From Pseudomonas tructae (GTDB lineage Bacteria > Pseudomonadota > Gammaproteobacteria > Pseudomonadales > Pseudomonadaceae), in contig NZ_CP035952.1 of NCBI RefSeq assembly GCF_004214895.1, positions 2,924,501 to 2,988,500 of the forward strand: DNA of 64,000 nucleotides. The letters are read 5' to 3'. The notes under the pieces were generated by a model. That model had not been told where the DNA came from. It worked only from the letters and a program-made list of their open reading frames with translations, and made no database searches. Numbering within the stretch: position 1 is the first letter of the stretch; every line of letters starts with the position of its first letter. Both the position numbers and the translations under genes were made by a program. Positions 1-64,000 of this stretch are shown here, one piece after another.

Positions 1-412
1 CTTGTTCGTGGGCGTGCAGACCCACCCGCAGACCGATCCCCGCGAGCAGTTGCTGGCCGGCCTGCGCGAGCAGGGCTACAGCGTGCTGGACCTGACCGAT
101 AACGAGCTGGCCAAGCTGCATGTGCGCCACACCGTGGGAGGGCATGCCGGCCCCGGGGCGGACGAGCGGGTGCTGCGCTTCGAATTCCCCGAGCGCCCGG
201 GGGCCTTGCTGGGCTTTCTCGAGCGCCTGGGCAAGCGCTGGAACATCAGCTTGTTCCACTACCGCAACCACGGCGCCGCCGAGGCGCGGGTATTTGCCGC
301 ACTGGAAGTGCCGCACGAGGAACAGGCCAGCCTGCCCGAGGCGCTGGACGCCATGGGCTACCGCTACTGGGACGAAACCGACAACCCGGCCTACCGGCTG
401 TTCCTCGGCTGA
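1..412 (+). CDS. ilvA: Threonine dehydratase, biosynthetic (C-terminal part)
   Basis: This is the last ~136 codons of a gene that begins before the window and ends at the TGA at 410-412. The fragment carries the paired ACT-like regulatory subdomains of biosynthetic threonine deaminase. One repeat includes [18 protein letters not shown] and the HYRNHGAA stretch, and the end is [15 protein letters not shown]. The enzyme deaminates threonine to 2-oxobutyrate in the cytoplasm, the first step of isoleucine synthesis, and this domain senses isoleucine and valine. The catalytic PLP domain lies outside the window, so integrity of the whole gene cannot be judged. The next gene starts 71 bases downstream and is probably a separate unit. 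The family call is confident because the C-terminal signature is characteristic. Confidence 0.9.
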
Positions 413-483
413 CTCAGATCAACACGCAGCAGGGCAGACAGGCAGATCCTCAAGGCACAGGTACATTGCATGAGGATCTCGCC

Positions 484-1632
484 ATGAGCAGCACGTTTTT
501 CATCCCCGCCGTCAACATCATGGGCATCGATTGCCTCGAAGAGGCGATGGCTGCCATTGCCGGATACGGCTTGCGCAAGGCCTTGATCGTCACCGACGCA
601 GGCTTGGCCAAGGCCGGGATCGCCGAGCGCATTGCCGAAATGCTGGCGATGCGCGACATCGATTCGGCAATCTTCGACGGCGCCAAGCCCAACCCGAGCA
701 TTGCCAACGTCGAGCAGGGTCTGGCACTGTTGCAGCGCGAGCGTTGCGATTGCGTGATCTCCCTGGGCGGCGGCTCGCCCCATGACTGCGCCAAGGGCAT
801 TGCCCTGTGCGCCACCAACGGCGGGCATATTCGCGACTACGAAGGTGTCGACCGTTCGGCCAAGCCGCAACTGCCGTTGATTGCCATCAACACCACCGCC
901 GGCACCGCCAGTGAGATGACCCGTTTCTGCATCATCACCGACGAGGCGCGCCACGTGAAAATGGCCATCGTCGACCGCAATGTCACGCCGCTGCTGTCGG
1001 TCAATGACCCGGCGCTGATGGTCGGCATGCCCAAGGGGCTGACCGCCGCCACCGGCATGGATGCGTTGACCCATGCCATCGAGGCCTATGTATCGACCGC
1101 CGCCACACCGATCACCGACGCTTGCGCGATCAAGGCCATCGAGCTGATCAGCGCCAACCTGCGCCAGGCCGTGGCCGACGGCAGCGATCTCAAGGCCCGG
1201 GAGAACATGGCCTACGCCCAGTTCCTCGCCGGCATGGCCTTCAACAACGCCTCGCTGGGGTACGTGCACGCCATGGCGCACCAGTTGGGCGGCTTCTACG
1301 ACTTGCCCCACGGTGTTTGCAATGCGGTGTTGTTGCCCCATGTGCAGCGTTTCAACGCCAGCGTCAGCGCGGCGCGGCTGCGTGATGTGGCCAAGGCCCT
1401 GGGGGTGGACGTCGGCGGCATGAGTGCCGAGCAAGGCAGCGACGCGGCGTTGGCGGCCATCGAGCAGTTGTCCCAGGCCATTGATATCCCGCCGGGGTTG
1501 GCGGTGCTGGGGGCCAAGGAGGTGGATATTCCGACCTTGGCCAGCAATGCCCTGAAGGATGCTTGTGGCCTGACCAACCCGCGGGTGGCCAGTCAGGGCG
1601 AGATCGAGGCGATCTTCAAGGCAGCCTTTTAG
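484..1632 (+). CDS. Iron-containing alcohol dehydrogenase
   Basis: A 382-residue group III (iron-dependent) alcohol dehydrogenase, which oxidises or reduces alcohols and aldehydes with NAD(P) in the cytoplasm. Visible features are the nucleotide-binding [11 protein letters not shown] motif near residue 98, the [16 protein letters not shown] segment, and metal ligands in the D-x3-H ([12 protein letters not shown]) and H-x3-H...H ([16 protein letters not shown]) region. I chose the ATG at 484 rather than the in-frame ATG at 466. A GAGGATC ribosome-binding site sits about 8 bases before 484, and family members begin MSSTFFIP. The length is normal. It closely resembles the YiaY/ErcA/AdhB branch of Pseudomonas enzymes, whose natural substrates vary, so I give no symbol. 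A strong REP hairpin follows directly, overlapping the stop codon. Confidence 0.88.
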
Positions 1633-1665
1633 CCCGCTCCCACAGAGGTTACTGTGGGAGCGGGC
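1632..1665. repeat. REP palindrome, probable bidirectional terminator
   Basis: A 14-base perfect inverted repeat, GCCCGCTCCCACAG (1632-1645) and CTGTGGGAGCGGGC (1652-1665), encloses a 6-base loop. The core matches the REP sequence repeated many times in this window. It lies between the converging 3' ends of the alcohol dehydrogenase and gntP, where it could stop or protect both transcripts. Confidence 0.85.
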
Positions 1666-1684
1666 TTGCCCCGCGAAGAGGCCC

Positions 1685-3037
1685 TCAAACCACCAGCGAC
1701 AACAGCATGATAAAGATGATCCCGACCACCGAAAGGATGGTCTCCATCATGCTCCAGGTCTTGAAGGTCTCGGCCACGGTCATATTGAAGTACTGCTTCA
1801 CCAGCCAGAAGCCGGCATCGTTGACATGGGACAGAATCAACGAGCCGGCACCGGTCGCCAGCACCAGCAACTCACGGTTGACCCCCGGCATCATGCCGAT
1901 CACTGGCGCAACGATCCCGGCGCCGGTAATGGTCGCCACCGTCGCGGAACCTGTGGCGATACGAATCACCGCCGCCACCAGCCAAGCCAGCATTATCGGC
2001 GATATCTGGGCCTGTACAGCCATCTGCCCGATCACATTGCCGACCCCGGTATCCACCAGCATCTGCTTGAAGCCACCGCCCGCACCGACGATGAGGACAA
2101 TCGCCGCGGTTGGCGCCAGGCTCTGGTCGAGCAGCTTCATGATCTGCTGGCGGGAAAATCCGCGCGCCGCACCAAAGGTGTAGAAGGCCAGGAGCAGGGC
2201 GGCGAGCAGGGCGCTGATCGGGTGGCCGATCAGGTCCATCCACTGGCGCACGATATGCTCGGCAGGCAAGACCACGTCGGCGAAGGTTTTGAGCAGCATC
2301 AGGAACACCGGCAGCAGCACGGTGATCAAGGTGATGCTGAAGCTGGGCAGGTTCTGCTGGTCGGACTCGCGGGCGATCTGGTCCATCAGCTCCTTGTTCG
2401 GGTTGCCCGGGATGTACTTGGATATGAAGTTGCCATACAAGGGGCCGGCGATGATCGCCGTGGGCAGGGCGACGATCAGTCCGTAGAAAATGGTCTTGCC
2501 GATGTCGGCATTGAAGATGCCGATGGCCAGCAGCGGCCCCGGGTGCGGTGGCACCAGGCCATGGACCACCGACAGCCCGGCCAGCAGCGGAATACCGATC
2601 TTGATCAGCGACACCCCGGAGCGCCGGGCGACGATGAACACCAGTGGAATCAGCAATACGAAGCCGATTTCGAAGAACAATGGAATACCGACCAGGAAGG
2701 CGGCGAACATCATCGCCCAATGCACCTTCTGCTTGCCGAAGGCGCGGATCAGTGTCTGGGCGATCTGGTCGGCTCCGCCGGAGTCGGCCATCAGCTTGCC
2801 GAGCATGGTGCCTAGGGCAAGGACGATGCCGACAAAGCCGAGCACCCCGCCAAAGCCGTCCTGGAACGATTTCATCACCTTGGCCACCGGCATGCCCGAG
2901 GTCAGGCCGAGAAAGCCGGCCGCCAGGGTCAGGGCGACGAAAGGGTGGACCTTGAAGTGGGTAATCAGCAGCACCAGGCCGATGATGGTGACCACTGCAT
3001 CGAGCAGCAGGTAGGTATCAGTTGCCAAACCAAACAT
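1685..3037 (-). CDS. gntP: Gluconate permease, GntP family
   Basis: A 450-residue integral membrane protein of the GntP gluconate:H+ symporter family. It imports gluconate across the inner membrane. Many hydrophobic segments are visible, including the N-terminal LLLDAVVTIIGLVLLITH and the loop GLVPPHPGPLLAIG, which is typical of the family. The start at 3037 gives the expected N-terminus and length. The gene lies 99 bases downstream of gntK on the same strand. A GntR-type operator in the gap (3096-3113) implies that permease expression is repressed until gluconate is present. Together with gntK and gntR this forms the usual Pseudomonas gluconate uptake block. The alternative is another hydroxy-acid permease of the family, but the neighbours argue for gluconate. 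Confidence 0.92.
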   Translation of the reverse strand: MFGLATDTYLLLDAVVTIIGLVLLITHFKVHPFVALTLAAGFLGLTSGMPVAKVMKSFQDGFGGVLGFVGIVLALGTMLGKLMADSGGADQIAQTLIRAFGKQKVHWAMMFAAFLVGIPLFFEIGFVLLIPLVFIVARRSGVSLIKIGIPLLAGLSVVHGLVPPHPGPLLAIGIFNADIGKTIFYGLIVALPTAIIAGPLYGNFISKYIPGNPNKELMDQIARESDQQNLPSFSITLITVLLPVFLMLLKTFADVVLPAEHIVRQWMDLIGHPISALLAALLLAFYTFGAARGFSRQQIMKLLDQSLAPTAAIVLIVGAGGGFKQMLVDTGVGNVIGQMAVQAQISPIMLAWLVAAVIRIATGSATVATITGAGIVAPVIGMMPGVNRELLVLATGAGSLILSHVNDAGFWLVKQYFNMTVAETFKTWSMMETILSVVGIIFIMLLSLVV

Positions 3038-3095
3038 GGTTCAGTGCCTCGTATTGTCATTTTTGTGGGCGGAACTTTTGCAGCGTTTACGGGTT

Positions 3096-3113
3096 GAGAC
3101 AGCGCTATCTTTG
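3096..3113. promoter_or_regulatory. Putative GntR operator upstream of gntP
   Basis: GAGACAGCGCTATCTTTG is an imperfect copy of the 18-base palindrome found upstream of gntK. It lies in the 99-base gap between gntK and gntP, 59 bases before the gntP start, which suggests gntP has its own regulated promoter. Confidence 0.7.
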
Positions 3114-3136
3114 GTGAGCCGAGAAAACAGCCCGGG

Positions 3137-3676
3137 TCAGGCCGTTCGCGCCAGCAGCGGCTCACCGCAGGGCTTTAGCCACTGGTCTACCTCGATGGCC
3201 AGCTTGTCCACCGGCAGGGTGGCGTCCAGGGGCAGGGTCAGCGCTTCGCCATTGGGCCGTTCCAAGGCGGCGAACTGGCTGTCGATCAGGCTGGCGGGCA
3301 TGAAGTGGCCAGGGCGGGCCAGCACGCGCCGGCTGGCTTGTGCGGGGGTGAGATCGAGAAACACGAAGCCCAGGTCCGGCACGGCGTGACGCAGGGCGTC
3401 GCGGTAGCGCTTTTTCAGGGCGGAGCAGGTGAGGATGGGCCGTTCGCCGGCCTTCAGGCACGCTTGCAGTTCCTCGCCCAGGCGAATCAGCCAACCGGCA
3501 CGGTCGTCGTCGTCCAGAGGGATGCCGGCACTCATTTTCTGGATATTGGCAGCGGGGTGGAAGTCGTCGCCTTCGATCAGGCGACCGCCGCTCAAGCCTG
3601 CAATGGCAGCACCGACGTAGCTCTTGCCACAGCCAGCGACGCCCATGACCACAATCGCGGAGAGGGGTGGGTTCAT
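3137..3676 (-). CDS. gntK: Gluconokinase
   Basis: A 179-residue gluconokinase. It phosphorylates gluconate to 6-phosphogluconate with ATP, feeding the Entner-Doudoroff pathway in the cytoplasm. The P-loop GVAGCGKS is at residues 12-19. It is followed by the family motif EGDDFHP and the LTCSALKKRYRD segment, which binds substrate and nucleotide in GntK proteins. Length and ends are normal. The ATG at 3676 is preceded on the minus strand by GGAGGT at normal spacing. The gene is immediately preceded by the best GntR operator in the region (3694-3711), so it is probably repressed by the LacI-type protein encoded divergently. gntP follows on the same strand. Confidence 0.95.
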   Translation of the reverse strand: MNPPLSAIVVMGVAGCGKSYVGAAIAGLSGGRLIEGDDFHPAANIQKMSAGIPLDDDDRAGWLIRLGEELQACLKAGERPILTCSALKKRYRDALRHAVPDLGFVFLDLTPAQASRRVLARPGHFMPASLIDSQFAALERPNGEALTLPLDATLPVDKLAIEVDQWLKPCGEPLLARTA

Positions 3677-3693
3677 CGGTACCTCCTGCAGGG

Positions 3694-3711
3694 CAAGATA
3701 GCGCTATCTTG
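3694..3711. promoter_or_regulatory. Putative GntR operator upstream of gntK
   Basis: CAAGATAGCGCTATCTTG is a perfect 18-base palindrome 18 bases upstream of the gntK start. Its AAG-N-TAGCGCT half agrees with the GntR operator described in Pseudomonas aeruginosa as I remember it. Two weaker copies lie near gntP and gntR. Confidence 0.85.
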
Positions 3712-3822
3712 AAGCGAGGCGGCTAGAGCCTCGGGCGCTTCCCACCCAGATGTTATTGATTTTGTAAAAGCAGTCTGGATGCTCATTCCTGGCCTCATGC
3801 AGTTTTGCATTGCCTGTGGTCT

Positions 3823-3840
3823 GAGACAGCGCTACCTTAG
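3823..3840. promoter_or_regulatory. Putative GntR operator upstream of gntR
   Basis: GAGACAGCGCTACCTTAG keeps the AGCGCTAYCTT core and lies 43 bases before the gntR start. This suggests the regulator controls its own gene. Confidence 0.7.
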
Positions 3841-3882
3841 TGCCCGTTCCCCATTCTTTGCAAGTCGAAAATAAAACCCGTC

Positions 3883-4902
3883 ATGACCCGCATCGGCTCT
3901 CGTACTACCGGACGTCCTACCCTGGCTGAAGTGGCCAGGCTTTCCGGGGTTTCCCCGATCACCGCTTCTCGTGCATTGCGCGGGATCAGCACGGTTGCCC
4001 CGCAGCTGGTGGAAAAGGTCCAGGTCGCCGCTGCCAGCCTCGGCTACGTGGCCAACCCGGCAGCCCGGGCCTTGGCCTCCAAGCAGAGCCAGTCGATCGT
4101 GGTGCTGATCCCGTCGCTGTCCAACCACCTGTTCATCGACACCCTCGAAGCGATCCACGAGGTCATGCGCCCGCGTGGCCTTGAAGTGCTGATCGGTAAC
4201 TATCACTACGATATCGCCGAAGAAGAGAACCTGATCCGCAACTACCTGGCCTACCAGCCGCGCGGCATCCTGCTCACCGGTTTCGACCGCAGCGACGCCG
4301 CCAAGCAGCTACTGGCGAGCAGCGGTGTGCCGTGTGTACACATGATGGAATTGGGCGGGGAAGCCCAGGCGATGTCCGTGGGGTTCTCCCAGCAGCAGGC
4401 GGGCAGGGCGGCAGCGCGGCATTTGCTTGAGCGCGGGTGCAAGCGCCCGGGCTTTATCGCAGCCCAACTCGATCCGCGGGTGATGCAGCGTGCCGAAGGC
4501 TTTCGCCAGGCCCTGGCCGAGGCCGGCCTGGATGCCTACGGTCGGGAAATGCTCGCCCCGCAGCCGTCCTCGATCGGCCTGGGCGGGGAGCTGTTTGGCC
4601 AGATGCTGAGCCGCCACCCGGAGATTGACGGCATCTTCTTCTGCAACGACGACCTGGCCCAGGGCGCGATTCTTGAAGCCATGCGCCAGGGCATCAGGGT
4701 ACCGCAGCAGGTGGCCATGGTCGGTTTCAACGACCTGCCGGCGTCAGCGCACATGGTTCCGCGCCTGACCTCGATCCGCACCCCGCGTGCCGCCATCGGC
4801 CGCTGCGCCGCCCAGGCGTTGCTGGGCCTGCTCGATGGCAAGCGTGGGCAGCCACAATGCCAGGACCTGGGCTTTGAACTGGTGGTCCGCGAAAGCAGCT
4901 GA
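3883..4902 (+). CDS. gntR: LacI-family gluconate repressor
   Basis: A 339-residue LacI/GalR-family transcription factor. The N-terminal helix-turn-helix reads TLAEVARLSGVSPITASRAL at about residues 12-31 and is followed by the hinge helix region (NPAARALASKQS). The rest is a periplasmic-binding-protein-like sensor domain with the usual DGIFFCNDDLAQGA and VGFNDLPAS motifs. It is divergent from gntK-gntP and is probably the repressor that releases in the presence of gluconate or 6-phosphogluconate. Three matching palindromes (gntP, gntK and its own promoter) support local control. The name GntR here means the LacI-type gluconate repressor, not the unrelated GntR superfamily. Confidence 0.92.
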   Translation: MTRIGSRTTGRPTLAEVARLSGVSPITASRALRGISTVAPQLVEKVQVAAASLGYVANPAARALASKQSQSIVVLIPSLSNHLFIDTLEAIHEVMRPRGLEVLIGNYHYDIAEEENLIRNYLAYQPRGILLTGFDRSDAAKQLLASSGVPCVHMMELGGEAQAMSVGFSQQQAGRAAARHLLERGCKRPGFIAAQLDPRVMQRAEGFRQALAEAGLDAYGREMLAPQPSSIGLGGELFGQMLSRHPEIDGIFFCNDDLAQGAILEAMRQGIRVPQQVAMVGFNDLPASAHMVPRLTSIRTPRAAIGRCAAQALLGLLDGKRGQPQCQDLGFELVVRESS

Positions 4903-5001
4903 AACCGTCAGTCGGCGGGCTCAATACGGTAATGTCAGAGTGCTTGCATGGCACCCGTGGCCATCTATGCTCAGCAAATCCCGAGCATGGAGTGTTGCAA
5001 A

Positions 5002-6321
5002 ATGTTTGATTTGCATCGCAAGTCCGATCTGGCCGAAATCGAGCGTTGCACCCAGGCCCTGGGCCAGATGACCGCCAAGCTCGCCGCGATCAGCCGCTCC
5101 ATGGCGATGATCGAGTTCAGCCCCGACGGGATCATTCTCGACGCCAACGAGCATTTCTGCAAAACCATGGGCTACGGCGTCGAGGAAATCCGGGGCAAAC
5201 ACCACCGGATCTTCTGCGAAGAGGCGTTCAGCAAAAGCGAGGAGTACCGCCAGCTATGGCGTGACCTGGGCCGTGGCGAACCGCGCAGTGGCACCTTCGC
5301 CCGCATCGACCGACAAGGCCATGAGATCTGGCTCGAAGCCAGCTACATGCCGGTGTACGGCGCCCAACAGCATGTCACCAGTGTGATCAAGGTGGCCTCG
5401 GACATCACCCAGCGGGTGGTGCACGAGCATGAGACCCAAAGCCTGATCAACGCCATCAGCCGCTCCATGGCGATGATCGAGTTCAGCCCTGACGGCAAGG
5501 TCCTCACCGCCAACCAGAACTTTCTCAATACCATGCATTATCGCCTCGACGAGGTGGTGGGCCAGCACCACAGCCTGTTCTGCCACAAGAGCGAGAGTGA
5601 GTCGGCTGCCTACAAGGCGTTCTGGGCCTCGCTCAATCGTGGCGAGTACCATTCCCATCGCTTTGAGCGGGTCAACAAGCTGGGGCAGATGGTGTACCTG
5701 GAGGCCTCCTATAACCCGATCTTCGACACCCGAGGGCGGCTGTACAAGGTCGTCAAGTTCGCCAGTGACATCACCCAACAGGTCAGCACGCAACAGACCG
5801 CCGCCGAATCGGCCCACGCCACCTCGGTGCAGAACGATGCCTGCGCGCGCAAGGGCTCGCAGGTGGTGCAGCAGACGGTGCAGGTCATCGAGGAAATCTC
5901 CCAGGACCTCAACGCCGCCGCACGCAGCATCGATGCGGTCAGCAAGCAGTCGGAGCTGATCGGGCAGATCGTTCAGACCATCCGCGGCATTGCCGACCAG
6001 ACCAATCTGCTGGCACTCAACGCCGCCATCGAGGCAGCCCGGGCGGGTGAACACGGGCGCGGCTTTGCCGTGGTTGCCGATGAAGTGCGCAACCTGGCGG
6101 CGCGCACCAGCAAGGCGACCCTGGAGATTGTCGAAGTGGTGCGCCAGAACCACGACCTGTCGCTGACCGCGGTGGCCAGCATGCAGTCGAGCCTGAGCCG
6201 TACCGGCCTGGGTGTGGAGCTGGCCAATGAGGCCGGTGAGGTGATTCTGGAGATCCAGCAGGGTTCGCAGCATGTGGTCGATGCGATCAGCCAGATCAAC
6301 TCGACTTTGCAATTGCACTGA
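5002..6321 (+). CDS. PAS-PAS-MCP sensory protein, BdlA-like
   Basis: A 439-residue cytoplasmic sensor with no membrane segment. Two homologous PAS-PAC units follow each other; each begins [14 protein letters not shown], at about residues 31 and 152. They are followed by a short methyl-accepting signalling domain with the conserved hairpin [29 protein letters not shown]. This order, the length and the lack of transmembrane helices match BdlA, the P. aeruginosa biofilm-dispersion regulator, and related Aer-like proteins. I chose the ATG at 5002 because GGAG lies 9 bases upstream; earlier in-frame ATGs at 4948 and 4987 have poorer sites. The two PAS units are nearly identical at their beginnings, which suggests an internal duplication. 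The 3' end overlaps the convergent kinase gene by 26 bases. Confidence 0.85.
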
Positions 6322-9300
6322 CCCGCTGCTTGAGCTGGCCGTCGAAGGTCTGCAGGCTTGCCTCCAGGGCCGTGGCCAGTGCCTGCAGTTGCTCGATGGC
6401 GGCATCGCCCACGCAGGCTTGCTCAAGCGCTTCGCAGCGTTGCACCAGGCCACGGGCCTTGAGCATCTTGGCGCCGCCCTTGATGCGATGGGCCAGGGCG
6501 CGCAAGGCATCGCGCGCCGGCGTCGGGCCCAGGGCGCGCAGGGCCTGGAGGTCGTCACGGTTGCTTTGCGCCAGTTGCCGTAACAGGCGTTCGATCAACT
6601 GCGGGTCGCCCAGGGTCAGGTGCTTGAGGTTGTCGATATCGAAGCCGCTGGCATGTGCCTCTGGCTCAGGGGCGGGTGCCGGGCTGGCAATGCCGATCAG
6701 ATGGCGGCGCAATTCATTGAGCCCGATCGGCTTGAACAGACAATCATTCATGCCGCTGGCCAGGCAACGCTCGCGTTCCTCGGCCTGAGCGTTGGCCGTC
6801 AATCCCAGGATCAGGCCAGCGCGGCGTTGTTGATGGTGTTCTTCGCTGCGCAAGCGGCGCGCCAACTGATGGCCATCCATGCCGGGCATGTGGCAATCGG
6901 TGATAACCACATCGAACTGCCCTTGGCGCCACAGCACCAGTGCCGCATGAGCGTCGTTGGCCTGACTGACCTGGTGGCCAAGGACACTGAGCTGACGTTC
7001 GAGCAACATGAGGTTGGCCGGGTAATCGTCCACCACCAGTATGTTCAATACGGCGTCGGTCAGCGGCTGCTCGATTTCTTCCCGTGTGGCTTGGGCCAAG
7101 GTCGCCACCGGCAACTGCAACTCGATGTCGATCCGCGTACCGACGCCCAAGGTGCTGGTCAGGCTCAGGCGACCGCCCATCAGTTCGCACAAAGTGCGGC
7201 TGATCACCAGCCCCAGGCCGCTGCCCTGGCGTGCGGGTTGCTCACCCACCTGGACGAAGTTATGAAACAGGCGCGCCTGGTCTTCGGCGCTGATGCCGAT
7301 GCCGCTGTCTTCCACGCTCAGCAGTACCCGGCGTAGCTGTCCGGGCTGCTGCGGGCCATAGCGCAGAGTGACGCTGACCTGGCCTTGTTCGGTGAACTTC
7401 AGCGCATTGCCGAGCAGGTTCGACAACACTTGCTTGAACCGCAGCGGGTCAACCAGCACGGCTTCGTCGATGGCTTGCAGGTCGCTGCGCAGGGCCAGGC
7501 CCTTGAGCCGCGCATTGCCTTCGAACACCCGCACGGTGGCGGCGACCAGCGTGCTCAGGTGGGTGGCTTCGGTGTTCAGTTGCATGTGCCCGGATTCGAT
7601 GCGGGCGATATCGAGAATGTCGCCGATCAGCGCCAGCAGACCGTTGGCCGAGTCGAACGCCACCTGAAGCGAGGCACGGTCGGCGCGGCCCTGTTCAGCG
7701 TCCCTGACGGCAAGCTCAAGCAGGCCGATCACCGCGTTCATTGGCGTGCGGATCTCATGGCTCATGGTCGTCAGGAAAGTGCTTTTGGCGCGGCTGGCAT
7801 CCTCGGCCTGATCCTTGGCCAGGCGCAGCTCTTCGAGCAGCCGCTTGCTGAACCCAAGCTCATGTTGCAGTGCCTGCTCGGCCTTGCTGCGTTGGCGGAT
7901 CAGGTGGCGCAGGTAGCGGTTCCAGAACACCGCCGCGGCCAGCACCAGGCTTGCGACGATGAGAATCTGCCAGATCAGCGAGCGATAGTTGTACCAGGGG
8001 CTGTCGCTGATCAGGGCATTGGTGCGCCAGCGGTTGGTCAGCTTCGCCAGCTCATCGGGCGCGATACTGAGCAAGGCCTTGTCGATGATCGCGTGCAATA
8101 CCGGCTCATCCAGGGGCGTGGCAAAGGACGAGGTGAGCGGTTGGTCGCCGTATAGCGAGGCGATACGCAGGCGGTCCTTGAACAGGCGGCTGATGAAATA
8201 GGCGGCGTTGATCCGCGAACTCAGCACCAGGTCGACCTGTTTGTGTGCCAGCGCCTCCATCAAGGCCAGCGGGTTATCGACCTCGACCAGGTTCAGCGAT
8301 GGGTAGCGTTGCAGCAACTGCGCCTTGAGGGGCGAGTCGCGAATCACTGCCAGACGTTTGCCGGCCAGTTGCTCGGGTGGCTGCGCCGGGTCGCTGTCGC
8401 TGCGGCTGACCAGGACCCAGGGGTCGACCAGGTAGGGCCGGGTGAAATTGACCTGGGTAGCCCGTTCGGGGCTGTAGATCAGGGTGCTGGCCAGCTCGGC
8501 CTTGCCCTGTTGCAGCAGGCTGATCATGCCAGCCCCGGCGTCGGCCTCGACGAACTCGAATTTAAGGCCGGTGCGCAGGCTGATCTGTTCCAGCACATCG
8601 ACGGTAATACCCCGCGGCTGTTGCTGGTCGTCGTTGAAGTTCAAGGGTGCGAAGTACTTGTTGACCAGCACCCGAACAATCGGGTGCTGGTCGATCCAGC
8701 GGCGTTCGTCGGCGCTCAGGTTCAGGGCGCCGCGATCGAGCAGCATGCTGGTGCTGCCGCTGCTCCAGCGGCGCAGGATGTTCAGGCGTTCGGTTTCACT
8801 GGTGACACTCAGCGAATGGTCGAGCAAGCGCAACAGCACCGGGTTGTCGCGGGCCAGGGCGAAGGCGAAGGTTTCGCGCTCGTGTTTGACGAAGTGGGAG
8901 ATGTGCACGCTGTCCTGGAAACTCTTGCCAATCAGGTAGTCGCTGCTGATGGCATCGCCAAGAAAGGCGTCGGCCTGGCCAAGGGACACCGCCGAGAGGC
9001 CGGCCATGGTCGAAGAGTACAGCTGCAGACGGGCTTTGGGGTAGAGATGCTTGACCTCGTCATCGGGCAGGTAGTGGTCGACCATGGCCAGGCGCACGCC
9101 GTCCAGCTCGTCGTCGACCGCGCGGGTCCTGCCCTGGGGCGTGACGATCACCGGCAGGTCATCGGCATAGGGTTGGCTGAGCACCAATTGGGCATCGGCG
9201 GCCTCGAAGCCGTTGGAGCTGCCGAGCAGGTCGATGGCCCCGGCGTGCAGGGCGTCGATTGCCGCTTTGCGGCTACTGTAACGCCTGACTTCAAGCGGTA

Positions 9301-9580
9301 TTCCCAGCAGTTCGCTGATCAGTCCGGCGTAGTCGGCTGTCAGGCCTTCATAGTCGAACTGGCTGGCATTGATATCAAAGGGCGGGTAATCCGGGCTTGA
9401 GGTGCCCAGGCGCAGTACGCCTTTTTCTGTCAGCCAGCGCCGGTCTTGGCCTGACAGTGCTACGCCTTCGCCGCCGCTGAGTGAGCGGGCCAGTAGGGTG
9501 CGCGGTTCGCCAGGCTCGCTGGCATGCGCAGCCGGCAGGCAGCTGAACAACAGGGCCACAAGGGTAGCGCGAAGGTTCAT
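6296..9580 (-). CDS. BvgS/EvgS-like hybrid sensor kinase
   Basis: A 1094-residue unorthodox sensor kinase. It has a signal peptide (to AAHA, about residue 20) and two tandem periplasmic solute-binding (SBP_bac_3, Venus flytrap) domains at about 50-265 and 290-520. A membrane helix ([16 protein letters not shown]) lies near 540. The HisKA domain contains the phospho-acceptor histidine in [11 protein letters not shown]. The HATPase domain has [11 protein letters not shown] and DSGIGIS motifs. A receiver domain has [12 protein letters not shown], and a C-terminal Hpt domain contains [11 protein letters not shown]. This is the BvgS/EvgS phosphorelay architecture. The response regulator gene lies just upstream on the same strand, ending 7 bases before this start, so the pair is an operon. 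The ligand is unknown; the binding domains suggest a small solute. Confidence 0.9.
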
Positions 9581-9586
9581 GGGGAC

Positions 9587-10201
9587 TCAGATCACGTTGT
9601 TGCGATGGGTCAGCCCCATAAGATCGACCAAGGACCCAACCTGAAGTTTCTCCATGATCCGGCTTTTATAGGTGCTGATGGTCTTCGGGCTGAGGTGCAT
9701 ACGTGCGCCGATTTCATTGTTGGAGTGGCCTGCGGCGAGGCGGCGCAGCACTTCCATCTCACGCGAAGACAGGCTGGCCAGGCGTTGCTCTTCACTGCCC
9801 AGCGGGCCACGGTTGGCCGACATGTCGGGGAAGGTCGAGTAGCCTTTGATCATGGCTTTCAAGGCGAAGATCAAGGCTTCCAGGTCTTCGTCCTTGTGCA
9901 CGAACGCCGAACTGCCGGCATCCAGGCAGCGACGGGCGAACAACGGCGCGGGCTGGCCGGTGAGCACCATGATCTTGGGGGTGTGGTCCATCAGGTGCAG
10001 GCGTTTGATCACGCTCAGGCCATCAAGACCGGGCAGGCCGATATCGAGAATGACCACGTCCGGGCGAAGCTCGCGGGCCATCTGCACGGCGGCAACGCCA
10101 TCGCCGGTTTCACCGACGATCTCGTAGCGTTCGCGCTCAAGCAGCATGCGCACCGCAAGACGAATCGTGGGGTGATCATCGACGATCAGTACCGTAGGCA
10201 T
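9587..10201 (-). CDS. LuxR-type response regulator (BvgA/EvgA-like)
   Basis: A 204-residue NarL/FixJ-family regulator. The N-terminal receiver domain has acidic residues DD near 8-9 and the phospho-acceptor in VVILDIGLPGLDG near residue 53. The C-terminal LuxR-type helix-turn-helix reads LSSREMEVLRRLAAGHSNNE then HLSPKTISTYKSRIMEKL. I placed the start at 10201, where AGGAG precedes the ATG at normal spacing; a longer open frame upstream lacks homology. It is cotranscribed with the hybrid kinase, which presumably phosphorylates it through the receiver-Hpt relay. Its targets are not evident. The promoter must lie in the AT-richer stretch at about 10210-10370. Confidence 0.9.
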   Translation of the reverse strand: MPTVLIVDDHPTIRLAVRMLLERERYEIVGETGDGVAAVQMARELRPDVVILDIGLPGLDGLSVIKRLHLMDHTPKIMVLTGQPAPLFARRCLDAGSSAFVHKDEDLEALIFALKAMIKGYSTFPDMSANRGPLGSEEQRLASLSSREMEVLRRLAAGHSNNEIGARMHLSPKTISTYKSRIMEKLQVGSLVDLMGLTHRNNVI

Positions 10202-10382
10202 TTTCGCAACTCCTTGACGAAGAGATAAGCCGTTTCCTGAGTCATTCAGGAAGACGGGTCGGGCCGGAGCCGGCGAGCCGCCAACGATACGTCGAATCAG
10301 GGTACAAAAGTATAGGAAGTATAGAAGTGTTGAAAATTTTGGTATGGATTGTCGGAAATTCCTACACATGACAACTACCCTG

Positions 10383-10453
10383 GTGGGAGCGGGCTTGCCC
10401 CGCGATAGCGTTGTGTCAGTCACATCGCTATCGCGGGGCAAGCCCGCTCCCAC
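10383..10453. repeat. REP doublet (inverted pair)
   Basis: GTGGGAGCGGGCTTGCCCCG at 10383 and its reverse complement ending at 10453 form an inverted pair, a typical REPIN-like doublet with a short spacer. It sits just downstream of the siderophore receptor gene. Confidence 0.85.
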
Positions 10454-10500
10454 AGAGATCGCGCAAGCTTTTTAGATTTTCATCAAGACAGTTGCTCCCA
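10415..10500 (+). repeat. Extended REP element, copy 1
   Basis: These 86 bases contain a REP core plus a ~45-base tail that includes GCGCAAGCTTTTTAGATTTT. They recur as a reverse complement at 17571-17657 with a single-base indel that I can see. The two copies flank the two-receptor and ECF sigma locus. Confidence 0.9.
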
Positions 10501-10527
10501 CCGGGTCAACTGCCCAGATTTTTTACA

Positions 10528-12774
10528 TCAGAACGAAGTGGTAAACGAGGCGAAGTACGCCCGGCCCGCTTCGTTGTAAGTCAGGGCCCCGGCTTCATCC
10601 GAGTTGCCTTCACGGTACAGGCGCTTGTCGAACAGGTTGTTCACACCCACGCGCATGCTCAGGTTCTTGGTGAACTCATAACCCCCGCTGATGCCGACAA
10701 TGCCATACGGATCGACGTCCTTCTGCACCTTCTTGTCCAGGGTTTCGTTGGCCCGGGCGTTGTAGGTCGGCGCCTCCTGCTTGCCGTAGTAGGTGCCGTT
10801 GAGCTGGAACGACAGCTTGTCAGTGACATTCCAGTCCAGGGTCGAGTTGACCGTGTACTCGGGGATGATGCTCAGCGGCTCGCCGGTTTTCTTGTCCTCG
10901 GACTCGATCATGTAGGTGAAGTTGGTGTTCCAGTCCAGGGCTGGAGTCAGCTCGACGAACAGGTTGCCCTCAACCCCTTGCACCACCGCCTTGCCGGTGT
11001 TTTCCCAACGCAGGATGCGACGGCCGTTGGGCAGGCGGAACAAGGTGTCGTTGCCGGCCTCGATCTTGTTCTTGTAGTCGTTGCGGAAGTAGGTCGCGCT
11101 GGTGCGCCAGGTGCCCTTGTCGTAGGCCAGGCCCAGCTCCTTGTTGACGCTGGTTTCCGGTTCGAGGTTGGCATTGCCCAGCAGGTAGCAGCCGCCATCG
11201 TTGACTTCGCTGGAGTTGCAGCCGGCACCACGGCTGTACAGCAGGTAGTTGGGGTTGGCCTGGTACAGGTTCGGGGTTTTATAGGCGCGGGCAATACCAC
11301 CCTTGATGCTCAAGGCTTCGGTGATCTGGTGCGAGGCGTTCAGGCTCGGGCTCCAGTTGTCGCCGTAGTCTTCATGATGATCCAGGCGCAGGCCCGGGGT
11401 GATGATGGTGTTTTCGCCGACTTCGATGTTGTCTTCGGCATACAGGGCAAAACTGCGCGCCGTGGACTTGGTCTGGGTGCGATCGAAGTTTGGCAACTCT
11501 GCGCCCGGGTCATAGCTTTGCGGGCGCAGTGAGCCTGGGTCGTTGAGCGACTCGTAGAGGTACTCGCCGCCCAGGGTCAGCACCTGCTCAAGGCCCATGC
11601 TCAGGGGCAGGTTGACCTCGGCGGTGGCGCGGGTGTTGCGCAGGCGCGACTCGAAGCGCCCGGCACTGCCTGATGGCGCGCCTTCACCCCAGCCGGCCAG
11701 GCCTTCGTTGAGGCGGCCGTTGCGGGTCAGGTCGTAGGACAAGGACGCAGTGGAGGTACCCCAGTCGTAGTCGCCGCGGTGGGTGACGGCGAAGCTTGAG
11801 CGCTGCATCACGTTGGTTTCCTTGCCCACCTGGCTTTCGACGAACTCGCCGCCGGCGTTGAGCATGGTGTCACCGGCGAAGATATTGCCCTGGCGGCTGT
11901 AGCTCGATTCCAGGTCGACGGTGTTGGCCGGGTCGATCTTCCAGCTCAACATGCCGTTGATATCTTTGTTGCGTACGCCTTCGCGGCCGGCCATCAGCGA
12001 ACCTTCAGTGGCCTGGTGCGCCGAGTTGATCTTCATGTCATCGGCGTCGGTCTTGTTCAGGTTGCCATACACGCGAAAGATCAGGCTGTCGGTCAGCGGC
12101 CCGCTAAGGCTGAAGTTGACCCGCTTGCCGGTGCCTTCGGAATCATCCTCGGGCAGCATGGTGTACAGGGTCATGGAGCCGCGCAGGTCCTGGGTCGGGC
12201 GCTTGGTGATGATGTTGACCACACCGCCCATGGCGCCGGAGCCGTAGCGCGCGGCGGCCGGGCCGCGAAGGATCTCGATGCGTTCGACTTCTTCGGCCGG
12301 TACCCAGTTGGTTTCGCCGCGGGTGTCGCGGTCGCCGCTCCAGCCGTAGCGCACGGCGTTGCGTGAAGTGGACGGCTTGCCGTCGATGAGGATCAGGGTG
12401 TTTTCCGGGCCCATGCCGCGCAGATCGATCTGGCGGTTGTTGCCCCGGGCGCCGCTGCTGCTGTTGCCGGTGAGGTTGACCCCGGGCTCGCGGCGGATGA
12501 TATCGGAGAGGTCATTGACTGGTGGGCGCTTCTTGATGTCTTCAGCGGTGATGATCGACACGCCGGGCGCTTGCTTGAGCTCCTCCTCGGCGGTCCCCAG
12601 CACCCGGGTGTTCTCAAGCTCGATGGCCTGCCGACTGCCGGCCACGGGCAGGTCGGTGGGCTGCACCTGGACTTCGTCCGGTTGCAGCTCCAGCGGGGCC
12701 GCGGCGAGTGCCGTGGAGCCCAGGGTCGCCAGCAAGGCAATGCTTATGCGGCTGAGTTTGAAGCGCGACGCCAT
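10528..12774 (-). CDS. pfeA: TonB-dependent ferric catecholate (enterobactin-type) siderophore receptor
   Basis: A 748-residue outer-membrane receptor. After a signal peptide ending near AALAA it has a plug domain with QAPGVSIITAEDIKKRPP, NLTGNSSSGARGNNRQID, LRGMGPENTLILIDGKP and WVPAEEVERIEILRGPAAAR. All of these closely match PfeA/PirA of P. aeruginosa. The beta-barrel ends in an aromatic residue (FASFTTSF) as expected. It imports ferric enterobactin or related catecholates with TonB energy. I chose the ATG at 12774, which has AGGAG nine bases upstream; the earlier ATG at 12795 would place that ribosome-binding site inside the gene. A Fur-box-like sequence precedes it. PfeA and PirA are close paralogues, so the symbol is a best guess. 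Confidence 0.85.
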   Translation of the reverse strand: MASRFKLSRISIALLATLGSTALAAAPLELQPDEVQVQPTDLPVAGSRQAIELENTRVLGTAEEELKQAPGVSIITAEDIKKRPPVNDLSDIIRREPGVNLTGNSSSGARGNNRQIDLRGMGPENTLILIDGKPSTSRNAVRYGWSGDRDTRGETNWVPAEEVERIEILRGPAAARYGSGAMGGVVNIITKRPTQDLRGSMTLYTMLPEDDSEGTGKRVNFSLSGPLTDSLIFRVYGNLNKTDADDMKINSAHQATEGSLMAGREGVRNKDINGMLSWKIDPANTVDLESSYSRQGNIFAGDTMLNAGGEFVESQVGKETNVMQRSSFAVTHRGDYDWGTSTASLSYDLTRNGRLNEGLAGWGEGAPSGSAGRFESRLRNTRATAEVNLPLSMGLEQVLTLGGEYLYESLNDPGSLRPQSYDPGAELPNFDRTQTKSTARSFALYAEDNIEVGENTIITPGLRLDHHEDYGDNWSPSLNASHQITEALSIKGGIARAYKTPNLYQANPNYLLYSRGAGCNSSEVNDGGCYLLGNANLEPETSVNKELGLAYDKGTWRTSATYFRNDYKNKIEAGNDTLFRLPNGRRILRWENTGKAVVQGVEGNLFVELTPALDWNTNFTYMIESEDKKTGEPLSIIPEYTVNSTLDWNVTDKLSFQLNGTYYGKQEAPTYNARANETLDKKVQKDVDPYGIVGISGGYEFTKNLSMRVGVNNLFDKRLYREGNSDEAGALTYNEAGRAYFASFTTSF

Positions 12775-12841
12775 GTCAAATCTCTCCTGAAACAAAGGGT
12801 GAGCGGGCTGGACGGAAAGGCCAGGTTCGCTCGGGAGTCGA

Positions 12842-12862
12842 GAATGATAAGAATTACCATTC
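12842..12862. promoter_or_regulatory. Putative Fur box upstream of the siderophore receptor
   Basis: GAATGATAAGAATTACCATTC is a 21-base near-palindrome resembling the Fur consensus GATAATGATAATCATTATC. It lies about 68 bases upstream of the receptor start. This fits iron-repressed expression. Confidence 0.75.
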
Positions 12863-12885
12863 GTGAGTAAACCCTTCAGAAGAAA

Positions 12886-12922
12886 AATAAAATATTAACG
12901 AAGCAGGGTGGAAAAACCCTGC
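12886..12922 (-). terminator. Probable terminator of the STN receptor gene
   Basis: GCAGGGT (12903-12909) pairs perfectly with ACCCTGC (12916-12922) around a 6-base loop. On the minus strand the hairpin is followed by a T-rich run. It lies 36 bases beyond the stop codon at 12958, as expected for an intrinsic terminator. Confidence 0.65.
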
Positions 12923-12957
12923 TACGCGCACTGGAGTGTGATAGAGGCTAAAAGCCA

Positions 12958-15882
12958 CTAAAACTGCAGGGATGCTGCCAGGCTTGAGGTACGACCGGGC
13001 GCCGGCATCATGCTCTGTGACATCGGGTCGAGGTAGTACTGGTCGGTGAAGTTGTAAACATTGAAACTGACCTTGAGTTCGTCGCTGACCTGGTAGTCGG
13101 CGAAGTAGTCGTAGATCCGCGCTTCCAGGTAGTGCTGCTGGGGTGTGGTGGTGCCCACGTGCCAGCTCTTGTCCAGCACGTACATCGGCCCGCTGGTGTA
13201 GCGCATGCGTATCCCGGTCGCCAGCTTCTGCTCGAAGGCCTTGGCGCCCAGCACCAGGTTGACGCTGTAGCGCGGCGGGTTCTGGGTGTTGGTGTAGGAG
13301 CCCTGGAAGCCGCCAGTGGTGCAGTCCGGCGTCTCGGTTTTGCCGCCGTCACGCAAGGCTTGGGCAAAGGCGCGGTCGCAGGTTTCGGCCTTGATGTTGT
13401 AGACGTACGAGGCATCGGCGAACCACCAGTGGCTGTCGTAATGGCTCTGCAGCTCGACGCCCTGGGTGGTGAAGCTGTCGACGTTGCGGATCTTCAGCTC
13501 GCCGTTGAAGCCGGGGCGGCCTTTGGGGTTGTAGCGGTAGTTGCGGGTGACCATGTCGTCGATGGTGTTGCTGAAGTAGGCCAGCTTGATCCCGGCCTGG
13601 TCGTTGTCCAGCAACAGGTTGCTGCCCTTGAGCGAGGCACCGACCTCGAAGGTTTTCATCCGCTCCGGGCGCAGGTCGTAGTTGGGTTGCGCCGACCAGG
13701 CACCCAGGGTGGTCTCGAACAGCGATGGCATGCGCATACCCTGGTTGTACAGGGCGTACGCCATCAGGTTCGGGGTGAAGGCGTAGCTGACGCTGTAGGC
13801 CGGAGCGAAACCGTGGCCAGACAACTCGGCGTTGTCGGCAAAGCCTGCAAACTCGGCGTTCCACCACGGCGCGTCGGGGGCGGCGCCAGCGGGTGCGGCA
13901 TACAGCGCCTGGCGGTTGCGGTCGTGGATGCGATAAGCACTGTAGCGTCCACCGGCGGTGAAGGTCAGTTCCGGGATCGGCTTGTATTCCAGGGCGCTGC
14001 TCAGGCTGTACTCGTTACGGTAGGCGTTGCGTTCGATGCGGTTGTTTTCCAGGTCGTCCTGCCAGGGCTTGCGGCTGGGGTCGATGGTCTCATAGAGGTA
14101 GGAGGCGCCATAGGTCAGGGCATAGTCACCGACACCGGTGACCCAGCGGCTGGTGTTGCTCAGATCACCGCCAATTTTGAGGTTGGTCAGGTCCGACTCG
14201 AGCGATTTGCGGTACTTCTCGCTTTGTTCGTCCTGGTAACCCTGGCCCCGTTGCGGCGCGGTAAAGCCGATGTTGTTGTACATGATGCTGCGCCCGAAGG
14301 TCGCCCAGGCATGGCCGTTGAGATCGATGTAGCGCGCCAGGCTGTCATCCTCCGGGCGCCACTTGAATTCGCTGGTGAGGGTGTGCAGCTTCATGTTGCC
14401 GGGCTTGAACTGGACCATCCGGTTGGCGCCGCTGTAGTCGTAGACCGGGTCCAGGGTCTCGCGCACATAGCAGCCGGTGCTGTCCCACATGTTGTCGCCG
14501 TCCGGCACCGGTGCGTCGATGGCCGAGCACTGCTGGTAGTACTCGGGGTCGGCGCGCATCCAGAACGCTTCGTCGTAGCGGTCGATGTCCTTTTTGAAGT
14601 CGCCCAGTGGCCAGGTCATCGACGGACCGGTGCGGCCAATCTGCGAGGGCATGATTTCACCGAAACTCGAATCCATGTAGCGGTAGCCCAGGCCCAGTTC
14701 CATGCCGTTTTCCCGGTACAGGGTGCCCTTGAGCATGAAGGATTTGTTGTGGGTGCTGGAGTTCAACACTTCTTCACCGGGCCAGTAGTTGCGCGCCACG
14801 GTGTTGGCATCGACCAGGGCGCCGCCGCTGATTTCCGAGGTGTCATAGCGCGAATAGCCGTGCTTGCCGGCAAAGTAGTTGTTGTTGCGCCGTTCGGCAT
14901 AGGCGGCCACCAGGTCGAAGGCTTCATCCTTGTGGGCAAACGCCAGGCTGCGTGACCAGTCGTGGGCGTGCAGCAGGTCGTTGCGCTCGGTGCGCGGGCG
15001 CACCCGGTAATCGCTGGGCACATCGGCTGTGCTGTTGTCCGCCAGCGAGCCGCGCAGGCGCCAGCCTGTGGTTTCGCCGGGTTTGAGGATGTCCTCGACG
15101 GTCAGTGTCTGCATCTCTACCGAACCGCCAATGGCCCCGGAAGCGGCGGCGTCCAGGCTGGGCCCCTTGTTGACGGTGACGCTGCTGATCAGGTCCGGGT
15201 CGATGTAGGCCCGTTGCGCGGTGCCGGCGTAACCGCGATAGACATCCAGCGATTGCTGGCTGCCATCGACTTTTACCGGCACTCGGCCCTGACCCTGGAT
15301 ACCGCGGATGTTGACCTCGATGCCACCGCCATTGCGCCCGTCGGAGGTCTGCACACCGGCGATACCGGCGAGCAGGTCGGCATTGGAGCGGCCGCGAAAA
15401 CGTTCCAGCTGTTCCAGGTTACGGGTTTCGATGGAGCGCGGCACGCCGTAGTCCTTGAGCCCGTCCTCGTCAGTCTGGTCCTTGACCCGGGTCGCGCCGA
15501 GCTCCAGGGCATCGCTGGCTTGCACGGCCTGCTCAATCAGGACCCGGCCGTCGTCACTGAAGTAGGCACTCAGGCCGCTGCCGGCCAGCAGTTTGCTCAG
15601 GGCCTGGGCGGGCGAGTAGTGGCCCTGCAGGCCCAGCGATGGCTTGCCTGCTGTCAGGCGGGCATCCACTGACAGCAGCAGGCCGGCGTTGGCGGCAAAC
15701 TGGGTCAGGGCCTGGTCGAGGTTGCCGGCGGGAATCTGGTACAGGCGTTGTTCCTGGCGGGCAGGTTCGGCCTGGGCCGGCATTGCCAGGCAGCAGCAGG
15801 CGGCGCTGAGCAGGCTGCCGAACAATCCATTGCGGATCGCCAGGCTCAGGGTGGACGGGCAGGGTGGCAGCAGGTTCGGCAT
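12958..15882 (-). CDS. TonB-dependent receptor with STN domain, haem-receptor type
   Basis: A 974-residue outer-membrane receptor. The signal peptide ends near AMPAQA. An N-terminal secretin/TonB STN domain (about 45-118, IPAGNLDQALTQFAANAGL) marks a signalling transducer. A plug domain (FRGRSNADLLAGIAGVQT) and a large barrel follow. The barrel contains MRMPSLFE and PNYDLRPE, which resemble the FRAP and PNPNL boxes of haem receptors, and the end [16 protein letters not shown] also fits the HasR/HmuR class. An ECF sigma and anti-sigma pair lies just upstream on the same strand, so surface signalling of the HasI-HasS-HasR or FecI-FecR-FecA kind is likely. No hemophore (hasA) or ABC exporter gene is nearby. 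Haem is the best guess; another iron ligand cannot be excluded. AGGAG lies 8 bases before the start. Confidence 0.82.
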   Translation of the reverse strand: MPNLLPPCPSTLSLAIRNGLFGSLLSAACCCLAMPAQAEPARQEQRLYQIPAGNLDQALTQFAANAGLLLSVDARLTAGKPSLGLQGHYSPAQALSKLLAGSGLSAYFSDDGRVLIEQAVQASDALELGATRVKDQTDEDGLKDYGVPRSIETRNLEQLERFRGRSNADLLAGIAGVQTSDGRNGGGIEVNIRGIQGQGRVPVKVDGSQQSLDVYRGYAGTAQRAYIDPDLISSVTVNKGPSLDAAASGAIGGSVEMQTLTVEDILKPGETTGWRLRGSLADNSTADVPSDYRVRPRTERNDLLHAHDWSRSLAFAHKDEAFDLVAAYAERRNNNYFAGKHGYSRYDTSEISGGALVDANTVARNYWPGEEVLNSSTHNKSFMLKGTLYRENGMELGLGYRYMDSSFGEIMPSQIGRTGPSMTWPLGDFKKDIDRYDEAFWMRADPEYYQQCSAIDAPVPDGDNMWDSTGCYVRETLDPVYDYSGANRMVQFKPGNMKLHTLTSEFKWRPEDDSLARYIDLNGHAWATFGRSIMYNNIGFTAPQRGQGYQDEQSEKYRKSLESDLTNLKIGGDLSNTSRWVTGVGDYALTYGASYLYETIDPSRKPWQDDLENNRIERNAYRNEYSLSSALEYKPIPELTFTAGGRYSAYRIHDRNRQALYAAPAGAAPDAPWWNAEFAGFADNAELSGHGFAPAYSVSYAFTPNLMAYALYNQGMRMPSLFETTLGAWSAQPNYDLRPERMKTFEVGASLKGSNLLLDNDQAGIKLAYFSNTIDDMVTRNYRYNPKGRPGFNGELKIRNVDSFTTQGVELQSHYDSHWWFADASYVYNIKAETCDRAFAQALRDGGKTETPDCTTGGFQGSYTNTQNPPRYSVNLVLGAKAFEQKLATGIRMRYTSGPMYVLDKSWHVGTTTPQQHYLEARIYDYFADYQVSDELKVSFNVYNFTDQYYLDPMSQSMMPAPGRTSSLAASLQF

Positions 15883-15996
15883 CCCGAAGGCTCCTTTGAG
15901 AATGCGAATTGGTTAGCGTTGATGACTAACCCGAACGAGCGCCGCAAACCGACAATGGTTTGCGCAAATATTTTTTCAAACGAGCAGGGGAGGTGT

Positions 15997-16941
15997 TTAG
16001 CGTGCCTTGACGCTCACCCAGTAACGGCTCAGGTAGTGCACCTGGATCGGCAGGCTGTCGCGCAGGGCGGCAAGGGTGCGGTCGCTGTCGGCCAGGGCGA
16101 ACACGCCGGTAATGGGCCATTGGGCGACGGCTGGCTCACAGCGGATGACACCGCGCCGGTGGCGGCTCAGTTCTTCGAGGAACTGCCCCAGGGGCTGACG
16201 CTCGGCGATCAGCCGGCCGTGTTCCCAGGCAATGCTGTTGCGCTCGGCCGCATGCTGCGGGCCACAGCCTTGCGCGTTGAACCACAGGCCGTTGCCGGCC
16301 TTGAGCAACTGCTCATGGCCAGCGCTGGGGCGGATCATCACGGCGCCTTCGAACAGTTCGACACGGCTGCCGCCTTGCAGCTCGCGCACGGCAAAGTGCG
16401 TGCCCAGGGCCTGTATTTCACCGGCGCCGGTCTGGACCTTGAGCGGCCTTGGGTCCTTGGCACTGGTCAACAGCAGTTCGCCTTCAAGCAGGTGGATGCG
16501 TCGTTCCTGTGGGGTGAACTGGATATTCACGCTGCTGCGGCTGTTGAGCAGTAACTGGCTGCCATCGGCCAGTTGCAGGCGGCGTACTTCACCGGGCGCG
16601 CTGCGCTGATCGGCCATGGCCTCGCGCCACGGCAAGTGGCGTTGGCCCAGGTAGCCACTGCCGCCCACCAACAGCACCAGGCACAGTTGCCTGAGCAGGG
16701 TGCGCCGGCCCTGGCGCTCTTCGAGCACGCTGCGCGCGGTTTGCGCAGGCACTGCGGCGAGGGTCTGCTGCAGGGCTTGCAGGCGTTGCCAGGCGCGCTG
16801 GTGCTCGGCATTTGCTGCTTGCCAGTGGGCGAAGGCCAGGCGCTGTTGCGCATCCAGCGGCCCGTCCCAGTGCAGCATCAGCCAGTGACTGGCCTGCTCG
16901 ACAATCGCCGCGTCGATCGGTGCATCGCTTGCCGTGTTCAT
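15997..16941 (-). CDS. FecR-family anti-sigma factor
   Basis: A 314-residue inner-membrane regulator of the FecR/PupR/HasS family. The N-terminal cytoplasmic domain carries the conserved tryptophans (ASHWLMLHWDGPLD, LAFAHWQAANAEHQRAWQRL), which contact the sigma factor. A membrane helix lies near residues 83-100 (LLRQLCLVLLVGGSGYLG). The periplasmic FecR domain has DGSQLLLNSRSSVNIQF and LEGELLLTS, and the C-terminal part resembles an STN-like domain (GVFALADSDRTLAALRDSLP). It should relay ligand binding from the STN receptor to the ECF sigma factor. The ATG at 16941 overlaps the sigma gene's stop by 4 bases, so translation is coupled. A longer open frame upstream is not credible. Confidence 0.9.
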   Translation of the reverse strand: MNTASDAPIDAAIVEQASHWLMLHWDGPLDAQQRLAFAHWQAANAEHQRAWQRLQALQQTLAAVPAQTARSVLEERQGRRTLLRQLCLVLLVGGSGYLGQRHLPWREAMADQRSAPGEVRRLQLADGSQLLLNSRSSVNIQFTPQERRIHLLEGELLLTSAKDPRPLKVQTGAGEIQALGTHFAVRELQGGSRVELFEGAVMIRPSAGHEQLLKAGNGLWFNAQGCGPQHAAERNSIAWEHGRLIAERQPLGQFLEELSRHRRGVIRCEPAVAQWPITGVFALADSDRTLAALRDSLPIQVHYLSRYWVSVKAR

Positions 16942-17468
16942 TGGCTGTAGAGCACCTGGTAGCAGGCCTGGATGGCGCGGATCATGTACTTCTGCACCGA
17001 ACTGACCGTCACCCCCAGGCGCTCGGCGATGTCGGCGTAGCCCAGGCCTTCGAAGCGTGACAGCAAGAAGGCGCTGCGGACCTTGGCCGGCATGCGGTCG
17101 AGCATCTGGTCGATCTGTTGCAGGGTCTGCAGGATCATTGCACGGTCCTCCAACGAAGGCGTCTGCGGTTCGTCCAGGTGGGCGATGCTGGCCAGGTAGG
17201 CCTGCTCGATGCGTTGCCGGCGCCACTGGTCGATCATCAGGTTGCGCGCCAGTTGCACCAGGTAGCTGCGGCCTTCGTCGTGGCCGGGCAGGCGACCGCT
17301 GACCAGCAAGCGCAGGAAGGTGTCGTGGGCAATGTCGGCGGCACGTTCGCGGTCGCCCAGGCGCTTGCGTAGCCAGGCCTGGAGCCAGCCGTGGTGATCG
17401 CGATAAAGGCCATGGAGCTGTTGCTGGGGGGCGGGGAAGGTAGGGGGCACCCGGAGATCCTGAAACAT
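16938..17468 (-). CDS. FecI-family ECF sigma factor
   Basis: A 176-residue sigma factor of the iron-starvation group. Region 2 includes DRERAADIAHDTFLRLL and YLVQLARNLMIDQWRRQ. Region 4 includes RMPAKVRSAFLLSRFEGLGYADIAERLGVTVSSVQKYM. It should direct RNA polymerase to the promoter of the STN receptor gene when the anti-sigma factor signals ligand uptake. It overlaps the anti-sigma gene by 4 bases. A Fur-box-like sequence lies just upstream of its start, consistent with two-step iron and ligand control. The cognate target promoter probably lies between 15883 and 15996. Confidence 0.93.
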   Translation of the reverse strand: MFQDLRVPPTFPAPQQQLHGLYRDHHGWLQAWLRKRLGDRERAADIAHDTFLRLLVSGRLPGHDEGRSYLVQLARNLMIDQWRRQRIEQAYLASIAHLDEPQTPSLEDRAMILQTLQQIDQMLDRMPAKVRSAFLLSRFEGLGYADIAERLGVTVSSVQKYMIRAIQACYQVLYSQ

Positions 17469-17479
17469 AAAAGATGCAG

Positions 17480-17499
17480 TTGCGAATTGTTCGCATTAT
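17480..17499. promoter_or_regulatory. Putative Fur box upstream of the ECF sigma gene
   Basis: TTGCGAATTGTTCGCATTAT has a GCGAA-TTG-TTCGC symmetry and resembles Fur boxes found before FecI-type sigma genes. It lies 12-31 bases upstream of the start codon on the minus strand, where bound Fur would block the promoter. Confidence 0.6.
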
Positions 17500-17570
17500 A
17501 CGGGTAAAAAAAGAACCGTGACCACCCTGCGGTGAGTCACGGTCAAGTTGGGGAGAATCAGGTGGCTTTG

Positions 17571-17657
17571 TGGGAGCAACTGTCTTGATGAAAATCTAAA
17601 AAGCTTGCGCGATCTCTGTGGGAGCGGGCTTGCCCCGCGAAGCGATGTGACTGACAG
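17571..17657 (-). repeat. Extended REP element, copy 2 (inverted)
   Basis: This is the reverse complement of the element at 10415-10500, with one base missing in the REP arm. It continues rightwards into a degraded second REP arm that ends near 17702. The two copies lie 7 kb apart in opposite orientation. Confidence 0.9.
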
Positions 17658-17731
17658 ACCGCTATCGCGGGGCAAGTCGAATCGTCGCACCGCCGCTCCC
17701 ACCCCCACCCGCTCTAGGCAGTGGCTCCAAA

Positions 17732-19111
17732 TTACTGCTGCAACACCGTCGCCTGGTTACCCGCACCAAACTGCTGGACGGTGGCGGTCATGCTTGCGCC
17801 GCTCTGGTCAACCATGGCCTGGTTGACCGAGCCGCCCTGGGTCACGTAGGCGACGTTGACGCCATCGGCCTGCTTGATACTGGCCTGGTTGTTGTCGCCG
17901 TACAGCTGCCAGGTATGGCTCTGGTTGCCGCTGCCCGATTGCTCGACCTTGATGCTGTTGGCCTCGCCGCTGCTCAGACCAGTGGCGTAGTTGGCGGTGC
18001 CGCGCTGGTCGGCGATCAGCAGGTTGTCGCTACCGTTCTGTTCGAAGTACAGCTCGTTGTTGCTGTCGACCTGGGTCAGGTTGGCGGTGTTGCCCGTGCC
18101 GTTCTGGTTGATTTCGGCGCGCTGGGCACTGCCGAACTGGCCGCCATGCTTGTCGCCCTTCCAGTTGCTGGCCAGGATCTTGTTGCCCGTGCCGGTGGAG
18201 GTCACCGTCAGCACATGGTTGTCGCCTTGCTGATAGGTGTAGGCGAGGTTGCCCTGGCCGTGCTGGTACAGCGAAGTGGTCGACTGCATCGACTCGTACT
18301 GGTCGGCGTAGCTGGCGTTGAGACTGCCGGCCTGAGTGATGCTGGCCAGGTTGCCCTCGCCGAAGCTCTGGTCAACCACGCTTTCGTTGGTCTGCCCGTA
18401 CTGAGTCACCGCCGCCTGGCTGCCCAGCTGAGTGTCCTGCCAGACTTCGCTGGAGTTGGCGCTGCCGTTCTGGTTGATGGTCACGCTGCCGTCCTGGCCC
18501 TCGCGCTGGTCGCCATAGGCCCAGTTGTCATCGCCGGCCTGGTAGATGCCGATCTGGCCATTGTTGTAGTTCAGGTGTTCGGCGGCGCTGTAGTTGCCGC
18601 TACCGGCCTGGATACTCAAGGCGTTGTTGCCGCCTCCGCCAAATTGCTGCTCGACAAAGGCACGGTTATTGTCACCGAACTGCAGGGTGGTGCCCTGGCT
18701 GCCGGTCTGGCTGTCCTGATAGATGAACGAGAAGTTGCCCGTGCCTTGTTGCTGCTGCTGGGCGCTGTTCTCGACGCCCAGCGACTGGCTGGCGTGGGTG
18801 TTGTTCAGGGCCCCGGCGTTGTGCTGGTTGATCTGGCTGCCGAATTCGAACAGTTGCTCGGCGTAACCTGCGTTGTAGTCACCGGCGCCACTTTGCTGGA
18901 TCTGGCTGTTGCCGCCTTCCTGCTTGGCCGCATGATTGTTGCCCAGGCCCAATTGGTTCTGGGTGGTGGTACTGAGCGGCGCGGCGATCTGCTTGACCTC
19001 GGCGATGTTCTCGGTGCCGTACTGGTTCTGGGTCGACTGGCTGTCGTCGGCCATGGCCTGGCCGGCAACGGCCAGGACAATGGCGGCGCTTAAAGGAGCG
19101 AGCTTGAACAT
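17732..19111 (-). CDS. csgA: Curlin repeat protein, CsgA-like, long form
   Basis: A 459-residue secreted amyloid subunit. A signal peptide (to GQAMA, about residue 21) is followed by many imperfect curlin repeats of the form Q-x-G-x2-N-x-A-x3-Q, for example INQNGTGNTANLTQVDSNN and VEQSGSGNQSHTWQLYGDNN. E. coli CsgA has about 150 residues and five repeats; this protein is three times longer, with roughly 15-20 repeats. It is rich in Gln, Asn and Gly and almost lacks positive charge. It is the last gene of a minus-strand operon behind csgB, 16 bases apart, with GGAGG before the start. The export genes csgE, csgF and csgG lie far away at 55.4-57.0 kb. It should form the bulk of an extracellular fibre. 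Confidence 0.88.
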   Translation of the reverse strand: MFKLAPLSAAIVLAVAGQAMADDSQSTQNQYGTENIAEVKQIAAPLSTTTQNQLGLGNNHAAKQEGGNSQIQQSGAGDYNAGYAEQLFEFGSQINQHNAGALNNTHASQSLGVENSAQQQQQGTGNFSFIYQDSQTGSQGTTLQFGDNNRAFVEQQFGGGGNNALSIQAGSGNYSAAEHLNYNNGQIGIYQAGDDNWAYGDQREGQDGSVTINQNGSANSSEVWQDTQLGSQAAVTQYGQTNESVVDQSFGEGNLASITQAGSLNASYADQYESMQSTTSLYQHGQGNLAYTYQQGDNHVLTVTSTGTGNKILASNWKGDKHGGQFGSAQRAEINQNGTGNTANLTQVDSNNELYFEQNGSDNLLIADQRGTANYATGLSSGEANSIKVEQSGSGNQSHTWQLYGDNNQASIKQADGVNVAYVTQGGSVNQAMVDQSGASMTATVQQFGAGNQATVLQQ

Positions 19112-19127
19112 GGTGGTGCCTCCAGGT

Positions 19128-19598
19128 TTAACGGTATTGGTTGACTTGCACGCGCTGACCGTTGCCAGCCTGGATCACCGAGCTTGAAAGCCCGCTGCCG
19201 GCTTGTTCGATGCTGGCGCTGTTGCTGTTGCCGTACTGTTCGATCTGCGCGCGGTTGTTGCTGCCGCTCTGGCTGATCGAGGCGTTGTTGCCGTAGCCCT
19301 GCTGGTTGATCGTGGCCATCAGGTCGTTGCCTTGTTGCAGGATGTACGCCTCCTGGGCGCCGCCTTGCTGGACGATGCGCCCGAGCAGGGCCTGGCCGTC
19401 CTGGCCAATGGCGGCGCGGTTGGCCTGGCCGTTCTGCTCGACCTGGGCTAGCTGGCCGCTTGAAGGCGCCAGCGGCTGCATCGACAGCTCGCCCAGGTCG
19501 CTGCCCATGGCCAGGTCAGCGTTATCCAGCAAATCGTCGGCCAGGGCGGCCTGACCGATCAGGGTCAGGCTCAACAACAAACCGGTCAGGCGCGCCAT
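19128..19598 (-). CDS. csgB: Curli nucleator, CsgB-like
   Basis: A 156-residue secreted protein with a signal peptide ending near AALA and about four curlin repeats (VEQNGQANRAAIGQDG, INQQGYGNNASISQSGSNN, IEQYGNSNSASIEQAGSG). Its length and repeat number match CsgB. It ends with a basic tail (VQVNQYR), like the arginine-containing terminal repeat of E. coli CsgB that anchors the nucleator to the cell. It lies between the large surface protein gene and csgA. AGGAG precedes the start at normal spacing. It probably nucleates polymerisation of the long CsgA. CsgA and CsgB roles are assigned from length and repeat number, so the exact roles are inference. Confidence 0.85.
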   Translation of the reverse strand: MARLTGLLLSLTLIGQAALADDLLDNADLAMGSDLGELSMQPLAPSSGQLAQVEQNGQANRAAIGQDGQALLGRIVQQGGAQEAYILQQGNDLMATINQQGYGNNASISQSGSNNRAQIEQYGNSNSASIEQAGSGLSSSVIQAGNGQRVQVNQYR

Positions 19599-19614
19599 GG
19601 TCGTTCTCCTGCGG

Positions 19615-21846
19615 TTATTGCACGGTGACTGGCACGCTGCGCACGGTGCCCTGGCTGCTGCGAATGGTCGCCGTCGGCGCTGCCGTCGGGATCACCGTGG
19701 TGCTGTTGCTCACCGTCAGCCGCCAGCGTCCGGTCAGTGGCACCGGTGTACTGCCCAGGGTGACCAACCCGCTCGGGGTGGTGACCTGCACGGTGATGGT
19801 GTTGCCGGTGGTCACCGACGAAGTGCCGGAGATGTCCCAGTTGTAGCGGTTGTTGGACCGTGCGGTGACCGTTGCCGCCGTCACTGCGAAGGTTTCCGCC
19901 GCGGGCCGTGGCGACACCTGCACGGTCACCGTGGCCGGTGCCGACAACGCACCGAGGCTGTCGCGGGCGATGTAGGTGAAGGTGGCGGTGAAGGCGCTGG
20001 TGACGGTGGCCGGCGGGGTGTAGGTGACCTGGCTGCCGTCGGTGCTCACCGTGCCGCGTCCGGGGGCTGGCTGGCCGACACTGGCGACCGCCAGTGGCAG
20101 GTTACCTTCCGGGTCTGTGTCGTTGCCCAGCACGTTGATCGGCAAGGTCACGCCTAGCGTCGCGGCGCTGTCATTGACGGCGGTCGGCGCCTGGTTCGGG
20201 GCGACGTTGACGGTCACCGTGGTCAGCGCCGATTTCAGCCCCTTGCTGTCCTGGGCGCGGTAGCTGAAGGTGGCCACCAGAGGTGCATTGACCACCGCCG
20301 GTGGGGTGTAGGTGACTGCGACGCTGCCGTTGAGCGCTACCGTGCCCTGGCCGCTGGCCGGCTGGGTGAGGTCGCTGATGCTCAGGGGCACGTCGCCATC
20401 CGGGTCGCTGTCGTTGGCCAAGAGGCTCAGGCTCAGTGGCACACCAAAGCTGGTGCTGCCGCTGTCGGCCTGGGCCACCGGTGGCCGGTTGGCGGCCTCG
20501 ACCGGTGCATTACCGACCACCACCACCGGCTCGCTGTCGCTGCCGCCGGCGGCGGATTTGACCGTGACCGTGGCCGGTGGTTGCGTCAGGTCGTTGACCG
20601 TCAGGGTCTGCACGGTGCCGGATTTAGACAGCCGGCCATAGCCCTGGGCGACCAGGTCGGGCACCTGCACTTCATCGCTGGAACTGGCCTCGATGCGCAG
20701 GCGCTTGTTGGCCCAGTCATAGCGCGCGGTGGTCACCTTGACCACATCGCTGAGCTTGCTCGACAGCGCCGTAGGGCGGGTGGCACCGGTCGGGTCGGTG
20801 GCGGTCAGTACCACCACCGCAGGCGGTGCGGCGTTGCTCAGGTGCTGGGCGAAGAACAGGCCGTTGTTGTCGGCCAGCAGGTTGAACTGGCACGGCGAGG
20901 GCGGTGTGCCCGGTACCAGCGCCAGGGTTTGCCGCAGGCACAGGCTGGCATTGTTCGGGGCCTTGGCGAACACCTCGATGCGGGTGCCGGCGCTGGTGCG
21001 ACGGTAGCTGGCCCGTTGCAGTTCGGCCGGGGTCTGCTGGCGGGGGTCGAGGACCTTGCCGGAGACGGTGAACAGGTTGGTCTGGATCGTCCCGGCCGGA
21101 CCCTGGATACGCACGAAGTTGGTGTTGTTGGGGCTGCCGGTGACCGCCTCGGTGATGTTCGGGTCGCCGATGTAGGTTTCGCTGGCGCCGGTATCCGGGT
21201 TGATCTCGCTGTAGGGCCCGCCAACCCCGCGCAGGAACGGCCCGACGGCGCCGTTGAGCACGCCGCTGAAGTCGCCCGGGGCGCCGATGCCGACGTCACG
21301 GGTGATGTTGATCGCGCGCCGCCCGGGTGCGGTGACATTGACCGTTTCCACGCCATAGGGGTGGGTGATCACGTAGGTGCCCGCCTGGGGCACCGAGACC
21401 CGGATGCGAATACGGGCGAAGCTCTGCTGGTCGCCGTCCACCGGGTTCTCGCTGGCGAACGCGGCTTCGATGCCGGCGACATAAACGTCCAGTTCATAGC
21501 CACTGTTGCCCACCGCCGGGATCGCGGTTTCGGCCAGGTACCAGAACATCTCCGGCGGCCAGTTGTCGGGGAATACCAGCGGCAGGGCATCGTCATAGAC
21601 GCCAGGCTCGGGCAGCAGTGTGCACATGTAGTTGGGCGGGACCGAAACCGGTACCCGCGAGCTTGCCGCCCGCGACTGGCACAGCTCCAGCGACAAGTTG
21701 CCATGGTCCTGGTACCACATCGGGTAACGCCCGGTGGCCAGGGTATAGGGGCCGGGGTCGACCGCCTTGAGGCCGGCCCAGGCAGTGCCGGCCAGCGAAA
21801 GGGAAAGCCCGGCTGCGCAGAGCGCCAGGCGTGGCCAATTGTTCAT
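19615..21846 (-). CDS. Curli-associated secreted protein with two cadherin-like repeats
   Basis: A 743-residue secreted protein of unknown function. The signal peptide is MNNWPRLALCAAGLSLSLAG followed by TAWA. The start at 21846 is chosen because AGGAGG lies just upstream and gives this signal peptide; the ATG at 21885 has no such site. The N-terminal ~440 residues are homologous to the whole protein encoded next door (VDPGPY, WYQD, HPYGVETVNV, GRRAINITRDVGIG, FLRGVGGPYSEINPDTGAS). Then come a GGSDSEPVVVV segment and two bacterial Ig/cadherin-like repeats with LLANDSDPDGDVPLS and VLGNDTDPEGNLPLA. The last ~90 residues are a further beta-rich stretch. It is the second gene of the curli subunit operon and may be a fibre-associated adhesin or matrix protein. 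I do not recognise a named family for the N-terminal domain. Confidence 0.75.
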   Translation of the reverse strand: MNNWPRLALCAAGLSLSLAGTAWAGLKAVDPGPYTLATGRYPMWYQDHGNLSLELCQSRAASSRVPVSVPPNYMCTLLPEPGVYDDALPLVFPDNWPPEMFWYLAETAIPAVGNSGYELDVYVAGIEAAFASENPVDGDQQSFARIRIRVSVPQAGTYVITHPYGVETVNVTAPGRRAINITRDVGIGAPGDFSGVLNGAVGPFLRGVGGPYSEINPDTGASETYIGDPNITEAVTGSPNNTNFVRIQGPAGTIQTNLFTVSGKVLDPRQQTPAELQRASYRRTSAGTRIEVFAKAPNNASLCLRQTLALVPGTPPSPCQFNLLADNNGLFFAQHLSNAAPPAVVVLTATDPTGATRPTALSSKLSDVVKVTTARYDWANKRLRIEASSSDEVQVPDLVAQGYGRLSKSGTVQTLTVNDLTQPPATVTVKSAAGGSDSEPVVVVGNAPVEAANRPPVAQADSGSTSFGVPLSLSLLANDSDPDGDVPLSISDLTQPASGQGTVALNGSVAVTYTPPAVVNAPLVATFSYRAQDSKGLKSALTTVTVNVAPNQAPTAVNDSAATLGVTLPINVLGNDTDPEGNLPLAVASVGQPAPGRGTVSTDGSQVTYTPPATVTSAFTATFTYIARDSLGALSAPATVTVQVSPRPAAETFAVTAATVTARSNNRYNWDISGTSSVTTGNTITVQVTTPSGLVTLGSTPVPLTGRWRLTVSNSTTVIPTAAPTATIRSSQGTVRSVPVTVQ

Positions 21847-21881
21847 GCTGCCTCCTGCTACGGGACGTGGCGTAAGAGTGT

Positions 21882-23228
21882 TCATGGCACGAGCACCACT
21901 TCTTCGCTGTCGCTACCGCCGTTGGCGCTGGTCACCGTGACCTTGGCGGGCGGAATCGGCGACAGGCCGGTGGTGAGGGTCTTGACCGCGCCATTGCCGC
22001 TCAGGGTGCCGATCGTGGCGCCGTTGCCGGTGCTGGCGCTGAGCACCGGTGGGCTGGTTTCGTCGCTGGTGCTGGCCACCAGGGTCAGTTGCCCGGAAGC
22101 CAGGCTGAACTCGGCGCGCTGGATCACCACCAGGTCGGTCAGTGGCAGGGTGACGGTGGTGGGCGTGCTGCTGGGGATCGCCAGGTGGTTGTCGGCAGTC
22201 ACCTGCAGGTTCATCGGCAGCGCCGGGTTGAGCACCGACTGGGCGTACCAGGCGCCGGTACTGTTGGCCTCGCTTAACTCCAGGACGGGCGTCTGGCTGC
22301 TCAGGGTGGCGCTGGCCGGTGGCGGTGGAGCTTGCACGAACACATCCTGCTGGGCGCGCAGGTCGCCGTTCTCGCTGTGGCGCGAGTAGGTGCTGCGCTG
22401 GGCGATCACCGGCGTTGGCCGCGCCACTTGCGACAACTTGCCCGAGACTGCAAACAGCTCGGTGCGCAGGTCCAGGCCGTTGGGCCCCTCGATGCGCACG
22501 AAGTTGGTGTTGAACGGGCTGCCGGTCACTGCCTCTTCAAGGTTCGGGTCGCCGATGAAGCGTTCGCTGGCGCCGGTGGCCGGATTGGTTTCGTTGTACG
22601 GGCCGCCCACACCGCGCAGGAACGGGCCGACATCGCCCTTGAGCGCGCCGGTGTAGGTTTTCGGCGAGCCGATGCCGATGTCGCGGGTCATGTTGATCGC
22701 CCGCCGCCCGGCTGCCGGCACATCGAAGACTTCGACGCCGTAGGGGTGGGTGACGATGTAGGTGCCGGCAGTGGGCACATCGACGCGGATACGCACCCGG
22801 GCGAAGCTGACTTGATCACCATCCACTACATCTTCGGCGGCGAAGGCGGCCTCGATGGCGGTACCGTAGCTCAGGTCGATGCCACGGGCGGCGTCGACGA
22901 TGGCGGCATCGGCGGTAAACCAGAAGGTTTCATCGGGGTAGTTGCCCGGGAAACTGATCGGCTGGGTGTCGTCGAACACCCCGGGAGCCGGGTTGAGCAC
23001 GCACATGTAGGAGGGCGCGCCGGGGGCGCCGGGCACCCGTGAACTGACCGCCTTGGTCAGGCACAAGTCCAGCACCCGGCCATGGGTGTCCTGGTACCAG
23101 GCGGCAAAGCCACCGGTTGCCGGCAGGTACGGGCCGGGGTCTACTTCGAACAGTGCGGCCTGGGCCGGTGCCTGGATAATGCTCGCCAGGATCAGCACAG
23201 CCAGTGGGTGGGGCGTTGGACGGTGCAT
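21882..23228 (-). CDS. Curli-associated secreted protein, first gene of the operon
   Basis: A 448-residue secreted protein, paralogous to the N-terminal part of the next gene (shared VDPGPY, WYQD, SSRVP, HPYGVE, GRRAINMTRDIGIG, FLRGVGGPYNETNPATGAS). The signal peptide ends near APAQA. It ends NGGSDSEEVVLVP, the same GGSDSE junction that precedes the cadherin-like repeats in the paralogue, so it looks like the same protein without the repeats. The start at 23228 is chosen over 23246 because it has a better ribosome-binding site and signal peptide. A sigma-54-type promoter lies 55 bases upstream. The function is unknown. Conservation of the pair with curlin genes suggests a role in fibre assembly or cell-surface attachment. 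Confidence 0.75.
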   Translation of the reverse strand: MHRPTPHPLAVLILASIIQAPAQAALFEVDPGPYLPATGGFAAWYQDTHGRVLDLCLTKAVSSRVPGAPGAPSYMCVLNPAPGVFDDTQPISFPGNYPDETFWFTADAAIVDAARGIDLSYGTAIEAAFAAEDVVDGDQVSFARVRIRVDVPTAGTYIVTHPYGVEVFDVPAAGRRAINMTRDIGIGSPKTYTGALKGDVGPFLRGVGGPYNETNPATGASERFIGDPNLEEAVTGSPFNTNFVRIEGPNGLDLRTELFAVSGKLSQVARPTPVIAQRSTYSRHSENGDLRAQQDVFVQAPPPPASATLSSQTPVLELSEANSTGAWYAQSVLNPALPMNLQVTADNHLAIPSSTPTTVTLPLTDLVVIQRAEFSLASGQLTLVASTSDETSPPVLSASTGNGATIGTLSGNGAVKTLTTGLSPIPPAKVTVTSANGGSDSEEVVLVP

Positions 23229-23282
23229 GAGTCTTCCCTCTTGCAATCGGGCCCATGGACTTGGGTCGTCTGCACAGGCATC

Positions 23283-23298
23283 GGCAACATCCGTACCA
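23283..23298 (-). promoter_or_regulatory. Putative sigma-54 promoter of the curli subunit operon
   Basis: Read on the minus strand this is TGGTACGGATGTTGCC, with the invariant GG and GC exactly 10 bases apart and 11 of 12 specified positions or near matches to TGGCACG-N4-TTGCW. Transcription would start about 40 bases before the first gene of the curli operon. A CCCC-N6-GGGG box lies ~95 bases upstream. Confidence 0.7.
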
Positions 23299-23389
23299 AC
23301 ACACTGTCAAAGCGCCGCAGACCGCGGGGGGCAAGGGCTTGCCGGGGCAATACCCGGTCGTCGTCGCAGGCCAGGGGAAGGGGCGTGAG

Positions 23390-23404
23390 CCCCAGGGTTG
23401 GGGG
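23390..23404. promoter_or_regulatory. Putative enhancer box between the curli operon and mnxS1
   Basis: CCCCAGGGTTGGGGG fits the CCCC-N6-GGGG pattern seen upstream of other sigma-54-like promoters in this window. It lies ~95 bases upstream of the curli promoter and 74 bases before mnxS1, so it could serve either gene. Confidence 0.55.
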
Positions 23405-23477
23405 CAAGTGGGGAAAGCCTGCGGGGATTTTCCCGGGCTGGGCTATAACCTATGGAGTGTTCATTCAGGAGTCAGTG

Positions 23478-24932
23478 ATGAGCAGCCAGCCGCACCTCGA
23501 TTCGTCGCCTGCAAGCATCGCAAGCCCAGCACCTGCCAGCGGGCGCAAGCCGTTCGACTTGCTGCGCTGGTATGCCTTCGTGAGCCTTGCGATCATCCTC
23601 TCGGTGGCGGTGGGCCTGGGGTTGATCTCCAGCCGCTTCGTCATCAATGAAAGCGTCGAGCGCGATGCCTTGCTCACCGCCCAGTTCATCCAGGCGATTG
23701 CCCAGGCTGAAGTGCGCCACGTCTCGATTCCCAACGTGCGTACCATGGGCGAGCTGCTCGACCCACGGCTGGACCAGGCCTTCCCCGACGTCGACCCGCA
23801 GGCGCGACGCAGCGCCCGGGGCGAGTTTCTCGACCATGTCGCGCACCTGCCTGACGTGCTGCTGGCCAATATCTACGCCCCGGACCGCCTGGTGATCTGG
23901 TCGAGCAACCCGGCGTTGGTGGGCAAGATGATCGAAGCCGACGATGACCTGGACCATGCTTTCGATCAGAAAATGCGGGTGTCGGCCAGCTATCACAATG
24001 TCGACCAGGCGCGTGCCGAGCAGAAGTTCATCACCCCGCCCGAACAGCTGTTCATCGAGAACTACATCCCGTTGTTCGACGCCGACGGCAACAACGTCAC
24101 GGCCATGGTCGAGATCTACAAGGAGCCTCACGACCTGATCCTGCGTATCGAGCGCGGCTTGCTGCTGATCTGGCTGGCCACCGCCATCGGTGCGGGGCTG
24201 GTGTACATCAGCCTGTACGGCATCATGCGTCGCGCCGCCCGGCAATTGGCGGTGCAGCAAAAGCGCCTGGTCAACAACGAGACCTACGTGGCCCTGGGCG
24301 AGATGTCCTCGGCGGTGGCTCACAGCCTGCGCAATCCCCTGGCGAGCATTCGCTCAAGCGCCGAACTTGCCCAGGAAATCGAAGAGGGCCCGGCGCAGAA
24401 GAACATCGGCGACATCATCAGCCAGGTCGATCGCATGTCGCACTGGGTGCGCGAGTTGCTGCAGTCGTTGCGGCCGCTCGACGACACGGCGGTGCCCGTG
24501 GACCTGCAGCGCGCGTTGCAGGACAGCCTGCAGGGCTTTGCCCCACAGTTGTTGCGCAGCGACGTGCGCCTGCAGTTGGGTGAGATACCTTCGGTTCAGG
24601 TGACCTGCCAGCCGGTGTTGCTCGGGCAGATCTTCACCAGCCTGATCGCCAATGCCCTGGAGGCCATGCCCGAGGGCGGCGAGTTGCGCATCGAGCGTGT
24701 GCGGCAGAGCCGCCAGAGCTTGACGTTGCGCCTGTGCGACAGCGGCAAGGGCATGACCCAGGAGCAGCAAAGCATGGCCTTCAAGCCGTTTTTCACCACC
24801 AAGCAGGGCGGGCTCGGGGTCGGGCTGATGCTGGTGCGGCGGATCATGGAGCGTTTTGGCGGCGCGGTGAAACTGAGCAGTGAAGAGGGCCAGGGGACCT
24901 GTGTGCTGCTGACATTCAAACTGGCCGAATAG
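23478..24932 (+). CDS. mnxS1: Sensor histidine kinase MnxS1
   Basis: A 484-residue membrane kinase with two transmembrane helices (about 27-50, WYAFVSLAIILSVAVGLGL, and 225-247) around a ~170-residue periplasmic sensor. The cytoplasmic part has a HisKA domain with the histidine in MSSAVAHSLRNPLASIRSS and an HATPase domain with SLIANALEAMPEGGE, DSGKGM and FFTTKQGGLGVGL. There is no HAMP or PAS domain that I can see. It is closely similar to the MnxS2-like kinase at 29.1 kb along its whole length. MnxS1, MnxS2 and MnxR are the two-component proteins shown by genetics to be needed for Mn(II) oxidation in P. putida GB-1; the assignment here rests on this pairing and on the adjacent mcoA and mnxR. 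AGGAG lies 6 bases before the ATG at 23478. Confidence 0.8.
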   Translation: MSSQPHLDSSPASIASPAPASGRKPFDLLRWYAFVSLAIILSVAVGLGLISSRFVINESVERDALLTAQFIQAIAQAEVRHVSIPNVRTMGELLDPRLDQAFPDVDPQARRSARGEFLDHVAHLPDVLLANIYAPDRLVIWSSNPALVGKMIEADDDLDHAFDQKMRVSASYHNVDQARAEQKFITPPEQLFIENYIPLFDADGNNVTAMVEIYKEPHDLILRIERGLLLIWLATAIGAGLVYISLYGIMRRAARQLAVQQKRLVNNETYVALGEMSSAVAHSLRNPLASIRSSAELAQEIEEGPAQKNIGDIISQVDRMSHWVRELLQSLRPLDDTAVPVDLQRALQDSLQGFAPQLLRSDVRLQLGEIPSVQVTCQPVLLGQIFTSLIANALEAMPEGGELRIERVRQSRQSLTLRLCDSGKGMTQEQQSMAFKPFFTTKQGGLGVGLMLVRRIMERFGGAVKLSSEEGQGTCVLLTFKLAE

Positions 24933-24947
24933 ACCCACAGGCCATGG

Positions 24948-25123
24948 GTGGGAGCGGGCCTTGCCCCGCGATGCGCCGCGCGGGCGGCGCTCGATCTAAA
25001 GCGCGCTAAAACCTTTGCGGCGTACACCTGGCAGACGCCACCCCATCTCAAGCCGTGCGCCTTGCCGCCATTACCCAATCCAGAGACGTGCAGGTACCCA
25101 TCGCGGGGCAAGCCCGCTCCTAC
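24948..25123. repeat. Wide REP pair with a ~125-base spacer
   Basis: A REP arm starting GTGGGAGCGGGC at 24948 and an inverted arm ending GGGGCAAGCCCGCTCCTAC at 25123 enclose unique sequence that is itself rich in palindromic GC runs (CGCCGCGCGGGCGGCG). The spacing is wider than in the other REP doublets here. Confidence 0.75.
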
Positions 25124-25126
25124 TTT

Positions 25127-25140
25127 CCCCGGTTCTGGGT
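25127..25140. promoter_or_regulatory. Weak enhancer-like box upstream of mcoA
   Basis: CCCCGGTTCTGGGT is one base short of the CCCC-N6-GGGG pattern. It lies 80 bases before the sigma-54-like promoter of mcoA, the same spacing as at mnxG and the curli operon. On its own it would not be convincing. Confidence 0.4.
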
Positions 25141-25219
25141 GAGCCTTTTTATAAAATTAAACATTAAGTATTAGAGTTAACTATCTGATAAATAACATCT
25201 AAATATCTTGATACAGATA

Positions 25220-25235
25220 TGGCCAAGTAATTGCA
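25220..25235 (+). promoter_or_regulatory. Putative sigma-54 promoter of mcoA
   Basis: TGGCCAAGTAATTGCA has TGGC and TTGCA elements with GG and GC 10 bases apart. It lies 36 bases before the mcoA start codon and behind an AT-rich stretch. MnxR, an NtrC-family activator encoded nearby, is the obvious candidate to act here. Confidence 0.7.
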
Positions 25236-25270
25236 CAACGACATTACCGGTCCCAAATCTGGTGAAGATA

Positions 25271-28051
<2,781 letters not shown>

Positions 28052-28066
28052 CCGGGGGAGGTTGCC

Positions 28067-29002
28067 ATGGGCGTTATCGCGCGGTGCCTGGCGTTGCTGT
28101 GGTTGTGCCTGAGCCTGCCGGGGCTGGCCGAGGAGGCCACACCCTGGGGGGCGCAGTACTTCCCCAACACCGAATTGATCGACCAGGACGGTGAACACCT
28201 GCGGTTTTTCGACGACCTGATCAAGGACAAGGTGGTGGTGATCAACTTCATCTTCACCGGTTGTGGCGACTCCTGCCCGCTGGAAACCGCGCGCCTGCGC
28301 CAAGTCCAGCAACTGCTGGGCGAGCGGGTCGGGCGTGAGGTGTTCTTCTACTCCATCAGCATCGACCCGCTCAGTGACAGCCCCGAGGTACTCAAGGCCT
28401 ACGCCGGCAAGTTCAAGGTTGGGCCCGGCTGGCGCTTTTTGACTGGTGACAAGCAGCAGATCGATGCCCTGCGGCGCACCCTGGGCCTGTTTATCGAAGG
28501 TGTCGACAACGGCCGCAGCCGCGACCATAACCTCAGCCTGATCGTCGGCAACCAGGCCACCGGGCGCTGGATGAAGGCCTCGCCCTTTGAAAACCCGTGG
28601 ATTCTTGCCGACCAGTTGGCCAACAGCCTGCAGAACTGGAAACAGCCCAGCAGCGAGCAAAGCTACGCCGACGCCCCGCAGATCCGCCCGCCGAGCAGCG
28701 GCGAGGAGCTGTTTCGCACCCGTTGTGCGGCCTGTCACAGCCTTGGCCCGGAGGATGGTCAAAGCTCCGGCCTGCGCGCGGTCGGCCCCGACCTGTTGGG
28801 GGTGACCCGGCGCCGTGAGCACCGCTGGCTGAGCCGCTGGATTCGCGAGCCCGACCGCATGCTCGCCGAACACGACCCCCAGGCCATGGCGCTCTACCAG
28901 CAGTTCAACGCCGTGGCGATGCCCAACCTGCGCCTGGGCGAGGACGATGCCCAGGCCCTGCTGACGTTTCTTGAAGAGGAGGCCGTGCGCCAGCTGCAAT
29001 AG
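28067..29002 (+). CDS. SCO1/SenC-cytochrome c fusion protein
   Basis: A 311-residue periplasmic protein. After a signal peptide (to LPGLA, about 21) comes a SCO1/SenC thioredoxin-like domain with the copper-binding CxxxC in FTGCGDSCPLE, near residue 66, and the distal histidine in RSRDHNLSLIV. The C-terminal ~100 residues are a class I cytochrome c with CAACHS haem attachment and a likely axial Met in VAMPNLRL. SCO proteins deliver copper to cuproenzymes; the fused haem domain could reduce the copper or thiols. The gene lies 15 bases after mcoA and is probably cotranscribed with it, so McoA is the likely client. Two further SCO proteins occur in the mnxG operon but without haem domains. Confidence 0.87.
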   Translation: MGVIARCLALLWLCLSLPGLAEEATPWGAQYFPNTELIDQDGEHLRFFDDLIKDKVVVINFIFTGCGDSCPLETARLRQVQQLLGERVGREVFFYSISIDPLSDSPEVLKAYAGKFKVGPGWRFLTGDKQQIDALRRTLGLFIEGVDNGRSRDHNLSLIVGNQATGRWMKASPFENPWILADQLANSLQNWKQPSSEQSYADAPQIRPPSSGEELFRTRCAACHSLGPEDGQSSGLRAVGPDLLGVTRRREHRWLSRWIREPDRMLAEHDPQAMALYQQFNAVAMPNLRLGEDDAQALLTFLEEEAVRQLQ

Positions 29003-30575
29003 AGGCAAAATACTATCACTGCACCCCAGGCCATTAGTTTTGATATACGACGCCTGCCGGCGCGCTGGGCTATAAGTTCTAAGAAAAAAGCATGCACGGC
29101 AGGATCAGACCCGATGCAGATGCTCAACAAGAAACTGGCCGATGAGGGCCCCGACAGTCAGGCTACCCGCCAACCCTTGCGCCAGTTCAACCTGTTGCGC
29201 TGGTTCTCGCTGGTCAGCCTGTTGATCATCGCTTCGGTGGCAGGCGGGTTGGGCTATGTGTCAACGCGCTTCGTGGTCACCGACAGCGTCGAGCGCGATG
29301 CCATGCTCACCGCCCAGTTCATCCAGGCCATGGCCCAGGCCGAAGTGCGCCACTCGCGCATCCCGCCGGGTACCACCATGGGCGAGTTGCTCGACCCGCG
29401 CCTGGACCAGCATCACCCTAGCGTCACCCCGACCCTGGCCGAATCCACCCGGGTGGAATTTCTCGACCATGTCGAGCATCTGCCCGACACCTTGCTGGCC
29501 AATGTCTACGCGCTGGACCGGACCATCGTCTGGTCGACCAACCCGGAACTGATCGGCAAGAAAATCGAAGGCGATGATGATCTTGACCAGTCCTTCGAGT
29601 CGAAGGTGGCGGTGTCGGCCAGCTATCACAAGGCCGACGAAGACCGCGAAGAACAGAAGTTCCAGCGCGAGCCGCAGTACCTGTTCATCGAAAACTACAT
29701 CCCCATGTTCGACAGCCAGGGCAAGAAGGTGCTGTCGATGGTCGAGGTGTACAAGGAACCCCAGGACCTGGTGCGGCGCATCCAGCGCGGTTATGTGCTG
29801 ATCTGGGCTTCGACTCTGCTGGGAGGGGCGTTGATCTACTTTGGCCTGTTCTGGATCGTGCGCCGCGCGGCGAGCATGCTGCAGACCCAGCAAACTCAGC
29901 TGGTGGCCAGCGAAACCTTTGTCGCCCTGGGCGAGATGTCCTCGACAGTGGCCCACAGCCTGCGCAATCCGCTGGCCAATATCCGCTCCAGCGCCGAGCT
30001 GGCCCAGGACATTGCCAGCGCGCCTGCGCAAAAGAACATCAGCGACATCATCAGCCAGGTTGACCGCATGTCGCGTTGGGTACGCGACTTGCTGGTATCG
30101 CTGCGGCCAATGAACGACGATGCCGAAGCGGTCGAGCTGGTGGCGGCGATCGATGACACCCGTCATGCCTATGCCCAGCAACTGGAGCGGCACAAGGTCC
30201 TGGTGCAGGTCGACACGCCAGAGGTGGCCTGGGTGATCAGCCAACCAGTGTTGCTTACCCAGATTCTCAACAGCCTGTTCGCCAACGCCCTGGAAGCCAT
30301 GCCCAGCGGTGGGCGGCTGGAGCTGGCGGTGCACAGCCTTGAAGACGGCCGGCAACTGCAACTGACCTTGAGCGACACCGGCAAGGGCATGACCCAGCAG
30401 CAGGAACGGATGGTCTTCAAGCCGTTTTTCACCACCAAACAGGGCGGCCTCGGCGTCGGCCTGGTGCTGGTCAAGCGGATCATGGAACGTTTTGGCGGCT
30501 CGGTGAGCCTGGCCAGCCGCGAAGAGGAAGGAACCCGTGTTTGCCTGATCTTCAACGGTGCAGTGGGAGGGGAAC

Positions 30576-32000
<1,425 letters not shown>

Positions 32001-32010
32001 TGCGGGCCGC

Positions 32011-32034
32011 ATCGCGGGGCAAGCCCGCTCCCAC
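32011..32034. repeat. Single REP element
   Basis: ATCGCGGGGCAAGCCCGCTC followed by CCAC is a single REP arm between the converging ends of mnxR and tenA, 11 bases after the mnxR stop codon. Confidence 0.8.
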
Positions 32035-32046
32035 TTGTCCCGCGAA

Positions 32047-32709
32047 TTACCCCACAGCATCCAGCCCCATTTGCCAGAAGTCGGCTTCCAGCCGCGAGGC
32101 CTGGGCGAAGATCTTGACCAGGTCCTCGAAGCGACGTTCGGTCATGCTCCGCGCGGCCAGGTCGTCCAGGTGCGCACGGGCAGCAGTGGCGACGCCCTGG
32201 TAGGCGGCGCCGGCGTACTCGCCGATCCACTCGCGATACGGGTGATCGCCCAGCGCCTGGACACCGTTGGGTGTCAGTTGGGTGCCGATTTCGGCGTAAC
32301 CGATTACGCACGGTGCCAGGGCCACGTGCAGGTCCAGCAGGTCACCGGCAGCACCGCAGTCGAGAACGAAGCGGGTGTAGGCCACGGTGGCCTGATGCTC
32401 CGGCGTTGCCGCCAGATCTTCGGCCGACAACCCCCAGCGCTGGCACAGGCGTACGTGCAGCTCGGTTTCATCGAGAATCGCCGCAAGCCCGGCCTGAGCG
32501 GCACGGATATCGGCGAGGGTGCGGCTCTTGTAGGCGGCCAGGGCCCAGGAGCGGGCGAACTGGATCAGGAACAGGTAGTCCTGTACCAGGTACTGGCGAA
32601 ACGCCGGTTGCGCCAAGCTGCCGGCACCCATCTGGCGGACGAAGTCGTGCTCGACGTAGCTGTGCCAGTCGGTGGCAGCGGCCTGTTTCAGGCGCTCGAA
32701 GATATCCAT
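32047..32709 (-). CDS. tenA: TenA-family protein (thiaminase II type)
   Basis: A 220-residue all-helical protein of the TenA/thiaminase II family, which hydrolyses degraded pyrimidine of thiamin for salvage in the cytoplasm. The catalytic cysteine is visible in HVALAPCVIGYAEIG, followed by the conserved glutamate region. The N-terminal HDFVRQMGAGSLAQPAFRQYLVQDY stretch is typical. It lies 3 bases downstream of a second family member on the same strand, so the two form an operon. No thiamin riboswitch precedes them. Their position between mnxR and gspF is odd for salvage genes, and their convergent orientation to mnxR suggests independent expression. Confidence 0.85.
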   Translation of the reverse strand: MDIFERLKQAAATDWHSYVEHDFVRQMGAGSLAQPAFRQYLVQDYLFLIQFARSWALAAYKSRTLADIRAAQAGLAAILDETELHVRLCQRWGLSAEDLAATPEHQATVAYTRFVLDCGAAGDLLDLHVALAPCVIGYAEIGTQLTPNGVQALGDHPYREWIGEYAGAAYQGVATAARAHLDDLAARSMTERRFEDLVKIFAQASRLEADFWQMGLDAVG

Positions 32710-32712
32710 GGC

Positions 32713-33360
32713 TTACCCCTTGAGGTCGTAGGCGGCGTCGAAGAACGCCTGCTCCAGCGCAACGCTGCGCAGGAAAAAATCGCGGCTGAGCTGCGCCTGA
32801 TCCGGCCCGACCCGGTCCAGTTCGGCGCGCAGGAAGGCGACGAAGTCCTGGAACGCCGGGCTGTTGTGCAGGGTGATCCATTCGGCGTGCTCGAAGCGCG
32901 GCGGCAAGGGCTCGCGGGCCCGCAGGGCCCAGTCCAGGTACAGGCCTTCGGCAACGTTGAGCACCGCCAGGGCGGCGGCGTAGGAGCGGGTTGCGGCGGC
33001 CTCGCGCATGATCGCCTTGAAACCGGCAGTCGGCACTGAATCCGGCGCTTCAAGGCGCTGCGCCTGGCTGACGCCCAGGGCTTGGAAGGCACGCAGGAAG
33101 TAGGTGTTCTCTTCACCGGCAATCATCCCGGCAAAGCGCCCCAGGCGAATGCGTGCCTCGAAGGTGTCGGCGCTGGCCATGGCGGCGCCGAGCAGGGTCA
33201 GGAAGGCATCGATGAAGCGGTGGTCCTGAATCAGGTAGTTGATCAGCACCGGGTCGGCCAGGCTGCCGTCGAGCAGTTCGTTGACGAAACGGTGTTCGAT
33301 GCACTGGGTCCAGCTCGGTTCACTGTGCTGGCGAAGGCTGTCGGTAAAGCGCGCGGTCAT
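32713..33360 (-). CDS. TenA/PqqC-fold protein, second family member
   Basis: A 215-residue protein of the haem-oxygenase-like TenA fold (VNELLDGSLADPVLINYLIQDHRFIDAF, ALAVLNVAEGLYLDWA). It is paralogous to the adjacent TenA but lacks an obvious cysteine in the position where TenA has ALAPCVIGY; the corresponding region reads LAVLNVAEGLYLDW. It may therefore act on the aminopyrrolidine or another substrate rather than as classical thiaminase II, or may have a different role. The start at 33360 has AAGGA upstream. It overlaps nothing and lies 52 bases upstream, in the transcription sense, of no other gene than tenA. Confidence 0.75.
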   Translation of the reverse strand: MTARFTDSLRQHSEPSWTQCIEHRFVNELLDGSLADPVLINYLIQDHRFIDAFLTLLGAAMASADTFEARIRLGRFAGMIAGEENTYFLRAFQALGVSQAQRLEAPDSVPTAGFKAIMREAAATRSYAAALAVLNVAEGLYLDWALRAREPLPPRFEHAEWITLHNSPAFQDFVAFLRAELDRVGPDQAQLSRDFFLRSVALEQAFFDAAYDLKG

Positions 33361-33416
33361 GCTGCTGTCCTTTTTCGGCTGGCCGAATCTATACAGCAAG
33401 GCCCGGGGATTGTCAT

Positions 33417-34604
33417 CTAGTGGATGCTCGAGGCCAGCTCGAAAATCGGCATGTACATCAAGATCACAATCAAGCCGATCAGCAGGCCGATAAAGGTCAT
33501 CAGCAGCGGTTCGAACAGGCGCACGAACCACTCGATCCAGCGGCTGATTTCTTCGTCGTAGAAGTCGGCGCTGCGCTCCATCATCTGCCCCAGATTGCCC
33601 GACTGCTCGCCGGCGCGCAGCAAGCGCAGCGACACGGGGGTCACCAGTTGCCCGGCCTCGAGCGCCGCCGACAGCGACAGGCCTTCCTTGACCCGTTCAC
33701 AGGCCTGCTCAAGCCGCAGTGCACTGGCCGCGCCGAGCAGGCCGCGGGCCATGGCCATGGCGGTGAGGATCGGGATACCGCCTTGCAGGAGGATCCCCAG
33801 TGAGCGATAGAATCGCGCCAGTTCATACATCACCAGGCGCTGGTGCAGGGCCGGTAAACGCTGCAGCTGGCGGTTCAGCCAGCGGCGCACGCGCAAGTTG
33901 CGGCGCAGGCCGAACAATAGCGCCATCAGCAGTACAAAGCCGCTGCCCATGGCCAGTTGGTGGGCGTGCAGGAACATCCCGGCCTGCATCAGCCAGCGCG
34001 ACATCCATGGCAGCTCCGTGCCCAGGCCTTCAAACACCAGGCTGAAGCGCGGCACCACATAGCCCAGCAGAAACAGCACCACGCCGCCGCCCACCAACAA
34101 CAGCAACAGCGGGTAGATCGAAGCGCTGACGATCTTCTGCCGCACCGCGTCCATGCGCTGGCGATAGGCGACGTAACGGCCCAGGGCATCGCCCAGGGCG
34201 CCGGTCTTCTCGCTCGATTGCACCAGCGCCACGTACAGCGGCGGGAACACGCTGGGTAACTGCGCCAGGGCCTGGGACAACGACTTGCCTTCATACAGCA
34301 GGCGCACCAGCTCACTGAGGGTCTTGCGTGCCTGGGGCGCGGTCTCTTTCTCGGCCAGGCTCTCCAGGGCATCGATCAGGGGCAGGCCGGCGTTGAGCAG
34401 GGTGGTCAGCTCCTGGCTGAACAACACCAGGTTGAACACCTCGCTGCGCCGCCAGCGCAAGCCGGCCAGGCGCTGGCAACTGCGCACGCTGACCACCCGC
34501 AGGCCTTGCTGCTCGACCTGCTCGCGGGCCTGGCCCGGGTCCTGGGCGTCGACCTGGAGCACGACCACGCCGGCTTTGCCCAAGGCTTTGAGTTCATAGC
34601 GCAT
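33417..34604 (-). CDS. gspF: Type II secretion inner-membrane platform protein, GspF/PilC-like
   Basis: A 395-residue polytopic inner-membrane protein of the GspF/PilC family. Two T2SF cytoplasmic domains are visible (FSQELTTLLNAGLPLIDALE at about 67 and YRSLGILLQGGIPILTAMAM at about 265), each followed by hydrophobic helices (YPLLLLLVGGGVVLFLLGYV and LLMTFIGLLIGLIVILMYMP). It is the rotating platform that the ATPase GspE drives during pseudopilus assembly. The start at 34604 has GGAGG eight bases upstream. It is in an operon with gspG, 15 bases apart. The rest of the machine, including the only GspE in the window, is encoded in the operon starting at 48.1 kb, so this system is split over two loci about 13 kb apart. 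Confidence 0.9.
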   Translation of the reverse strand: MRYELKALGKAGVVVLQVDAQDPGQAREQVEQQGLRVVSVRSCQRLAGLRWRRSEVFNLVLFSQELTTLLNAGLPLIDALESLAEKETAPQARKTLSELVRLLYEGKSLSQALAQLPSVFPPLYVALVQSSEKTGALGDALGRYVAYRQRMDAVRQKIVSASIYPLLLLLVGGGVVLFLLGYVVPRFSLVFEGLGTELPWMSRWLMQAGMFLHAHQLAMGSGFVLLMALLFGLRRNLRVRRWLNRQLQRLPALHQRLVMYELARFYRSLGILLQGGIPILTAMAMARGLLGAASALRLEQACERVKEGLSLSAALEAGQLVTPVSLRLLRAGEQSGNLGQMMERSADFYDEEISRWIEWFVRLFEPLLMTFIGLLIGLIVILMYMPIFELASSIH

Positions 34605-34619
34605 GCGCACGCCCTCCGG

Positions 34620-35042
34620 TTATTGCCAGCTGGTGATCTCGGCGTTCTCGCCATCGCCGCCGGGCTGGCCGTCCTTGCCCATCGACAGCAAGTCGTACTC
34701 GCCGTTTTCCCCCGGTTGGCGATAGATGTAGCTGCGGCCCCAAGGGTCTTGCGGGACCTTCTTCTGCAGGTACGGGCCCGACCAGCGCACTTCGTCGCTG
34801 GGCGCCACCACCAGGGCCTGCAGGCCTTGCTCGGAATTGGGGTAATGCCCCACCTCCAGGCGGTACAGGTCCAGGGCCTTGCTCAGGCCTTCGATCTGCG
34901 CCCGGGCCACCTTGGCCTCCGAGCGCCCCAACTGGCTGAAGTACTTGGGCGCGACGATGCCGGCCAAGAGCCCCAGCACCACCAGCACCACCAACAGTTC
35001 GAGCAGGGTGAAGCCGTGTTGCGTGCGGTATGTGTTGTTCAT
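34620..35042 (-). CDS. gspG: Major pseudopilin, GspG
   Basis: A 140-residue type II secretion major pseudopilin. The prepilin peptidase site is TQHG|FTLLELLVVL at residues 10-11, with Glu at +5 of the mature protein. The C-terminal half has the GspG pattern NSEQGLQALV, GPYLQKKVPQDPWGRSYIYR and DLLSMGKDGQPGGDGENAEI, the last being the calcium-binding loop. It should be cleaved by a prepilin peptidase, which is not encoded in this window, and assembled into a periplasmic pseudopilus by GspE and GspF. The start at 35042 has GGAGGG 7 bases upstream. Longer open frame upstream is not credible. A near-consensus sigma-54 promoter lies 36-51 bases upstream. Confidence 0.92.
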   Translation of the reverse strand: MNNTYRTQHGFTLLELLVVLVVLGLLAGIVAPKYFSQLGRSEAKVARAQIEGLSKALDLYRLEVGHYPNSEQGLQALVVAPSDEVRWSGPYLQKKVPQDPWGRSYIYRQPGENGEYDLLSMGKDGQPGGDGENAEITSWQ

Positions 35043-35077
35043 TGCCAGGCCCTCCACAGGTGTGCTGCAAGGGCTTA

Positions 35078-35093
35078 TGCAAATGCCGTGCGC
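35078..35093 (-). promoter_or_regulatory. Possible sigma-54 promoter of gspG-gspF
   Basis: On the minus strand this reads GCGCACGGCATTTGCA. The TTGCA element and the GCACG part of the -24 element match, but the first G of the invariant GG is C. It is a weaker match than those at mnxG and the curli operon. The enhancer-like boxes at 35172-35197 lie 80-100 bases upstream. Confidence 0.45.
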
Positions 35094-35130
35094 GTCTGCG
35101 CCGGGCCTTTGCCCTGCGGCCCTGGCAAGG

Positions 35131-35146
35131 CGGCACAGTGCTTGCG
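35131..35146 (+). promoter_or_regulatory. Possible sigma-54 promoter of the lytic transglycosylase gene
   Basis: CGGCACAGTGCTTGCG has GG and GC 10 bases apart and good GGCAC and TTGC elements. It points to the transglycosylase gene, whose ATG is 74 bases downstream. The nearby GC boxes would then lie downstream of the start point, which is unusual for enhancers. Confidence 0.45.
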
Positions 35147-35171
35147 TCAGTAGGCTAAAGCCCTGGCGATC

Positions 35172-35197
35172 GGGGCATATGCCCCACTTTCTGGGGG
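35172..35197. promoter_or_regulatory. Putative enhancer boxes between gspG and the lytic transglycosylase
   Basis: GGGGCATATGCCCC is a perfect 14-base palindrome (35172-35185). It overlaps CCCCACTTTCTGGGGG (35182-35197), giving CCCC-N7-GGGG. Similar boxes stand before mnxG, the curli operon and the receiver gene. Confidence 0.55.
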
Positions 35198-35219
35198 ATG
35201 CAACGGGGAGGGTGGCACG

Positions 35220-35834
35220 ATGCGCTGGCTCACTGCGGGAATCCTGGCCTGGTTGGCCAGCAGCAATCCGGCTCAGGCCGATGTGTACATCTCGGTCAAG
35301 GCCGATGGCAGCTATGTGTTGAGCAATGTGCACCGGCCGGGGCGCAGCTATCAGCGGGTGATCAGCGAGACGGCGCTGAGCCTGGCCAGCAGCGGCCCGC
35401 AATTGATCACCGGCATGCCCTACGCCGAAGAGGTGGCGGCTGCAGCGCAAGCCAACGACCTGCCGGCGGCCTTGCTGCACGCGGTGATCCAGGCCGAATC
35501 GCGCTACGACCCCAACGCCCGCTCCAGCAGTGGTGCAGTGGGCCTGATGCAACTGATGCCCGACACCGCCAAGGCCATGGGGGTGAAGAACGTGCTTGAT
35601 CCTGCCGCCAACGTGCAGGGTGGCGCGCGCTACCTCAAGCGCATGCTCACGCTGTTCGACAACGACATCACCCTGGCGGTCGCCGCCTACAACGCCGGGC
35701 CCGATGCGGTGATGCGCCGCGGCCGGGTGGTGCCACCGTTCGCCGAGACCCAGCGCTACGTGCCCAAGGTGCTGCGCCAGTACCGGCGACTGCAGGGCTT
35801 GGACGTGGGTGGGAGCGGGCTTGCCCCGCGATAG
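35220..35834 (+). CDS. Lytic transglycosylase (SLT domain), exported
   Basis: A 204-residue periplasmic muramidase-like protein. The signal peptide ends near NPAQA (about 20). The SLT domain has the catalytic glutamate in IQAESRYDPNARSSSGAVG, then LMQLMPDTAKAMG and AVAAYNAGPDAV. Such enzymes open peptidoglycan for secretion machines, and this one is divergent from the T2SS gene gspG, 178 bases away, so it may be a dedicated partner. Its last ~8 codons and the stop codon are formed by a REP element (DVGGSGLAPR then TAG). A short N-terminal segment (DVYISVKADGSYVLSNVHRPG) may be a DUF4124-like domain. GGAGG precedes the ATG at 35220. Confidence 0.88.
   Translation: MRWLTAGILAWLASSNPAQADVYISVKADGSYVLSNVHRPGRSYQRVISETALSLASSGPQLITGMPYAEEVAAAAQANDLPAALLHAVIQAESRYDPNARSSSGAVGLMQLMPDTAKAMGVKNVLDPAANVQGGARYLKRMLTLFDNDITLAVAAYNAGPDAVMRRGRVVPPFAETQRYVPKVLRQYRRLQGLDVGGSGLAPR
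35809..35833. repeat. REP arm inside the end of the lytic transglycosylase gene
   Basis: GTGGGAGCGGGCTTGCCCCG at 35809, followed by CGATA, encodes the final residues of the transglycosylase and provides its stop codon. The element has inserted, or been captured, at the 3' end of the gene. Confidence 0.85.
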
Positions 35835-35839
35835 GGTCA

Positions 35840-35875
35840 CCCCCGATTAGTGGGGAATACCGGGGAATCACCCCC
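35840..35875. promoter_or_regulatory. Putative enhancer boxes upstream of mnxG
   Basis: CCCCC-GATTAGT-GGGG (35840-35855) is followed by GGGG-AATCA-CCCCC (35862-35875). These paired GC boxes lie 55-90 bases upstream of the mnxG sigma-54 promoter, resembling the site arrangement before the receiver gene at 47.3 kb. Confidence 0.6.
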
Positions 35876-35927
35876 AATCAAGATTCACTAGGCTTTGTAA
35901 GTGTTTAAAAAATAACGATAAAAAATC

Positions 35928-35943
35928 TGGCATGGGCCTTGCT
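35928..35943 (+). promoter_or_regulatory. Putative sigma-54 promoter of mnxG
   Basis: TGGCATGGGCCTTGCT agrees with the consensus TGGCAYG-N4-TTGCW at every specified base. It lies 40 bases before the mnxG start codon and is the best sigma-54 promoter match I found in the window. Confidence 0.85.
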
Positions 35944-35983
35944 CAAGCCCTTCCAGAGTTCCCTTGCACCACAGAGGCACGCC

Positions 35984-38900
35984 ATGATGACTCCAATCAA
36001 AGGCTCAGTCCTGACTTCACTGTTGATCGCCGCCGCCACCTTCGGCTGGCAGCAGGTCAGCGAAGCCGCCGTGCGCTGTGAGCGCAACCTGGTGGCCAAT
36101 GTGGTGGCGCTGGACCAGCCACTGATGTTCAACCGACTCGGCGCGCAGAACGCCAATGGCATGATGTTCGCCCTGCGCCGCGACGTGGTCGATGAGCACC
36201 AGGTGTCGCTGGCCACGGGCGGCGCAGCCGTGCCGGGCAAGGTCAGCCTGCGCCCGGACAAACGCCCGCGGCCGATCGTGCTGCGGGTGGCGGCGGGTGA
36301 CTGCCTGACCATCAACTTGCAGAACCTGCTGGCCTACCAGGCCAACCCGAACAAGCACGGCATCGATCACGAAGAAGAAAACGAGGCCGAAGGCGAGGAA
36401 AACGAAGCCGGCGAGGGCAACCTGCAGGGTGAAGAGCACTTTATCGCCGACGAGCAGGTCACCGACCGCCATGTCGGCTTTCAGGTCAACGGCATGCAGG
36501 CGGTCAACAGCATCGCCGACATCGCCGCCAACACCGGGCGCAATGGCAACTTCCTGATCGCCCCCGGCGCCAGCCGCTCCTACACCTTGTATGCCGAGCG
36601 CGAAGGAGCTTTCGCCGCCACCAGCCAGGGCGCAACCTTCGGCGGTGAAGGTGCGGCCGGTAACGTCGCCAACGGCCTGTTCGGCCAGGTGGTGGTGGTC
36701 CCCAAAGGTGGGCGAACCTTCCGTAATACCCTGACCGAAGAAGAAATGCGCCTGAGCAGCAGCGGCCGCACCCCCACCGGCCAGCCGATCGTCGATTACC
36801 AGGCCCGCTACCCGCAGCAAGAACCGTGGATCCGCGAAGGCAAGGCCGGCGCGCCGATCATTGCCATGACCGACGGCAACGAGATCATTTCCAGCGAATC
36901 CGACGCCATTGTCATGGGCTCCAACGCCGACGGCAGCTTCCCGGCCTCGACCTACCCGCTGGAAAGCATCGGCAAGCGCAACCCGGCGATACCCAACCGC
37001 CTGGAGCCGTTCCGCGATTTTGCCGCGCAGTTCACCGATGAAGCCGCCTCCACCCAGGCCTTCCCCGCTTATTGGGCAGACCCGGTGATGGGCCATGTGC
37101 TGGAGCCGACCCGCGATTCGTTCATGATCAATTATGGCTCCGGCGGCATGGGCGCGGAGGTGGTGGCCAACCGCCTGGGCGTGGGCCCCATGCACGACTG
37201 CCTGTCGTGCGCCTATGAAGAGTTCTTCTTGAGTTCGCACACTGTGGGCGACGTGGCGATGCTGGTGGACGTGCCGGCCAACGTCGGCCTTGAGAACATC
37301 CGCCCCGGCCAGACTCCGAGCGCCGAGCAGGTCGGGGTCAAGGCCAGCATGGCCCTGTACCCGGCGGAACCGGCCAACGTCAACCACAGCTACATCGGTG
37401 ACATGGTCAAGTTCCGCAACACCCACAACGGCCACGAGCAGCACATCTTCCACCTGCATGGTCACCAATGGCTGTTCAACCCCAATGACGACAACTCCGA
37501 CTATGTCGATGCCCAGGGCATCGGCCCGGGCGTGGGCTACACCTACGAAATCGCCAACGGCGGCTCGGGCAACCGCAACCGGGTGGCAGGCGATGCGATC
37601 TATCACTGCCACTTCTACCCGCATTTTGCCCAGGGCATGTGGAGCATGTGGCGGGTCCACGATGTGTTCGAAGAAGGCACCCGCCTGGAGGTCTCCGGGC
37701 AGAACCAGAACGGCTATCACAGCCAGCCGTTTGCCCTGCGCAGCGGCAAACCGGCCGCTGGCGCCCGGGCCTTGCCGGACGGCGAGATTGTCGCCGGTAC
37801 ACCGATTCCCGCCGTGGTGCCGTTGCCCGGCAAGGCCATGGCGCCGATGCCAGGCAAGGTCGCGGTGATTCCGAAACTTGCGCAAACCCTGGTTGCTGAA
37901 AACGATGACGACGAGCATGAGGAGGGCGATGACGATGCAGGTCACGATGCCGCGCCGCGTGCTGTTGGCTCCCTGGCCCTGGTCGATCGCAGCGAAGCCA
38001 ACCGCAACGCCGACGGCAGCCTGAAGAACCCGGGCTTTCCGTTCTGGATCGGCGGTATGGAAAACACCGTGGGCCAACGCCCACCAACCCCACCCCTGGA
38101 CATGCTCGACCCGGCCAAGGCGCAACAGCTGAAAAACTCCGGCAACGCCCTGTGGGCCAACCTCGACCCGGCCCAGGTCGGTGGCTGGGACGGCGGCTTG
38201 CCGCGCCACGCCCTGGATGGCCTGTCTGCTGGTGGCGAAGCTGTGGTAACCACCACTGCGCTGGACTTCACCAAGGCGATCACCAAGGCCAAGGCCGTGT
38301 TTCTGCCCGAGGAGGGCACCGACGTCGAGCAGGCGGCCATGAGCTTTCATGCCAAGCTGGAACACCCAAGCTACGCCGTGCTGCCCGGCAAACAGACAGT
38401 GGCGCGCAACTTCCGCACCAACGGCGCCGCACCCACCGCCGGTGCGCCGTACTACGAGCCGTGCATGGATGACCGCGCCAAGCGCCTGACCCAGTTCTCT
38501 GGTGCCGGGGAGTTCAACAGCGGCGAGCGCCTGGACGGCATGAGCTTTACCGGCAGCTCGAGCTTCACCGCCGACCGCCCGCGTATCTACAAAGGCGCCA
38601 ACATCCAGTTCGACGCGGTGTACAACAAGGTCGGCTACCACTTCCCGCAAGCGCGGATCATCAGCCTCTGGGAGGACGCCTGGGCAGTGATCAACAAGCA
38701 GCGCCCACCGGAGCCGCTGGTGATGCGCATGAACACCTTCGACTGCGTGATGTACCAGCACACCAACCTGATCCCCTCGTACTACGAGATGGATGACTAC
38801 CAGGTGCGCACGCCGACCGATGTCATCGGCCAGCATATCCACCTGCCCAAATGGGACCTGACTGCCGCCGACGGCTCGGCCAACGGCTGGAACTACGAAG

Positions 38901-41842
38901 ACGGCATTCTTTCCCCCGGCACCGTGGTCGAGCGCATCCATGCGATTCGCGAGTTCAATGAATGCCGCGCCGGTGACCCCCGCGAAGGTACGGCCCAGTG
39001 CCCGGTGGCCAAGGCGCACCCGTTCTTCGGCCGCTACGGGCGGGCCGACTGGATGGGCGCGCGCACGGCCATGCAGCGCTGGTTCGTCGACCCGGTGGTC
39101 AACGTGCACAACGTCGACCGTGGCCTGGGCACCATCTTCACCCACGACCACCTCGGCCCATCGACTCACCAGCAACTGGGCCTGTATGCCACCGTACTGG
39201 CAGAACCGGCCGGCTCCACCTGGTACCACGCCGAAACCGGCGAGCTGCTGTACAACAGCGCCTTGCGTGAAGACGGCGGGCCGACCTCGTGGCAGGCGGT
39301 GGTGAAAACCGGCGACCTCGACGGTGACGGGCGCAACGACAGCTATCGCGAATTCTTCCTTGAGTACAGCGACTTCCAGCACGCCTATGAAGCCGGGGTG
39401 TATGTCGGTGCAGGCCCGGACGGCATCCCCAATGCCCAGGCCTACCCGGCCAGCGCCGACAGCTTCCGCTATGCGATCAATCCGCCTGTGCGGCAGAAAG
39501 CTTCGAACCTGCTGGAATCGGTGGTCGAGTCGCGCGGCGGTCTCAACCCGGGCTGCCCGAGCCGGCCGTGCCCGCAGGCGATCTCGGTGGATGACCCGGG
39601 CATGTTCGTCGTCAACTACCGCAACGAGCCTCTGGCCCTGCGTGTCTACGACCCCAACAAAGTGGCGCCGGATGGCAAGCGCGGCATGCAGGCCGACGGC
39701 CTGGGCGGTGACCTGGCTTATGCCATGCAAACCCGTACCGACCGCGCCATCCCGGCGATGAACCTGTCACCTTCGGCCATCACCTCGGCGGTCGGTCCCA
39801 CCGGTGGCACCACGCTGTTCCCGCCGCACATCAACGTCGCCGGGGCAGAGCCGGGCGACCCGTTCACACCGATGCTGCGCACCTACTCCGGTGACAACGT
39901 GCGCCTGCGCATGCATGCCGGTGGCCATGAAGAGGAACACAACGTGACCCTGCACGGCGTCAAGTGGTTGCAGAATGGTTCGGGCTTCGGCAACAGCTCC
40001 AACTCCGGGTGGAAGTCCTCGCAGATGGTGGGGATCTCCGAACAGCTGGGGTTCATGGCGCCGGTGTCGATGATCTCCAGTGCGTCCTCGCCCAACGGTG
40101 ATTATCTGTACTCGCTGGACGCGGCCCATGAAGGCTACTGGAACGGCATCTGGGGGGTCATGCGCAACTACACCACCAGCCGCAACGACCTGTTCGCGCT
40201 GCCCAACAACAGCCTACCGATGGCCGCACGCAATACCGTGGCCTTCGATGGCATCTGCCCACGCTTTACCGCCAACAGCAACGGTATCGGCACCCGGCCA
40301 ACCACCCAGCGCAGCTACGAAATCGTCGCGGCGCTGGCCAACGATATCCTCGGCAACACCCTGGGGGTGAGCATCACCGACCCGGCCGGTGCCGGCCAGC
40401 ATGTCGGCGGGCCGCTCAAGGCCAACGGCGGTACCCTGGTCTACAACAGCCGGCGCACCAGCATCCCACAGGTGACGGTGACCGACCCCGAAGACGGTGA
40501 AACCTTCACCATTGGCGGCCACAGCGGGCCGCTGCACGACCCGACCGCGATCCTCTACGTGCGCAAGGCCGACCTCGACCCAGGCACCGGCAAGCTCAAG
40601 CCCGGCGTGCCGATCGAGCCGCTGGTACTGCGCGCCGCCGCCGGCGAGTGCCTGAAAGTCACCCTGGAGAACCGCCTGCCCCTGGTGATGCCGGACCTGC
40701 CCAGCACGGCGGTGATGCAGAACGTGGTCAAGCGCGACCGCCAGGGCAGCGAAGGCTCCACCGCCTTCAACAACAACCTGATGCGCCCCTCCAGTCATGT
40801 CGGCCTGCATGCGCAACTGCTGGCCTATGACATCACCAAGTCGGACGGTGTCAACGTCGGCCAGAACCCGGTGCAGACCGTGCCGCCGCGCGCGGGCAAC
40901 AGCGGCGCCTACCCAAGCAAGGTCTACCAGTACTACGCCGGGCACCTGGAGCGCGAAGGCAAGCCGGTGCTGCAAATGGGCCGGGCGGTGGACAACATCA
41001 ACACCACCGCCATCGAGTTCGGCGGCCTTAACATCACCCCGGCCGATGTCATCAAGCAGGGGCAGAAGGGCCTGATCGGCGCCATGAGTATCCTGCCGCT
41101 GGGCGCCACCTGGAGCGAAGACGGCGCCAGCCGCGCCTCGGCCACGGTGCAGGTGCCGGGGCAAACCACTTACCGTGACTTCGCCACCCTCTGGCAGCGT
41201 TCGCTCAACATGCGTTGGGCCGATGGCCGGCCGGTGGAAGGCATTGCCACCGAAGGCAACGGCGTGCCAGGTGATCCGAAGGACAACTCGAACATGGCCA
41301 TCAACTACAAGACCGAACCGCTGTGGTTCCGCTTCGGCCTGGCCCCGGATGCGCCGTTCGGCCATGCCGATGGCAACGGCTGGGCGGATGTGCCCAACGC
41401 CCACATGGCCTACAGCAATGCCCTGGTCGGCGGCGACCCGCAAACCCCGGTGCTTTGGGCCAAGCCTGGCCAGCCGCTGCGCAACCATGTGCTGATGCCC
41501 ACCGGCGGCAGCCGCGGCATCACCTACCAGCTTGACGGACACCTGTGGCCGCTGCATGCCTACCAGGCCGAGAAGTCCGATACCGGTGGCTATCCCATGA
41601 ACCTGCCCGGTATCGGTTCGGTGCGCTTTGGCTACAACCCGCAGGCCATGTACATCGGCGCCCAGGAGAGCGTGCTGCCGGCGGCGCACTTCAGCTTCAT
41701 GCTGCCCAGCGCCGGTGGCAGCAATGCGGTGCCGGGTGACTACCTGTTCCGCGACTACGCCGCCTACGGCAACGTCTCCGGTCTGTGGGGGATCCTGCGG
41801 GTGACCAACGAAACACCACCGGCCACGCCGCCGGCGCAGTAA
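35984..41842 (+). CDS. mnxG: Giant multicopper oxidase MnxG, Mn(II) oxidase
   Basis: A 1952-residue exported protein of the MnxG/MofA multicopper oxidase class, which oxidises Mn(II) to Mn(III/IV) oxide. The signal peptide ends near VSEAA (about 27). Copper motifs appear along the chain: HIFHLHGH at 487-494, HCHFYPH at 541-547, HDHLGPSTH from 1054, HEEEH from 1315 and DGHLWPLHAY near 1853. They indicate several cupredoxin domains. Two acidic, His-containing inserts (HEEENEAEGEENEAGE near 128-145 and DDDEHEEGDDD near 640-655) may bind metal. MnxG is the second Mn oxidase known from P. putida GB-1. A sigma-54 promoter precedes it; a six-gene operon follows. ATG at 35984 is favoured by signal peptide and AGAGG; 35987 is possible. 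A long open frame on the opposite strand is only a composition effect. Confidence 0.9.
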   Translation: MMTPIKGSVLTSLLIAAATFGWQQVSEAAVRCERNLVANVVALDQPLMFNRLGAQNANGMMFALRRDVVDEHQVSLATGGAAVPGKVSLRPDKRPRPIVLRVAAGDCLTINLQNLLAYQANPNKHGIDHEEENEAEGEENEAGEGNLQGEEHFIADEQVTDRHVGFQVNGMQAVNSIADIAANTGRNGNFLIAPGASRSYTLYAEREGAFAATSQGATFGGEGAAGNVANGLFGQVVVVPKGGRTFRNTLTEEEMRLSSSGRTPTGQPIVDYQARYPQQEPWIREGKAGAPIIAMTDGNEIISSESDAIVMGSNADGSFPASTYPLESIGKRNPAIPNRLEPFRDFAAQFTDEAASTQAFPAYWADPVMGHVLEPTRDSFMINYGSGGMGAEVVANRLGVGPMHDCLSCAYEEFFLSSHTVGDVAMLVDVPANVGLENIRPGQTPSAEQVGVKASMALYPAEPANVNHSYIGDMVKFRNTHNGHEQHIFHLHGHQWLFNPNDDNSDYVDAQGIGPGVGYTYEIANGGSGNRNRVAGDAIYHCHFYPHFAQGMWSMWRVHDVFEEGTRLEVSGQNQNGYHSQPFALRSGKPAAGARALPDGEIVAGTPIPAVVPLPGKAMAPMPGKVAVIPKLAQTLVAENDDDEHEEGDDDAGHDAAPRAVGSLALVDRSEANRNADGSLKNPGFPFWIGGMENTVGQRPPTPPLDMLDPAKAQQLKNSGNALWANLDPAQVGGWDGGLPRHALDGLSAGGEAVVTTTALDFTKAITKAKAVFLPEEGTDVEQAAMSFHAKLEHPSYAVLPGKQTVARNFRTNGAAPTAGAPYYEPCMDDRAKRLTQFSGAGEFNSGERLDGMSFTGSSSFTADRPRIYKGANIQFDAVYNKVGYHFPQARIISLWEDAWAVINKQRPPEPLVMRMNTFDCVMYQHTNLIPSYYEMDDYQVRTPTDVIGQHIHLPKWDLTAADGSANGWNYEDGILSPGTVVERIHAIREFNECRAGDPREGTAQCPVAKAHPFFGRYGRADWMGARTAMQRWFVDPVVNVHNVDRGLGTIFTHDHLGPSTHQQLGLYATVLAEPAGSTWYHAETGELLYNSALREDGGPTSWQAVVKTGDLDGDGRNDSYREFFLEYSDFQHAYEAGVYVGAGPDGIPNAQAYPASADSFRYAINPPVRQKASNLLESVVESRGGLNPGCPSRPCPQAISVDDPGMFVVNYRNEPLALRVYDPNKVAPDGKRGMQADGLGGDLAYAMQTRTDRAIPAMNLSPSAITSAVGPTGGTTLFPPHINVAGAEPGDPFTPMLRTYSGDNVRLRMHAGGHEEEHNVTLHGVKWLQNGSGFGNSSNSGWKSSQMVGISEQLGFMAPVSMISSASSPNGDYLYSLDAAHEGYWNGIWGVMRNYTTSRNDLFALPNNSLPMAARNTVAFDGICPRFTANSNGIGTRPTTQRSYEIVAALANDILGNTLGVSITDPAGAGQHVGGPLKANGGTLVYNSRRTSIPQVTVTDPEDGETFTIGGHSGPLHDPTAILYVRKADLDPGTGKLKPGVPIEPLVLRAAAGECLKVTLENRLPLVMPDLPSTAVMQNVVKRDRQGSEGSTAFNNNLMRPSSHVGLHAQLLAYDITKSDGVNVGQNPVQTVPPRAGNSGAYPSKVYQYYAGHLEREGKPVLQMGRAVDNINTTAIEFGGLNITPADVIKQGQKGLIGAMSILPLGATWSEDGASRASATVQVPGQTTYRDFATLWQRSLNMRWADGRPVEGIATEGNGVPGDPKDNSNMAINYKTEPLWFRFGLAPDAPFGHADGNGWADVPNAHMAYSNALVGGDPQTPVLWAKPGQPLRNHVLMPTGGSRGITYQLDGHLWPLHAYQAEKSDTGGYPMNLPGIGSVRFGYNPQAMYIGAQESVLPAAHFSFMLPSAGGSNAVPGDYLFRDYAAYGNVSGLWGILRVTNETPPATPPAQ

Positions 41843-41858
41843 ACGAGGGGGAGAGGTC

Positions 41859-43838
41859 ATGAACAAGAAGAATCGACCGCTGTACCTGGGCCTGCTGGCG
41901 GGCCTGACTCTGATCGGCCTGGGGGTGAGTTATGAAAGCCTGTGGTGCGACCCGCGCAGCGAGCTGGCCGACAGCGACCCGCAGGCCTTGCACACCCTCA
42001 GCCGCGACGGTGTCACTGTCGAGTTCGAGGCGCGGCCATTGGGGGCGGGCGGGGTACTGAGCGAAGGCAGCTTTGCCAGCGTACGCTTCAAGATCACCGA
42101 TCAGAACAGCGGCCAGCCGTTGTCCGGGGTGTCTCCTGGCGCCTGGCTCGACCCTGCGCTGACCGGCGAGGCGGCCAAGGACCGCAACACCAGCTGCAAG
42201 GCGCGGGTGGCGTTGTTTCTCAAGAGCAGCATTGGCGCACGGCCGCTATTGGACCTCAACAGCTACTTCCTGTTGGTGCTCAACAAGGACGCCAGCCTCA
42301 CCGTGATCGACCCGTCGGTGTCGGTGGGCGGCGTCACCAGCACCCTGGCCCGCATCGAACTGCCGGGCACGCCGATGGATTGGGTGGCGAGCAAGGACGA
42401 TAAGCAAGTCTATGTGTCGATACCAGAGCGCGGTGAAGTGGCGCTGATCGACACCGAGACCTTCCAGCGCGTCGCCAACCTGCCTGCCGGCAACCAGCCG
42501 CTGCGCCTGGCGATGCAGCCCGACCAGCGCCTGCTGTGGGTTGGCAACAACGCCAGCGACCCGGCGCTGAGCGGGGTGACGGTGATCGACGTGCCCAGCC
42601 GCAAGACCCTGAAGTTTTTCGCCACCGGTGCCGGCCACCATGAGATCGCTTTCAGCGCCGATTCGCGCTACGCCTTTGTCAGCAACCGCGACAGCGGCAC
42701 CCTGAGCGTGATCGATGCCAGCGAGATGCGCCTGGTCAAGACCCTCAAGGTCGGCTCGCACCCCTTGTCGGTGGCCTATTCACAGCTGTCCCAGGCGGTC
42801 TACGTGGCCGACGGGCGTGACGGCAGCATCAGCGTCATCGATGCCCGCAGTCACAGCCGCCGCCATCTGATCGAAGGCAAGCAGGGCCTGGGGCCGATGC
42901 GCTTCAGCAATGACGGGCGCTTCGGCATCGTCCTCAATACCCTGGAGAACCAGGCAATGGTCATCGACGCCAGCAGCGACCGGCTGATTCACAGCCTGCC
43001 GGTGGCCGCCGAACCCTACCAACTGACCTTCACCCAGGCCTATGCCTACATTCGCGGGCTGGCATCGCCCAAGGTCAGCATGATCAACCTGAGCAGCCTG
43101 GGCGAAGGTCGCCAGCCCATCGTCCAGGGTTTCGAGGCCGGGCCTGCAGCGCCGCGCCAGGCCGGCGACCTGCCGCTGGCCCAGGGCCTGACCGTGGCCC
43201 GTGACGAGAACTCGGTGTTCGTGGTCAACCCGGTGGACAACACCACCTACTTCTACGCCGAAGGCATGAACGCGCCGATGTCCGGCTACGCCAACCGCGG
43301 CCACAGTGCCCGTGCTGCGCTGGTGATCGACCGCAGCCTGCGCGAGGTGGCGCCGGGGGTCTACAGTTCGACCGTCAAGCTGCCGGCTGCGGGCACCTTC
43401 GATGTCGCCTTCCTGCTCAACCAGCCGCAGATCATCCATTGCTTCAGCACCGAGGTGGCAGCGTCCAGCAGCGCGCCCCACCGGCAGGCGCCGCAAATCG
43501 AGTTCCTTATCGACCGCTCGGCGCTGGTCCAGGGCCAGCCTTATGTCGCGCGCTTTCGCATCAGCGAGGGCAACGGCACGCCGCGCACCGGGATCAAGGA
43601 CCTGAGCCTGCGCTACTTTCTTGCGCCCACCTCGCGGGCCCGCACCGGCGTGGTCAGGGAAGTCGGCGAGGGCATCTACGAGGCGTCGCTGGAGCCGCTG
43701 GAAGCGGGCGCCTGGTACCTGCACGTGCAGGCGCCGTCGCTGGGCAAGCGCTTTGCCGAAAACAACTACACCAGCTTGCGGGTTCTGCCTGCGGCCGCCC
43801 AACAAGCATCCGACGCCGGTTCAAGGAGTGTGCAATGA
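41859..43838 (+). CDS. Membrane-anchored beta-propeller protein with flanking YtkA-like domains
   Basis: A 659-residue protein with one N-terminal hydrophobic helix (YLGLLAGLTLIGLGV, residues 9-23) that is a signal anchor or uncleaved signal peptide. The middle ~350 residues are YVTN/YncE-like beta-propeller repeats (SLTVIDPSVSVGG, VALIDTETFQRVANLPAG, LSVIDASEMRLVKTLKVG, ISVIDARSHSRRHLIEG). An N-terminal domain (VTVEFEARPLG...VRFKITDQNSGQPLSG) and a C-terminal domain (PYVARFRISEGNGTPRTGIKDLSLRYF) look like two halves of YtkA/FixH-type beta-sandwich folds. Cys residues at SLWCDPR and QIIHCFSTE may bind copper. It is 16 bases after mnxG and overlaps the following SCO gene by 4 bases. Its role is unknown; a metal-carrying scaffold for MnxG is plausible. 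Confidence 0.7.
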   Translation: MNKKNRPLYLGLLAGLTLIGLGVSYESLWCDPRSELADSDPQALHTLSRDGVTVEFEARPLGAGGVLSEGSFASVRFKITDQNSGQPLSGVSPGAWLDPALTGEAAKDRNTSCKARVALFLKSSIGARPLLDLNSYFLLVLNKDASLTVIDPSVSVGGVTSTLARIELPGTPMDWVASKDDKQVYVSIPERGEVALIDTETFQRVANLPAGNQPLRLAMQPDQRLLWVGNNASDPALSGVTVIDVPSRKTLKFFATGAGHHEIAFSADSRYAFVSNRDSGTLSVIDASEMRLVKTLKVGSHPLSVAYSQLSQAVYVADGRDGSISVIDARSHSRRHLIEGKQGLGPMRFSNDGRFGIVLNTLENQAMVIDASSDRLIHSLPVAAEPYQLTFTQAYAYIRGLASPKVSMINLSSLGEGRQPIVQGFEAGPAAPRQAGDLPLAQGLTVARDENSVFVVNPVDNTTYFYAEGMNAPMSGYANRGHSARAALVIDRSLREVAPGVYSSTVKLPAAGTFDVAFLLNQPQIIHCFSTEVAASSSAPHRQAPQIEFLIDRSALVQGQPYVARFRISEGNGTPRTGIKDLSLRYFLAPTSRARTGVVREVGEGIYEASLEPLEAGAWYLHVQAPSLGKRFAENNYTSLRVLPAAAQQASDAGSRSVQ

Positions 43839-44482
43839 AACTGCTCGATCGCTGCAGACTGTTCAGCCTCTGCCTGCTCGCCGCAAGCCTGGGCACCGCC
43901 CTGGCCCATAACGGTGTCGACCACAGCGCCCATGGTGCGCCGGCGGCCCATCAGGAAAAAACCTCGGTGCGTTTTGCCGATGTCTCGCTGCTTGACCAGA
44001 ACGGCATGCCGGTCCGCCTGGAAAAGGACCTGGTGGCCGACCACCTGGTGGTCATGGGCTTTATCTACACCAGCTGCACCACGGTGTGCCCGGTGGTGTC
44101 GTCGATCATGGCCAAGGTACAGAAGCAGCTGGGTGGCCGGGTCGGCAGCGAGGTGCAGATGGTGTCGATCAGCGTCGACCCCCAGCGCGATGACCCCAAG
44201 CGCCTGCTGGGCTACGCGCAGACGTTCCAGAACGGCCCCGGCTGGAGCTGGCTGACCGGCACCCCGTATGCGATCAATGAAACCCTCAAGGGCCTGGGCA
44301 GCTTCAGTGCCGACCTTGGCCAGCATCCGCCGCTGATCCTGGTCGGTGATGGCCACAGCGGCCACTGGACGCGTTTTTACGGCTTTACCGACCCGCAATC
44401 GCTGATCAGCGAAATCGATCGCCTCAGCGCCCGCCGGGTGCACGCCAAGCACACTGCCATTGCCCAGGAGGTGCAACCATGA
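43835..44482 (+). CDS. SCO1/SenC copper chaperone
   Basis: A 215-residue periplasmic SCO1/SenC protein. The signal peptide ends near GTALA. A His-rich segment (HNGVDHSAHGAPAAH) follows directly and could bind copper. The thioredoxin-like domain has the CxxxC copper motif in YTSCTTVCPVV and SISVDPQRDDP. The distal histidine of SCO proteins is plausibly in LGQHPPLILVG. It probably inserts copper into MnxG. Its start codon overlaps the preceding stop by 4 bases (ATGA), with AAGGAG upstream. The next gene encodes a second SCO protein, again with a 4-base overlap. Confidence 0.9.
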   Translation: MKLLDRCRLFSLCLLAASLGTALAHNGVDHSAHGAPAAHQEKTSVRFADVSLLDQNGMPVRLEKDLVADHLVVMGFIYTSCTTVCPVVSSIMAKVQKQLGGRVGSEVQMVSISVDPQRDDPKRLLGYAQTFQNGPGWSWLTGTPYAINETLKGLGSFSADLGQHPPLILVGDGHSGHWTRFYGFTDPQSLISEIDRLSARRVHAKHTAIAQEVQP

Positions 44483-45120
44483 GTGCCGTCCGACGTGGCA
44501 TGCGCAGCACCGACTGGCTGGCGCTGGCCCTGTGTTTGTGGATCCTCAGTTCCGTGGCCCTGGCCCATGAAGGGCACGGGCAGCCGCCAGCAGAGGCGCC
44601 GGTGGCCAGCGAGGGCGGCACCCGTGATGCCCGCACCTACTTCACCGATACCGTGCTGCAGGACCAGAACGGCCGCAGCTTGCGTTTTTACGAAGATGTG
44701 CTCAAGGACCGGGTGGTGCTGCTCAATGTGATTTTCACCCACTGCAACGACGCCTGCCCGCTGATCACCCGCAAGCTGCGCGAAGTGCGCGAGGCCCTGG
44801 GGGCGGAGGCTGCCAGCAAGGTCACCTTCATTTCCCTGAGCAGCGACCCGCAGAACGACACGCCGCAAGTGCTCAAGGCCTTTGCCGAAAAACAGGGAGT
44901 AGACAGTGCCAACTGGCTGTTCCTGACCGGCGACAAGGCGCAGATGGATCGGGTGCTGGCGCGCCTGGGCCACCTGATTCCCAGCCCCGAGCAACACTCG
45001 ACGCAACTGATTGCCGGTGACGTGGCCAACAAGCGCTGGAGCAAGATCCGCCCGGACGCCCCGGCGCAAGCCATTGCCCAGCGCCTGCAGCTGCTGTCGC
45101 AACCCTTGGCGGGGCGTTGA
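44479..45120 (+). CDS. Second SCO1/SenC copper chaperone of the mnxG operon
   Basis: A 213-residue periplasmic protein with the SCO domain: CNDACPL in IFTHCNDACPL, SLSSDPQNDTP, LTGDKAQMDRVL and a C-terminal QHSTQLIAG segment. A short His-containing stretch (HEGHGQPPAEA) follows the signal peptide. It is related to, but clearly diverged from, the SCO protein encoded just upstream and to the SCO domain of the fusion protein near mcoA. It is thus the third SCO domain in the window. A tandem pair could serve different copper sites in MnxG, or one could act as a thiol reductant. The start overlaps the previous stop by 4 bases. Confidence 0.88.
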   Translation: MSAVRRGMRSTDWLALALCLWILSSVALAHEGHGQPPAEAPVASEGGTRDARTYFTDTVLQDQNGRSLRFYEDVLKDRVVLLNVIFTHCNDACPLITRKLREVREALGAEAASKVTFISLSSDPQNDTPQVLKAFAEKQGVDSANWLFLTGDKAQMDRVLARLGHLIPSPEQHSTQLIAGDVANKRWSKIRPDAPAQAIAQRLQLLSQPLAGR

Positions 45121-45125
45121 AGACC

Positions 45126-46661
45126 ATGCCCGCGCACCTGCGCATCGGCCTGCTGTTGAGCGTGCTGGTGACCAGCACCTTGGCCTGCGCCCTCGACCTC
45201 AGCCCTCAGGAACAGGCCGGCAAACGCCTGTACCGCGAAGGCCTGTCGAGCAGCGATGCCCAGGTGTCGGCGCGGGTCGGCGCCGCCGACATGCTGGTGC
45301 CGGCCAGTGTCGTGCCCTGCGCCAGTTGTCACGGTAACGATGGCCTGGGCCGGGCCGAAGGCGGGGTGCGCCCGCCGTCGCTGAACTGGCAACGCCTGGC
45401 CGGCGGGCAGGGTGCGCGACAGGTCAATGGTCGCCGCTACCCGGCCTATTCCGAGGGTCTTGTGGCCCGCGCGATTCAGGAGGGGCGCGACCCGGCCGGC
45501 AATCGCCTGGATCCTGCGATGCCGCGCTTTGTCCTGAGCATGGCCGATCAGCGCAACCTGACGGCTTACCTCAAACGCCTGGCCGATGACCGCGACCCGG
45601 GCCTGGAAGAACAGACCCTGCGCCTGGGGACCTTGCTGCCGACCCGCGGCGCGCTGGCCGAACCTGCGCGGGTGGTGGCGGCGGTGCTGAACGATCGCCT
45701 GGCGCAGATCAACCGCCAAGGTGGCATTCATGGCCGCACCTTGCAGTTGGTCAACCTCGACCCCGGGATTGATCAGGCCAGTGCCGAGCAGGCGCTGGGC
45801 CAATTGATTGACCAGGAGCGGGTGTTCGCCCTGGTCGCGCCGATGGCGCCGGCCCTGGATGCCAGCCTGATAGCCCGCCTGGAGCAGGCGCGCCTGCCCA
45901 TGATCGGCGCAGCCCCACAGTTGTCCAGCAGCCCCCAGGTGTTCGACCCGTTGCCCGGTTTACGCGAGCAACTGCTCAGCCTGGCCGACTACGCCCAAGG
46001 CAGCCTGTCGTTGCAGCAGGCCCAGGTCAGCATCGTTTATGCCGACGCCAGTTTTGCCGCCCTGGCGGCCACCCTGCGTCAGGCGCTGCTTGAGCGTGGC
46101 TGGAGCAACGTCAGCGTCGCGCCGTTCGAGCAGCAGGCCGTACCGGGGCAGGCGCTTTTCTACCTCGGCAAAGCATCGGGTTTCAGCCGGCTGACCGAGG
46201 CCCTGCAACAGTCCGGACGCACGCCCTACCTGTTTGCGGTATCGAGCCAGGTCGCCAGCGAGCTGTTATTGGTGCCGCAAGACTGGTCGCGGCGGGTATT
46301 TCTTGCCTATCCGTTCATTCCCAGTGACTGGACGCCGCAAGGGCGCGAAGCGCTCACTGCGATGCGCCAGCGCCAGGGCCTGGATGGCCGTCAGGGCGTG
46401 TTGCAGGTCAGTACCTGGTGCGCGGTGCAACTGCTCGAAGAAGCGCTCAAACGCGCCGGGCGTGATGCCAGCCGCGAGAAACTGACCCTGGCCCTGGAAG
46501 GCCTGCATGATGTGCAAACCGGCCTGACCCCGGCCCTGGGCTTTGGCCCCGGACGGCGCCAGGGCTTGAACGGCGCGCATGTGGTCACCGTTGAAATGCC
46601 CGGCCCGGTGTTCTACCCGGTTGCCGCCTACCAGAGCGTTGTTGAAACGAGGTCGCCATGA
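45126..46661 (+). CDS. Cytochrome c fused to a Peripla_BP_6-type binding protein
   Basis: A 511-residue exported protein. A signal peptide (to TLACA) is followed by a cytochrome c domain with haem motif CASCHG near residue 66 and a C-terminal methionine in DPAMPRFVLSMAD. The next ~360 residues are a type I periplasmic binding-protein fold of the branched-chain amino acid (LivJ) kind (RLGTLLPTRGALAEPARVVAAVLNDRLAQINRQGG, RVFALVAPMAPALDASL). Such fused proteins are rare; the binding domain may have become a scaffold or sensor. The gene sits in the mnxG operon between SCO and SurA-like genes. A TTG at 45117 would overlap the upstream stop codon, so that start is possible too; I chose the ATG at 45126. 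Confidence 0.8.
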   Translation: MPAHLRIGLLLSVLVTSTLACALDLSPQEQAGKRLYREGLSSSDAQVSARVGAADMLVPASVVPCASCHGNDGLGRAEGGVRPPSLNWQRLAGGQGARQVNGRRYPAYSEGLVARAIQEGRDPAGNRLDPAMPRFVLSMADQRNLTAYLKRLADDRDPGLEEQTLRLGTLLPTRGALAEPARVVAAVLNDRLAQINRQGGIHGRTLQLVNLDPGIDQASAEQALGQLIDQERVFALVAPMAPALDASLIARLEQARLPMIGAAPQLSSSPQVFDPLPGLREQLLSLADYAQGSLSLQQAQVSIVYADASFAALAATLRQALLERGWSNVSVAPFEQQAVPGQALFYLGKASGFSRLTEALQQSGRTPYLFAVSSQVASELLLVPQDWSRRVFLAYPFIPSDWTPQGREALTAMRQRQGLDGRQGVLQVSTWCAVQLLEEALKRAGRDASREKLTLALEGLHDVQTGLTPALGFGPGRRQGLNGAHVVTVEMPGPVFYPVAAYQSVVETRSP

Positions 46662-47305
46662 ACCGCCTGATGCCCTTGCTGCTGTGCCTGTTGGCCCTGT
46701 CGCTGCACGCTGCCGACGGGCCTCCCGCGGCCCGGGTCAATGGCGTGGAAATCAGCCAGCTGCGCCTGGAGCGTTACTTTACCGAGTACCTGGAGGATCA
46801 GGGCAGGGCGCTGACCAGCATCCGCAACCCCAGCGTCTACAAGCGCCTGCGCCAACAGGCGTTGAACGACCTGATCGACCGCGAACTGCTGTGGCAGGAA
46901 GCCCAGCGCCAGGGCGTGACGGTCAGCGATGATGAAGTAGCGGCGCGTATCGCTCACTTGCGCCAGGCATTCGGTTCGGCGCAAACCTTCGAACGGCGCC
47001 TGGCCGAGGCGGGTTTCGATGCCCAGAGCTTTAGCGCCTACACCCGTCAGGAAATGGCCGCGCAGCAGGTCTTTCAAGCCGCCAGCCGCGTACCGGAGCC
47101 AAGCCAGGCGCAGGTGCTGGCGTTCTATGAGGCCAATGGCAAAACCTTTGCCGGTGCGCAGAACCAAAGCCAGGATGACCCTGTCCAACGCGAGCAGGGA
47201 CTTGCACTGGCTAAAACCCTTCTTATCGATCAACTGCAGACGCAAGCGCGTCAGGCGTTGTTGCAACGCTTGCGTGATAGCGGTCAACTGCAACGTATCG
47301 ACTGA
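46658..47305 (+). CDS. SurA N-terminal-domain chaperone without PPIase domain
   Basis: A 215-residue exported protein resembling the N-terminal chaperone part of SurA/PrsA-type proteins (ARVNGVEISQLRLERYFTEYLEDQ, LRQQALNDLIDRELLWQEAQRQGVTVSDDEV). I see no parvulin PPIase domain; the C-terminal ~70 residues are helical and end in LRDSGQLQRID. A signal peptide ends near LHAAD. It is the last gene of the mnxG operon and probably chaperones one of the large exported proteins, perhaps MnxG, in the periplasm. It overlaps the preceding gene by 4 bases. The operon's terminator is not obvious, although the CCCCC-N6-GGGG box just downstream could form a hairpin. Confidence 0.75.
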   Translation: MNRLMPLLLCLLALSLHAADGPPAARVNGVEISQLRLERYFTEYLEDQGRALTSIRNPSVYKRLRQQALNDLIDRELLWQEAQRQGVTVSDDEVAARIAHLRQAFGSAQTFERRLAEAGFDAQSFSAYTRQEMAAQQVFQAASRVPEPSQAQVLAFYEANGKTFAGAQNQSQDDPVQREQGLALAKTLLIDQLQTQARQALLQRLRDSGQLQRID

Positions 47306-47316
47306 GCGCAACGCCG

Positions 47317-47373
47317 CCCCCAATGTTGGGGCCACGGCTAGGGGCAAAACGCCATCTACCCCCGGGATTGGGG
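47317..47373. promoter_or_regulatory. Two putative enhancer boxes upstream of the receiver gene
   Basis: CCCCCAATGTTGGGG (47317-47331) and CCCCCGGGATTGGGG (47359-47373) are both CCCCC-N6-GGGG. They lie 117-131 and 75-89 bases upstream of a sigma-54-like promoter. The first could also fold as a terminator hairpin for the mnxG operon. Confidence 0.6.
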
Positions 47374-47447
47374 AAGGGGTGAGCACCCGTTTGCGTCTAT
47401 GCTTACAGAATCAACGACATAGCACAGTGATTTGCGCCGTATCACGC

Positions 47448-47463
47448 TGGCACGAAGCATGCG
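47448..47463 (+). promoter_or_regulatory. Putative sigma-54 promoter of the receiver-T2SS-csgEFG operon
   Basis: TGGCACGAAGCATGCG matches the -24 element TGGCACG exactly, with GG and GC 10 bases apart; the -12 element is ATGC rather than TTGC. It lies 72 bases before the GTG start of the receiver gene. Confidence 0.65.
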
Positions 47464-47534
47464 TAAGCCTCTACAAGGCCGCACTCGTGCCGGGCCGGGA
47501 AACCGGGCCAGCAGCTTTCAGGGAGTGGACCTTG

Positions 47535-48068
47535 GTGAACACAGTATTGGTAGTCGATGACGAACAGACCCTTGCCGGCAATATCCAGGATTACCTGGTT
47601 CTGCAAGGCCTCGACGTCCACGTTGCCCACGACGGAAACAGTGCAATCGGCGCCGCCGAGCGCACCCGGCCCGAAGTGGTCGTGCTGGATTATCGCTTGC
47701 CCGACATGGAGGGGTTTCAGGTACTGGAGACTGTGCGCCAACAAGGTACGGACTGTCATTTCGTGTTGATCACTGCCCACCCGACCGCCGAGGTTCGTGA
47801 GCGGGCCAGCCAACTGGGTGTCAGCCATATCCTGTTCAAGCCTTTTCCGCTGGCGGAACTGGCCCGCGCAGTCCTCGACCTGATGGGCATCACGCGAAAC
47901 AACCCGCGCGCAGCCAACACGGACACAGGGTTCGTCGAACGACGCCAGAGCAGGAGTGAGAGTTTCCCCCTGCAGTTGTTCGACGGTAGCTGGGTCCTGG
48001 CCGATCGCCGACGTAATGGCATACGGCCGCCGGGGCCCGACGACGACCAGCTGCTCACCGGGGAATAA
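47535..48068 (+). CDS. Orphan response regulator, receiver domain with short tail
   Basis: A 177-residue protein. The receiver domain (TVLVVDDEQTLAGNIQDYLV) has the acid pair DD near residues 9-10 and the phospho-acceptor in VVLDYRLPDMEG near 54, with the conserved lysine in LFKPFPLAELA. The last ~55 residues are basic and polar with no recognised output domain or helix-turn-helix. Start is GTG at 47535 (TTG at 47532 is also possible), with GGGAG upstream. No kinase gene is adjacent; MnxS1 and MnxS2 are candidate partners. It heads the probable 10-kb operon of type II secretion-like and csgEFG genes, so it may modulate the machine post-translationally rather than bind DNA. Confidence 0.8.
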   Translation: MNTVLVVDDEQTLAGNIQDYLVLQGLDVHVAHDGNSAIGAAERTRPEVVVLDYRLPDMEGFQVLETVRQQGTDCHFVLITAHPTAEVRERASQLGVSHILFKPFPLAELARAVLDLMGITRNNPRAANTDTGFVERRQSRSESFPLQLFDGSWVLADRRRNGIRPPGPDDDQLLTGE

Positions 48069-48121
48069 CGCGCGAGCAGGGCTGAACCAGGCTCTTCGCG
48101 CCCCGCGTTGGAGAGCAAGCC

Positions 48122-49822
48122 ATGGAACCGTTGTCGCGCGTTGCCCCCGTTGTTGCCAGCACCCCGGCGCCCCTTGGCCGCGTGCTGCTGGCCCAGGCCA
48201 GGGCCAGTGCCGAACTGCGTGGCGAACGCCTGCTCGATACCTTGCAAACACTCAGCGGCCTTGAGCCTGGCGACTTCGTCCAGAGCCTGGGCGCCACCCT
48301 GCATTACCCGGTGCTCGACGCTCAGGCCCTGTTCGCCGCCACGCCGCTGTTCGAGCGGGTCAGCCTGGCCCAGTGCCTGAAACGTGAATTCATCCTCCTG
48401 CAGCAGGCCGGCCTGACCCTCGGGGTGTTCGCCGACCCCTTCGACGATGCCCGCCTGGCCTGGATCGATGAGTGCCTGCAAGGCGCGCCGCTGTACCTGG
48501 TACAGGCGGCCGAACTCAAGGGCTTTCTGGCCCGCCACGAAGAAAGCTTTCACGCCGTGGACTCGCTGGACACCGAGGGCGAGGCGGCCAACGAACTCGA
48601 CAGCCTGCAGAGCCTGTCGCTGGCCAGCATCAGCGAAGACCAGAGCCGGGTGGTCAAGCTGGTCAACTCGACCCTGTACGACGCCCTGAAGATGCACGCC
48701 AGCGACATCCACCTGGGTGTGACCGGCAACGGCCTGGTGATTAAATACCGCATCGATGGCGTGCTCAACAGCATCAGCAAGGTCAATGGCAGCGAGTTCG
48801 CCGACCAGGTGATCTCGCGGATCAAGGTCATGGCCGAACTGGACATCGGCGAGAAACGCGTGCCCCAGGATGGCCGTTTCAAGATTGGTATCAGCGCCCG
48901 GCAGATCGACTTCCGGGTCTCGATCATGCCGAGTATTTTCGGCGAGGACGCGGTGCTGCGGGTGCTCGACAAACAGGACCTGGCCGACCGCGTCAGCGGC
49001 GTGCAACTGCAAGCCCTGGGTTTTGAAGCACACACCTTGCGCAGCCTGCGTCGCCTGGCCAACGAACCCTACGGCATGATCCTGGTCACCGGCCCCACCG
49101 GCAGCGGCAAGACCACCACCCTCTACGCCATGATCAGCGAGATCAACCACGGCGTGGACAAGATCATCACCATCGAAGACCCGGTCGAGTACCAGTTGCC
49201 GGGGGTGCTGCAGATTCCGGTCAACGAAAAGAAAGGCCTGACCTTCGCTCGCGGCCTGCGTTCGATCCTGCGCCACGACCCGGACAAAATCATGGTCGGC
49301 GAAATCCGCGACCCGGATACCGCACAGATCGCCGTGCAGTCGGCGCTGACCGGGCACCTGGTGTTCACCACCATCCACGCCAACAACGTCTTCGATGTGA
49401 TCGGCCGCTTCAGCCAGATGCAGGTCGACCCCTACAGCTTCGTCTCGGCGCTCAACGCGGTGCTGGCCCAGCGCCTGATCCGCCTGGTCTGCCCGCACTG
49501 CGCCGCCCCCCGCCAGCCGAGCGATGAAGAACTGGCGGCCTCGGGCCTTGAGCCTGGCCAGGTCGACCACTACCGGTTCGTCCACGGCAGCGGCTGCGGC
49601 CAGTGCCGGGGCAGTGGTTACCGCGGGCGCACGGCGATTGCCGAACTGCTGCACCTGGACGACGACCTGCGGCAGATGATCGTCGAGCGCAAGCCCCTGG
49701 CCCACATCAAGACCCTGGCCTGCCAACGCGGCCTGCGCCTGCTGCGCAGTTCGGCACTGGAACTGGTGCAGCAAGGCAGGACCACCCTGGAGGAGATCAA
49801 TCGTGTCACTTTTATCGCCTGA
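48122..49822 (+). CDS. gspE: Type II secretion ATPase, GspE/PilB-like
   Basis: A 566-residue cytoplasmic ATPase of the GspE/PilB/MshE family. An N-terminal MshEN-like domain occupies about residues 1-150. The core has SRVVKLVNSTLYDALKMHASDIHL, Walker A GPTGSGKTTTLYA at about 325, the Asp box and Walker B IMVGEIRDPDTAQIAV, and the His box HLVFTTIHANN. A zinc-binding region has CPHC and CGQCRGSGYRGR. It powers assembly of the pseudopilus with the platform protein GspF encoded 13 kb away. It lies 53 bases after the receiver gene and overlaps the following gene by 20 bases. Length and motifs are complete. Confidence 0.93.
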   Translation: MEPLSRVAPVVASTPAPLGRVLLAQARASAELRGERLLDTLQTLSGLEPGDFVQSLGATLHYPVLDAQALFAATPLFERVSLAQCLKREFILLQQAGLTLGVFADPFDDARLAWIDECLQGAPLYLVQAAELKGFLARHEESFHAVDSLDTEGEAANELDSLQSLSLASISEDQSRVVKLVNSTLYDALKMHASDIHLGVTGNGLVIKYRIDGVLNSISKVNGSEFADQVISRIKVMAELDIGEKRVPQDGRFKIGISARQIDFRVSIMPSIFGEDAVLRVLDKQDLADRVSGVQLQALGFEAHTLRSLRRLANEPYGMILVTGPTGSGKTTTLYAMISEINHGVDKIITIEDPVEYQLPGVLQIPVNEKKGLTFARGLRSILRHDPDKIMVGEIRDPDTAQIAVQSALTGHLVFTTIHANNVFDVIGRFSQMQVDPYSFVSALNAVLAQRLIRLVCPHCAAPRQPSDEELAASGLEPGQVDHYRFVHGSGCGQCRGSGYRGRTAIAELLHLDDDLRQMIVERKPLAHIKTLACQRGLRLLRSSALELVQQGRTTLEEINRVTFIA

Positions 49823-50600
49823 TCGCTTTATCGCCGTGCTCGGCGCCCAGGGAGTGGGTCTGTGCCAACGCCAGGGAACAGGACAGCACTGGCTGGGCAG
49901 CCTGGACTTTATCGCCGAGCGCAGCCAGGCCTGGGCGGTTGCCCTGGAATCGCTGCAACACCTGCTGGCTGAGCAACCGTGCAAAGGTGCGCAGTTGCAG
50001 GTGCTGCTGTCGGCCCACTACAGCCGCTTCTGCCTGGTGCCGTGGAGCGCCGCGATCAGCACCCCGGCGGAGCTGCAGCACTATGCCCGGGCCTGTTTCG
50101 AGGCGCATTACGGCCAGAGTCTTGAGGGCTGGCGTATCGTCGTCTCGCCCGAAGCTGCCGGTTGCCCGCGTATCGCCAGTGCCGTGCCGCAAGCCTTGCT
50201 CGATCAGCTCGATGCTGTGTGCCGCAGCCTGGGTGTGCGCCTGCGCTCGGCGCGGCCCTATCTGATGGCGGCCTACAACCACTTTGCCGAGCAATTGGGC
50301 CAGGGCGATTTTCTCTTCGTCCTCGCCGAGCCACAACGCAGTGTCTGCCTGTTGGCCCAGAACGGCGCCTGGCACCAGGTCAGTGCCCAGGGCAGCGCTG
50401 ACAGTGATCAGGCCCTGCAGGCGCTGATCGCCCGCCAGGCCGGCCTGCATCAGGGCGACGGGCAGTTGCCGGTGTACCTGCATGCGCCGGGCCGCCTGGA
50501 GCAACCGCCAGCGCTACACGGCGTGCAGCTGTGCGAGCTGGCGCCGACTGCGCTGGCGGTACGCGACGTGCTGTGCAACATGTCCCGGGCGGTGGCCTGA
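49803..50600 (+). CDS. Hypothetical secretion protein, PilM/GspL-like position
   Basis: A 265-residue protein, mostly soluble, that I identify only from position. It starts with GTG at 49803 inside the end of gspE and lies directly before the PilN-like gene, where PilM (in type IV pili), MshI (in MSHA) or the cytoplasmic part of GspL would stand. Features fit weakly: an actin-like fold with short beta-strands (GVGLCQRQGTG, FLFVLAEPQRSVCLLAQNG) and no membrane helix. It would dock the ATPase to the inner-membrane complex. There are about five cysteines and no strong motif. Sequence similarity to PilM is not visible by eye. Confidence 0.55.
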   Translation: MSLLSPDRFIAVLGAQGVGLCQRQGTGQHWLGSLDFIAERSQAWAVALESLQHLLAEQPCKGAQLQVLLSAHYSRFCLVPWSAAISTPAELQHYARACFEAHYGQSLEGWRIVVSPEAAGCPRIASAVPQALLDQLDAVCRSLGVRLRSARPYLMAAYNHFAEQLGQGDFLFVLAEPQRSVCLLAQNGAWHQVSAQGSADSDQALQALIARQAGLHQGDGQLPVYLHAPGRLEQPPALHGVQLCELAPTALAVRDVLCNMSRAVA

Positions 50601-50601
50601 A

Positions 50602-51144
50602 ATGCGCCGCCTGATGCTGGATTTTCAGCCCACCCGCACCGGGCTGCCCGCCTGGGCGCTGCTGGCTGCCGGCCTGAGCCTGCTGCTCGGCGCCGGGCTG
50701 TTGCAGCATGGCCTGGCTCAACAGCAGGCCGCGCTTGAGCAACAAGTCGAACAGCTCGACCGGCAACTGGGCAAACGCCCGCAGGCCGAGCCAAGCCTAA
50801 ATGCCGCACAAAGCCGTGAGCAGGCTGAAAAGCTGGCGCAGATGCGCAGCGTCTCGCAGCAACTGCAACGGCCCTGGGAGCGCCTGTTCGGCATGCTCGA
50901 GGGACTGGAGCAGGACGACGTCGCCTTGCTTACCCTGACCCCCGACGCACGCAAGGGCCAACTGCGCATCAGCGCCGAGGCGCGCGATCTGGAAGCCATG
51001 CTGGCTTTCCACAAGCGCCTGGAGGCCAGTGACGAACTGCGCGATGTGTCGTTGCTCAACCACGAAATCATCGCCAAACAGGCCGAGCATCCGGTGCAGT
51101 TCAACCTGTCGGCCACCTGGGAGAACGGCAATGCGCGTCCCTAG
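50602..51144 (+). CDS. Inner-membrane secretion protein, PilN-like
   Basis: A 180-residue single-pass inner-membrane protein. A short cytoplasmic N-terminus (MRRLMLDFQPTR) is followed by one helix (TGLPAWALLAAGLSLLLGAG). A coiled coil rich in Gln and Glu (AALEQQVEQLDRQLGKRP) leads to a small periplasmic ferredoxin-like domain (DDVALLTLTPDARKGQLRIS). This layout matches PilN/MshJ and the C-terminal part of GspL. It starts directly after the preceding stop and overlaps the next gene by 14 bases. It would form an inner-membrane scaffold with the PilO-like protein. Confidence 0.75.
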   Translation: MRRLMLDFQPTRTGLPAWALLAAGLSLLLGAGLLQHGLAQQQAALEQQVEQLDRQLGKRPQAEPSLNAAQSREQAEKLAQMRSVSQQLQRPWERLFGMLEGLEQDDVALLTLTPDARKGQLRISAEARDLEAMLAFHKRLEASDELRDVSLLNHEIIAKQAEHPVQFNLSATWENGNARP

Positions 51145-51679
51145 CCTGATTATTCATGAGCGCGCCCATAAGCTTGGCGTGGTCGGCCTGGCCGGTGCCG
51201 GGCTGTTGGCCCTGGCCCTGCTGTATGGCGCCGCGGTGCTGCCGGGGCAATGGCAACACCTGCAAAGCCTTGAGCAACAGCGTGATCAGGCCCGTGCGCA
51301 GGTCGTGCAATTGCAGCAGGGCACGTTGAAGCTGCCATCGGTGCCCCGGCACGAGCTGGAAGACTTTCACAAGCAGTTGCCGGCCCAGCCCCAGGCCACC
51401 GTGGCCATCGACCGCATCTACGCCCTGGCCAAGGCCGAGCAGATCACCCTGGCCCGCGGTGAATACGCCCTGGGTGTCGACCCCAAGACGCAACTGGCGC
51501 GCTACCAGATCCTCCTGCCGGTGCGCGGCAGCTACCCGCAGATCCGCCGCTACGTGCATGCCTTGCTCGGCCAGTTGCCGGCACTGGTGCTCGAAGACAT
51601 CGACCTGCAACGCAAGAAGATCGGCGACCGCGAGCTGACCGGGCGCATCCGTATGACCCTTTATCTGTCGAGGTCATGA
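51131..51679 (+). CDS. Inner-membrane secretion protein, PilO-like
   Basis: A 182-residue inner-membrane protein with one N-terminal helix (LGVVGLAGAGLLALALLYGA), a coiled coil and a periplasmic ferredoxin-like fold (RYQILLPVRGSYPQIRRYVHALLGQLPALVLEDIDLQRKK) typical of PilO and GspM. It overlaps the PilN-like gene by 14 bases and the next gene by 4 bases, so the three are translationally coupled. PilO usually pairs with PilN to control pseudopilus assembly. Naming as GspM is an alternative. Confidence 0.8.
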   Translation: MRVPSLIIHERAHKLGVVGLAGAGLLALALLYGAAVLPGQWQHLQSLEQQRDQARAQVVQLQQGTLKLPSVPRHELEDFHKQLPAQPQATVAIDRIYALAKAEQITLARGEYALGVDPKTQLARYQILLPVRGSYPQIRRYVHALLGQLPALVLEDIDLQRKKIGDRELTGRIRMTLYLSRS

Positions 51680-52179
51680 TGAACACTCAACGCAGCCTGG
51701 CCTGGCTGGGATTTCTCGGCACCGCCGCGGTGCTGGCCTGGGGGCCGGGGTACTTTTTCGACGACGCGGCTGAAGACGGCGAGCCAGCTGTGACCGTCGC
51801 CAGCGCGGTGGCGGCAAGCGTGCCGGTGCCGGGTCAGTCGGACAGTAAAGCAGCGCCGCTCACGCCGCGCGACCTGTTCCCGAGCAAGAGCTGGAAGCCT
51901 GCGGTGCAAGTGACCACGGTCACCGAGCAACCGGTGGTGATTGCCCCGGTGGCCCTGGCGCCCACCGCGCCGGCGCTGCCGTTCCAGTTCGTCGGCCGCC
52001 TGGATGATCGCGCCGATCAGCAGGTGTTCCTGCAAAGCGGCGAGAAGCTCTACGTCGTGCGCCGTGGCGACGTGATCGATGACACCTACCGGATCGAGCA
52101 GATCTCCGCCACGGAGCTGAGCCTGGTCTACCTGCCGTTGCACCTGTCCCAGACCTTGTCTGTAGGGAGCGCACCATGA
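51676..52179 (+). CDS. PilP/GspC-like inner-membrane to secretin linker
   Basis: A 167-residue protein with an N-terminal helix (SLAWLGFLGTAAVLAWGPG), a long Pro/Val-rich periplasmic linker and a C-terminal beta-rich domain (LPFQFVGRLDDRADQQVFLQSGEKLYVVRRGDVIDDTYRIEQIS). The last part is the homology region of PilP and GspC that binds the secretin N0 domain. It has no lipobox, unlike PilP; it therefore looks more like GspC or MshK. It overlaps the previous and the next gene by 4 bases each. It should link the inner-membrane platform to the outer-membrane secretin. Confidence 0.75.
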   Translation: MMNTQRSLAWLGFLGTAAVLAWGPGYFFDDAAEDGEPAVTVASAVAASVPVPGQSDSKAAPLTPRDLFPSKSWKPAVQVTTVTEQPVVIAPVALAPTAPALPFQFVGRLDDRADQQVFLQSGEKLYVVRRGDVIDDTYRIEQISATELSLVYLPLHLSQTLSVGSAP

Positions 52180-53999
52180 TTTCCACCAGGCTGTGCAACA
52201 AAGCGCCGTACCTGATGCTGGCCCTGTGTGTCGCCCTGGCCGGATGCGGCACCTCCGGGGTACGCAAGGACGCCCAGGCGCTGATCGGCGAAGGCCAGTA
52301 CGAGGCCGGCATTGCCCAGCTCGAAGAGGCGCTCAAGGAGCACCCGCGCGACACCGAACTGAACATCGCCCTGATCCAGGGCCGGCGCCAGGCGGTGGAA
52401 GCGCTGCTGACCCAGGCCGACAGCGACCGCAGCCGCCATGACTTCGGCGGTGCGCGCAGCGCTTATGGCCGGGTGTTGACCCTGGAGCCGAACAATCGCC
52501 GGGCCCTGGACGCGGTGCGCCAGATCGAGCAGATGCGCAACCTCGGCGAGCGCATCGCCCTGGGCCAGGCCGCACTGCGCGCAGGCGATCTGTTCGGCGC
52601 CGAGCGACACATGCGCGAAGTGCTGCTGCTCGACCCGCAGAACGAAGGCGGCCTGGCGTTGCGCAAGGACATCGAACGGGTGCAAAGCCGCACCGCGCAG
52701 CCCAACCCGCAGTTGCGCACCAAGCTCGAACGCCCGGTGACCCTGGAGTTTCGCGACGCCAACCTCAAAACCATCTTCGAGGTGCTGTCGCAGGTGGCGG
52801 GGCTCAACTTCATCTTCGACAAGGACCTGCGTCCAGACATGAAAGCGACCATTTTCGTCCGCGATGTGCGCATCGAGGATGCCGTGGCCCTGCTGCTGGA
52901 ACAGAACCAGCTGCACCAGAAGGTGGTGAACGACAACACCCTGCTGATCTACCCGGATTCGCCGCAGAAGACCAAGGATTACCAGGAACTGGTGATGCGC
53001 ACCTTCTACCTGACCAGCATCGACGCCAACACCGCGCTGAACATGGTCAAGACCATGCTCAAGACCCGCGATGTGTTTGTTGATGAGCGCCTGAACACCC
53101 TGACCATGCGCGACACCTCCGACGCCGTGCGCATGGCCGAGAAGCTGTTGCAGTCCCAGGACCAGTCCAACCCGGAAGTGGTGCTGGAGGTGGAGGTGAT
53201 GGAGGTGGCCCGTTCGCGGATTCTCGAGCTCGGTCTGCAGTGGCCCAACACCTTCGGCATTCTCAATGCCGACGGCAATCCGGTGGGCACTCTCGACCAA
53301 CTGCGCGGCATCAACTCCTCGCGCATCAGTATCGCGCCGGCGCCACAAGCCAAGATCAACGCCCAGGACAACGACATCAATACCCTGGCAAGCCCGGTGA
53401 TCCGCGTCAGCAACCGCGAGCAGGCGCGCATCCACATCGGTCAGCGGGTGCCGATCATCAGCGCCACCTCGGTGCCCTCGACCCAGGGCCCGGTGATCAC
53501 CGAAAGCGTTACCTACCTGGATGTCGGCCTCAAGCTCGAAGTGACCCCGGTGGTGCACCTGAACAACGAAGTGGCGATCAAAGTGGCGTTGGAGGTCAGC
53601 AACGCCAAGCCGCTGGAGCCGACCCGCCAGGGCACCATTCCGGTCCAGGTCGACACCCGCAATGCCCAGACCAGCCTGCGCCTGCACGATGGCGAAACCC
53701 AGGTGCTGGCGGGCCTGGTGCGCAACGACCAGGGCGGCAGCGGCAACAAGATTCCCGGCCTGGGCGATATTCCCGGCCTGGGCCGGCTGTTCGGCAGCAA
53801 CCGCAGCGACAACAGCCAGTCGGAGCTGGTGCTGTCGATCACCCCGCGGATCATCCGCAACCTGCCGTACCAGAGCCCGTCGGACATGGAATTTGCCACC
53901 GGCACCGAAACCAGCATGCAGATCCGCAACCTCAACCGCAGTGTCGAGGTGCCGGACGACCAGGCGCTGGTGGCTGTGCCTGACGCAGTGAGGCCCTGA
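52176..53999 (+). CDS. Secretin lipoprotein with N-terminal TPR region
   Basis: A 607-residue outer-membrane secretin. The signal peptide ends in lipobox LAGC (cysteine near residue 25), so it may be anchored as a lipoprotein. Residues 30-175 are helical TPR-like repeats (ALIGEGQYEAGIAQLEEALKEHPRD, YGRVLTLEPNNRRAL). After this come the secretin N0/N1 domains (VTLEFRDANLKTIFEVLSQVAGLNFIF) and the C-terminal secretin core (LASPVIRVSNREQARIHIGQRVPI, DVGLKLEVTPVV, LHDGETQVLAGLVRND, IPGLGDIPGLGRLFG). The layout resembles MshL/PilQ/TadD-fused secretins more than classic GspD. It forms the outer-membrane pore for the system. The TPR part is a replacement for a separate pilotin-type helper, which is inference. 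Confidence 0.88.
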   Translation: MISTRLCNKAPYLMLALCVALAGCGTSGVRKDAQALIGEGQYEAGIAQLEEALKEHPRDTELNIALIQGRRQAVEALLTQADSDRSRHDFGGARSAYGRVLTLEPNNRRALDAVRQIEQMRNLGERIALGQAALRAGDLFGAERHMREVLLLDPQNEGGLALRKDIERVQSRTAQPNPQLRTKLERPVTLEFRDANLKTIFEVLSQVAGLNFIFDKDLRPDMKATIFVRDVRIEDAVALLLEQNQLHQKVVNDNTLLIYPDSPQKTKDYQELVMRTFYLTSIDANTALNMVKTMLKTRDVFVDERLNTLTMRDTSDAVRMAEKLLQSQDQSNPEVVLEVEVMEVARSRILELGLQWPNTFGILNADGNPVGTLDQLRGINSSRISIAPAPQAKINAQDNDINTLASPVIRVSNREQARIHIGQRVPIISATSVPSTQGPVITESVTYLDVGLKLEVTPVVHLNNEVAIKVALEVSNAKPLEPTRQGTIPVQVDTRNAQTSLRLHDGETQVLAGLVRNDQGGSGNKIPGLGDIPGLGRLFGSNRSDNSQSELVLSITPRIIRNLPYQSPSDMEFATGTETSMQIRNLNRSVEVPDDQALVAVPDAVRP

Positions 54000-54002
54000 A
54001 TC

Positions 54003-54479
54003 ATGAAACGATCGATGGCAGGTTTCAGCCTGATCGAAGTGATGCTGACCCTGGCGCTGCTCGGGTTGCTGGCCTCGATTGCCGCGCCGCTGACCGAAAC
54101 CCTGGTGCGGCGCAACAAGGAGCAGGAACTGCGCACCGCGCTGTACCAGTTGCGCGATGCCATCGACGCCTACAAGCGCGCGTTCGATGCCGGCTACATC
54201 GAAAAATCCCTCGACGCCAGCGGCTACCCGCCGAACCTGCAGGTGCTGGTCGATGGCGTGCGCGATGTGCGCAGTGCCAAGGGTGCCAAGTTCTACTTTC
54301 TGCGACGCATTCCACAGGATCCGCTGGTGGCGACGCGCAAGGACGATGAGCCAGGCGGTTGGGGCCTGCGCGCCTATGACAGTCCGGCGCAGAACCCGCG
54401 CGATGGCGAAGACGTTTTCGATGTGTATTCCCAGGCCCGTGGCAAAGGCCTCAACGGCATCGCCTACGGGCAGTGGTGA
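54003..54479 (+). CDS. Type II pseudopilin
   Basis: A 158-residue pseudopilin with prepilin cleavage site MAG|FSLIEVMLTLALLGL at residues 7-8 and Glu at +5. The mature part has an N-terminal hydrophobic helix and a globular region with YPPNLQVLVDGVRDVRSAKG and FLRRIPQDPLV, resembling the GspG/PulG family rather than GspH. The C-terminal part ends with GKGLNGIAYGQW, so it lacks the standard calcium loop of gspG. It starts 3 bases after the secretin stop. It may be a minor pseudopilin of the same machine as GspG at 34.6-35.0 kb. Confidence 0.88.
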   Translation: MKRSMAGFSLIEVMLTLALLGLLASIAAPLTETLVRRNKEQELRTALYQLRDAIDAYKRAFDAGYIEKSLDASGYPPNLQVLVDGVRDVRSAKGAKFYFLRRIPQDPLVATRKDDEPGGWGLRAYDSPAQNPRDGEDVFDVYSQARGKGLNGIAYGQW

Positions 54480-54484
54480 ACAAT

Positions 54485-54859
54485 ATGAAAGCTAGCCGGG
54501 GCTTCACCCTGATCGAACTGCTGGTGGTGATGGCGATCATCGCCACGCTGATGACCATCGCCATGCCGCGCTACTTCAACAGCCTGGAAACCTCGCGCGA
54601 GGCCACTCTGCGCCAGAGCCTGGCGGTGATGCGCGAGGCCCTGGACCACTACTACGGCGATACCGGCCGCTACCCCGAATCGCTCGAACAACTGGTGGAG
54701 CAGCGTTACCTGCGCGGCGCGCCGCTGGACCCGATCACCGAACGCCGCGACCTGTGGCAGGTGGTAGCGCCGCCTGAAGGTGTCGCAGGTTCAGTGGCCG
54801 ACATCAAGAGCGGCTCAACCGGGAGGGCCCGTGATGGCAGCCTTTATGCCGAGTGGTAA
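54485..54859 (+). CDS. Type II pseudopilin, small
   Basis: A 124-residue pseudopilin. The start at 54485 gives MKASRG|FTLIELLVVMAII; the prepilin peptidase site has Gly at -1, Phe at +1 and Glu at +5. The mature chain has a short globular part with ALDHYYGDTGRYPESLEQLVEQRYL and PLDPITERRDLWQVV, again of the PulG type, and ends DGSLYAEW. It lies 5 bases after the previous pseudopilin gene and overlaps the next by 26 bases. A GTG at 54473 is an alternative start. Confidence 0.88.
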   Translation: MKASRGFTLIELLVVMAIIATLMTIAMPRYFNSLETSREATLRQSLAVMREALDHYYGDTGRYPESLEQLVEQRYLRGAPLDPITERRDLWQVVAPPEGVAGSVADIKSGSTGRARDGSLYAEW

Positions 54860-55364
54860 GGCCGGGCAGGCAGGCTTCACCTACCTGGGCGTGTTGCTGC
54901 TGATCGCCGTCACCGGCATGGTCCTGGCGGCCACCGGCACGCTGTGGTCGAGCGTCGCCCAGCGCGAACGCGAACGCGAGCTGCTGTGGGTCGGCGCGCA
55001 GTACGCCCAGGCCTTGCGCAGCTACTTTCGCAGCTCGCCGGGACTCGCTCAGTACCCGCAGAGCCTGGAAGAACTGCTCGAAGACAACCGTTACCCCGAC
55101 CCCAGGCGCCACCTGCGCAGGCTGTACCCGGACCCGATGACCCACAGCGACGACTGGGGCCTGCTGCGTTCGATCGATGGGCGTATCACTGGCGTCTACA
55201 GCCGCTCCCAGGCGATGCCGCGCAAGCGCAGCGGTTTTGCCGCGCAGTGGGCCGAGTTCGAGGGCCTGGAGCACTACAGCGACTGGCAGTTCGTTGCCGA
55301 AAAAGCTTTTGCCGAAACCGCAGCGGGTGCGCGCAAGGGCCTGGCCCAGGGAGCCGGGCAATGA
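54834..55364 (+). CDS. Atypical pseudopilin lacking Glu5
   Basis: A 176-residue type II secretion pseudopilin. The N-terminus, MAAFMPSGKAGQAG|FTYLGVLLLIAVT, has the Gly-Phe cleavage site but Gly at +5 instead of Glu. Glu5 is needed for the N-terminal contacts of major pseudopilins, and its absence is characteristic of tip proteins such as GspK. The mature part is PulG-like (SPGLAQYPQSLEELLEDNRYPDPRRHLRRLYPDP) and has an Arg-rich middle. The start at 54834 has GGGAGG 7 bases before it, and lies inside the previous gene. Its last 4 bases overlap csgE, so secretion and curli genes are transcribed together. Confidence 0.8.
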   Translation: MAAFMPSGKAGQAGFTYLGVLLLIAVTGMVLAATGTLWSSVAQRERERELLWVGAQYAQALRSYFRSSPGLAQYPQSLEELLEDNRYPDPRRHLRRLYPDPMTHSDDWGLLRSIDGRITGVYSRSQAMPRKRSGFAAQWAEFEGLEHYSDWQFVAEKAFAETAAGARKGLAQGAGQ

Positions 55365-55753
55365 ACCGCCTCAGTGCCTGCGCCCTGGCCCTGGTGCTGC
55401 TGGCCGGCACCGCCCGGGGCGGCGCCGAGGACGAGATGATGGGCTTTATCGTCGACAACACCATCTCGCACATCGGCCATGACTTCTATTACAGCTTCGC
55501 CGAGCGACTGCGTGCCACCAGCCGCCTGGATTTCAACCTGGTGGTACGCGAACGGCCCGACCCGCGCTGGGGCAGCCTGGTGACGGTCGAGTACGAGCAA
55601 CGGGTGATGTACCGGCGTTTTCTGCCACCCAACACCACCGAACTCAAGGACGCCGCCTACGAGGCTGCGGACCTGGTCAAGGCGCAGATCATCCAGCGCA
55701 AGCTGCAGATGCTGCTGCAGGACACCACTGATCTGGAGAGGGACGAGCTATGA
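55361..55753 (+). CDS. csgE: Curli export accessory protein CsgE
   Basis: A 130-residue periplasmic protein with a signal peptide (to GTARG) and the CsgE core: GFIVDNTISHIGHDFYYSF, then LVVRERPDPRWGSLVTVEYEQ and MYRRFLPPNTTELKDAAY. CsgE caps the CsgG pore and directs curlin subunits to it. It begins inside the stop of the preceding pseudopilin gene and overlaps csgF by 4 bases. CsgC, CsgD and CsgH genes were not found in the window. The clients, csgA and csgB, are 36 kb away. Confidence 0.93.
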   Translation: MNRLSACALALVLLAGTARGGAEDEMMGFIVDNTISHIGHDFYYSFAERLRATSRLDFNLVVRERPDPRWGSLVTVEYEQRVMYRRFLPPNTTELKDAAYEAADLVKAQIIQRKLQMLLQDTTDLERDEL

Positions 55754-56166
55754 ACAATAACAAAACCCGCCGCCTGGCCTTCGCGCTGCTGGCCGCCCTG
55801 GGCAGCCAGGCCGGCGCCACGGAGCTGGTCTACACCCCGGTCAACCCGGCGTTCGGCGGCAACCCGTTGAACGGCACCTGGTTGCTCAACAACGCCCAGG
55901 CGCAGAACGATCACGACGACCCGGCGATCAAGGACCGCGCTTCGGCCTTCGCCAGCACCTCGGCGCTGGAGCGCTTCACCAGCCAGCTGGAATCGCGCCT
56001 GCTGTCGCAACTGCTGACCAACATCAACAACGGCAATACCGGCAGCCTGCAGACCGACGCCTTCATCATCAATGTCATCGACGACTCGGGGGCCTTGAGT
56101 ATTCAGGTCACCGACCGGGTCACCGGTGAGATTTCGGAAATCCAGGTCAACGGCCTGGCCCCTTGA
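55750..56166 (+). CDS. csgF: Curli nucleation and assembly protein CsgF
   Basis: A 138-residue secreted protein. The signal peptide ends near QAGA. The mature N-terminus reads TELVYTPVNPAFGGNPLNGTWLLNNAQAQ, which is the conserved CsgF stretch that inserts into the CsgG pore. The C-terminal part contains IQVTDRVTGEISEIQVNGLAP. CsgF anchors the curli nucleator at the cell surface. It overlaps csgE by 4 bases and is followed by csgG 28 bases later. Normal length for the family. Confidence 0.93.
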   Translation: MNNNKTRRLAFALLAALGSQAGATELVYTPVNPAFGGNPLNGTWLLNNAQAQNDHDDPAIKDRASAFASTSALERFTSQLESRLLSQLLTNINNGNTGSLQTDAFIINVIDDSGALSIQVTDRVTGEISEIQVNGLAP

Positions 56167-56194
56167 CGGGGCGGGACAACGGGGAGAAACAGCC

Positions 56195-57037
56195 ATGAAA
56201 CGATTTCTGAGCACACTGCTGATCCTGGCCGCCTTGCAAGGCTGCAGCCTGCGCGAGCCGATGTCGGCCGAACAGGACAGCGAAAGCCCGACCCTGACGC
56301 CACGCGCCTCGACCTACTACGACCTGCTCAACATGCCGCGGCCCAAGGGCCGGCTGATGGCGGTGGTGTACGGCTTTCGCGACCAGACCGGGCAATACAA
56401 ACCGACCCCGGCCAGCTCGTTTTCCACCAGCGTCACCCAGGGTGCGGCAAGCATGCTGATGGATGCCCTGCAGGCCAGCGGCTGGTTCGTGGTACTCGAA
56501 CGCGAGGGGCTGCAGAACCTGCTGACCGAACGCAAGATCATCCGCGCCTCGCAGAAAAAGCCCGACACCCCGGTGAACATCCTTGGTGAACTGCCACCGC
56601 TGCAGGCGGCCAACCTGATGCTGGAAGGCGGCATCATTGCCTACGACACCAACGTGCGCAGTGGCGGCGAGGGCGCGCGTTACCTGGGCATCGACCTGTC
56701 GCGCGAGTACCGGGTCGACCAGGTCTCGGTCAACCTGCGGGCGGTGGACGTGCGCAGCGGCCAGGTCCTGGCCAACGTCATGACCAGCAAGACCATCTAC
56801 TCGGTCGGGCGCAGCGCCGGGGTGTTCAAGTTCATCGAATTCAAGAAACTGCTGGAAGCCGAGGTCGGCTACACCACCAACGAGCCGGCGCAGCTGTGCG
56901 TACTGTCGGCGATCGAGGCAGCGGTGGGGCACCTGCTGGCCCAGGGCATCGAGCGGCGCTTGTGGCAGGTGGCGGGGGATGACAGTGGCGACAAGGCGAC
57001 CCTGGACAAATACCTGAGCCAGTACCAGACCCCGTGA
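56195..57037 (+). CDS. csgG: Curli outer-membrane secretion lipoprotein CsgG
   Basis: A 280-residue outer-membrane lipoprotein with lipobox LQGCS (cysteine near residue 16) after a short signal peptide. It has the typical CsgG segments MAVVYGFRDQTGQYKPTPASSFSTSVTQGA, WFVVLEREGLQNLLTERKIIR, EGGIIAYDTNVRSGGEGARYLGI and KTIYSVG. Nine subunits form the channel through which unfolded CsgA and CsgB leave the cell. The ATG at 56195 has GGGGAGA upstream; an earlier in-frame ATG lies inside csgF. It is the last gene of the secretion-curli operon; an inverted REP pair follows. Confidence 0.95.
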   Translation: MKRFLSTLLILAALQGCSLREPMSAEQDSESPTLTPRASTYYDLLNMPRPKGRLMAVVYGFRDQTGQYKPTPASSFSTSVTQGAASMLMDALQASGWFVVLEREGLQNLLTERKIIRASQKKPDTPVNILGELPPLQAANLMLEGGIIAYDTNVRSGGEGARYLGIDLSREYRVDQVSVNLRAVDVRSGQVLANVMTSKTIYSVGRSAGVFKFIEFKKLLEAEVGYTTNEPAQLCVLSAIEAAVGHLLAQGIERRLWQVAGDDSGDKATLDKYLSQYQTP

Positions 57038-57053
57038 GCAGAGCGGACTTGTT

Positions 57054-57123
57054 GTGGGAGCGGGCTTGCCCCGCGAAGCGATATAGCTGACAGAAAGCTA
57101 TCGCGGGGCAACCCCGCTCCCAC
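57054..57123. repeat. REP doublet after csgG
   Basis: GTGGGAGCGGGCTTGCCCCG starts at 57054, and an inverted arm ends GGGGCAACCCCGCTCCCAC at 57123. The pair lies between the converging ends of csgG and the DUF1272 gene and may act as a terminator for both. Confidence 0.85.
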
Positions 57124-57127
57124 TAGC

Positions 57128-57373
57128 TCAGTGGCTTGTGCAGCCGTGTTCCTTGACGATCCGCTGGGTCGAGGCCGGGTTGTTGACCAGCTTGGCCGCC
57201 GAGCGCGCCGGTCGCTTGACCAGCTCTCCGCCGCAATTGGGGCACTGGCCCTTGAGCTGACGCTCATCGCAATCCTTGCAAAACGTGCATTCGAACGAGC
57301 AGATCAGGGCATCCTGGCTGTCGCCGGGCAGGTCAGTGCCGCAGCATTCACAGTTGGGGCGCAGTTCGAGCAT
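57128..57373 (-). CDS. DUF1272 zinc-ribbon-like protein
   Basis: An 81-residue cysteine-rich protein of the DUF1272 family. The pattern is CECCGTDL, then CSFECTFCKDC and CPNCGGEL, which gives eight or more cysteines able to bind one or two zinc ions. No enzymatic residue stands out and function is unknown. It lies downstream of cobM on the same strand, 14 bases after the cobM stop, so it may be transcribed with the cobalamin genes. In other Pseudomonas it is found in various contexts, so a role in cobalamin metabolism is not implied. Confidence 0.85.
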   Translation of the reverse strand: MLELRPNCECCGTDLPGDSQDALICSFECTFCKDCDERQLKGQCPNCGGELVKRPARSAAKLVNNPASTQRIVKEHGCTSH

Positions 57374-57387
57374 GATCAGATCCTTTG

Positions 57388-58134
57388 TCAGGGGCGATAG
57401 AGATGGGCATGGCTGGCGCGATACAGCGCCGACTCGGAAAAACTGTCGCTGGCCAGTACCCGGCCGACCAGGATCAGTGCAGTACGGCGAAAACCCTTGG
57501 CCTGTACCTGCCGGACAATACCATCAAGCGTATCCAGCACCCAGTCCTGATCCGGCCAGGTAGCGCGATGAACCACCGCAATCGGGCAATCACCGCCGTA
57601 GTGCGGGCGCAGTTCCTCGACAATCTTCTCCAGGTGCTTGACCCCCAGGTGAATCGCCAGGGTGCTGCGGTGACGGGCCAGGTCGGCCAGTTGCTCACCT
57701 GCGGGCATCGGTGACTTGTCGCCATAGCGGGTGAGGATCACGGTCTGGGCGATGTCGGGCAGGGTCAGTTCGCAGCCGAGCAGGGCGGCGCTGGCGGCCA
57801 CGGCGGTAACGCCTGGGATGATTTCATAGGGAATACCCAGTTCGCGCAGGTAGCGGATCTGTTCACCGATGGCGCCGTACAGGCTCGGGTCACCGCTGTG
57901 TACCCGGGCCACATCCAGGCCCTGGTCGTGCGCCTGTTTGATCGCCTCGATAATCTGCGCCAGGTGCAGTTCGGCACTGTTGATGAGCGTCTGCGCGCTG
58001 TGCCCTTCGAGCACGGCGGCCGGCACCAGGGAGCCGGCATAGATGATCACCGGGCAACGATGGATCAGACGCTGGCCCTTGACGGTGATCAACTCGGGAT
58101 CGCCGGGGCCGGCGCCGATGAAATAGACGGTCAT
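57388..58134 (-). CDS. cobM: Precorrin-4 C11-methyltransferase
   Basis: A 248-residue SAM-dependent methyltransferase of the precorrin family. MTVYFIGAGPGDPELITVKG is the N-terminal SAM-binding GAGPGDP motif. RVHSGDPSLYGAIGEQIRYL and GIPYEIIPGVTAVAASAA are conserved CobM/CbiF segments. It methylates C-11 of precorrin-4 to give precorrin-5 in aerobic cobalamin synthesis, in the cytoplasm. It follows cobE, cbtA and cbtB on the same strand in a probable operon controlled by the riboswitch at 59.6-59.8 kb. Length is normal. Confidence 0.95.
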   Translation of the reverse strand: MTVYFIGAGPGDPELITVKGQRLIHRCPVIIYAGSLVPAAVLEGHSAQTLINSAELHLAQIIEAIKQAHDQGLDVARVHSGDPSLYGAIGEQIRYLRELGIPYEIIPGVTAVAASAALLGCELTLPDIAQTVILTRYGDKSPMPAGEQLADLARHRSTLAIHLGVKHLEKIVEELRPHYGGDCPIAVVHRATWPDQDWVLDTLDGIVRQVQAKGFRRTALILVGRVLASDSFSESALYRASHAHLYRP

Positions 58135-58164
58135 GGGGTGTCCTTGGCTGGAAAGCGCTGATTA

Positions 58165-58563
58165 TCAGCGAAAATCACTGCTGCAGGCCAATGCCAGGCT
58201 GGCGTCGGCCTGCAAGGTCCGCGGTACCAGCAGGCGTGGCTGGCCAGCAAACTGCGCGGCCAGGGCCAGGGCGGCGCTTTCGGCCACGCCATAACAGCCG
58301 CTGTGCTGGTAGGCCACAGCAGAACGATGGCTCAGGTGGTGTTCGAATGCGGCTAATTGCGCCGCGCTGTAGAACAGCAGCGGCACGCCCAGGCGCCGGG
58401 CCAGCGCGTGCAGGCCGGGTTCGTCGTGCTTGAGGTCAATGCTGGCAAGGCCCATGACCGCGCCGGGCGGCAGGTCATGGGCGAGCAGGGTGCGGGTGAG
58501 CAACTCACCCAGGGCGTCGGCCGGGCAGCCGCGACGGCAACCCAGGCCGAGGTACAACTGCAT
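58165..58563 (-). CDS. cobE: Cobalamin biosynthesis protein CobE
   Basis: A 132-residue protein of the CobE/CbiG C-terminal family. MQLYLGLGCRRGCPADALGE at the start and LASIDLKHDEPGLHALARRLG in the middle are family signatures. CobE is needed for aerobic corrin synthesis, but its reaction is not certain; CbiG-type proteins open the lactone ring. It lies between cbtA and cobM, 30 bases before cobM. Length matches CobE of Pseudomonas denitrificans as far as I recall. Confidence 0.9.
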   Translation of the reverse strand: MQLYLGLGCRRGCPADALGELLTRTLLAHDLPPGAVMGLASIDLKHDEPGLHALARRLGVPLLFYSAAQLAAFEHHLSHRSAVAYQHSGCYGVAESAALALAAQFAGQPRLLVPRTLQADASLALACSSDFR

Positions 58564-58567
58564 CCCG

Positions 58568-59260
58568 TCAGGCCTGGCTGGAGCGGCGATACAGCCAGGC
58601 GCTGATCAGGCCCAGGGCCAGCCAGAACGCGGCGTTGGTCAGCAGGGATGCGACCTTGAACTCGGCTTCCAGGGCTTCTGGGGCGAGCATCTGGTGCACC
58701 TCAGGTTGCGGCGCGCCGATCACATGGGGCACCACCAGCAGCACCACGCCCAGAGCTTTCAGCAGCCAGTTGTGAGCGAACACAATCAACCCGAGCCCGA
58801 CCGCAGTGGCGGCAGCGGTACCGACCCACCAGGCCTGACGCTGGGCCAGGTCGGCGGCAGCGGTGCCCGGCAGTTCCGGTGGCAGGCCCAGGGTCGGTGC
58901 CAGGCAGAACACGGCAAAGCCGCCCAGGCCCCAGAGCGCACCGCTGATCACCGTCTTCGGTGCGCGCAAGCTGTAGAGCGCGGCAAGGATCAGGGCGAAA
59001 CCGACCGCCACCACCAGGTTACCGCCGGTGGTCGACAGCACCCGCTGCCAGCCGTCTTCCGGCGACCAGGCTTCGCTGTCGTGATGATGCTCGGCGGTGC
59101 CGGCGGCATGTTCATGGGCCGTCTCGACCGCTGGCGCGGCGCTTTCATAGGTTTCCGCCTGAAGAATCAGCGGCGCGACCCAGAAGCTTTGCAGCAGGGT
59201 CAGCAGCAGGGCGGCCAGCAGGCCGGTAAAGCCTGCGGTACTGGCAATACGCTTGATCAT
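58568..59260 (-). CDS. cbtA: Predicted cobalt transporter subunit CbtA
   Basis: A 230-residue inner-membrane protein of the CbtA family with five or so hydrophobic segments (GFTGLLAALLLTLLQSFWVAP, LVVAVGFALILAALYSL, AALGLIVFAHNWLLKALGVVL-like region, ASLLTNAAFWLALGLISAWLY). A periplasmic His-rich loop (HEHAAGTAEHHHDSE) near residue 50 may bind cobalt. The start at 59260 gives a normal N-terminus (MIKRIASTAG). It forms a two-component permease with CbtB, encoded 11 bases upstream. Cobalt uptake feeds cobalamin synthesis, in line with the riboswitch before the operon. Confidence 0.88.
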   Translation of the reverse strand: MIKRIASTAGFTGLLAALLLTLLQSFWVAPLILQAETYESAAPAVETAHEHAAGTAEHHHDSEAWSPEDGWQRVLSTTGGNLVVAVGFALILAALYSLRAPKTVISGALWGLGGFAVFCLAPTLGLPPELPGTAAADLAQRQAWWVGTAAATAVGLGLIVFAHNWLLKALGVVLLVVPHVIGAPQPEVHQMLAPEALEAEFKVASLLTNAAFWLALGLISAWLYRRSSQA

Positions 59261-59271
59261 CGGGGCAGCAC

Positions 59272-59457
59272 TCAGTGGCAAGGGAAGGCGGCGCTGTGGC
59301 GGGTATCGTGGGCAGCGTTGTGCACCGCTTCGATGTGCGAGAAACCGGCGAAGTACACCAGGCACAGGCCCAGCAGCGAAGCGCCGACAGCAACCAGCAG
59401 GCGTTGGCTGAGGCTTGAAGGGGTAACGGCTGAATGACTGGCGGTACTGGTACGCAT
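59272..59457 (-). CDS. cbtB: Predicted cobalt transporter subunit CbtB
   Basis: A 61-residue protein with one membrane helix (LLVAVGASLLGLCLVYFAG) and a conserved C-terminal histidine motif HIEAVHNAAHDTRHSAAFPCH, the metal-binding tail of CbtB. It is the first gene of the minus-strand cobalamin operon cbtB-cbtA-cobE-cobM. GGAAAG precedes the start at 59457. Transcription comes from a promoter in front of the minus-strand cobalamin riboswitch. CbtB is usually 50-65 residues, so this is normal. Confidence 0.88.
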   Translation of the reverse strand: MRTSTASHSAVTPSSLSQRLLVAVGASLLGLCLVYFAGFSHIEAVHNAAHDTRHSAAFPCH

Positions 59458-59572
59458 GGCGCTTTCCTCTTGGTGTTGTCGGCAACAGGCAAGCGCAGCG
59501 AGCCCCTGCACGCGATTCGCCCAGGGGTTGCAACAGCGCCCGCCCACCGCGGGTTTGTTCGGTCTAGCGTTG

Positions 59573-59765
59573 GGCCGGTCTCCGGGCTGGTGAGGGTGGG
59601 GCAGGTGGCCACACCACAGGCGTCACCTTCCCATGCCAGACAGCGGGCACAGTGGTACTGACGCTTTTCTCACTTACCGTTGCGGGGGCAGCACCGGACT
59701 TGTCGTACACCTCAATAAAGAAGCGTATGACGCACCGGTTTCCCAGTTTCACCCTTACAGGGCAC
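59573..59765 (-). ncRNA. Cobalamin riboswitch controlling cbtB-cbtA-cobE-cobM
   Basis: On the minus strand the conserved parts occur in order: GGGAAACCGGTGCG (59744-59731), the B12 box GCTGCCCCCGCAACGGTAAG (59692-59673) and GCCCGGAGACCGGCC (59587-59573). These match the cobalamin aptamer. It lies 116 bases before cbtB and should switch the operon off when adenosylcobalamin is abundant. Outer boundaries are approximate. Confidence 0.9.
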
Positions 59766-59859
59766 CCAAACGAATGGCCTTAGCAAATCACGGGCGCAGG
59801 CAGGCGTCAATCGTGACAGCAGTTGACCGCTCACCGGGCACTGCGTAGCCTAGCCGCTT

Positions 59860-60030
59860 CGAGGTTCTTCGGCGTTGGCCGAAGCTAAGACGGGAACGCG
59901 GTTCAAGCCGCGGCTGCCCCCGCAACTGTAAGCATTCAAGCGTTCGACACAGCCACTGCAAGCCTTGCGGGAAGGCGTCGTGCGACTGGCCCCGGGGCCG
60001 GTGCAATGCAAGCCAGGAGACCTGCCTCGA
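59860..60030 (+). ncRNA. Cobalamin riboswitch controlling cobW-cobN
   Basis: On the plus strand GGCTGCCCCCGCAACTGTAA (59912-59931), GCCACTG (59952-59958), GGGAAGGCG (59969-59977) and CAAGCCAGGAGACCTGCC (60009-60026) match the cobalamin aptamer core. It precedes cobW by 110 bases. It is back to back with the riboswitch on the other strand, with about 95 bases between them for two promoters. Confidence 0.9.
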
Positions 60031-60139
60031 ACAGTTTCCGACATTCAACCGGGCGGGGTGATCCGGTGGCGAACAGGCCAGGTGCGTGACACCTTTGGCG
60101 ATCGTCCCGCATGCCCGCCATCCTGCCAAGGGCATCGAC

Positions 60140-61207
60140 ATGAAAACACTGGCCAAACTCCCCGTCACCATCGTTACCGGCTTTCTCGGCTCGGGCAAGA
60201 CCACGCTGCTGCGGCATATGCTCGACAACGCCCAGGGGCGGCGCATCGCGGTGATCGTCAACGAGTTCGGCGAGCTGGGCATCGACGGCGAAATCCTTAA
60301 ACAGTGCAGCATCGGTTGCACCGAAGAAGAGGCCAGCGGCCGCGTCTATGAGCTGGCCAACGGCTGCCTGTGCTGCACCGTGCAGGAAGAATTTTTCACG
60401 GTGATGCGCGAGCTGGTGGCCCGTCGCGGCGACCTGGACCACATCCTCATCGAAACCAGCGGCCTGGCCCTGCCCAAGCCACTGGTGCAAGCCTTCCAGT
60501 GGCCAGAGATTCGCAACGCCTGCACGGTTGATGCGGTGATTACCGTGGTCGACAGCCCGGCCGTTGCTGCGGGCACCTTTGCCGCCTACCCGGATCAGGT
60601 CGACGCCCAGCGCAAACTCGACCCTAACCTGGACCACGAATCGCCGCTGCACGAGCTGTTCGCCGATCAACTGGCCAGCGCCGACCTGGTGGTCCTGAAC
60701 AAGGCCGACCTGATCGCTGCCGATGACCTGGCCAAGGTTCGCGCCGAGGTCGAAGAAGAGCTGCCGCCAGCGGTCAAGGTGATCGAAGCCAGCAGCGGCC
60801 GTCTGCCGCTGGACGTGCTGTTGGGCCTGGGCGCCGAGTCCGAGGCGCACATCGATGGGCGCCGTACTCACCACGACTCGCACCATGACGGTGACGATCA
60901 CGACGACCATGACCACGATGCCTTCGATTCGATCTCCATCGAATTGCCGCAAGCCGATGAAAGCCTGTTGCTCGACGCCCTGACCCAACTGGTGGTGCAG
61001 CACGGCATCCTGCGGGTCAAAGGCTTCGCAGCGATTCCGGGCAAGCCGATGCGCTTGCTGATCCAGGGCGTGGGCACCCGTTTCGACAAGCATTTCGACC
61101 GCGCCTGGCGCAGCGAAGAACCGCGTACCACGCGCCTGGTGCTGATCGGCCAGGAGCTGGATGCGCTGCAACTGGAAGCGAGCCTGCGCGCTGCCCTGGG
61201 CGCTTGA
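60140..61207 (+). CDS. cobW: Cobalamin biosynthesis GTPase CobW
   Basis: A 355-residue P-loop GTPase of the COG0523 family. Walker A is GFLGSGKTTLL at residues 14-24. The zinc/cobalt-binding CxCC-like motif is NGCLCCTVQEEF near 74, and the guanine specificity motif NKAD is near 194. A His/Asp-rich stretch (HHDSHHDGDDHDDHDHD) near residues 247-263 may store or deliver metal. CobW is thought to supply cobalt to the CobNST chelatase. It is 3 bases upstream of cobN and follows a cobalamin riboswitch. ATG at 60140 is chosen for family agreement; the ribosome-binding site is weak. Confidence 0.95.
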   Translation: MKTLAKLPVTIVTGFLGSGKTTLLRHMLDNAQGRRIAVIVNEFGELGIDGEILKQCSIGCTEEEASGRVYELANGCLCCTVQEEFFTVMRELVARRGDLDHILIETSGLALPKPLVQAFQWPEIRNACTVDAVITVVDSPAVAAGTFAAYPDQVDAQRKLDPNLDHESPLHELFADQLASADLVVLNKADLIAADDLAKVRAEVEEELPPAVKVIEASSGRLPLDVLLGLGAESEAHIDGRRTHHDSHHDGDDHDDHDHDAFDSISIELPQADESLLLDALTQLVVQHGILRVKGFAAIPGKPMRLLIQGVGTRFDKHFDRAWRSEEPRTTRLVLIGQELDALQLEASLRAALGA

Positions 61208-61210
61208 GTC

Positions 61211-64000
61211 ATGCACCTGCTGCGGACCCAGCCCGGTGGCTTTGTACCGGACGACAGCATTGCCGACCTCGGCCAGACCCCGGCCGAGCTGGTAATCCTC
61301 TGCAGCGGTGATTCGCACCTGGCACTGCTGGCCGAAACCGCCCAGCAGTTGCCCGAGGATTTCCCCAGCCTGCGTCTGGCCAACCCGATGCAGGTACAGA
61401 ATCACGCCTCGGTCGACCTTTACGTCGACGAGGTCTTGCGTCATGCCAAGGTCATCCTGGTGTCGTTGCACGGTGGCGTCGGCTACTGGCGCTACGGTGT
61501 GGAGCAGTTGCTGGAACTGGCAGCCCGTGGTGTACAGCTGATCCTGGTGCCGGGCGACGACCGCCCGGACCCGGAACTGAGCAGCCTGAGCACGGTGCCG
61601 GCCGATCAGGCCGAGCGGCTCTGGCACTTTCTGCGCCAGGGCGGCAAGGCCAATGCCCTGAACCTGTTCAACTGCCTGGCCAGTCAGTACCTGGCGTGCG
61701 ACTACCCCTGGAGCGAGCCGCAACAGTTGCCGCGTACGGCGGTGTATCACCCGCGCAAGGCTGCTGCAGTGCTGGAGGATTGGTTCGGGCAGTGGCAGGT
61801 GGAGCAACCGGTGGTGCCGATCCTGTTCTACCGCTCGCACTTGCAGGCGGCCAACACCGCCTTTATCGATACCTTCTGCGAGCGTTTGCAACTGGCCGGG
61901 CTCAATCCCTTGCCGATCGCCGTGGCCAGCCTCAAGGAAGCCGGTTGCCTGCAACAGGTGGAAGACTGGCTGGACCAGGTCGATGCCGCGCTGATCATCA
62001 ACACCACAGGCTTTGCCCAGTCCAGCCCCGAGCAGCCGCACCTGCGCCCGTTCCGTCGCGATATCCCGGTGCTGCAGGCGATCTGCGCCCAGGACAACGA
62101 ACCGGCCTGGCAGGCCAGCGAGCAGGGCCTGGGCGCCCGCGACCTGGCCATGCACATTGCCTTGCCGGAGCTGGACGGGCGCATCATTACCCGGCCGGTC
62201 AGTTTCAAGGACCTGGCCTGGCGCAGCGAGCGCAGCCAGTCCGACGTGGTCTGCTACCGGGCACAACCCGAGCGCATGGACTTTGTCGCTGAACTGGCGC
62301 GGCGCTGGTGCGAGCTGGCGCGCCTGCCCAATGGGCACAAGCGCGTGGCGCTGATCCTGGCCAACTACCCGACCCGCGATGGCCGCATTGGCAACGGTGT
62401 CGGTCTCGATACCCCGGCTGCCGCGCTGACTATCCTGCGTGCCTTGCAGGCACAAGGTTATCCGCTGGCGCCTTTGCCCGAGAGCGGTACGGCGCTGATC
62501 CAGGCCTTGCTCGGCGGGGTCAGCAACGACCTCGACAGCCTCGACCTGCGCCCGTGCATGCAGAGCATGGCCCTGGACGATTACCTGGCTGCTTTTGCCG
62601 CCTTGCCCGAAGCCAACCAGGTTGCCGTGCGCGAACGTTGGGGCGAGCCGAGCCAGGACCCGATGTTTCGCAGCGGGCGCATGATGATCGCCGGCCTGCG
62701 CTATGGCCTGACCTTTGTCGGCATCCAGCCGGCGCGGGGCTACCAGCTGGACCAGAGCGCGGTCTACCACGACCCTGACCTGGTGCCACCGCACGGTTAC
62801 CTGGCGTTCTACTTCTGGCTGCGCCATGGCTTTGCCGCCGATGCGCTGATCCACGTTGGCAAGCATGGCAACCTGGAATGGCTGCCGGGCAAGGGTGTTG
62901 GCCTGTCCGCGAGCTGTTGGCCGGATGCCTTGCTCGGCCCGCTGCCGAACATCTACCCGTTTATCGTCAATGACCCGGGCGAGGGCGCCCAGGCCAAGCG
63001 CCGCACCCAGGCGGTGATCATCGACCACCTGATGCCGCCGCTGACCCGCGCCGAAACCTACGGGCCGTTGCGCCACCTGGAGCTACTGGCTGACGAGTAC
63101 TACGAAGCTCAGTTGCTCGACCCGCGCCGGGCCCGGGAGTTGCAGCGCGATATCCTCGCGCTGGTGCGCGACAATCACATTGACCGCGAGCTGCAGATCG
63201 AAGGCGCGCTGGACGATGCTGCCATCTGGCTGCCACGCCTGGACACCTACCTGTGCGACCTCAAGGAATCGCAGATCCGCGATGGCCTGCATGTGTTTGG
63301 CGAGTCGCCGGCCGGGCGCTTGCGCATCGATACCCTGCTGGCCCTGTTGCGGGTCGAGCGGGGCGATGGACGCGGGGCCAACGGCAGTTTGTTGCGGGCC
63401 TTGGCCAAGGCGCTGAACCTGGGCTTCGATCCGCTCGATTGCGACCTTGGCCAGCCCTGGCAGGGGCCACGGCCTGCGCTGTTGGTGACATCGGACGAGG
63501 CATGGCGCACCGCGGGCGATACCCGCGAGCGCCTGGAGCTGTATGCCGGCCAACTGATCGAGCAGACGCTCAACGGCGCTGTGCAACTGGCGCAAGGCCC
63601 CGAATGGGCGCAGGTACGGAGCATTCTCGAGGCACTGGAGCAGCACGTTGCCCCGCAACTGGACGGCTGCGGCCCGGCAGAAATGCACGGCCTGCTCGCC
63701 GCCCTCGATGGCCGCTTCGTGCCTGCCGGCCCCAGTGGCGCACCGAGTCGCGGGCGGTTGGACGTGCTGCCGACCGGGCGCAACTTCTATACCGTCGATG
63801 TGCGCAACCTGCCGACCACCACCGCCTGGCGCATTGGTTTTACTTCGGCCAACCTGATCCTTGAGCGGCACCTGCAGGACCACGGCGACCACCTGCGCCA
63901 ACTGGGCCTGTCGGTGTGGGGCACTGCGACCATGCGCACCGGCGGTGACGACATCGCCCAGGCCATGGCCTTGCTCGGCGTGCGGCCGGTGTGGGCCAGT
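61211..64000 (+). CDS. cobN: Cobaltochelatase subunit CobN (5' part)
   Basis: An open frame from ATG at 61211 that runs off the window after 930 codons, about three quarters of the usual length. CobN is the large, ATP-dependent cobaltochelatase subunit that inserts cobalt into hydrogenobyrinate a,c-diamide with CobS and CobT. Recognisable parts are MHLLRTQPGGFVPDDSIADL at the start, and HVGKHGNLEWLPGKGVGL near residue 548, the conserved CobN/BchH signature. It starts 3 bases after cobW and is under the same riboswitch. The rest lies outside the window. A long antisense open frame here is a GC-content artefact. Confidence 0.95.
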   Translation, partial: MHLLRTQPGGFVPDDSIADLGQTPAELVILCSGDSHLALLAETAQQLPEDFPSLRLANPMQVQNHASVDLYVDEVLRHAKVILVSLHGGVGYWRYGVEQLLELAARGVQLILVPGDDRPDPELSSLSTVPADQAERLWHFLRQGGKANALNLFNCLASQYLACDYPWSEPQQLPRTAVYHPRKAAAVLEDWFGQWQVEQPVVPILFYRSHLQAANTAFIDTFCERLQLAGLNPLPIAVASLKEAGCLQQVEDWLDQVDAALIINTTGFAQSSPEQPHLRPFRRDIPVLQAICAQDNEPAWQASEQGLGARDLAMHIALPELDGRIITRPVSFKDLAWRSERSQSDVVCYRAQPERMDFVAELARRWCELARLPNGHKRVALILANYPTRDGRIGNGVGLDTPAAALTILRALQAQGYPLAPLPESGTALIQALLGGVSNDLDSLDLRPCMQSMALDDYLAAFAALPEANQVAVRERWGEPSQDPMFRSGRMMIAGLRYGLTFVGIQPARGYQLDQSAVYHDPDLVPPHGYLAFYFWLRHGFAADALIHVGKHGNLEWLPGKGVGLSASCWPDALLGPLPNIYPFIVNDPGEGAQAKRRTQAVIIDHLMPPLTRAETYGPLRHLELLADEYYEAQLLDPRRARELQRDILALVRDNHIDRELQIEGALDDAAIWLPRLDTYLCDLKESQIRDGLHVFGESPAGRLRIDTLLALLRVERGDGRGANGSLLRALAKALNLGFDPLDCDLGQPWQGPRPALLVTSDEAWRTAGDTRERLELYAGQLIEQTLNGAVQLAQGPEWAQVRSILEALEQHVAPQLDGCGPAEMHGLLAALDGRFVPAGPSGAPSRGRLDVLPTGRNFYTVDVRNLPTTTAWRIGFTSANLILERHLQDHGDHLRQLGLSVWGTATMRTGGDDIAQAMALLGVRPVWAS

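What the first reader, a model, noticed from the sequence alone, without database searches (positions are those of the whole stretch)
21882..57037. Manganese oxidases, curli and a type II secretion-like machine encoded together
Within 35 kb lie both Mn oxidase types (mcoA, mnxG), their two-component regulators (mnxS1, mnxS2, mnxR), three SCO domains, two haem fusion proteins, the full curli set (csgA, csgB, csgE, csgF, csgG) and a dedicated type II secretion-like set. As I recall, the corresponding Mn genes are dispersed in P. putida GB-1. The clustering suggests one functional unit: export, copper-loading, Mn oxidation and an amyloid matrix that could template oxide. The gene identities come from sequence; the coupling is inference.
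Basis: partly seen in the sequence, partly recalled or inferred. Interest (0 to 1): 0.9.

Follow-up and report, generated by a model that had tools for sequence, protein, structure and literature searches.

The report
Manganese oxidase, exporter and curli regulon
In about a third of the Pseudomonas species sampled, the genes for oxidising manganese, a dedicated protein exporter and curli amyloid fibres occur together and carry the same rare type of switch in front of them, in most cases even where the curli genes have moved elsewhere, which suggests the cell makes the oxidase and its fibre coat as one programme.

Summary
Its proposed test was run. Of 398 Pseudomonas genomes, 124 carry mnxG; 123 of these carry csgF and all 124 carry curlin repeats, against 11 of 274 without mnxG. 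The exporter's GspL-like protein is in 36 of 36 mnxG genomes tested.

The new result is regulatory. Three operons (mnxG; exporter-csgEFG; csgBA) share a sigma-54 promoter in 43 of 43, 33 of 33 and 26 of 26 upstream regions, against 5 of 366 other gene starts of the same loci. They also share an inverted repeat, CCCC-N6-GGGG (exact in 28 of 43, 33 of 33, 25 of 26). Together the two find 93 sites in 80 genomes, 90 at Mn or curli operons. They occur where the sigma-54 activator MnxR occurs, apart from one stray site. Most remote csgBA operons keep both. A long form of the oxidase McoA shares its C-terminal tail with a curli-operon protein.

Outside Pseudomonas, exporter and mnxG occur together without curli. 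Oxide templating by the fibres is untested.

The parts
17732..19111 (-). curlin gene 1 (459 aa, CsgA-like, long)
   Evidence: Pfam Curlin_rpt 91.9 bits, 4 stretches; NCBIfam CsgA 109 bits, below its cut-off 160
19128..19598 (-). curlin gene 2 (156 aa, CsgB- or CsgA-like)
   Evidence: Pfam Curlin_rpt 75.8 bits, 3 stretches
19615..21885 (-). AncF1: secreted protein with Big_9/cadherin-like C-terminal half, in the csgBA operon
   Evidence: order ancF2-ancF1-curlin2-curlin1 kept in most relocated copies (lost in G271, L166); its tail matches the long McoA
21882..23228 (-). AncF2: paralogue of the N-terminal half of AncF1; no Pfam family at E <= 1
   Evidence: where a source names the 120 listed relatives (of 1855) it is hypothetical/uncharacterized protein or Glycoprotein gp2
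23283..23299 (-). sigma-54 -24/-12 site of the csgBA operon (TTGGTACGGATGTTGCC)
   Evidence: (26 of 26 loci)
23390..23403 (-). upstream inverted repeat CCCC-N6-GGGG of the csgBA operon
   Evidence: (25 of 26 loci exact)
23478..24932 (+). histidine kinase (MnxS1 by position)
25127..25140 (+). imperfect CCCC-N6-GGGG repeat (1 mismatch) upstream of mcoA
25219..25235 (+). weak sigma-54-like site of mcoA (score 0.80, below the 0.86 threshold)
25271..28051 (+). mcoA-type multicopper oxidase, short form (926 aa)
28067..29002 (+). SCO domain-cytochrome c fusion
29114..30607 (+). histidine kinase (MnxS2 by position)
30558..32000 (+). MnxR: receiver, sigma-54 activator and Fis-type DNA-binding domains
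   Evidence: orthologue in 37 of 80 genomes
33417..34610 (-). type II secretion F protein (xcmS, name recalled)
   Evidence: Pfam T2SSF 190.5 bits
34620..35045 (-). type II secretion G, major pseudopilin (xcmT1, name recalled)
   Evidence: Pfam T2SSG 142.9 bits
35220..35834 (+). lytic transglycosylase (SLT)
35927..35943 (+). sigma-54 -24/-12 site of mnxG (CTGGCATGGGCCTTGCT)
   Evidence: (43 of 43 regions)
35984..41842 (+). mnxG
   Evidence: NCBIfam NF041487 3908.7 bits
41859..43838 (+). beta-propeller protein of the mnxG operon
43835..44482 (+). SCO protein
44479..45120 (+). SCO protein
45117..46661 (+). cytochrome c-periplasmic binding protein fusion
46658..47305 (+). SurA_N domain protein
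47318..47331 (+). inverted repeat 1 of the exporter-csgEFG operon
47360..47373 (+). inverted repeat 2 of the exporter-csgEFG operon
   Evidence: (33 of 33 loci have at least one, 31 have two or more)
47409..47421 (+). IHF-like site (1 mismatch)
47447..47463 (+). sigma-54 -24/-12 site of the exporter-csgEFG operon (CTGGCACGAAGCATGCG)
   Evidence: (33 of 33 loci)
47535..48068 (+). receiver-only response regulator
48122..49822 (+). type II secretion E ATPase
   Evidence: Pfam T2SSE 414.5 bits
49803..50600 (+). GspL-like protein (assignment by position; no Pfam match; used as the exporter marker)
50602..51144 (+). PilN/GspL_C-like protein
51131..51679 (+). PilO-like protein
51676..52179 (+). small GspC/PilP-like protein (assignment by position only)
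   Evidence: no Pfam match
52176..53999 (+). secretin with TPR N-terminus
54003..54479 (+). pseudopilin 1
   Evidence: N_methyl
54473..54859 (+). pseudopilin 2
   Evidence: N_methyl
54834..55364 (+). pseudopilin-like protein (xcmX position, name recalled)
   Evidence: position; no Pfam match
55361..55753 (+). csgE
   Evidence: Pfam CsgE 125.6 bits
55750..56166 (+). csgF
   Evidence: Pfam CsgF 113 bits
56195..57037 (+). csgG
   Evidence: Pfam CsgG 269.3 bits

Best explanation
The locus is a manganese-oxidation and surface-matrix regulon. When MnxS1/MnxS2 sense their signal, MnxR binds CCCC-N6-GGGG repeats about 80 to 145 bp upstream of a sigma-54 promoter and switches on (1) mnxG with its copper-loading and haem partners, (2) a dedicated type II-like exporter together with the curli export genes csgEFG, and (3) the curli subunits with two secreted partner proteins, AncF1 and AncF2; mcoA is probably a fourth target. 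The exporter carries MnxG/McoA across the outer membrane, and curli plus AncF proteins form the coat in which the oxidases act and the oxide is held. Shown here by sequence: gene content, co-occurrence, gene order, shared promoter and repeat, distribution matching MnxR's, and a tail shared by the long McoA and AncF1. Inferred: that MnxR is the protein binding the repeat, the exporter's cargo, and the role of the fibres.
For: Co-occurrence mnxG/csgF 123-1-11-263 in 398 genomes, Fisher p 1.5e-88 without correction for kinship; curlin repeats in 124 of 124 mnxG genomes. csgF lies on the same contig within 30 kb in 110 of 123, median 14.5 kb downstream. GspL-like exporter marker in 36 of 36 mnxG genomes, in 1 of 11 csg-only genomes (G387, which has lost mnxG but keeps exporter, csg, mcoA and mnxR), and in 33 mnxG-free genomes only as two weak hits at 26-30% identity. 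Sigma-54 site within 250 bp: mnxG 43 of 43 regions (two genomes counted twice), exporter-csgEFG 33 of 33, csgBA 26 of 26; other gene starts of the same loci 5 of 366. Inverted repeat exact: exporter 33 of 33, csgBA 25 of 26, mnxG 28 of 43, against 2 of 237 over nine control gene sets. Both elements, no mismatch, in 80 whole genomes: 93 sites; 36 of 36 mnxG genomes and G387 have at least one, 0 of 10 other csg-only genomes and 1 of 33 mnxG-free genomes; 90 of 93 sites lie at mnxG, its next gene, exporter-csgEFG, csgBA or mcoA; the reversed pattern gives 7 sites. Of the 37 genomes the strict pattern hits the exporter operon in 35, csgBA in 29 and mnxG in 23. MnxR at E <= 1e-150 is in exactly those 37 genomes and in 0 of 43 others. 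Of eleven csgBA operons examined that lie 69 to 762 kb from mnxG on the same contig, ten keep both elements and the eleventh (G271) keeps the promoter without an exact repeat. Named genomes: sigma-54 at mnxG in 78 of 78 and exporter in 72 of 72 scorable loci of 80. Printed (passages): rpoN::Tn5 abolishes Mn oxidation; mnxG and mcoA promoters have predicted IHF and sigma-54 sites and need Mn.
Against: The window's own mnxG lacks an exact CCCC-N6-GGGG repeat, as do 15 of 43 mnxG upstream regions in all, and mcoA has only weak elements in most loci (3 of 9 reach the threshold). The strict pattern misses csgBA in 8 of 37 genomes; some of these were not fetched, so it is open whether they diverge. 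The second mnx-type csg cluster of G060 (L131) showed neither element in the 400 bp scanned. IHF-like sites are common at mnxG (26 of 43) and the exporter (19 of 33) but rare at csgBA (2 of 26). The divergent F/G pair has no sigma-54 site in 40 of 42 loci. Most control gene starts lie inside operons, hence in coding sequence, so they are a soft control. Genome G137 has lost csgF, csgG and most of both curlin genes yet keeps mnxG, exporter and mcoA, so curli is not needed for the rest to persist. With kinship taken into account, the co-occurrence rests on 7 independent contrasts (6.4 the same way, none opposite, p about 0.03). No experiment links MnxR to this repeat.
Confidence: 0.78

Rival explanations
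1. The csgEFG genes here serve the exporter: they are borrowed secretion parts for the oxidase rather than a curli system, and curli fibres are incidental.
For: csgEFG sit at the end of the exporter operon with 4-bp stop/start overlaps and stay with it while csgBA moves away.
Against: Curlin-repeat genes are present in 124 of 124 mnxG genomes, and csgBA has the same kind of promoter in 26 of 26 loci. Exporter relatives stand beside mnxG in three more distant bacteria that have neither CsgF nor curlin repeats by these models.
Confidence: 0.12
2. Co-inheritance of neighbours only: a large gene island was passed on as a block, and the shared promoters reflect a different sigma-54 activator or a general stationary-phase programme unrelated to manganese.
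For: Fisher counts ignore kinship; the tree leaves only 7 independent contrasts. Pseudomonas genomes have several sigma-54 activators (general knowledge).
Against: Ten of eleven csgBA operons 69 to 762 kb away keep both elements. The pair of elements is nearly absent from genomes without MnxR, 1 of 43.
Confidence: 0.1
3. Curli here is an ordinary biofilm matrix co-expressed with Mn oxidation in stationary phase, with no physical role in oxide formation.
For: G137 has lost the curli genes but kept mnxG, exporter and mcoA. Six MnxG-like genomes outside Pseudomonas lack CsgF and curlin repeats.
Against: The long McoA form carries a C-terminal tail 52% identical to that of the curli-operon protein AncF1; among the 120 listed relatives of the tail (of 382), 30 are multicopper oxidases, 81 are AncF1 proteins and 9 are other repeat proteins matching poorly or in part.
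Confidence: 0.35

Closest known systems
Xcm secretion pathway of Pseudomonas putida GB-1/KT2440 (de Vrind et al. 2003, Mol Microbiol 47:993; content recalled, paper not held; title in reference lists; Xcm cluster of GB-1 and KT2440 named in a passage of PMC4509608)
   Same: Same genes as far as I recall: xcmS-xcmT1 pair, xcmX with pseudopilins, csg homologues beside it, transport of the Mn-oxidising factor
   Different: Here shown to be one conserved unit with mnxG across the genus, with shared sigma-54 promoters, and linked to complete csgBA operons
mnxG, mcoA and mnxS1/S2/R loci of GB-1, MS-1 and DSV-1 (PMC11409713, passages)
   Same: Same operon contents; mcoA and its SCO gene lie between mnxS1 and mnxS2, as in MS-1/DSV-1; sigma-54 needed
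   Different: That paper has 0 occurrences of curli and of secretion in its main text
Curli systems (Dueholm et al. 2012, PMC3521004, passages)
   Same: CsgE, CsgF, CsgG and curlin-repeat subunits
   Different: No csgD identified beside the curli operons here; control by sigma-54 is predicted. That paper notes that no csgD lies near the csg operons of Pseudomonas except P. stutzeri and suspects other regulators
mnxG and mcoA promoter reporters in GB-1 (PMC11930936, passages)
   Same: Predicted IHF and sigma-54 sites; Mn-dependent activation
   Different: 0 occurrences of curli, csg or secretion in its main text

Membership tests
MnxG manganese oxidase | full-length match above the curated equivalog cut-off | tested here: met
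   3908.7 bits against cut-off 3100, profile 1-1894 of 1894
MnxG manganese oxidase | Mn(II) oxidation by the protein | not testable with these tools
   needs an assay
Type II secretion system | secretin, E ATPase, F protein, G pseudopilin | tested here: met
Type II secretion system | canonical C, L and M proteins | tested here: inconclusive
   only weak PilN/GspL_C and PilO matches; two proteins without Pfam match
Type II secretion system | prepilin peptidase in the cluster | tested here: not met
   none among the genes scanned between 19615 and 58134; a shared peptidase elsewhere in the genome was not sought
Curli (csg) system | curlin-repeat subunits plus CsgE, CsgF, CsgG | tested here: met
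Curli (csg) system | CsgD regulator next to the csg genes | tested here: inconclusive
   none within the curli operons; a receiver-GerE regulator at 9587-10453, 7 kb from the curlin genes, is closest to EvgA (179 bits, cut-off 251) and CsgD is not among its 25 best models; absence near csg is usual in Pseudomonas
Sigma-54/MnxR regulon | -24/-12 promoter in front of each operon | tested here: met
   43 of 43, 33 of 33, 26 of 26
Sigma-54/MnxR regulon | common activator site upstream | tested here: met
   exact repeat 33 of 33 and 25 of 26, but only 28 of 43 at mnxG
Sigma-54/MnxR regulon | MnxR binds the site and activates the promoter | not testable with these tools
   co-distribution only

The most novel reading that the evidence does not exclude
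Curli of mnxG-bearing Pseudomonas is a dedicated manganese-oxidation coat: its subunits, exporter and oxidases form one MnxR/sigma-54 regulon, and the long McoA is tethered to the coat by the C-terminal module that it shares with the curli-operon protein AncF1, so that oxide forms on an amyloid scaffold.
Probability: 0.45. Interest if true: 0.88.

Novelty: new variant of a known kind. Interest (0 to 1): 0.74.

Why it matters
What controls curli in Pseudomonas, where csgD is missing near the csg operons of all species but one examined, was left open in 2012 (PMC3521004, passage), and why bacteria oxidise manganese is also open. If right, curli in these species is not a general biofilm fibre but part of Mn biomineralisation. 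That makes both questions testable by one regulator deletion and one promoter assay. It also gives a promoter signature by which other members of the regulon can be found.

Tried and rejected
A first rpoB tree was wrong because some sequences were laid in on the wrong strand; it was discarded and rebuilt. A plain count of sigma-54-like sites over the window is not above expectation (13 against 9 to 17 in ten simulated sequences; strict pattern 3 matches against 6.7 expected); only position and conservation make the case. The 0.86 threshold was the lowest score among the first seven csgBA loci; of the 26 csgBA regions counted afterwards, 19 came from newly fetched loci. The scoring weights are mine, on a consensus recalled from memory. 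csgBA operons were counted through ancF2, so G271, which has lost ancF2 and nearly all of ancF1, was not among the 26; looked at afterwards it has the sigma-54 site (0.90) and no exact repeat. In genomes without mnxG that have csg, 10 of 11 carry a different curli operon, csgE and csgF with curlin genes around csgG (csgE missed in one, the curlin between F and G in another), csgE/F/G at 33 to 51% identity, without exporter genes. A structure model of AncF2 had mean pLDDT 57.5 and pTM 0.46; only the C-terminal part is confident, so no fold search was made. Rfam at gathering thresholds found nothing in the locus itself. Ten literature searches listed no paper that I could see to join curli with Mn oxidation in Pseudomonas beyond PMC3056050, which in the passages read treats the two separately; subscription papers are mostly missing from that library.

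Full report
WHAT IS IN THE WINDOW. The window is part of a 5.69 Mb Pseudomonas chromosome (G000:C1:2924501-2988500). The nearest named relative by MnxG is P. wadenswilerensis, 97% (records of the window's own genome may be left out there). The curlin genes lie at 17732-19598, outside the stated interval, behind two paralogous secreted proteins called here AncF2 (21882-23228) and AncF1 (19615-21885). From mnxG to csgG all genes listed point the same way. Neighbours overlap by 4 bases at prop-SCO-SCO-cytochrome-SurA and again at PilO-like/GspC-like/secretin and pseudopilin/csgE/csgF; the largest gap, 229 bp, is in front of the receiver-only regulator that heads the exporter-csgEFG operon.

CO-OCCURRENCE. 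Of 398 genomes of the genus, 125 have a MnxG match, 121 above the curated cut-off. One is a fragment of 73 profile positions (G331) that I dropped, leaving 124; three of these (G316, G390, G235) have MnxG in pieces. CsgF is in 134 and curlin repeats in 135 of the same 398. The table is 123 with both, 1 with mnxG only (G137), 11 with csgF only, 263 with neither. All 124 mnxG genomes have curlin repeats, and all 134 csgF genomes have them. In 110 of 123, csgF is on the same contig within 30 kb. In 109 of these the nearest pair is on the same strand; the remaining one, G087, also has a same-strand pair about 14.5 kb apart by the coordinates. In two genomes (G102, G200) mnxG lies 179 and 222 kb away on the other strand, as after an inversion, and in 11 the two genes are on different contigs. 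The G137 exception is a deletion: csgE breaks off at residue 69 and is followed by remnants of the curlin genes, with exporter, mnxG and mcoA intact.

EXPORTER. The GspL-like protein was sought in 80 genomes (36 with mnxG, 11 csg-only, 33 without either): 36 of 36, 1 of 11, and 2 of 33 as weak hits of 26-30% identity. The one csg-only genome with exporter genes, G387, lacks at this locus mnxG, the propeller, the second SCO, the cytochrome and the SurA gene, and keeps a SCO-like piece, exporter, csg, mcoA and MnxR. The other 10 csg-only genomes have a different curli operon without exporter genes. In 369 genomes of the class, MnxG matches occur in 9. One is the window's own; six others are substantial or multi-part but below the cut-off; two are marginal (E about 1e-5). 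Of those six, I fetched flanks of five. In three (G430, G698, G551) E, F, G and secretin relatives lie beside mnxG; in two (G720, G425) none was seen in the fetched flanks. None of the six has a CsgF or curlin-repeat match. So the exporter link reaches further than the curli link.

KINSHIP. An rpoB tree of 79 of the 80 genomes (G206 has a split gene and was left out) needs 7 changes for mnxG. In 7 independent pairs the mnx-type csg genes go the same way in 6.4 on average and never the opposite way (sign test p about 0.03). This supports joint gain and loss but is much weaker than the Fisher p of 1.5e-88, which ignores kinship. It also cannot separate function from being neighbours.

PROMOTERS. 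This is the test that depends least on neighbourhood. Scoring 250 bp plus 30 bp into each gene for a -24/-12 site (threshold 0.86; my weights, recalled consensus) gave mnxG 43 of 43 regions (G367 and G151 appear twice; one is a second mnxG of G087), the exporter-csgEFG operon 33 of 33 and the csgBA operon 26 of 26. Nineteen other gene starts of the same loci gave 5 of 366; most of these lie inside operons, so they are coding sequence and a soft control. Starts at operon ends gave xcmT1 2 of 42, mnxS2 0 of 13, mnxS1 0 of 6 and mcoA 3 of 9 (mnxS2 and mnxS1 are within the 366). Distances are nearly fixed, 56 to 88 bp before the start except in three mnxG regions (91 to 126). In 80 named loci the scorable figures are mnxG 78 of 78, exporter 72 of 72, gspE 1 of 66, surA 1 of 72, prop 5 of 75, xcmT1 4 of 47; the repeat is at 71 of 72 exporter and 56 of 78 mnxG starts. 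In the first set an exact CCCC-N6-GGGG repeat lies upstream in 33 of 33 (exporter; 31 with two or more copies, 40 to 45 bp apart), 25 of 26 (csgBA) and 28 of 43 (mnxG), against 2 of 237 in nine control sets, 4 of 13 at mnxS2, 0 of 42 at xcmT1 (though CCCC-N7-GGGG is in 24 of 42 there) and 0 of 9 at mcoA. The window's own mnxG has a different GGGG/CCCC block (35850-35875).

GENOME-WIDE TEST. The combined pattern without mismatch was sought in the 80 whole genomes: 93 sites. They occur in 36 of 36 mnxG genomes, in G387, in 0 of the other 10 csg-only genomes and in 1 of 33 genomes without either. A script placed 78 sites by coordinates: 33 exporter-csgEFG, 23 mnxG, 22 csgBA. Fifteen were left over. 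By fetched sequence, or in one case (G340) by distance from mnxG, I placed 12 of them: 2 before the gene after mnxG, 1 before mcoA in G385, 2 exporter, 7 csgBA (the mcoA site). Three are stray (G387:C5, G355, G087:C8). The reversed pattern gave 7 sites in all. By genome, the strict pattern hits the exporter operon in 35 of 37, csgBA in 29 of 37 and mnxG in 23 of 37. MnxR (E <= 1e-150) is in the same 37 genomes and in none of the other 43. Eleven csgBA operons that I examined lie 69 to 762 kb from mnxG on the same contig. Ten (G103, G217, G072, G200, G110, G323, G289, G372, G259, G102) keep both elements; G271 keeps the promoter without an exact repeat (coordinates; elements). IHF-like sites (one mismatch allowed) are frequent at mnxG (26 of 43), exporter (19 of 33) and mcoA (6 of 9), but not at csgBA (2 of 26); the nineteen control sets give 17 of 366 and xcmT1 2 of 42.

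SHARED TAIL. McoA matches were found in 32 of 36 mnxG genomes (one, G087, only as a fragment with a stop), in G387, and in none of the 33 others except a 176-residue fragment in G022 that I left out of that count. Of 48 matches, 43 are near full length; 24 of these lie in open frames of 1130 aa or more and 19 in shorter ones. The one long McoA read in full (L198, genome G385, 1132 aa) has a C-terminal tail 52% identical over 198 residues to the C-terminus of the window's AncF1, ending at the last residue of both. A search of 5.8 billion proteins with that tail listed 120 of 382 relatives. By my reading of the table, 30 have a multicopper oxidase domain, 81 are 671 to 750 aa long, and 9 are other Ig/cadherin-repeat proteins matching over part of the tail or at 29-34% identity. 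All 81 also match the N-terminal half of AncF1 (57% identity or more), as does one of the 9. The window's own McoA is the short form without the tail.

MECHANISM AND LIMITS. The best reading is one MnxR/sigma-54 regulon that builds oxidase, exporter and curli coat together. That MnxR is the binding protein rests on co-distribution, on its being the only sigma-54 activator identified among the genes scanned in the locus, and on printed results seen in passages: an rpoN insertion mutant of one of the strains MS-1 and DSV-1 does not oxidise Mn (PMC11409713); mnxG and mcoA are positively regulated by the two-component pathway (PMC9765421); their promoters carry predicted IHF and sigma-54 sites (PMC11930936). 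That the exporter carries the Mn-oxidising factor is from de Vrind et al. 2003, recalled, with only the title seen. The role of fibres in oxide formation is inference; G137 argues that curli is dispensable for keeping the rest.

NOVELTY. The neighbourhood of exporter and csg genes was, as I recall, known in GB-1. New, as far as the ten searches of the held library show, are the genus-wide coupling, the common sigma-54 promoter and repeat that include the curli subunit operon, and the tail shared by McoA and AncF1.

Noticed in passing
window 59556-59785 (-) and 59845-60043 (+): Two divergent cobalamin riboswitches beside the CbtA cobalt transporter gene; the second overlaps the end of a long minus-strand ORF (59936-63076) without Pfam match, which may be spurious.
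   Followed up: no
window 35172-35185: Perfect palindrome GGGGCATATGCCCC between the F/G pseudopilin pair and the transglycosylase; GGGG-N6-CCCC is upstream of xcmT1 in 34 of 42 loci, mostly without a sigma-54 site. Its binding protein is unknown.
   Followed up: partly
G087:C4, G151:C132, G340:C326, G311:C86, G167:C113, G271 and G264 (second places): Seven genomes carry a second, full-length MnxG of lower score (3785-3823 bits); in G087 it lies beside the other type of curli operon (L151).
   Followed up: no
L131 (G060:C4:806001-826000): A second csg cluster of the mnx-type (65-77% identity for csgE/F/G) without exporter genes in the fetched 20 kb, in a genome that also has the main locus; neither promoter element was seen in front of it. 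G042 too has a second csgF.
   Followed up: partly
L130 (G235) and G390:C1:4940795-4946519: MnxG matches in two adjoining pieces; either real breaks or sequencing errors.
   Followed up: no
window 6296-17496: Hybrid sensor kinase with SBP_bac_3 domains and an EvgA-like response regulator, then two TonB-dependent receptors and a FecR-like protein, beside the csgBA operon.
   Followed up: partly
L198:1315-4713 (-): Long McoA form whose C-terminal tail matches AncF1 of the curli operon.
   Followed up: yes
L196, L197 (G190, G259): A second repeat-plus-sigma-54 promoter between mnxG and the next gene, so mnxG and its followers can be split into two operons.
   Followed up: partly
L166 (G271:C1:3460371-3473371): csgBA operon that has lost ancF2 and nearly all of ancF1 but keeps a sigma-54 site.
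   Followed up: partly
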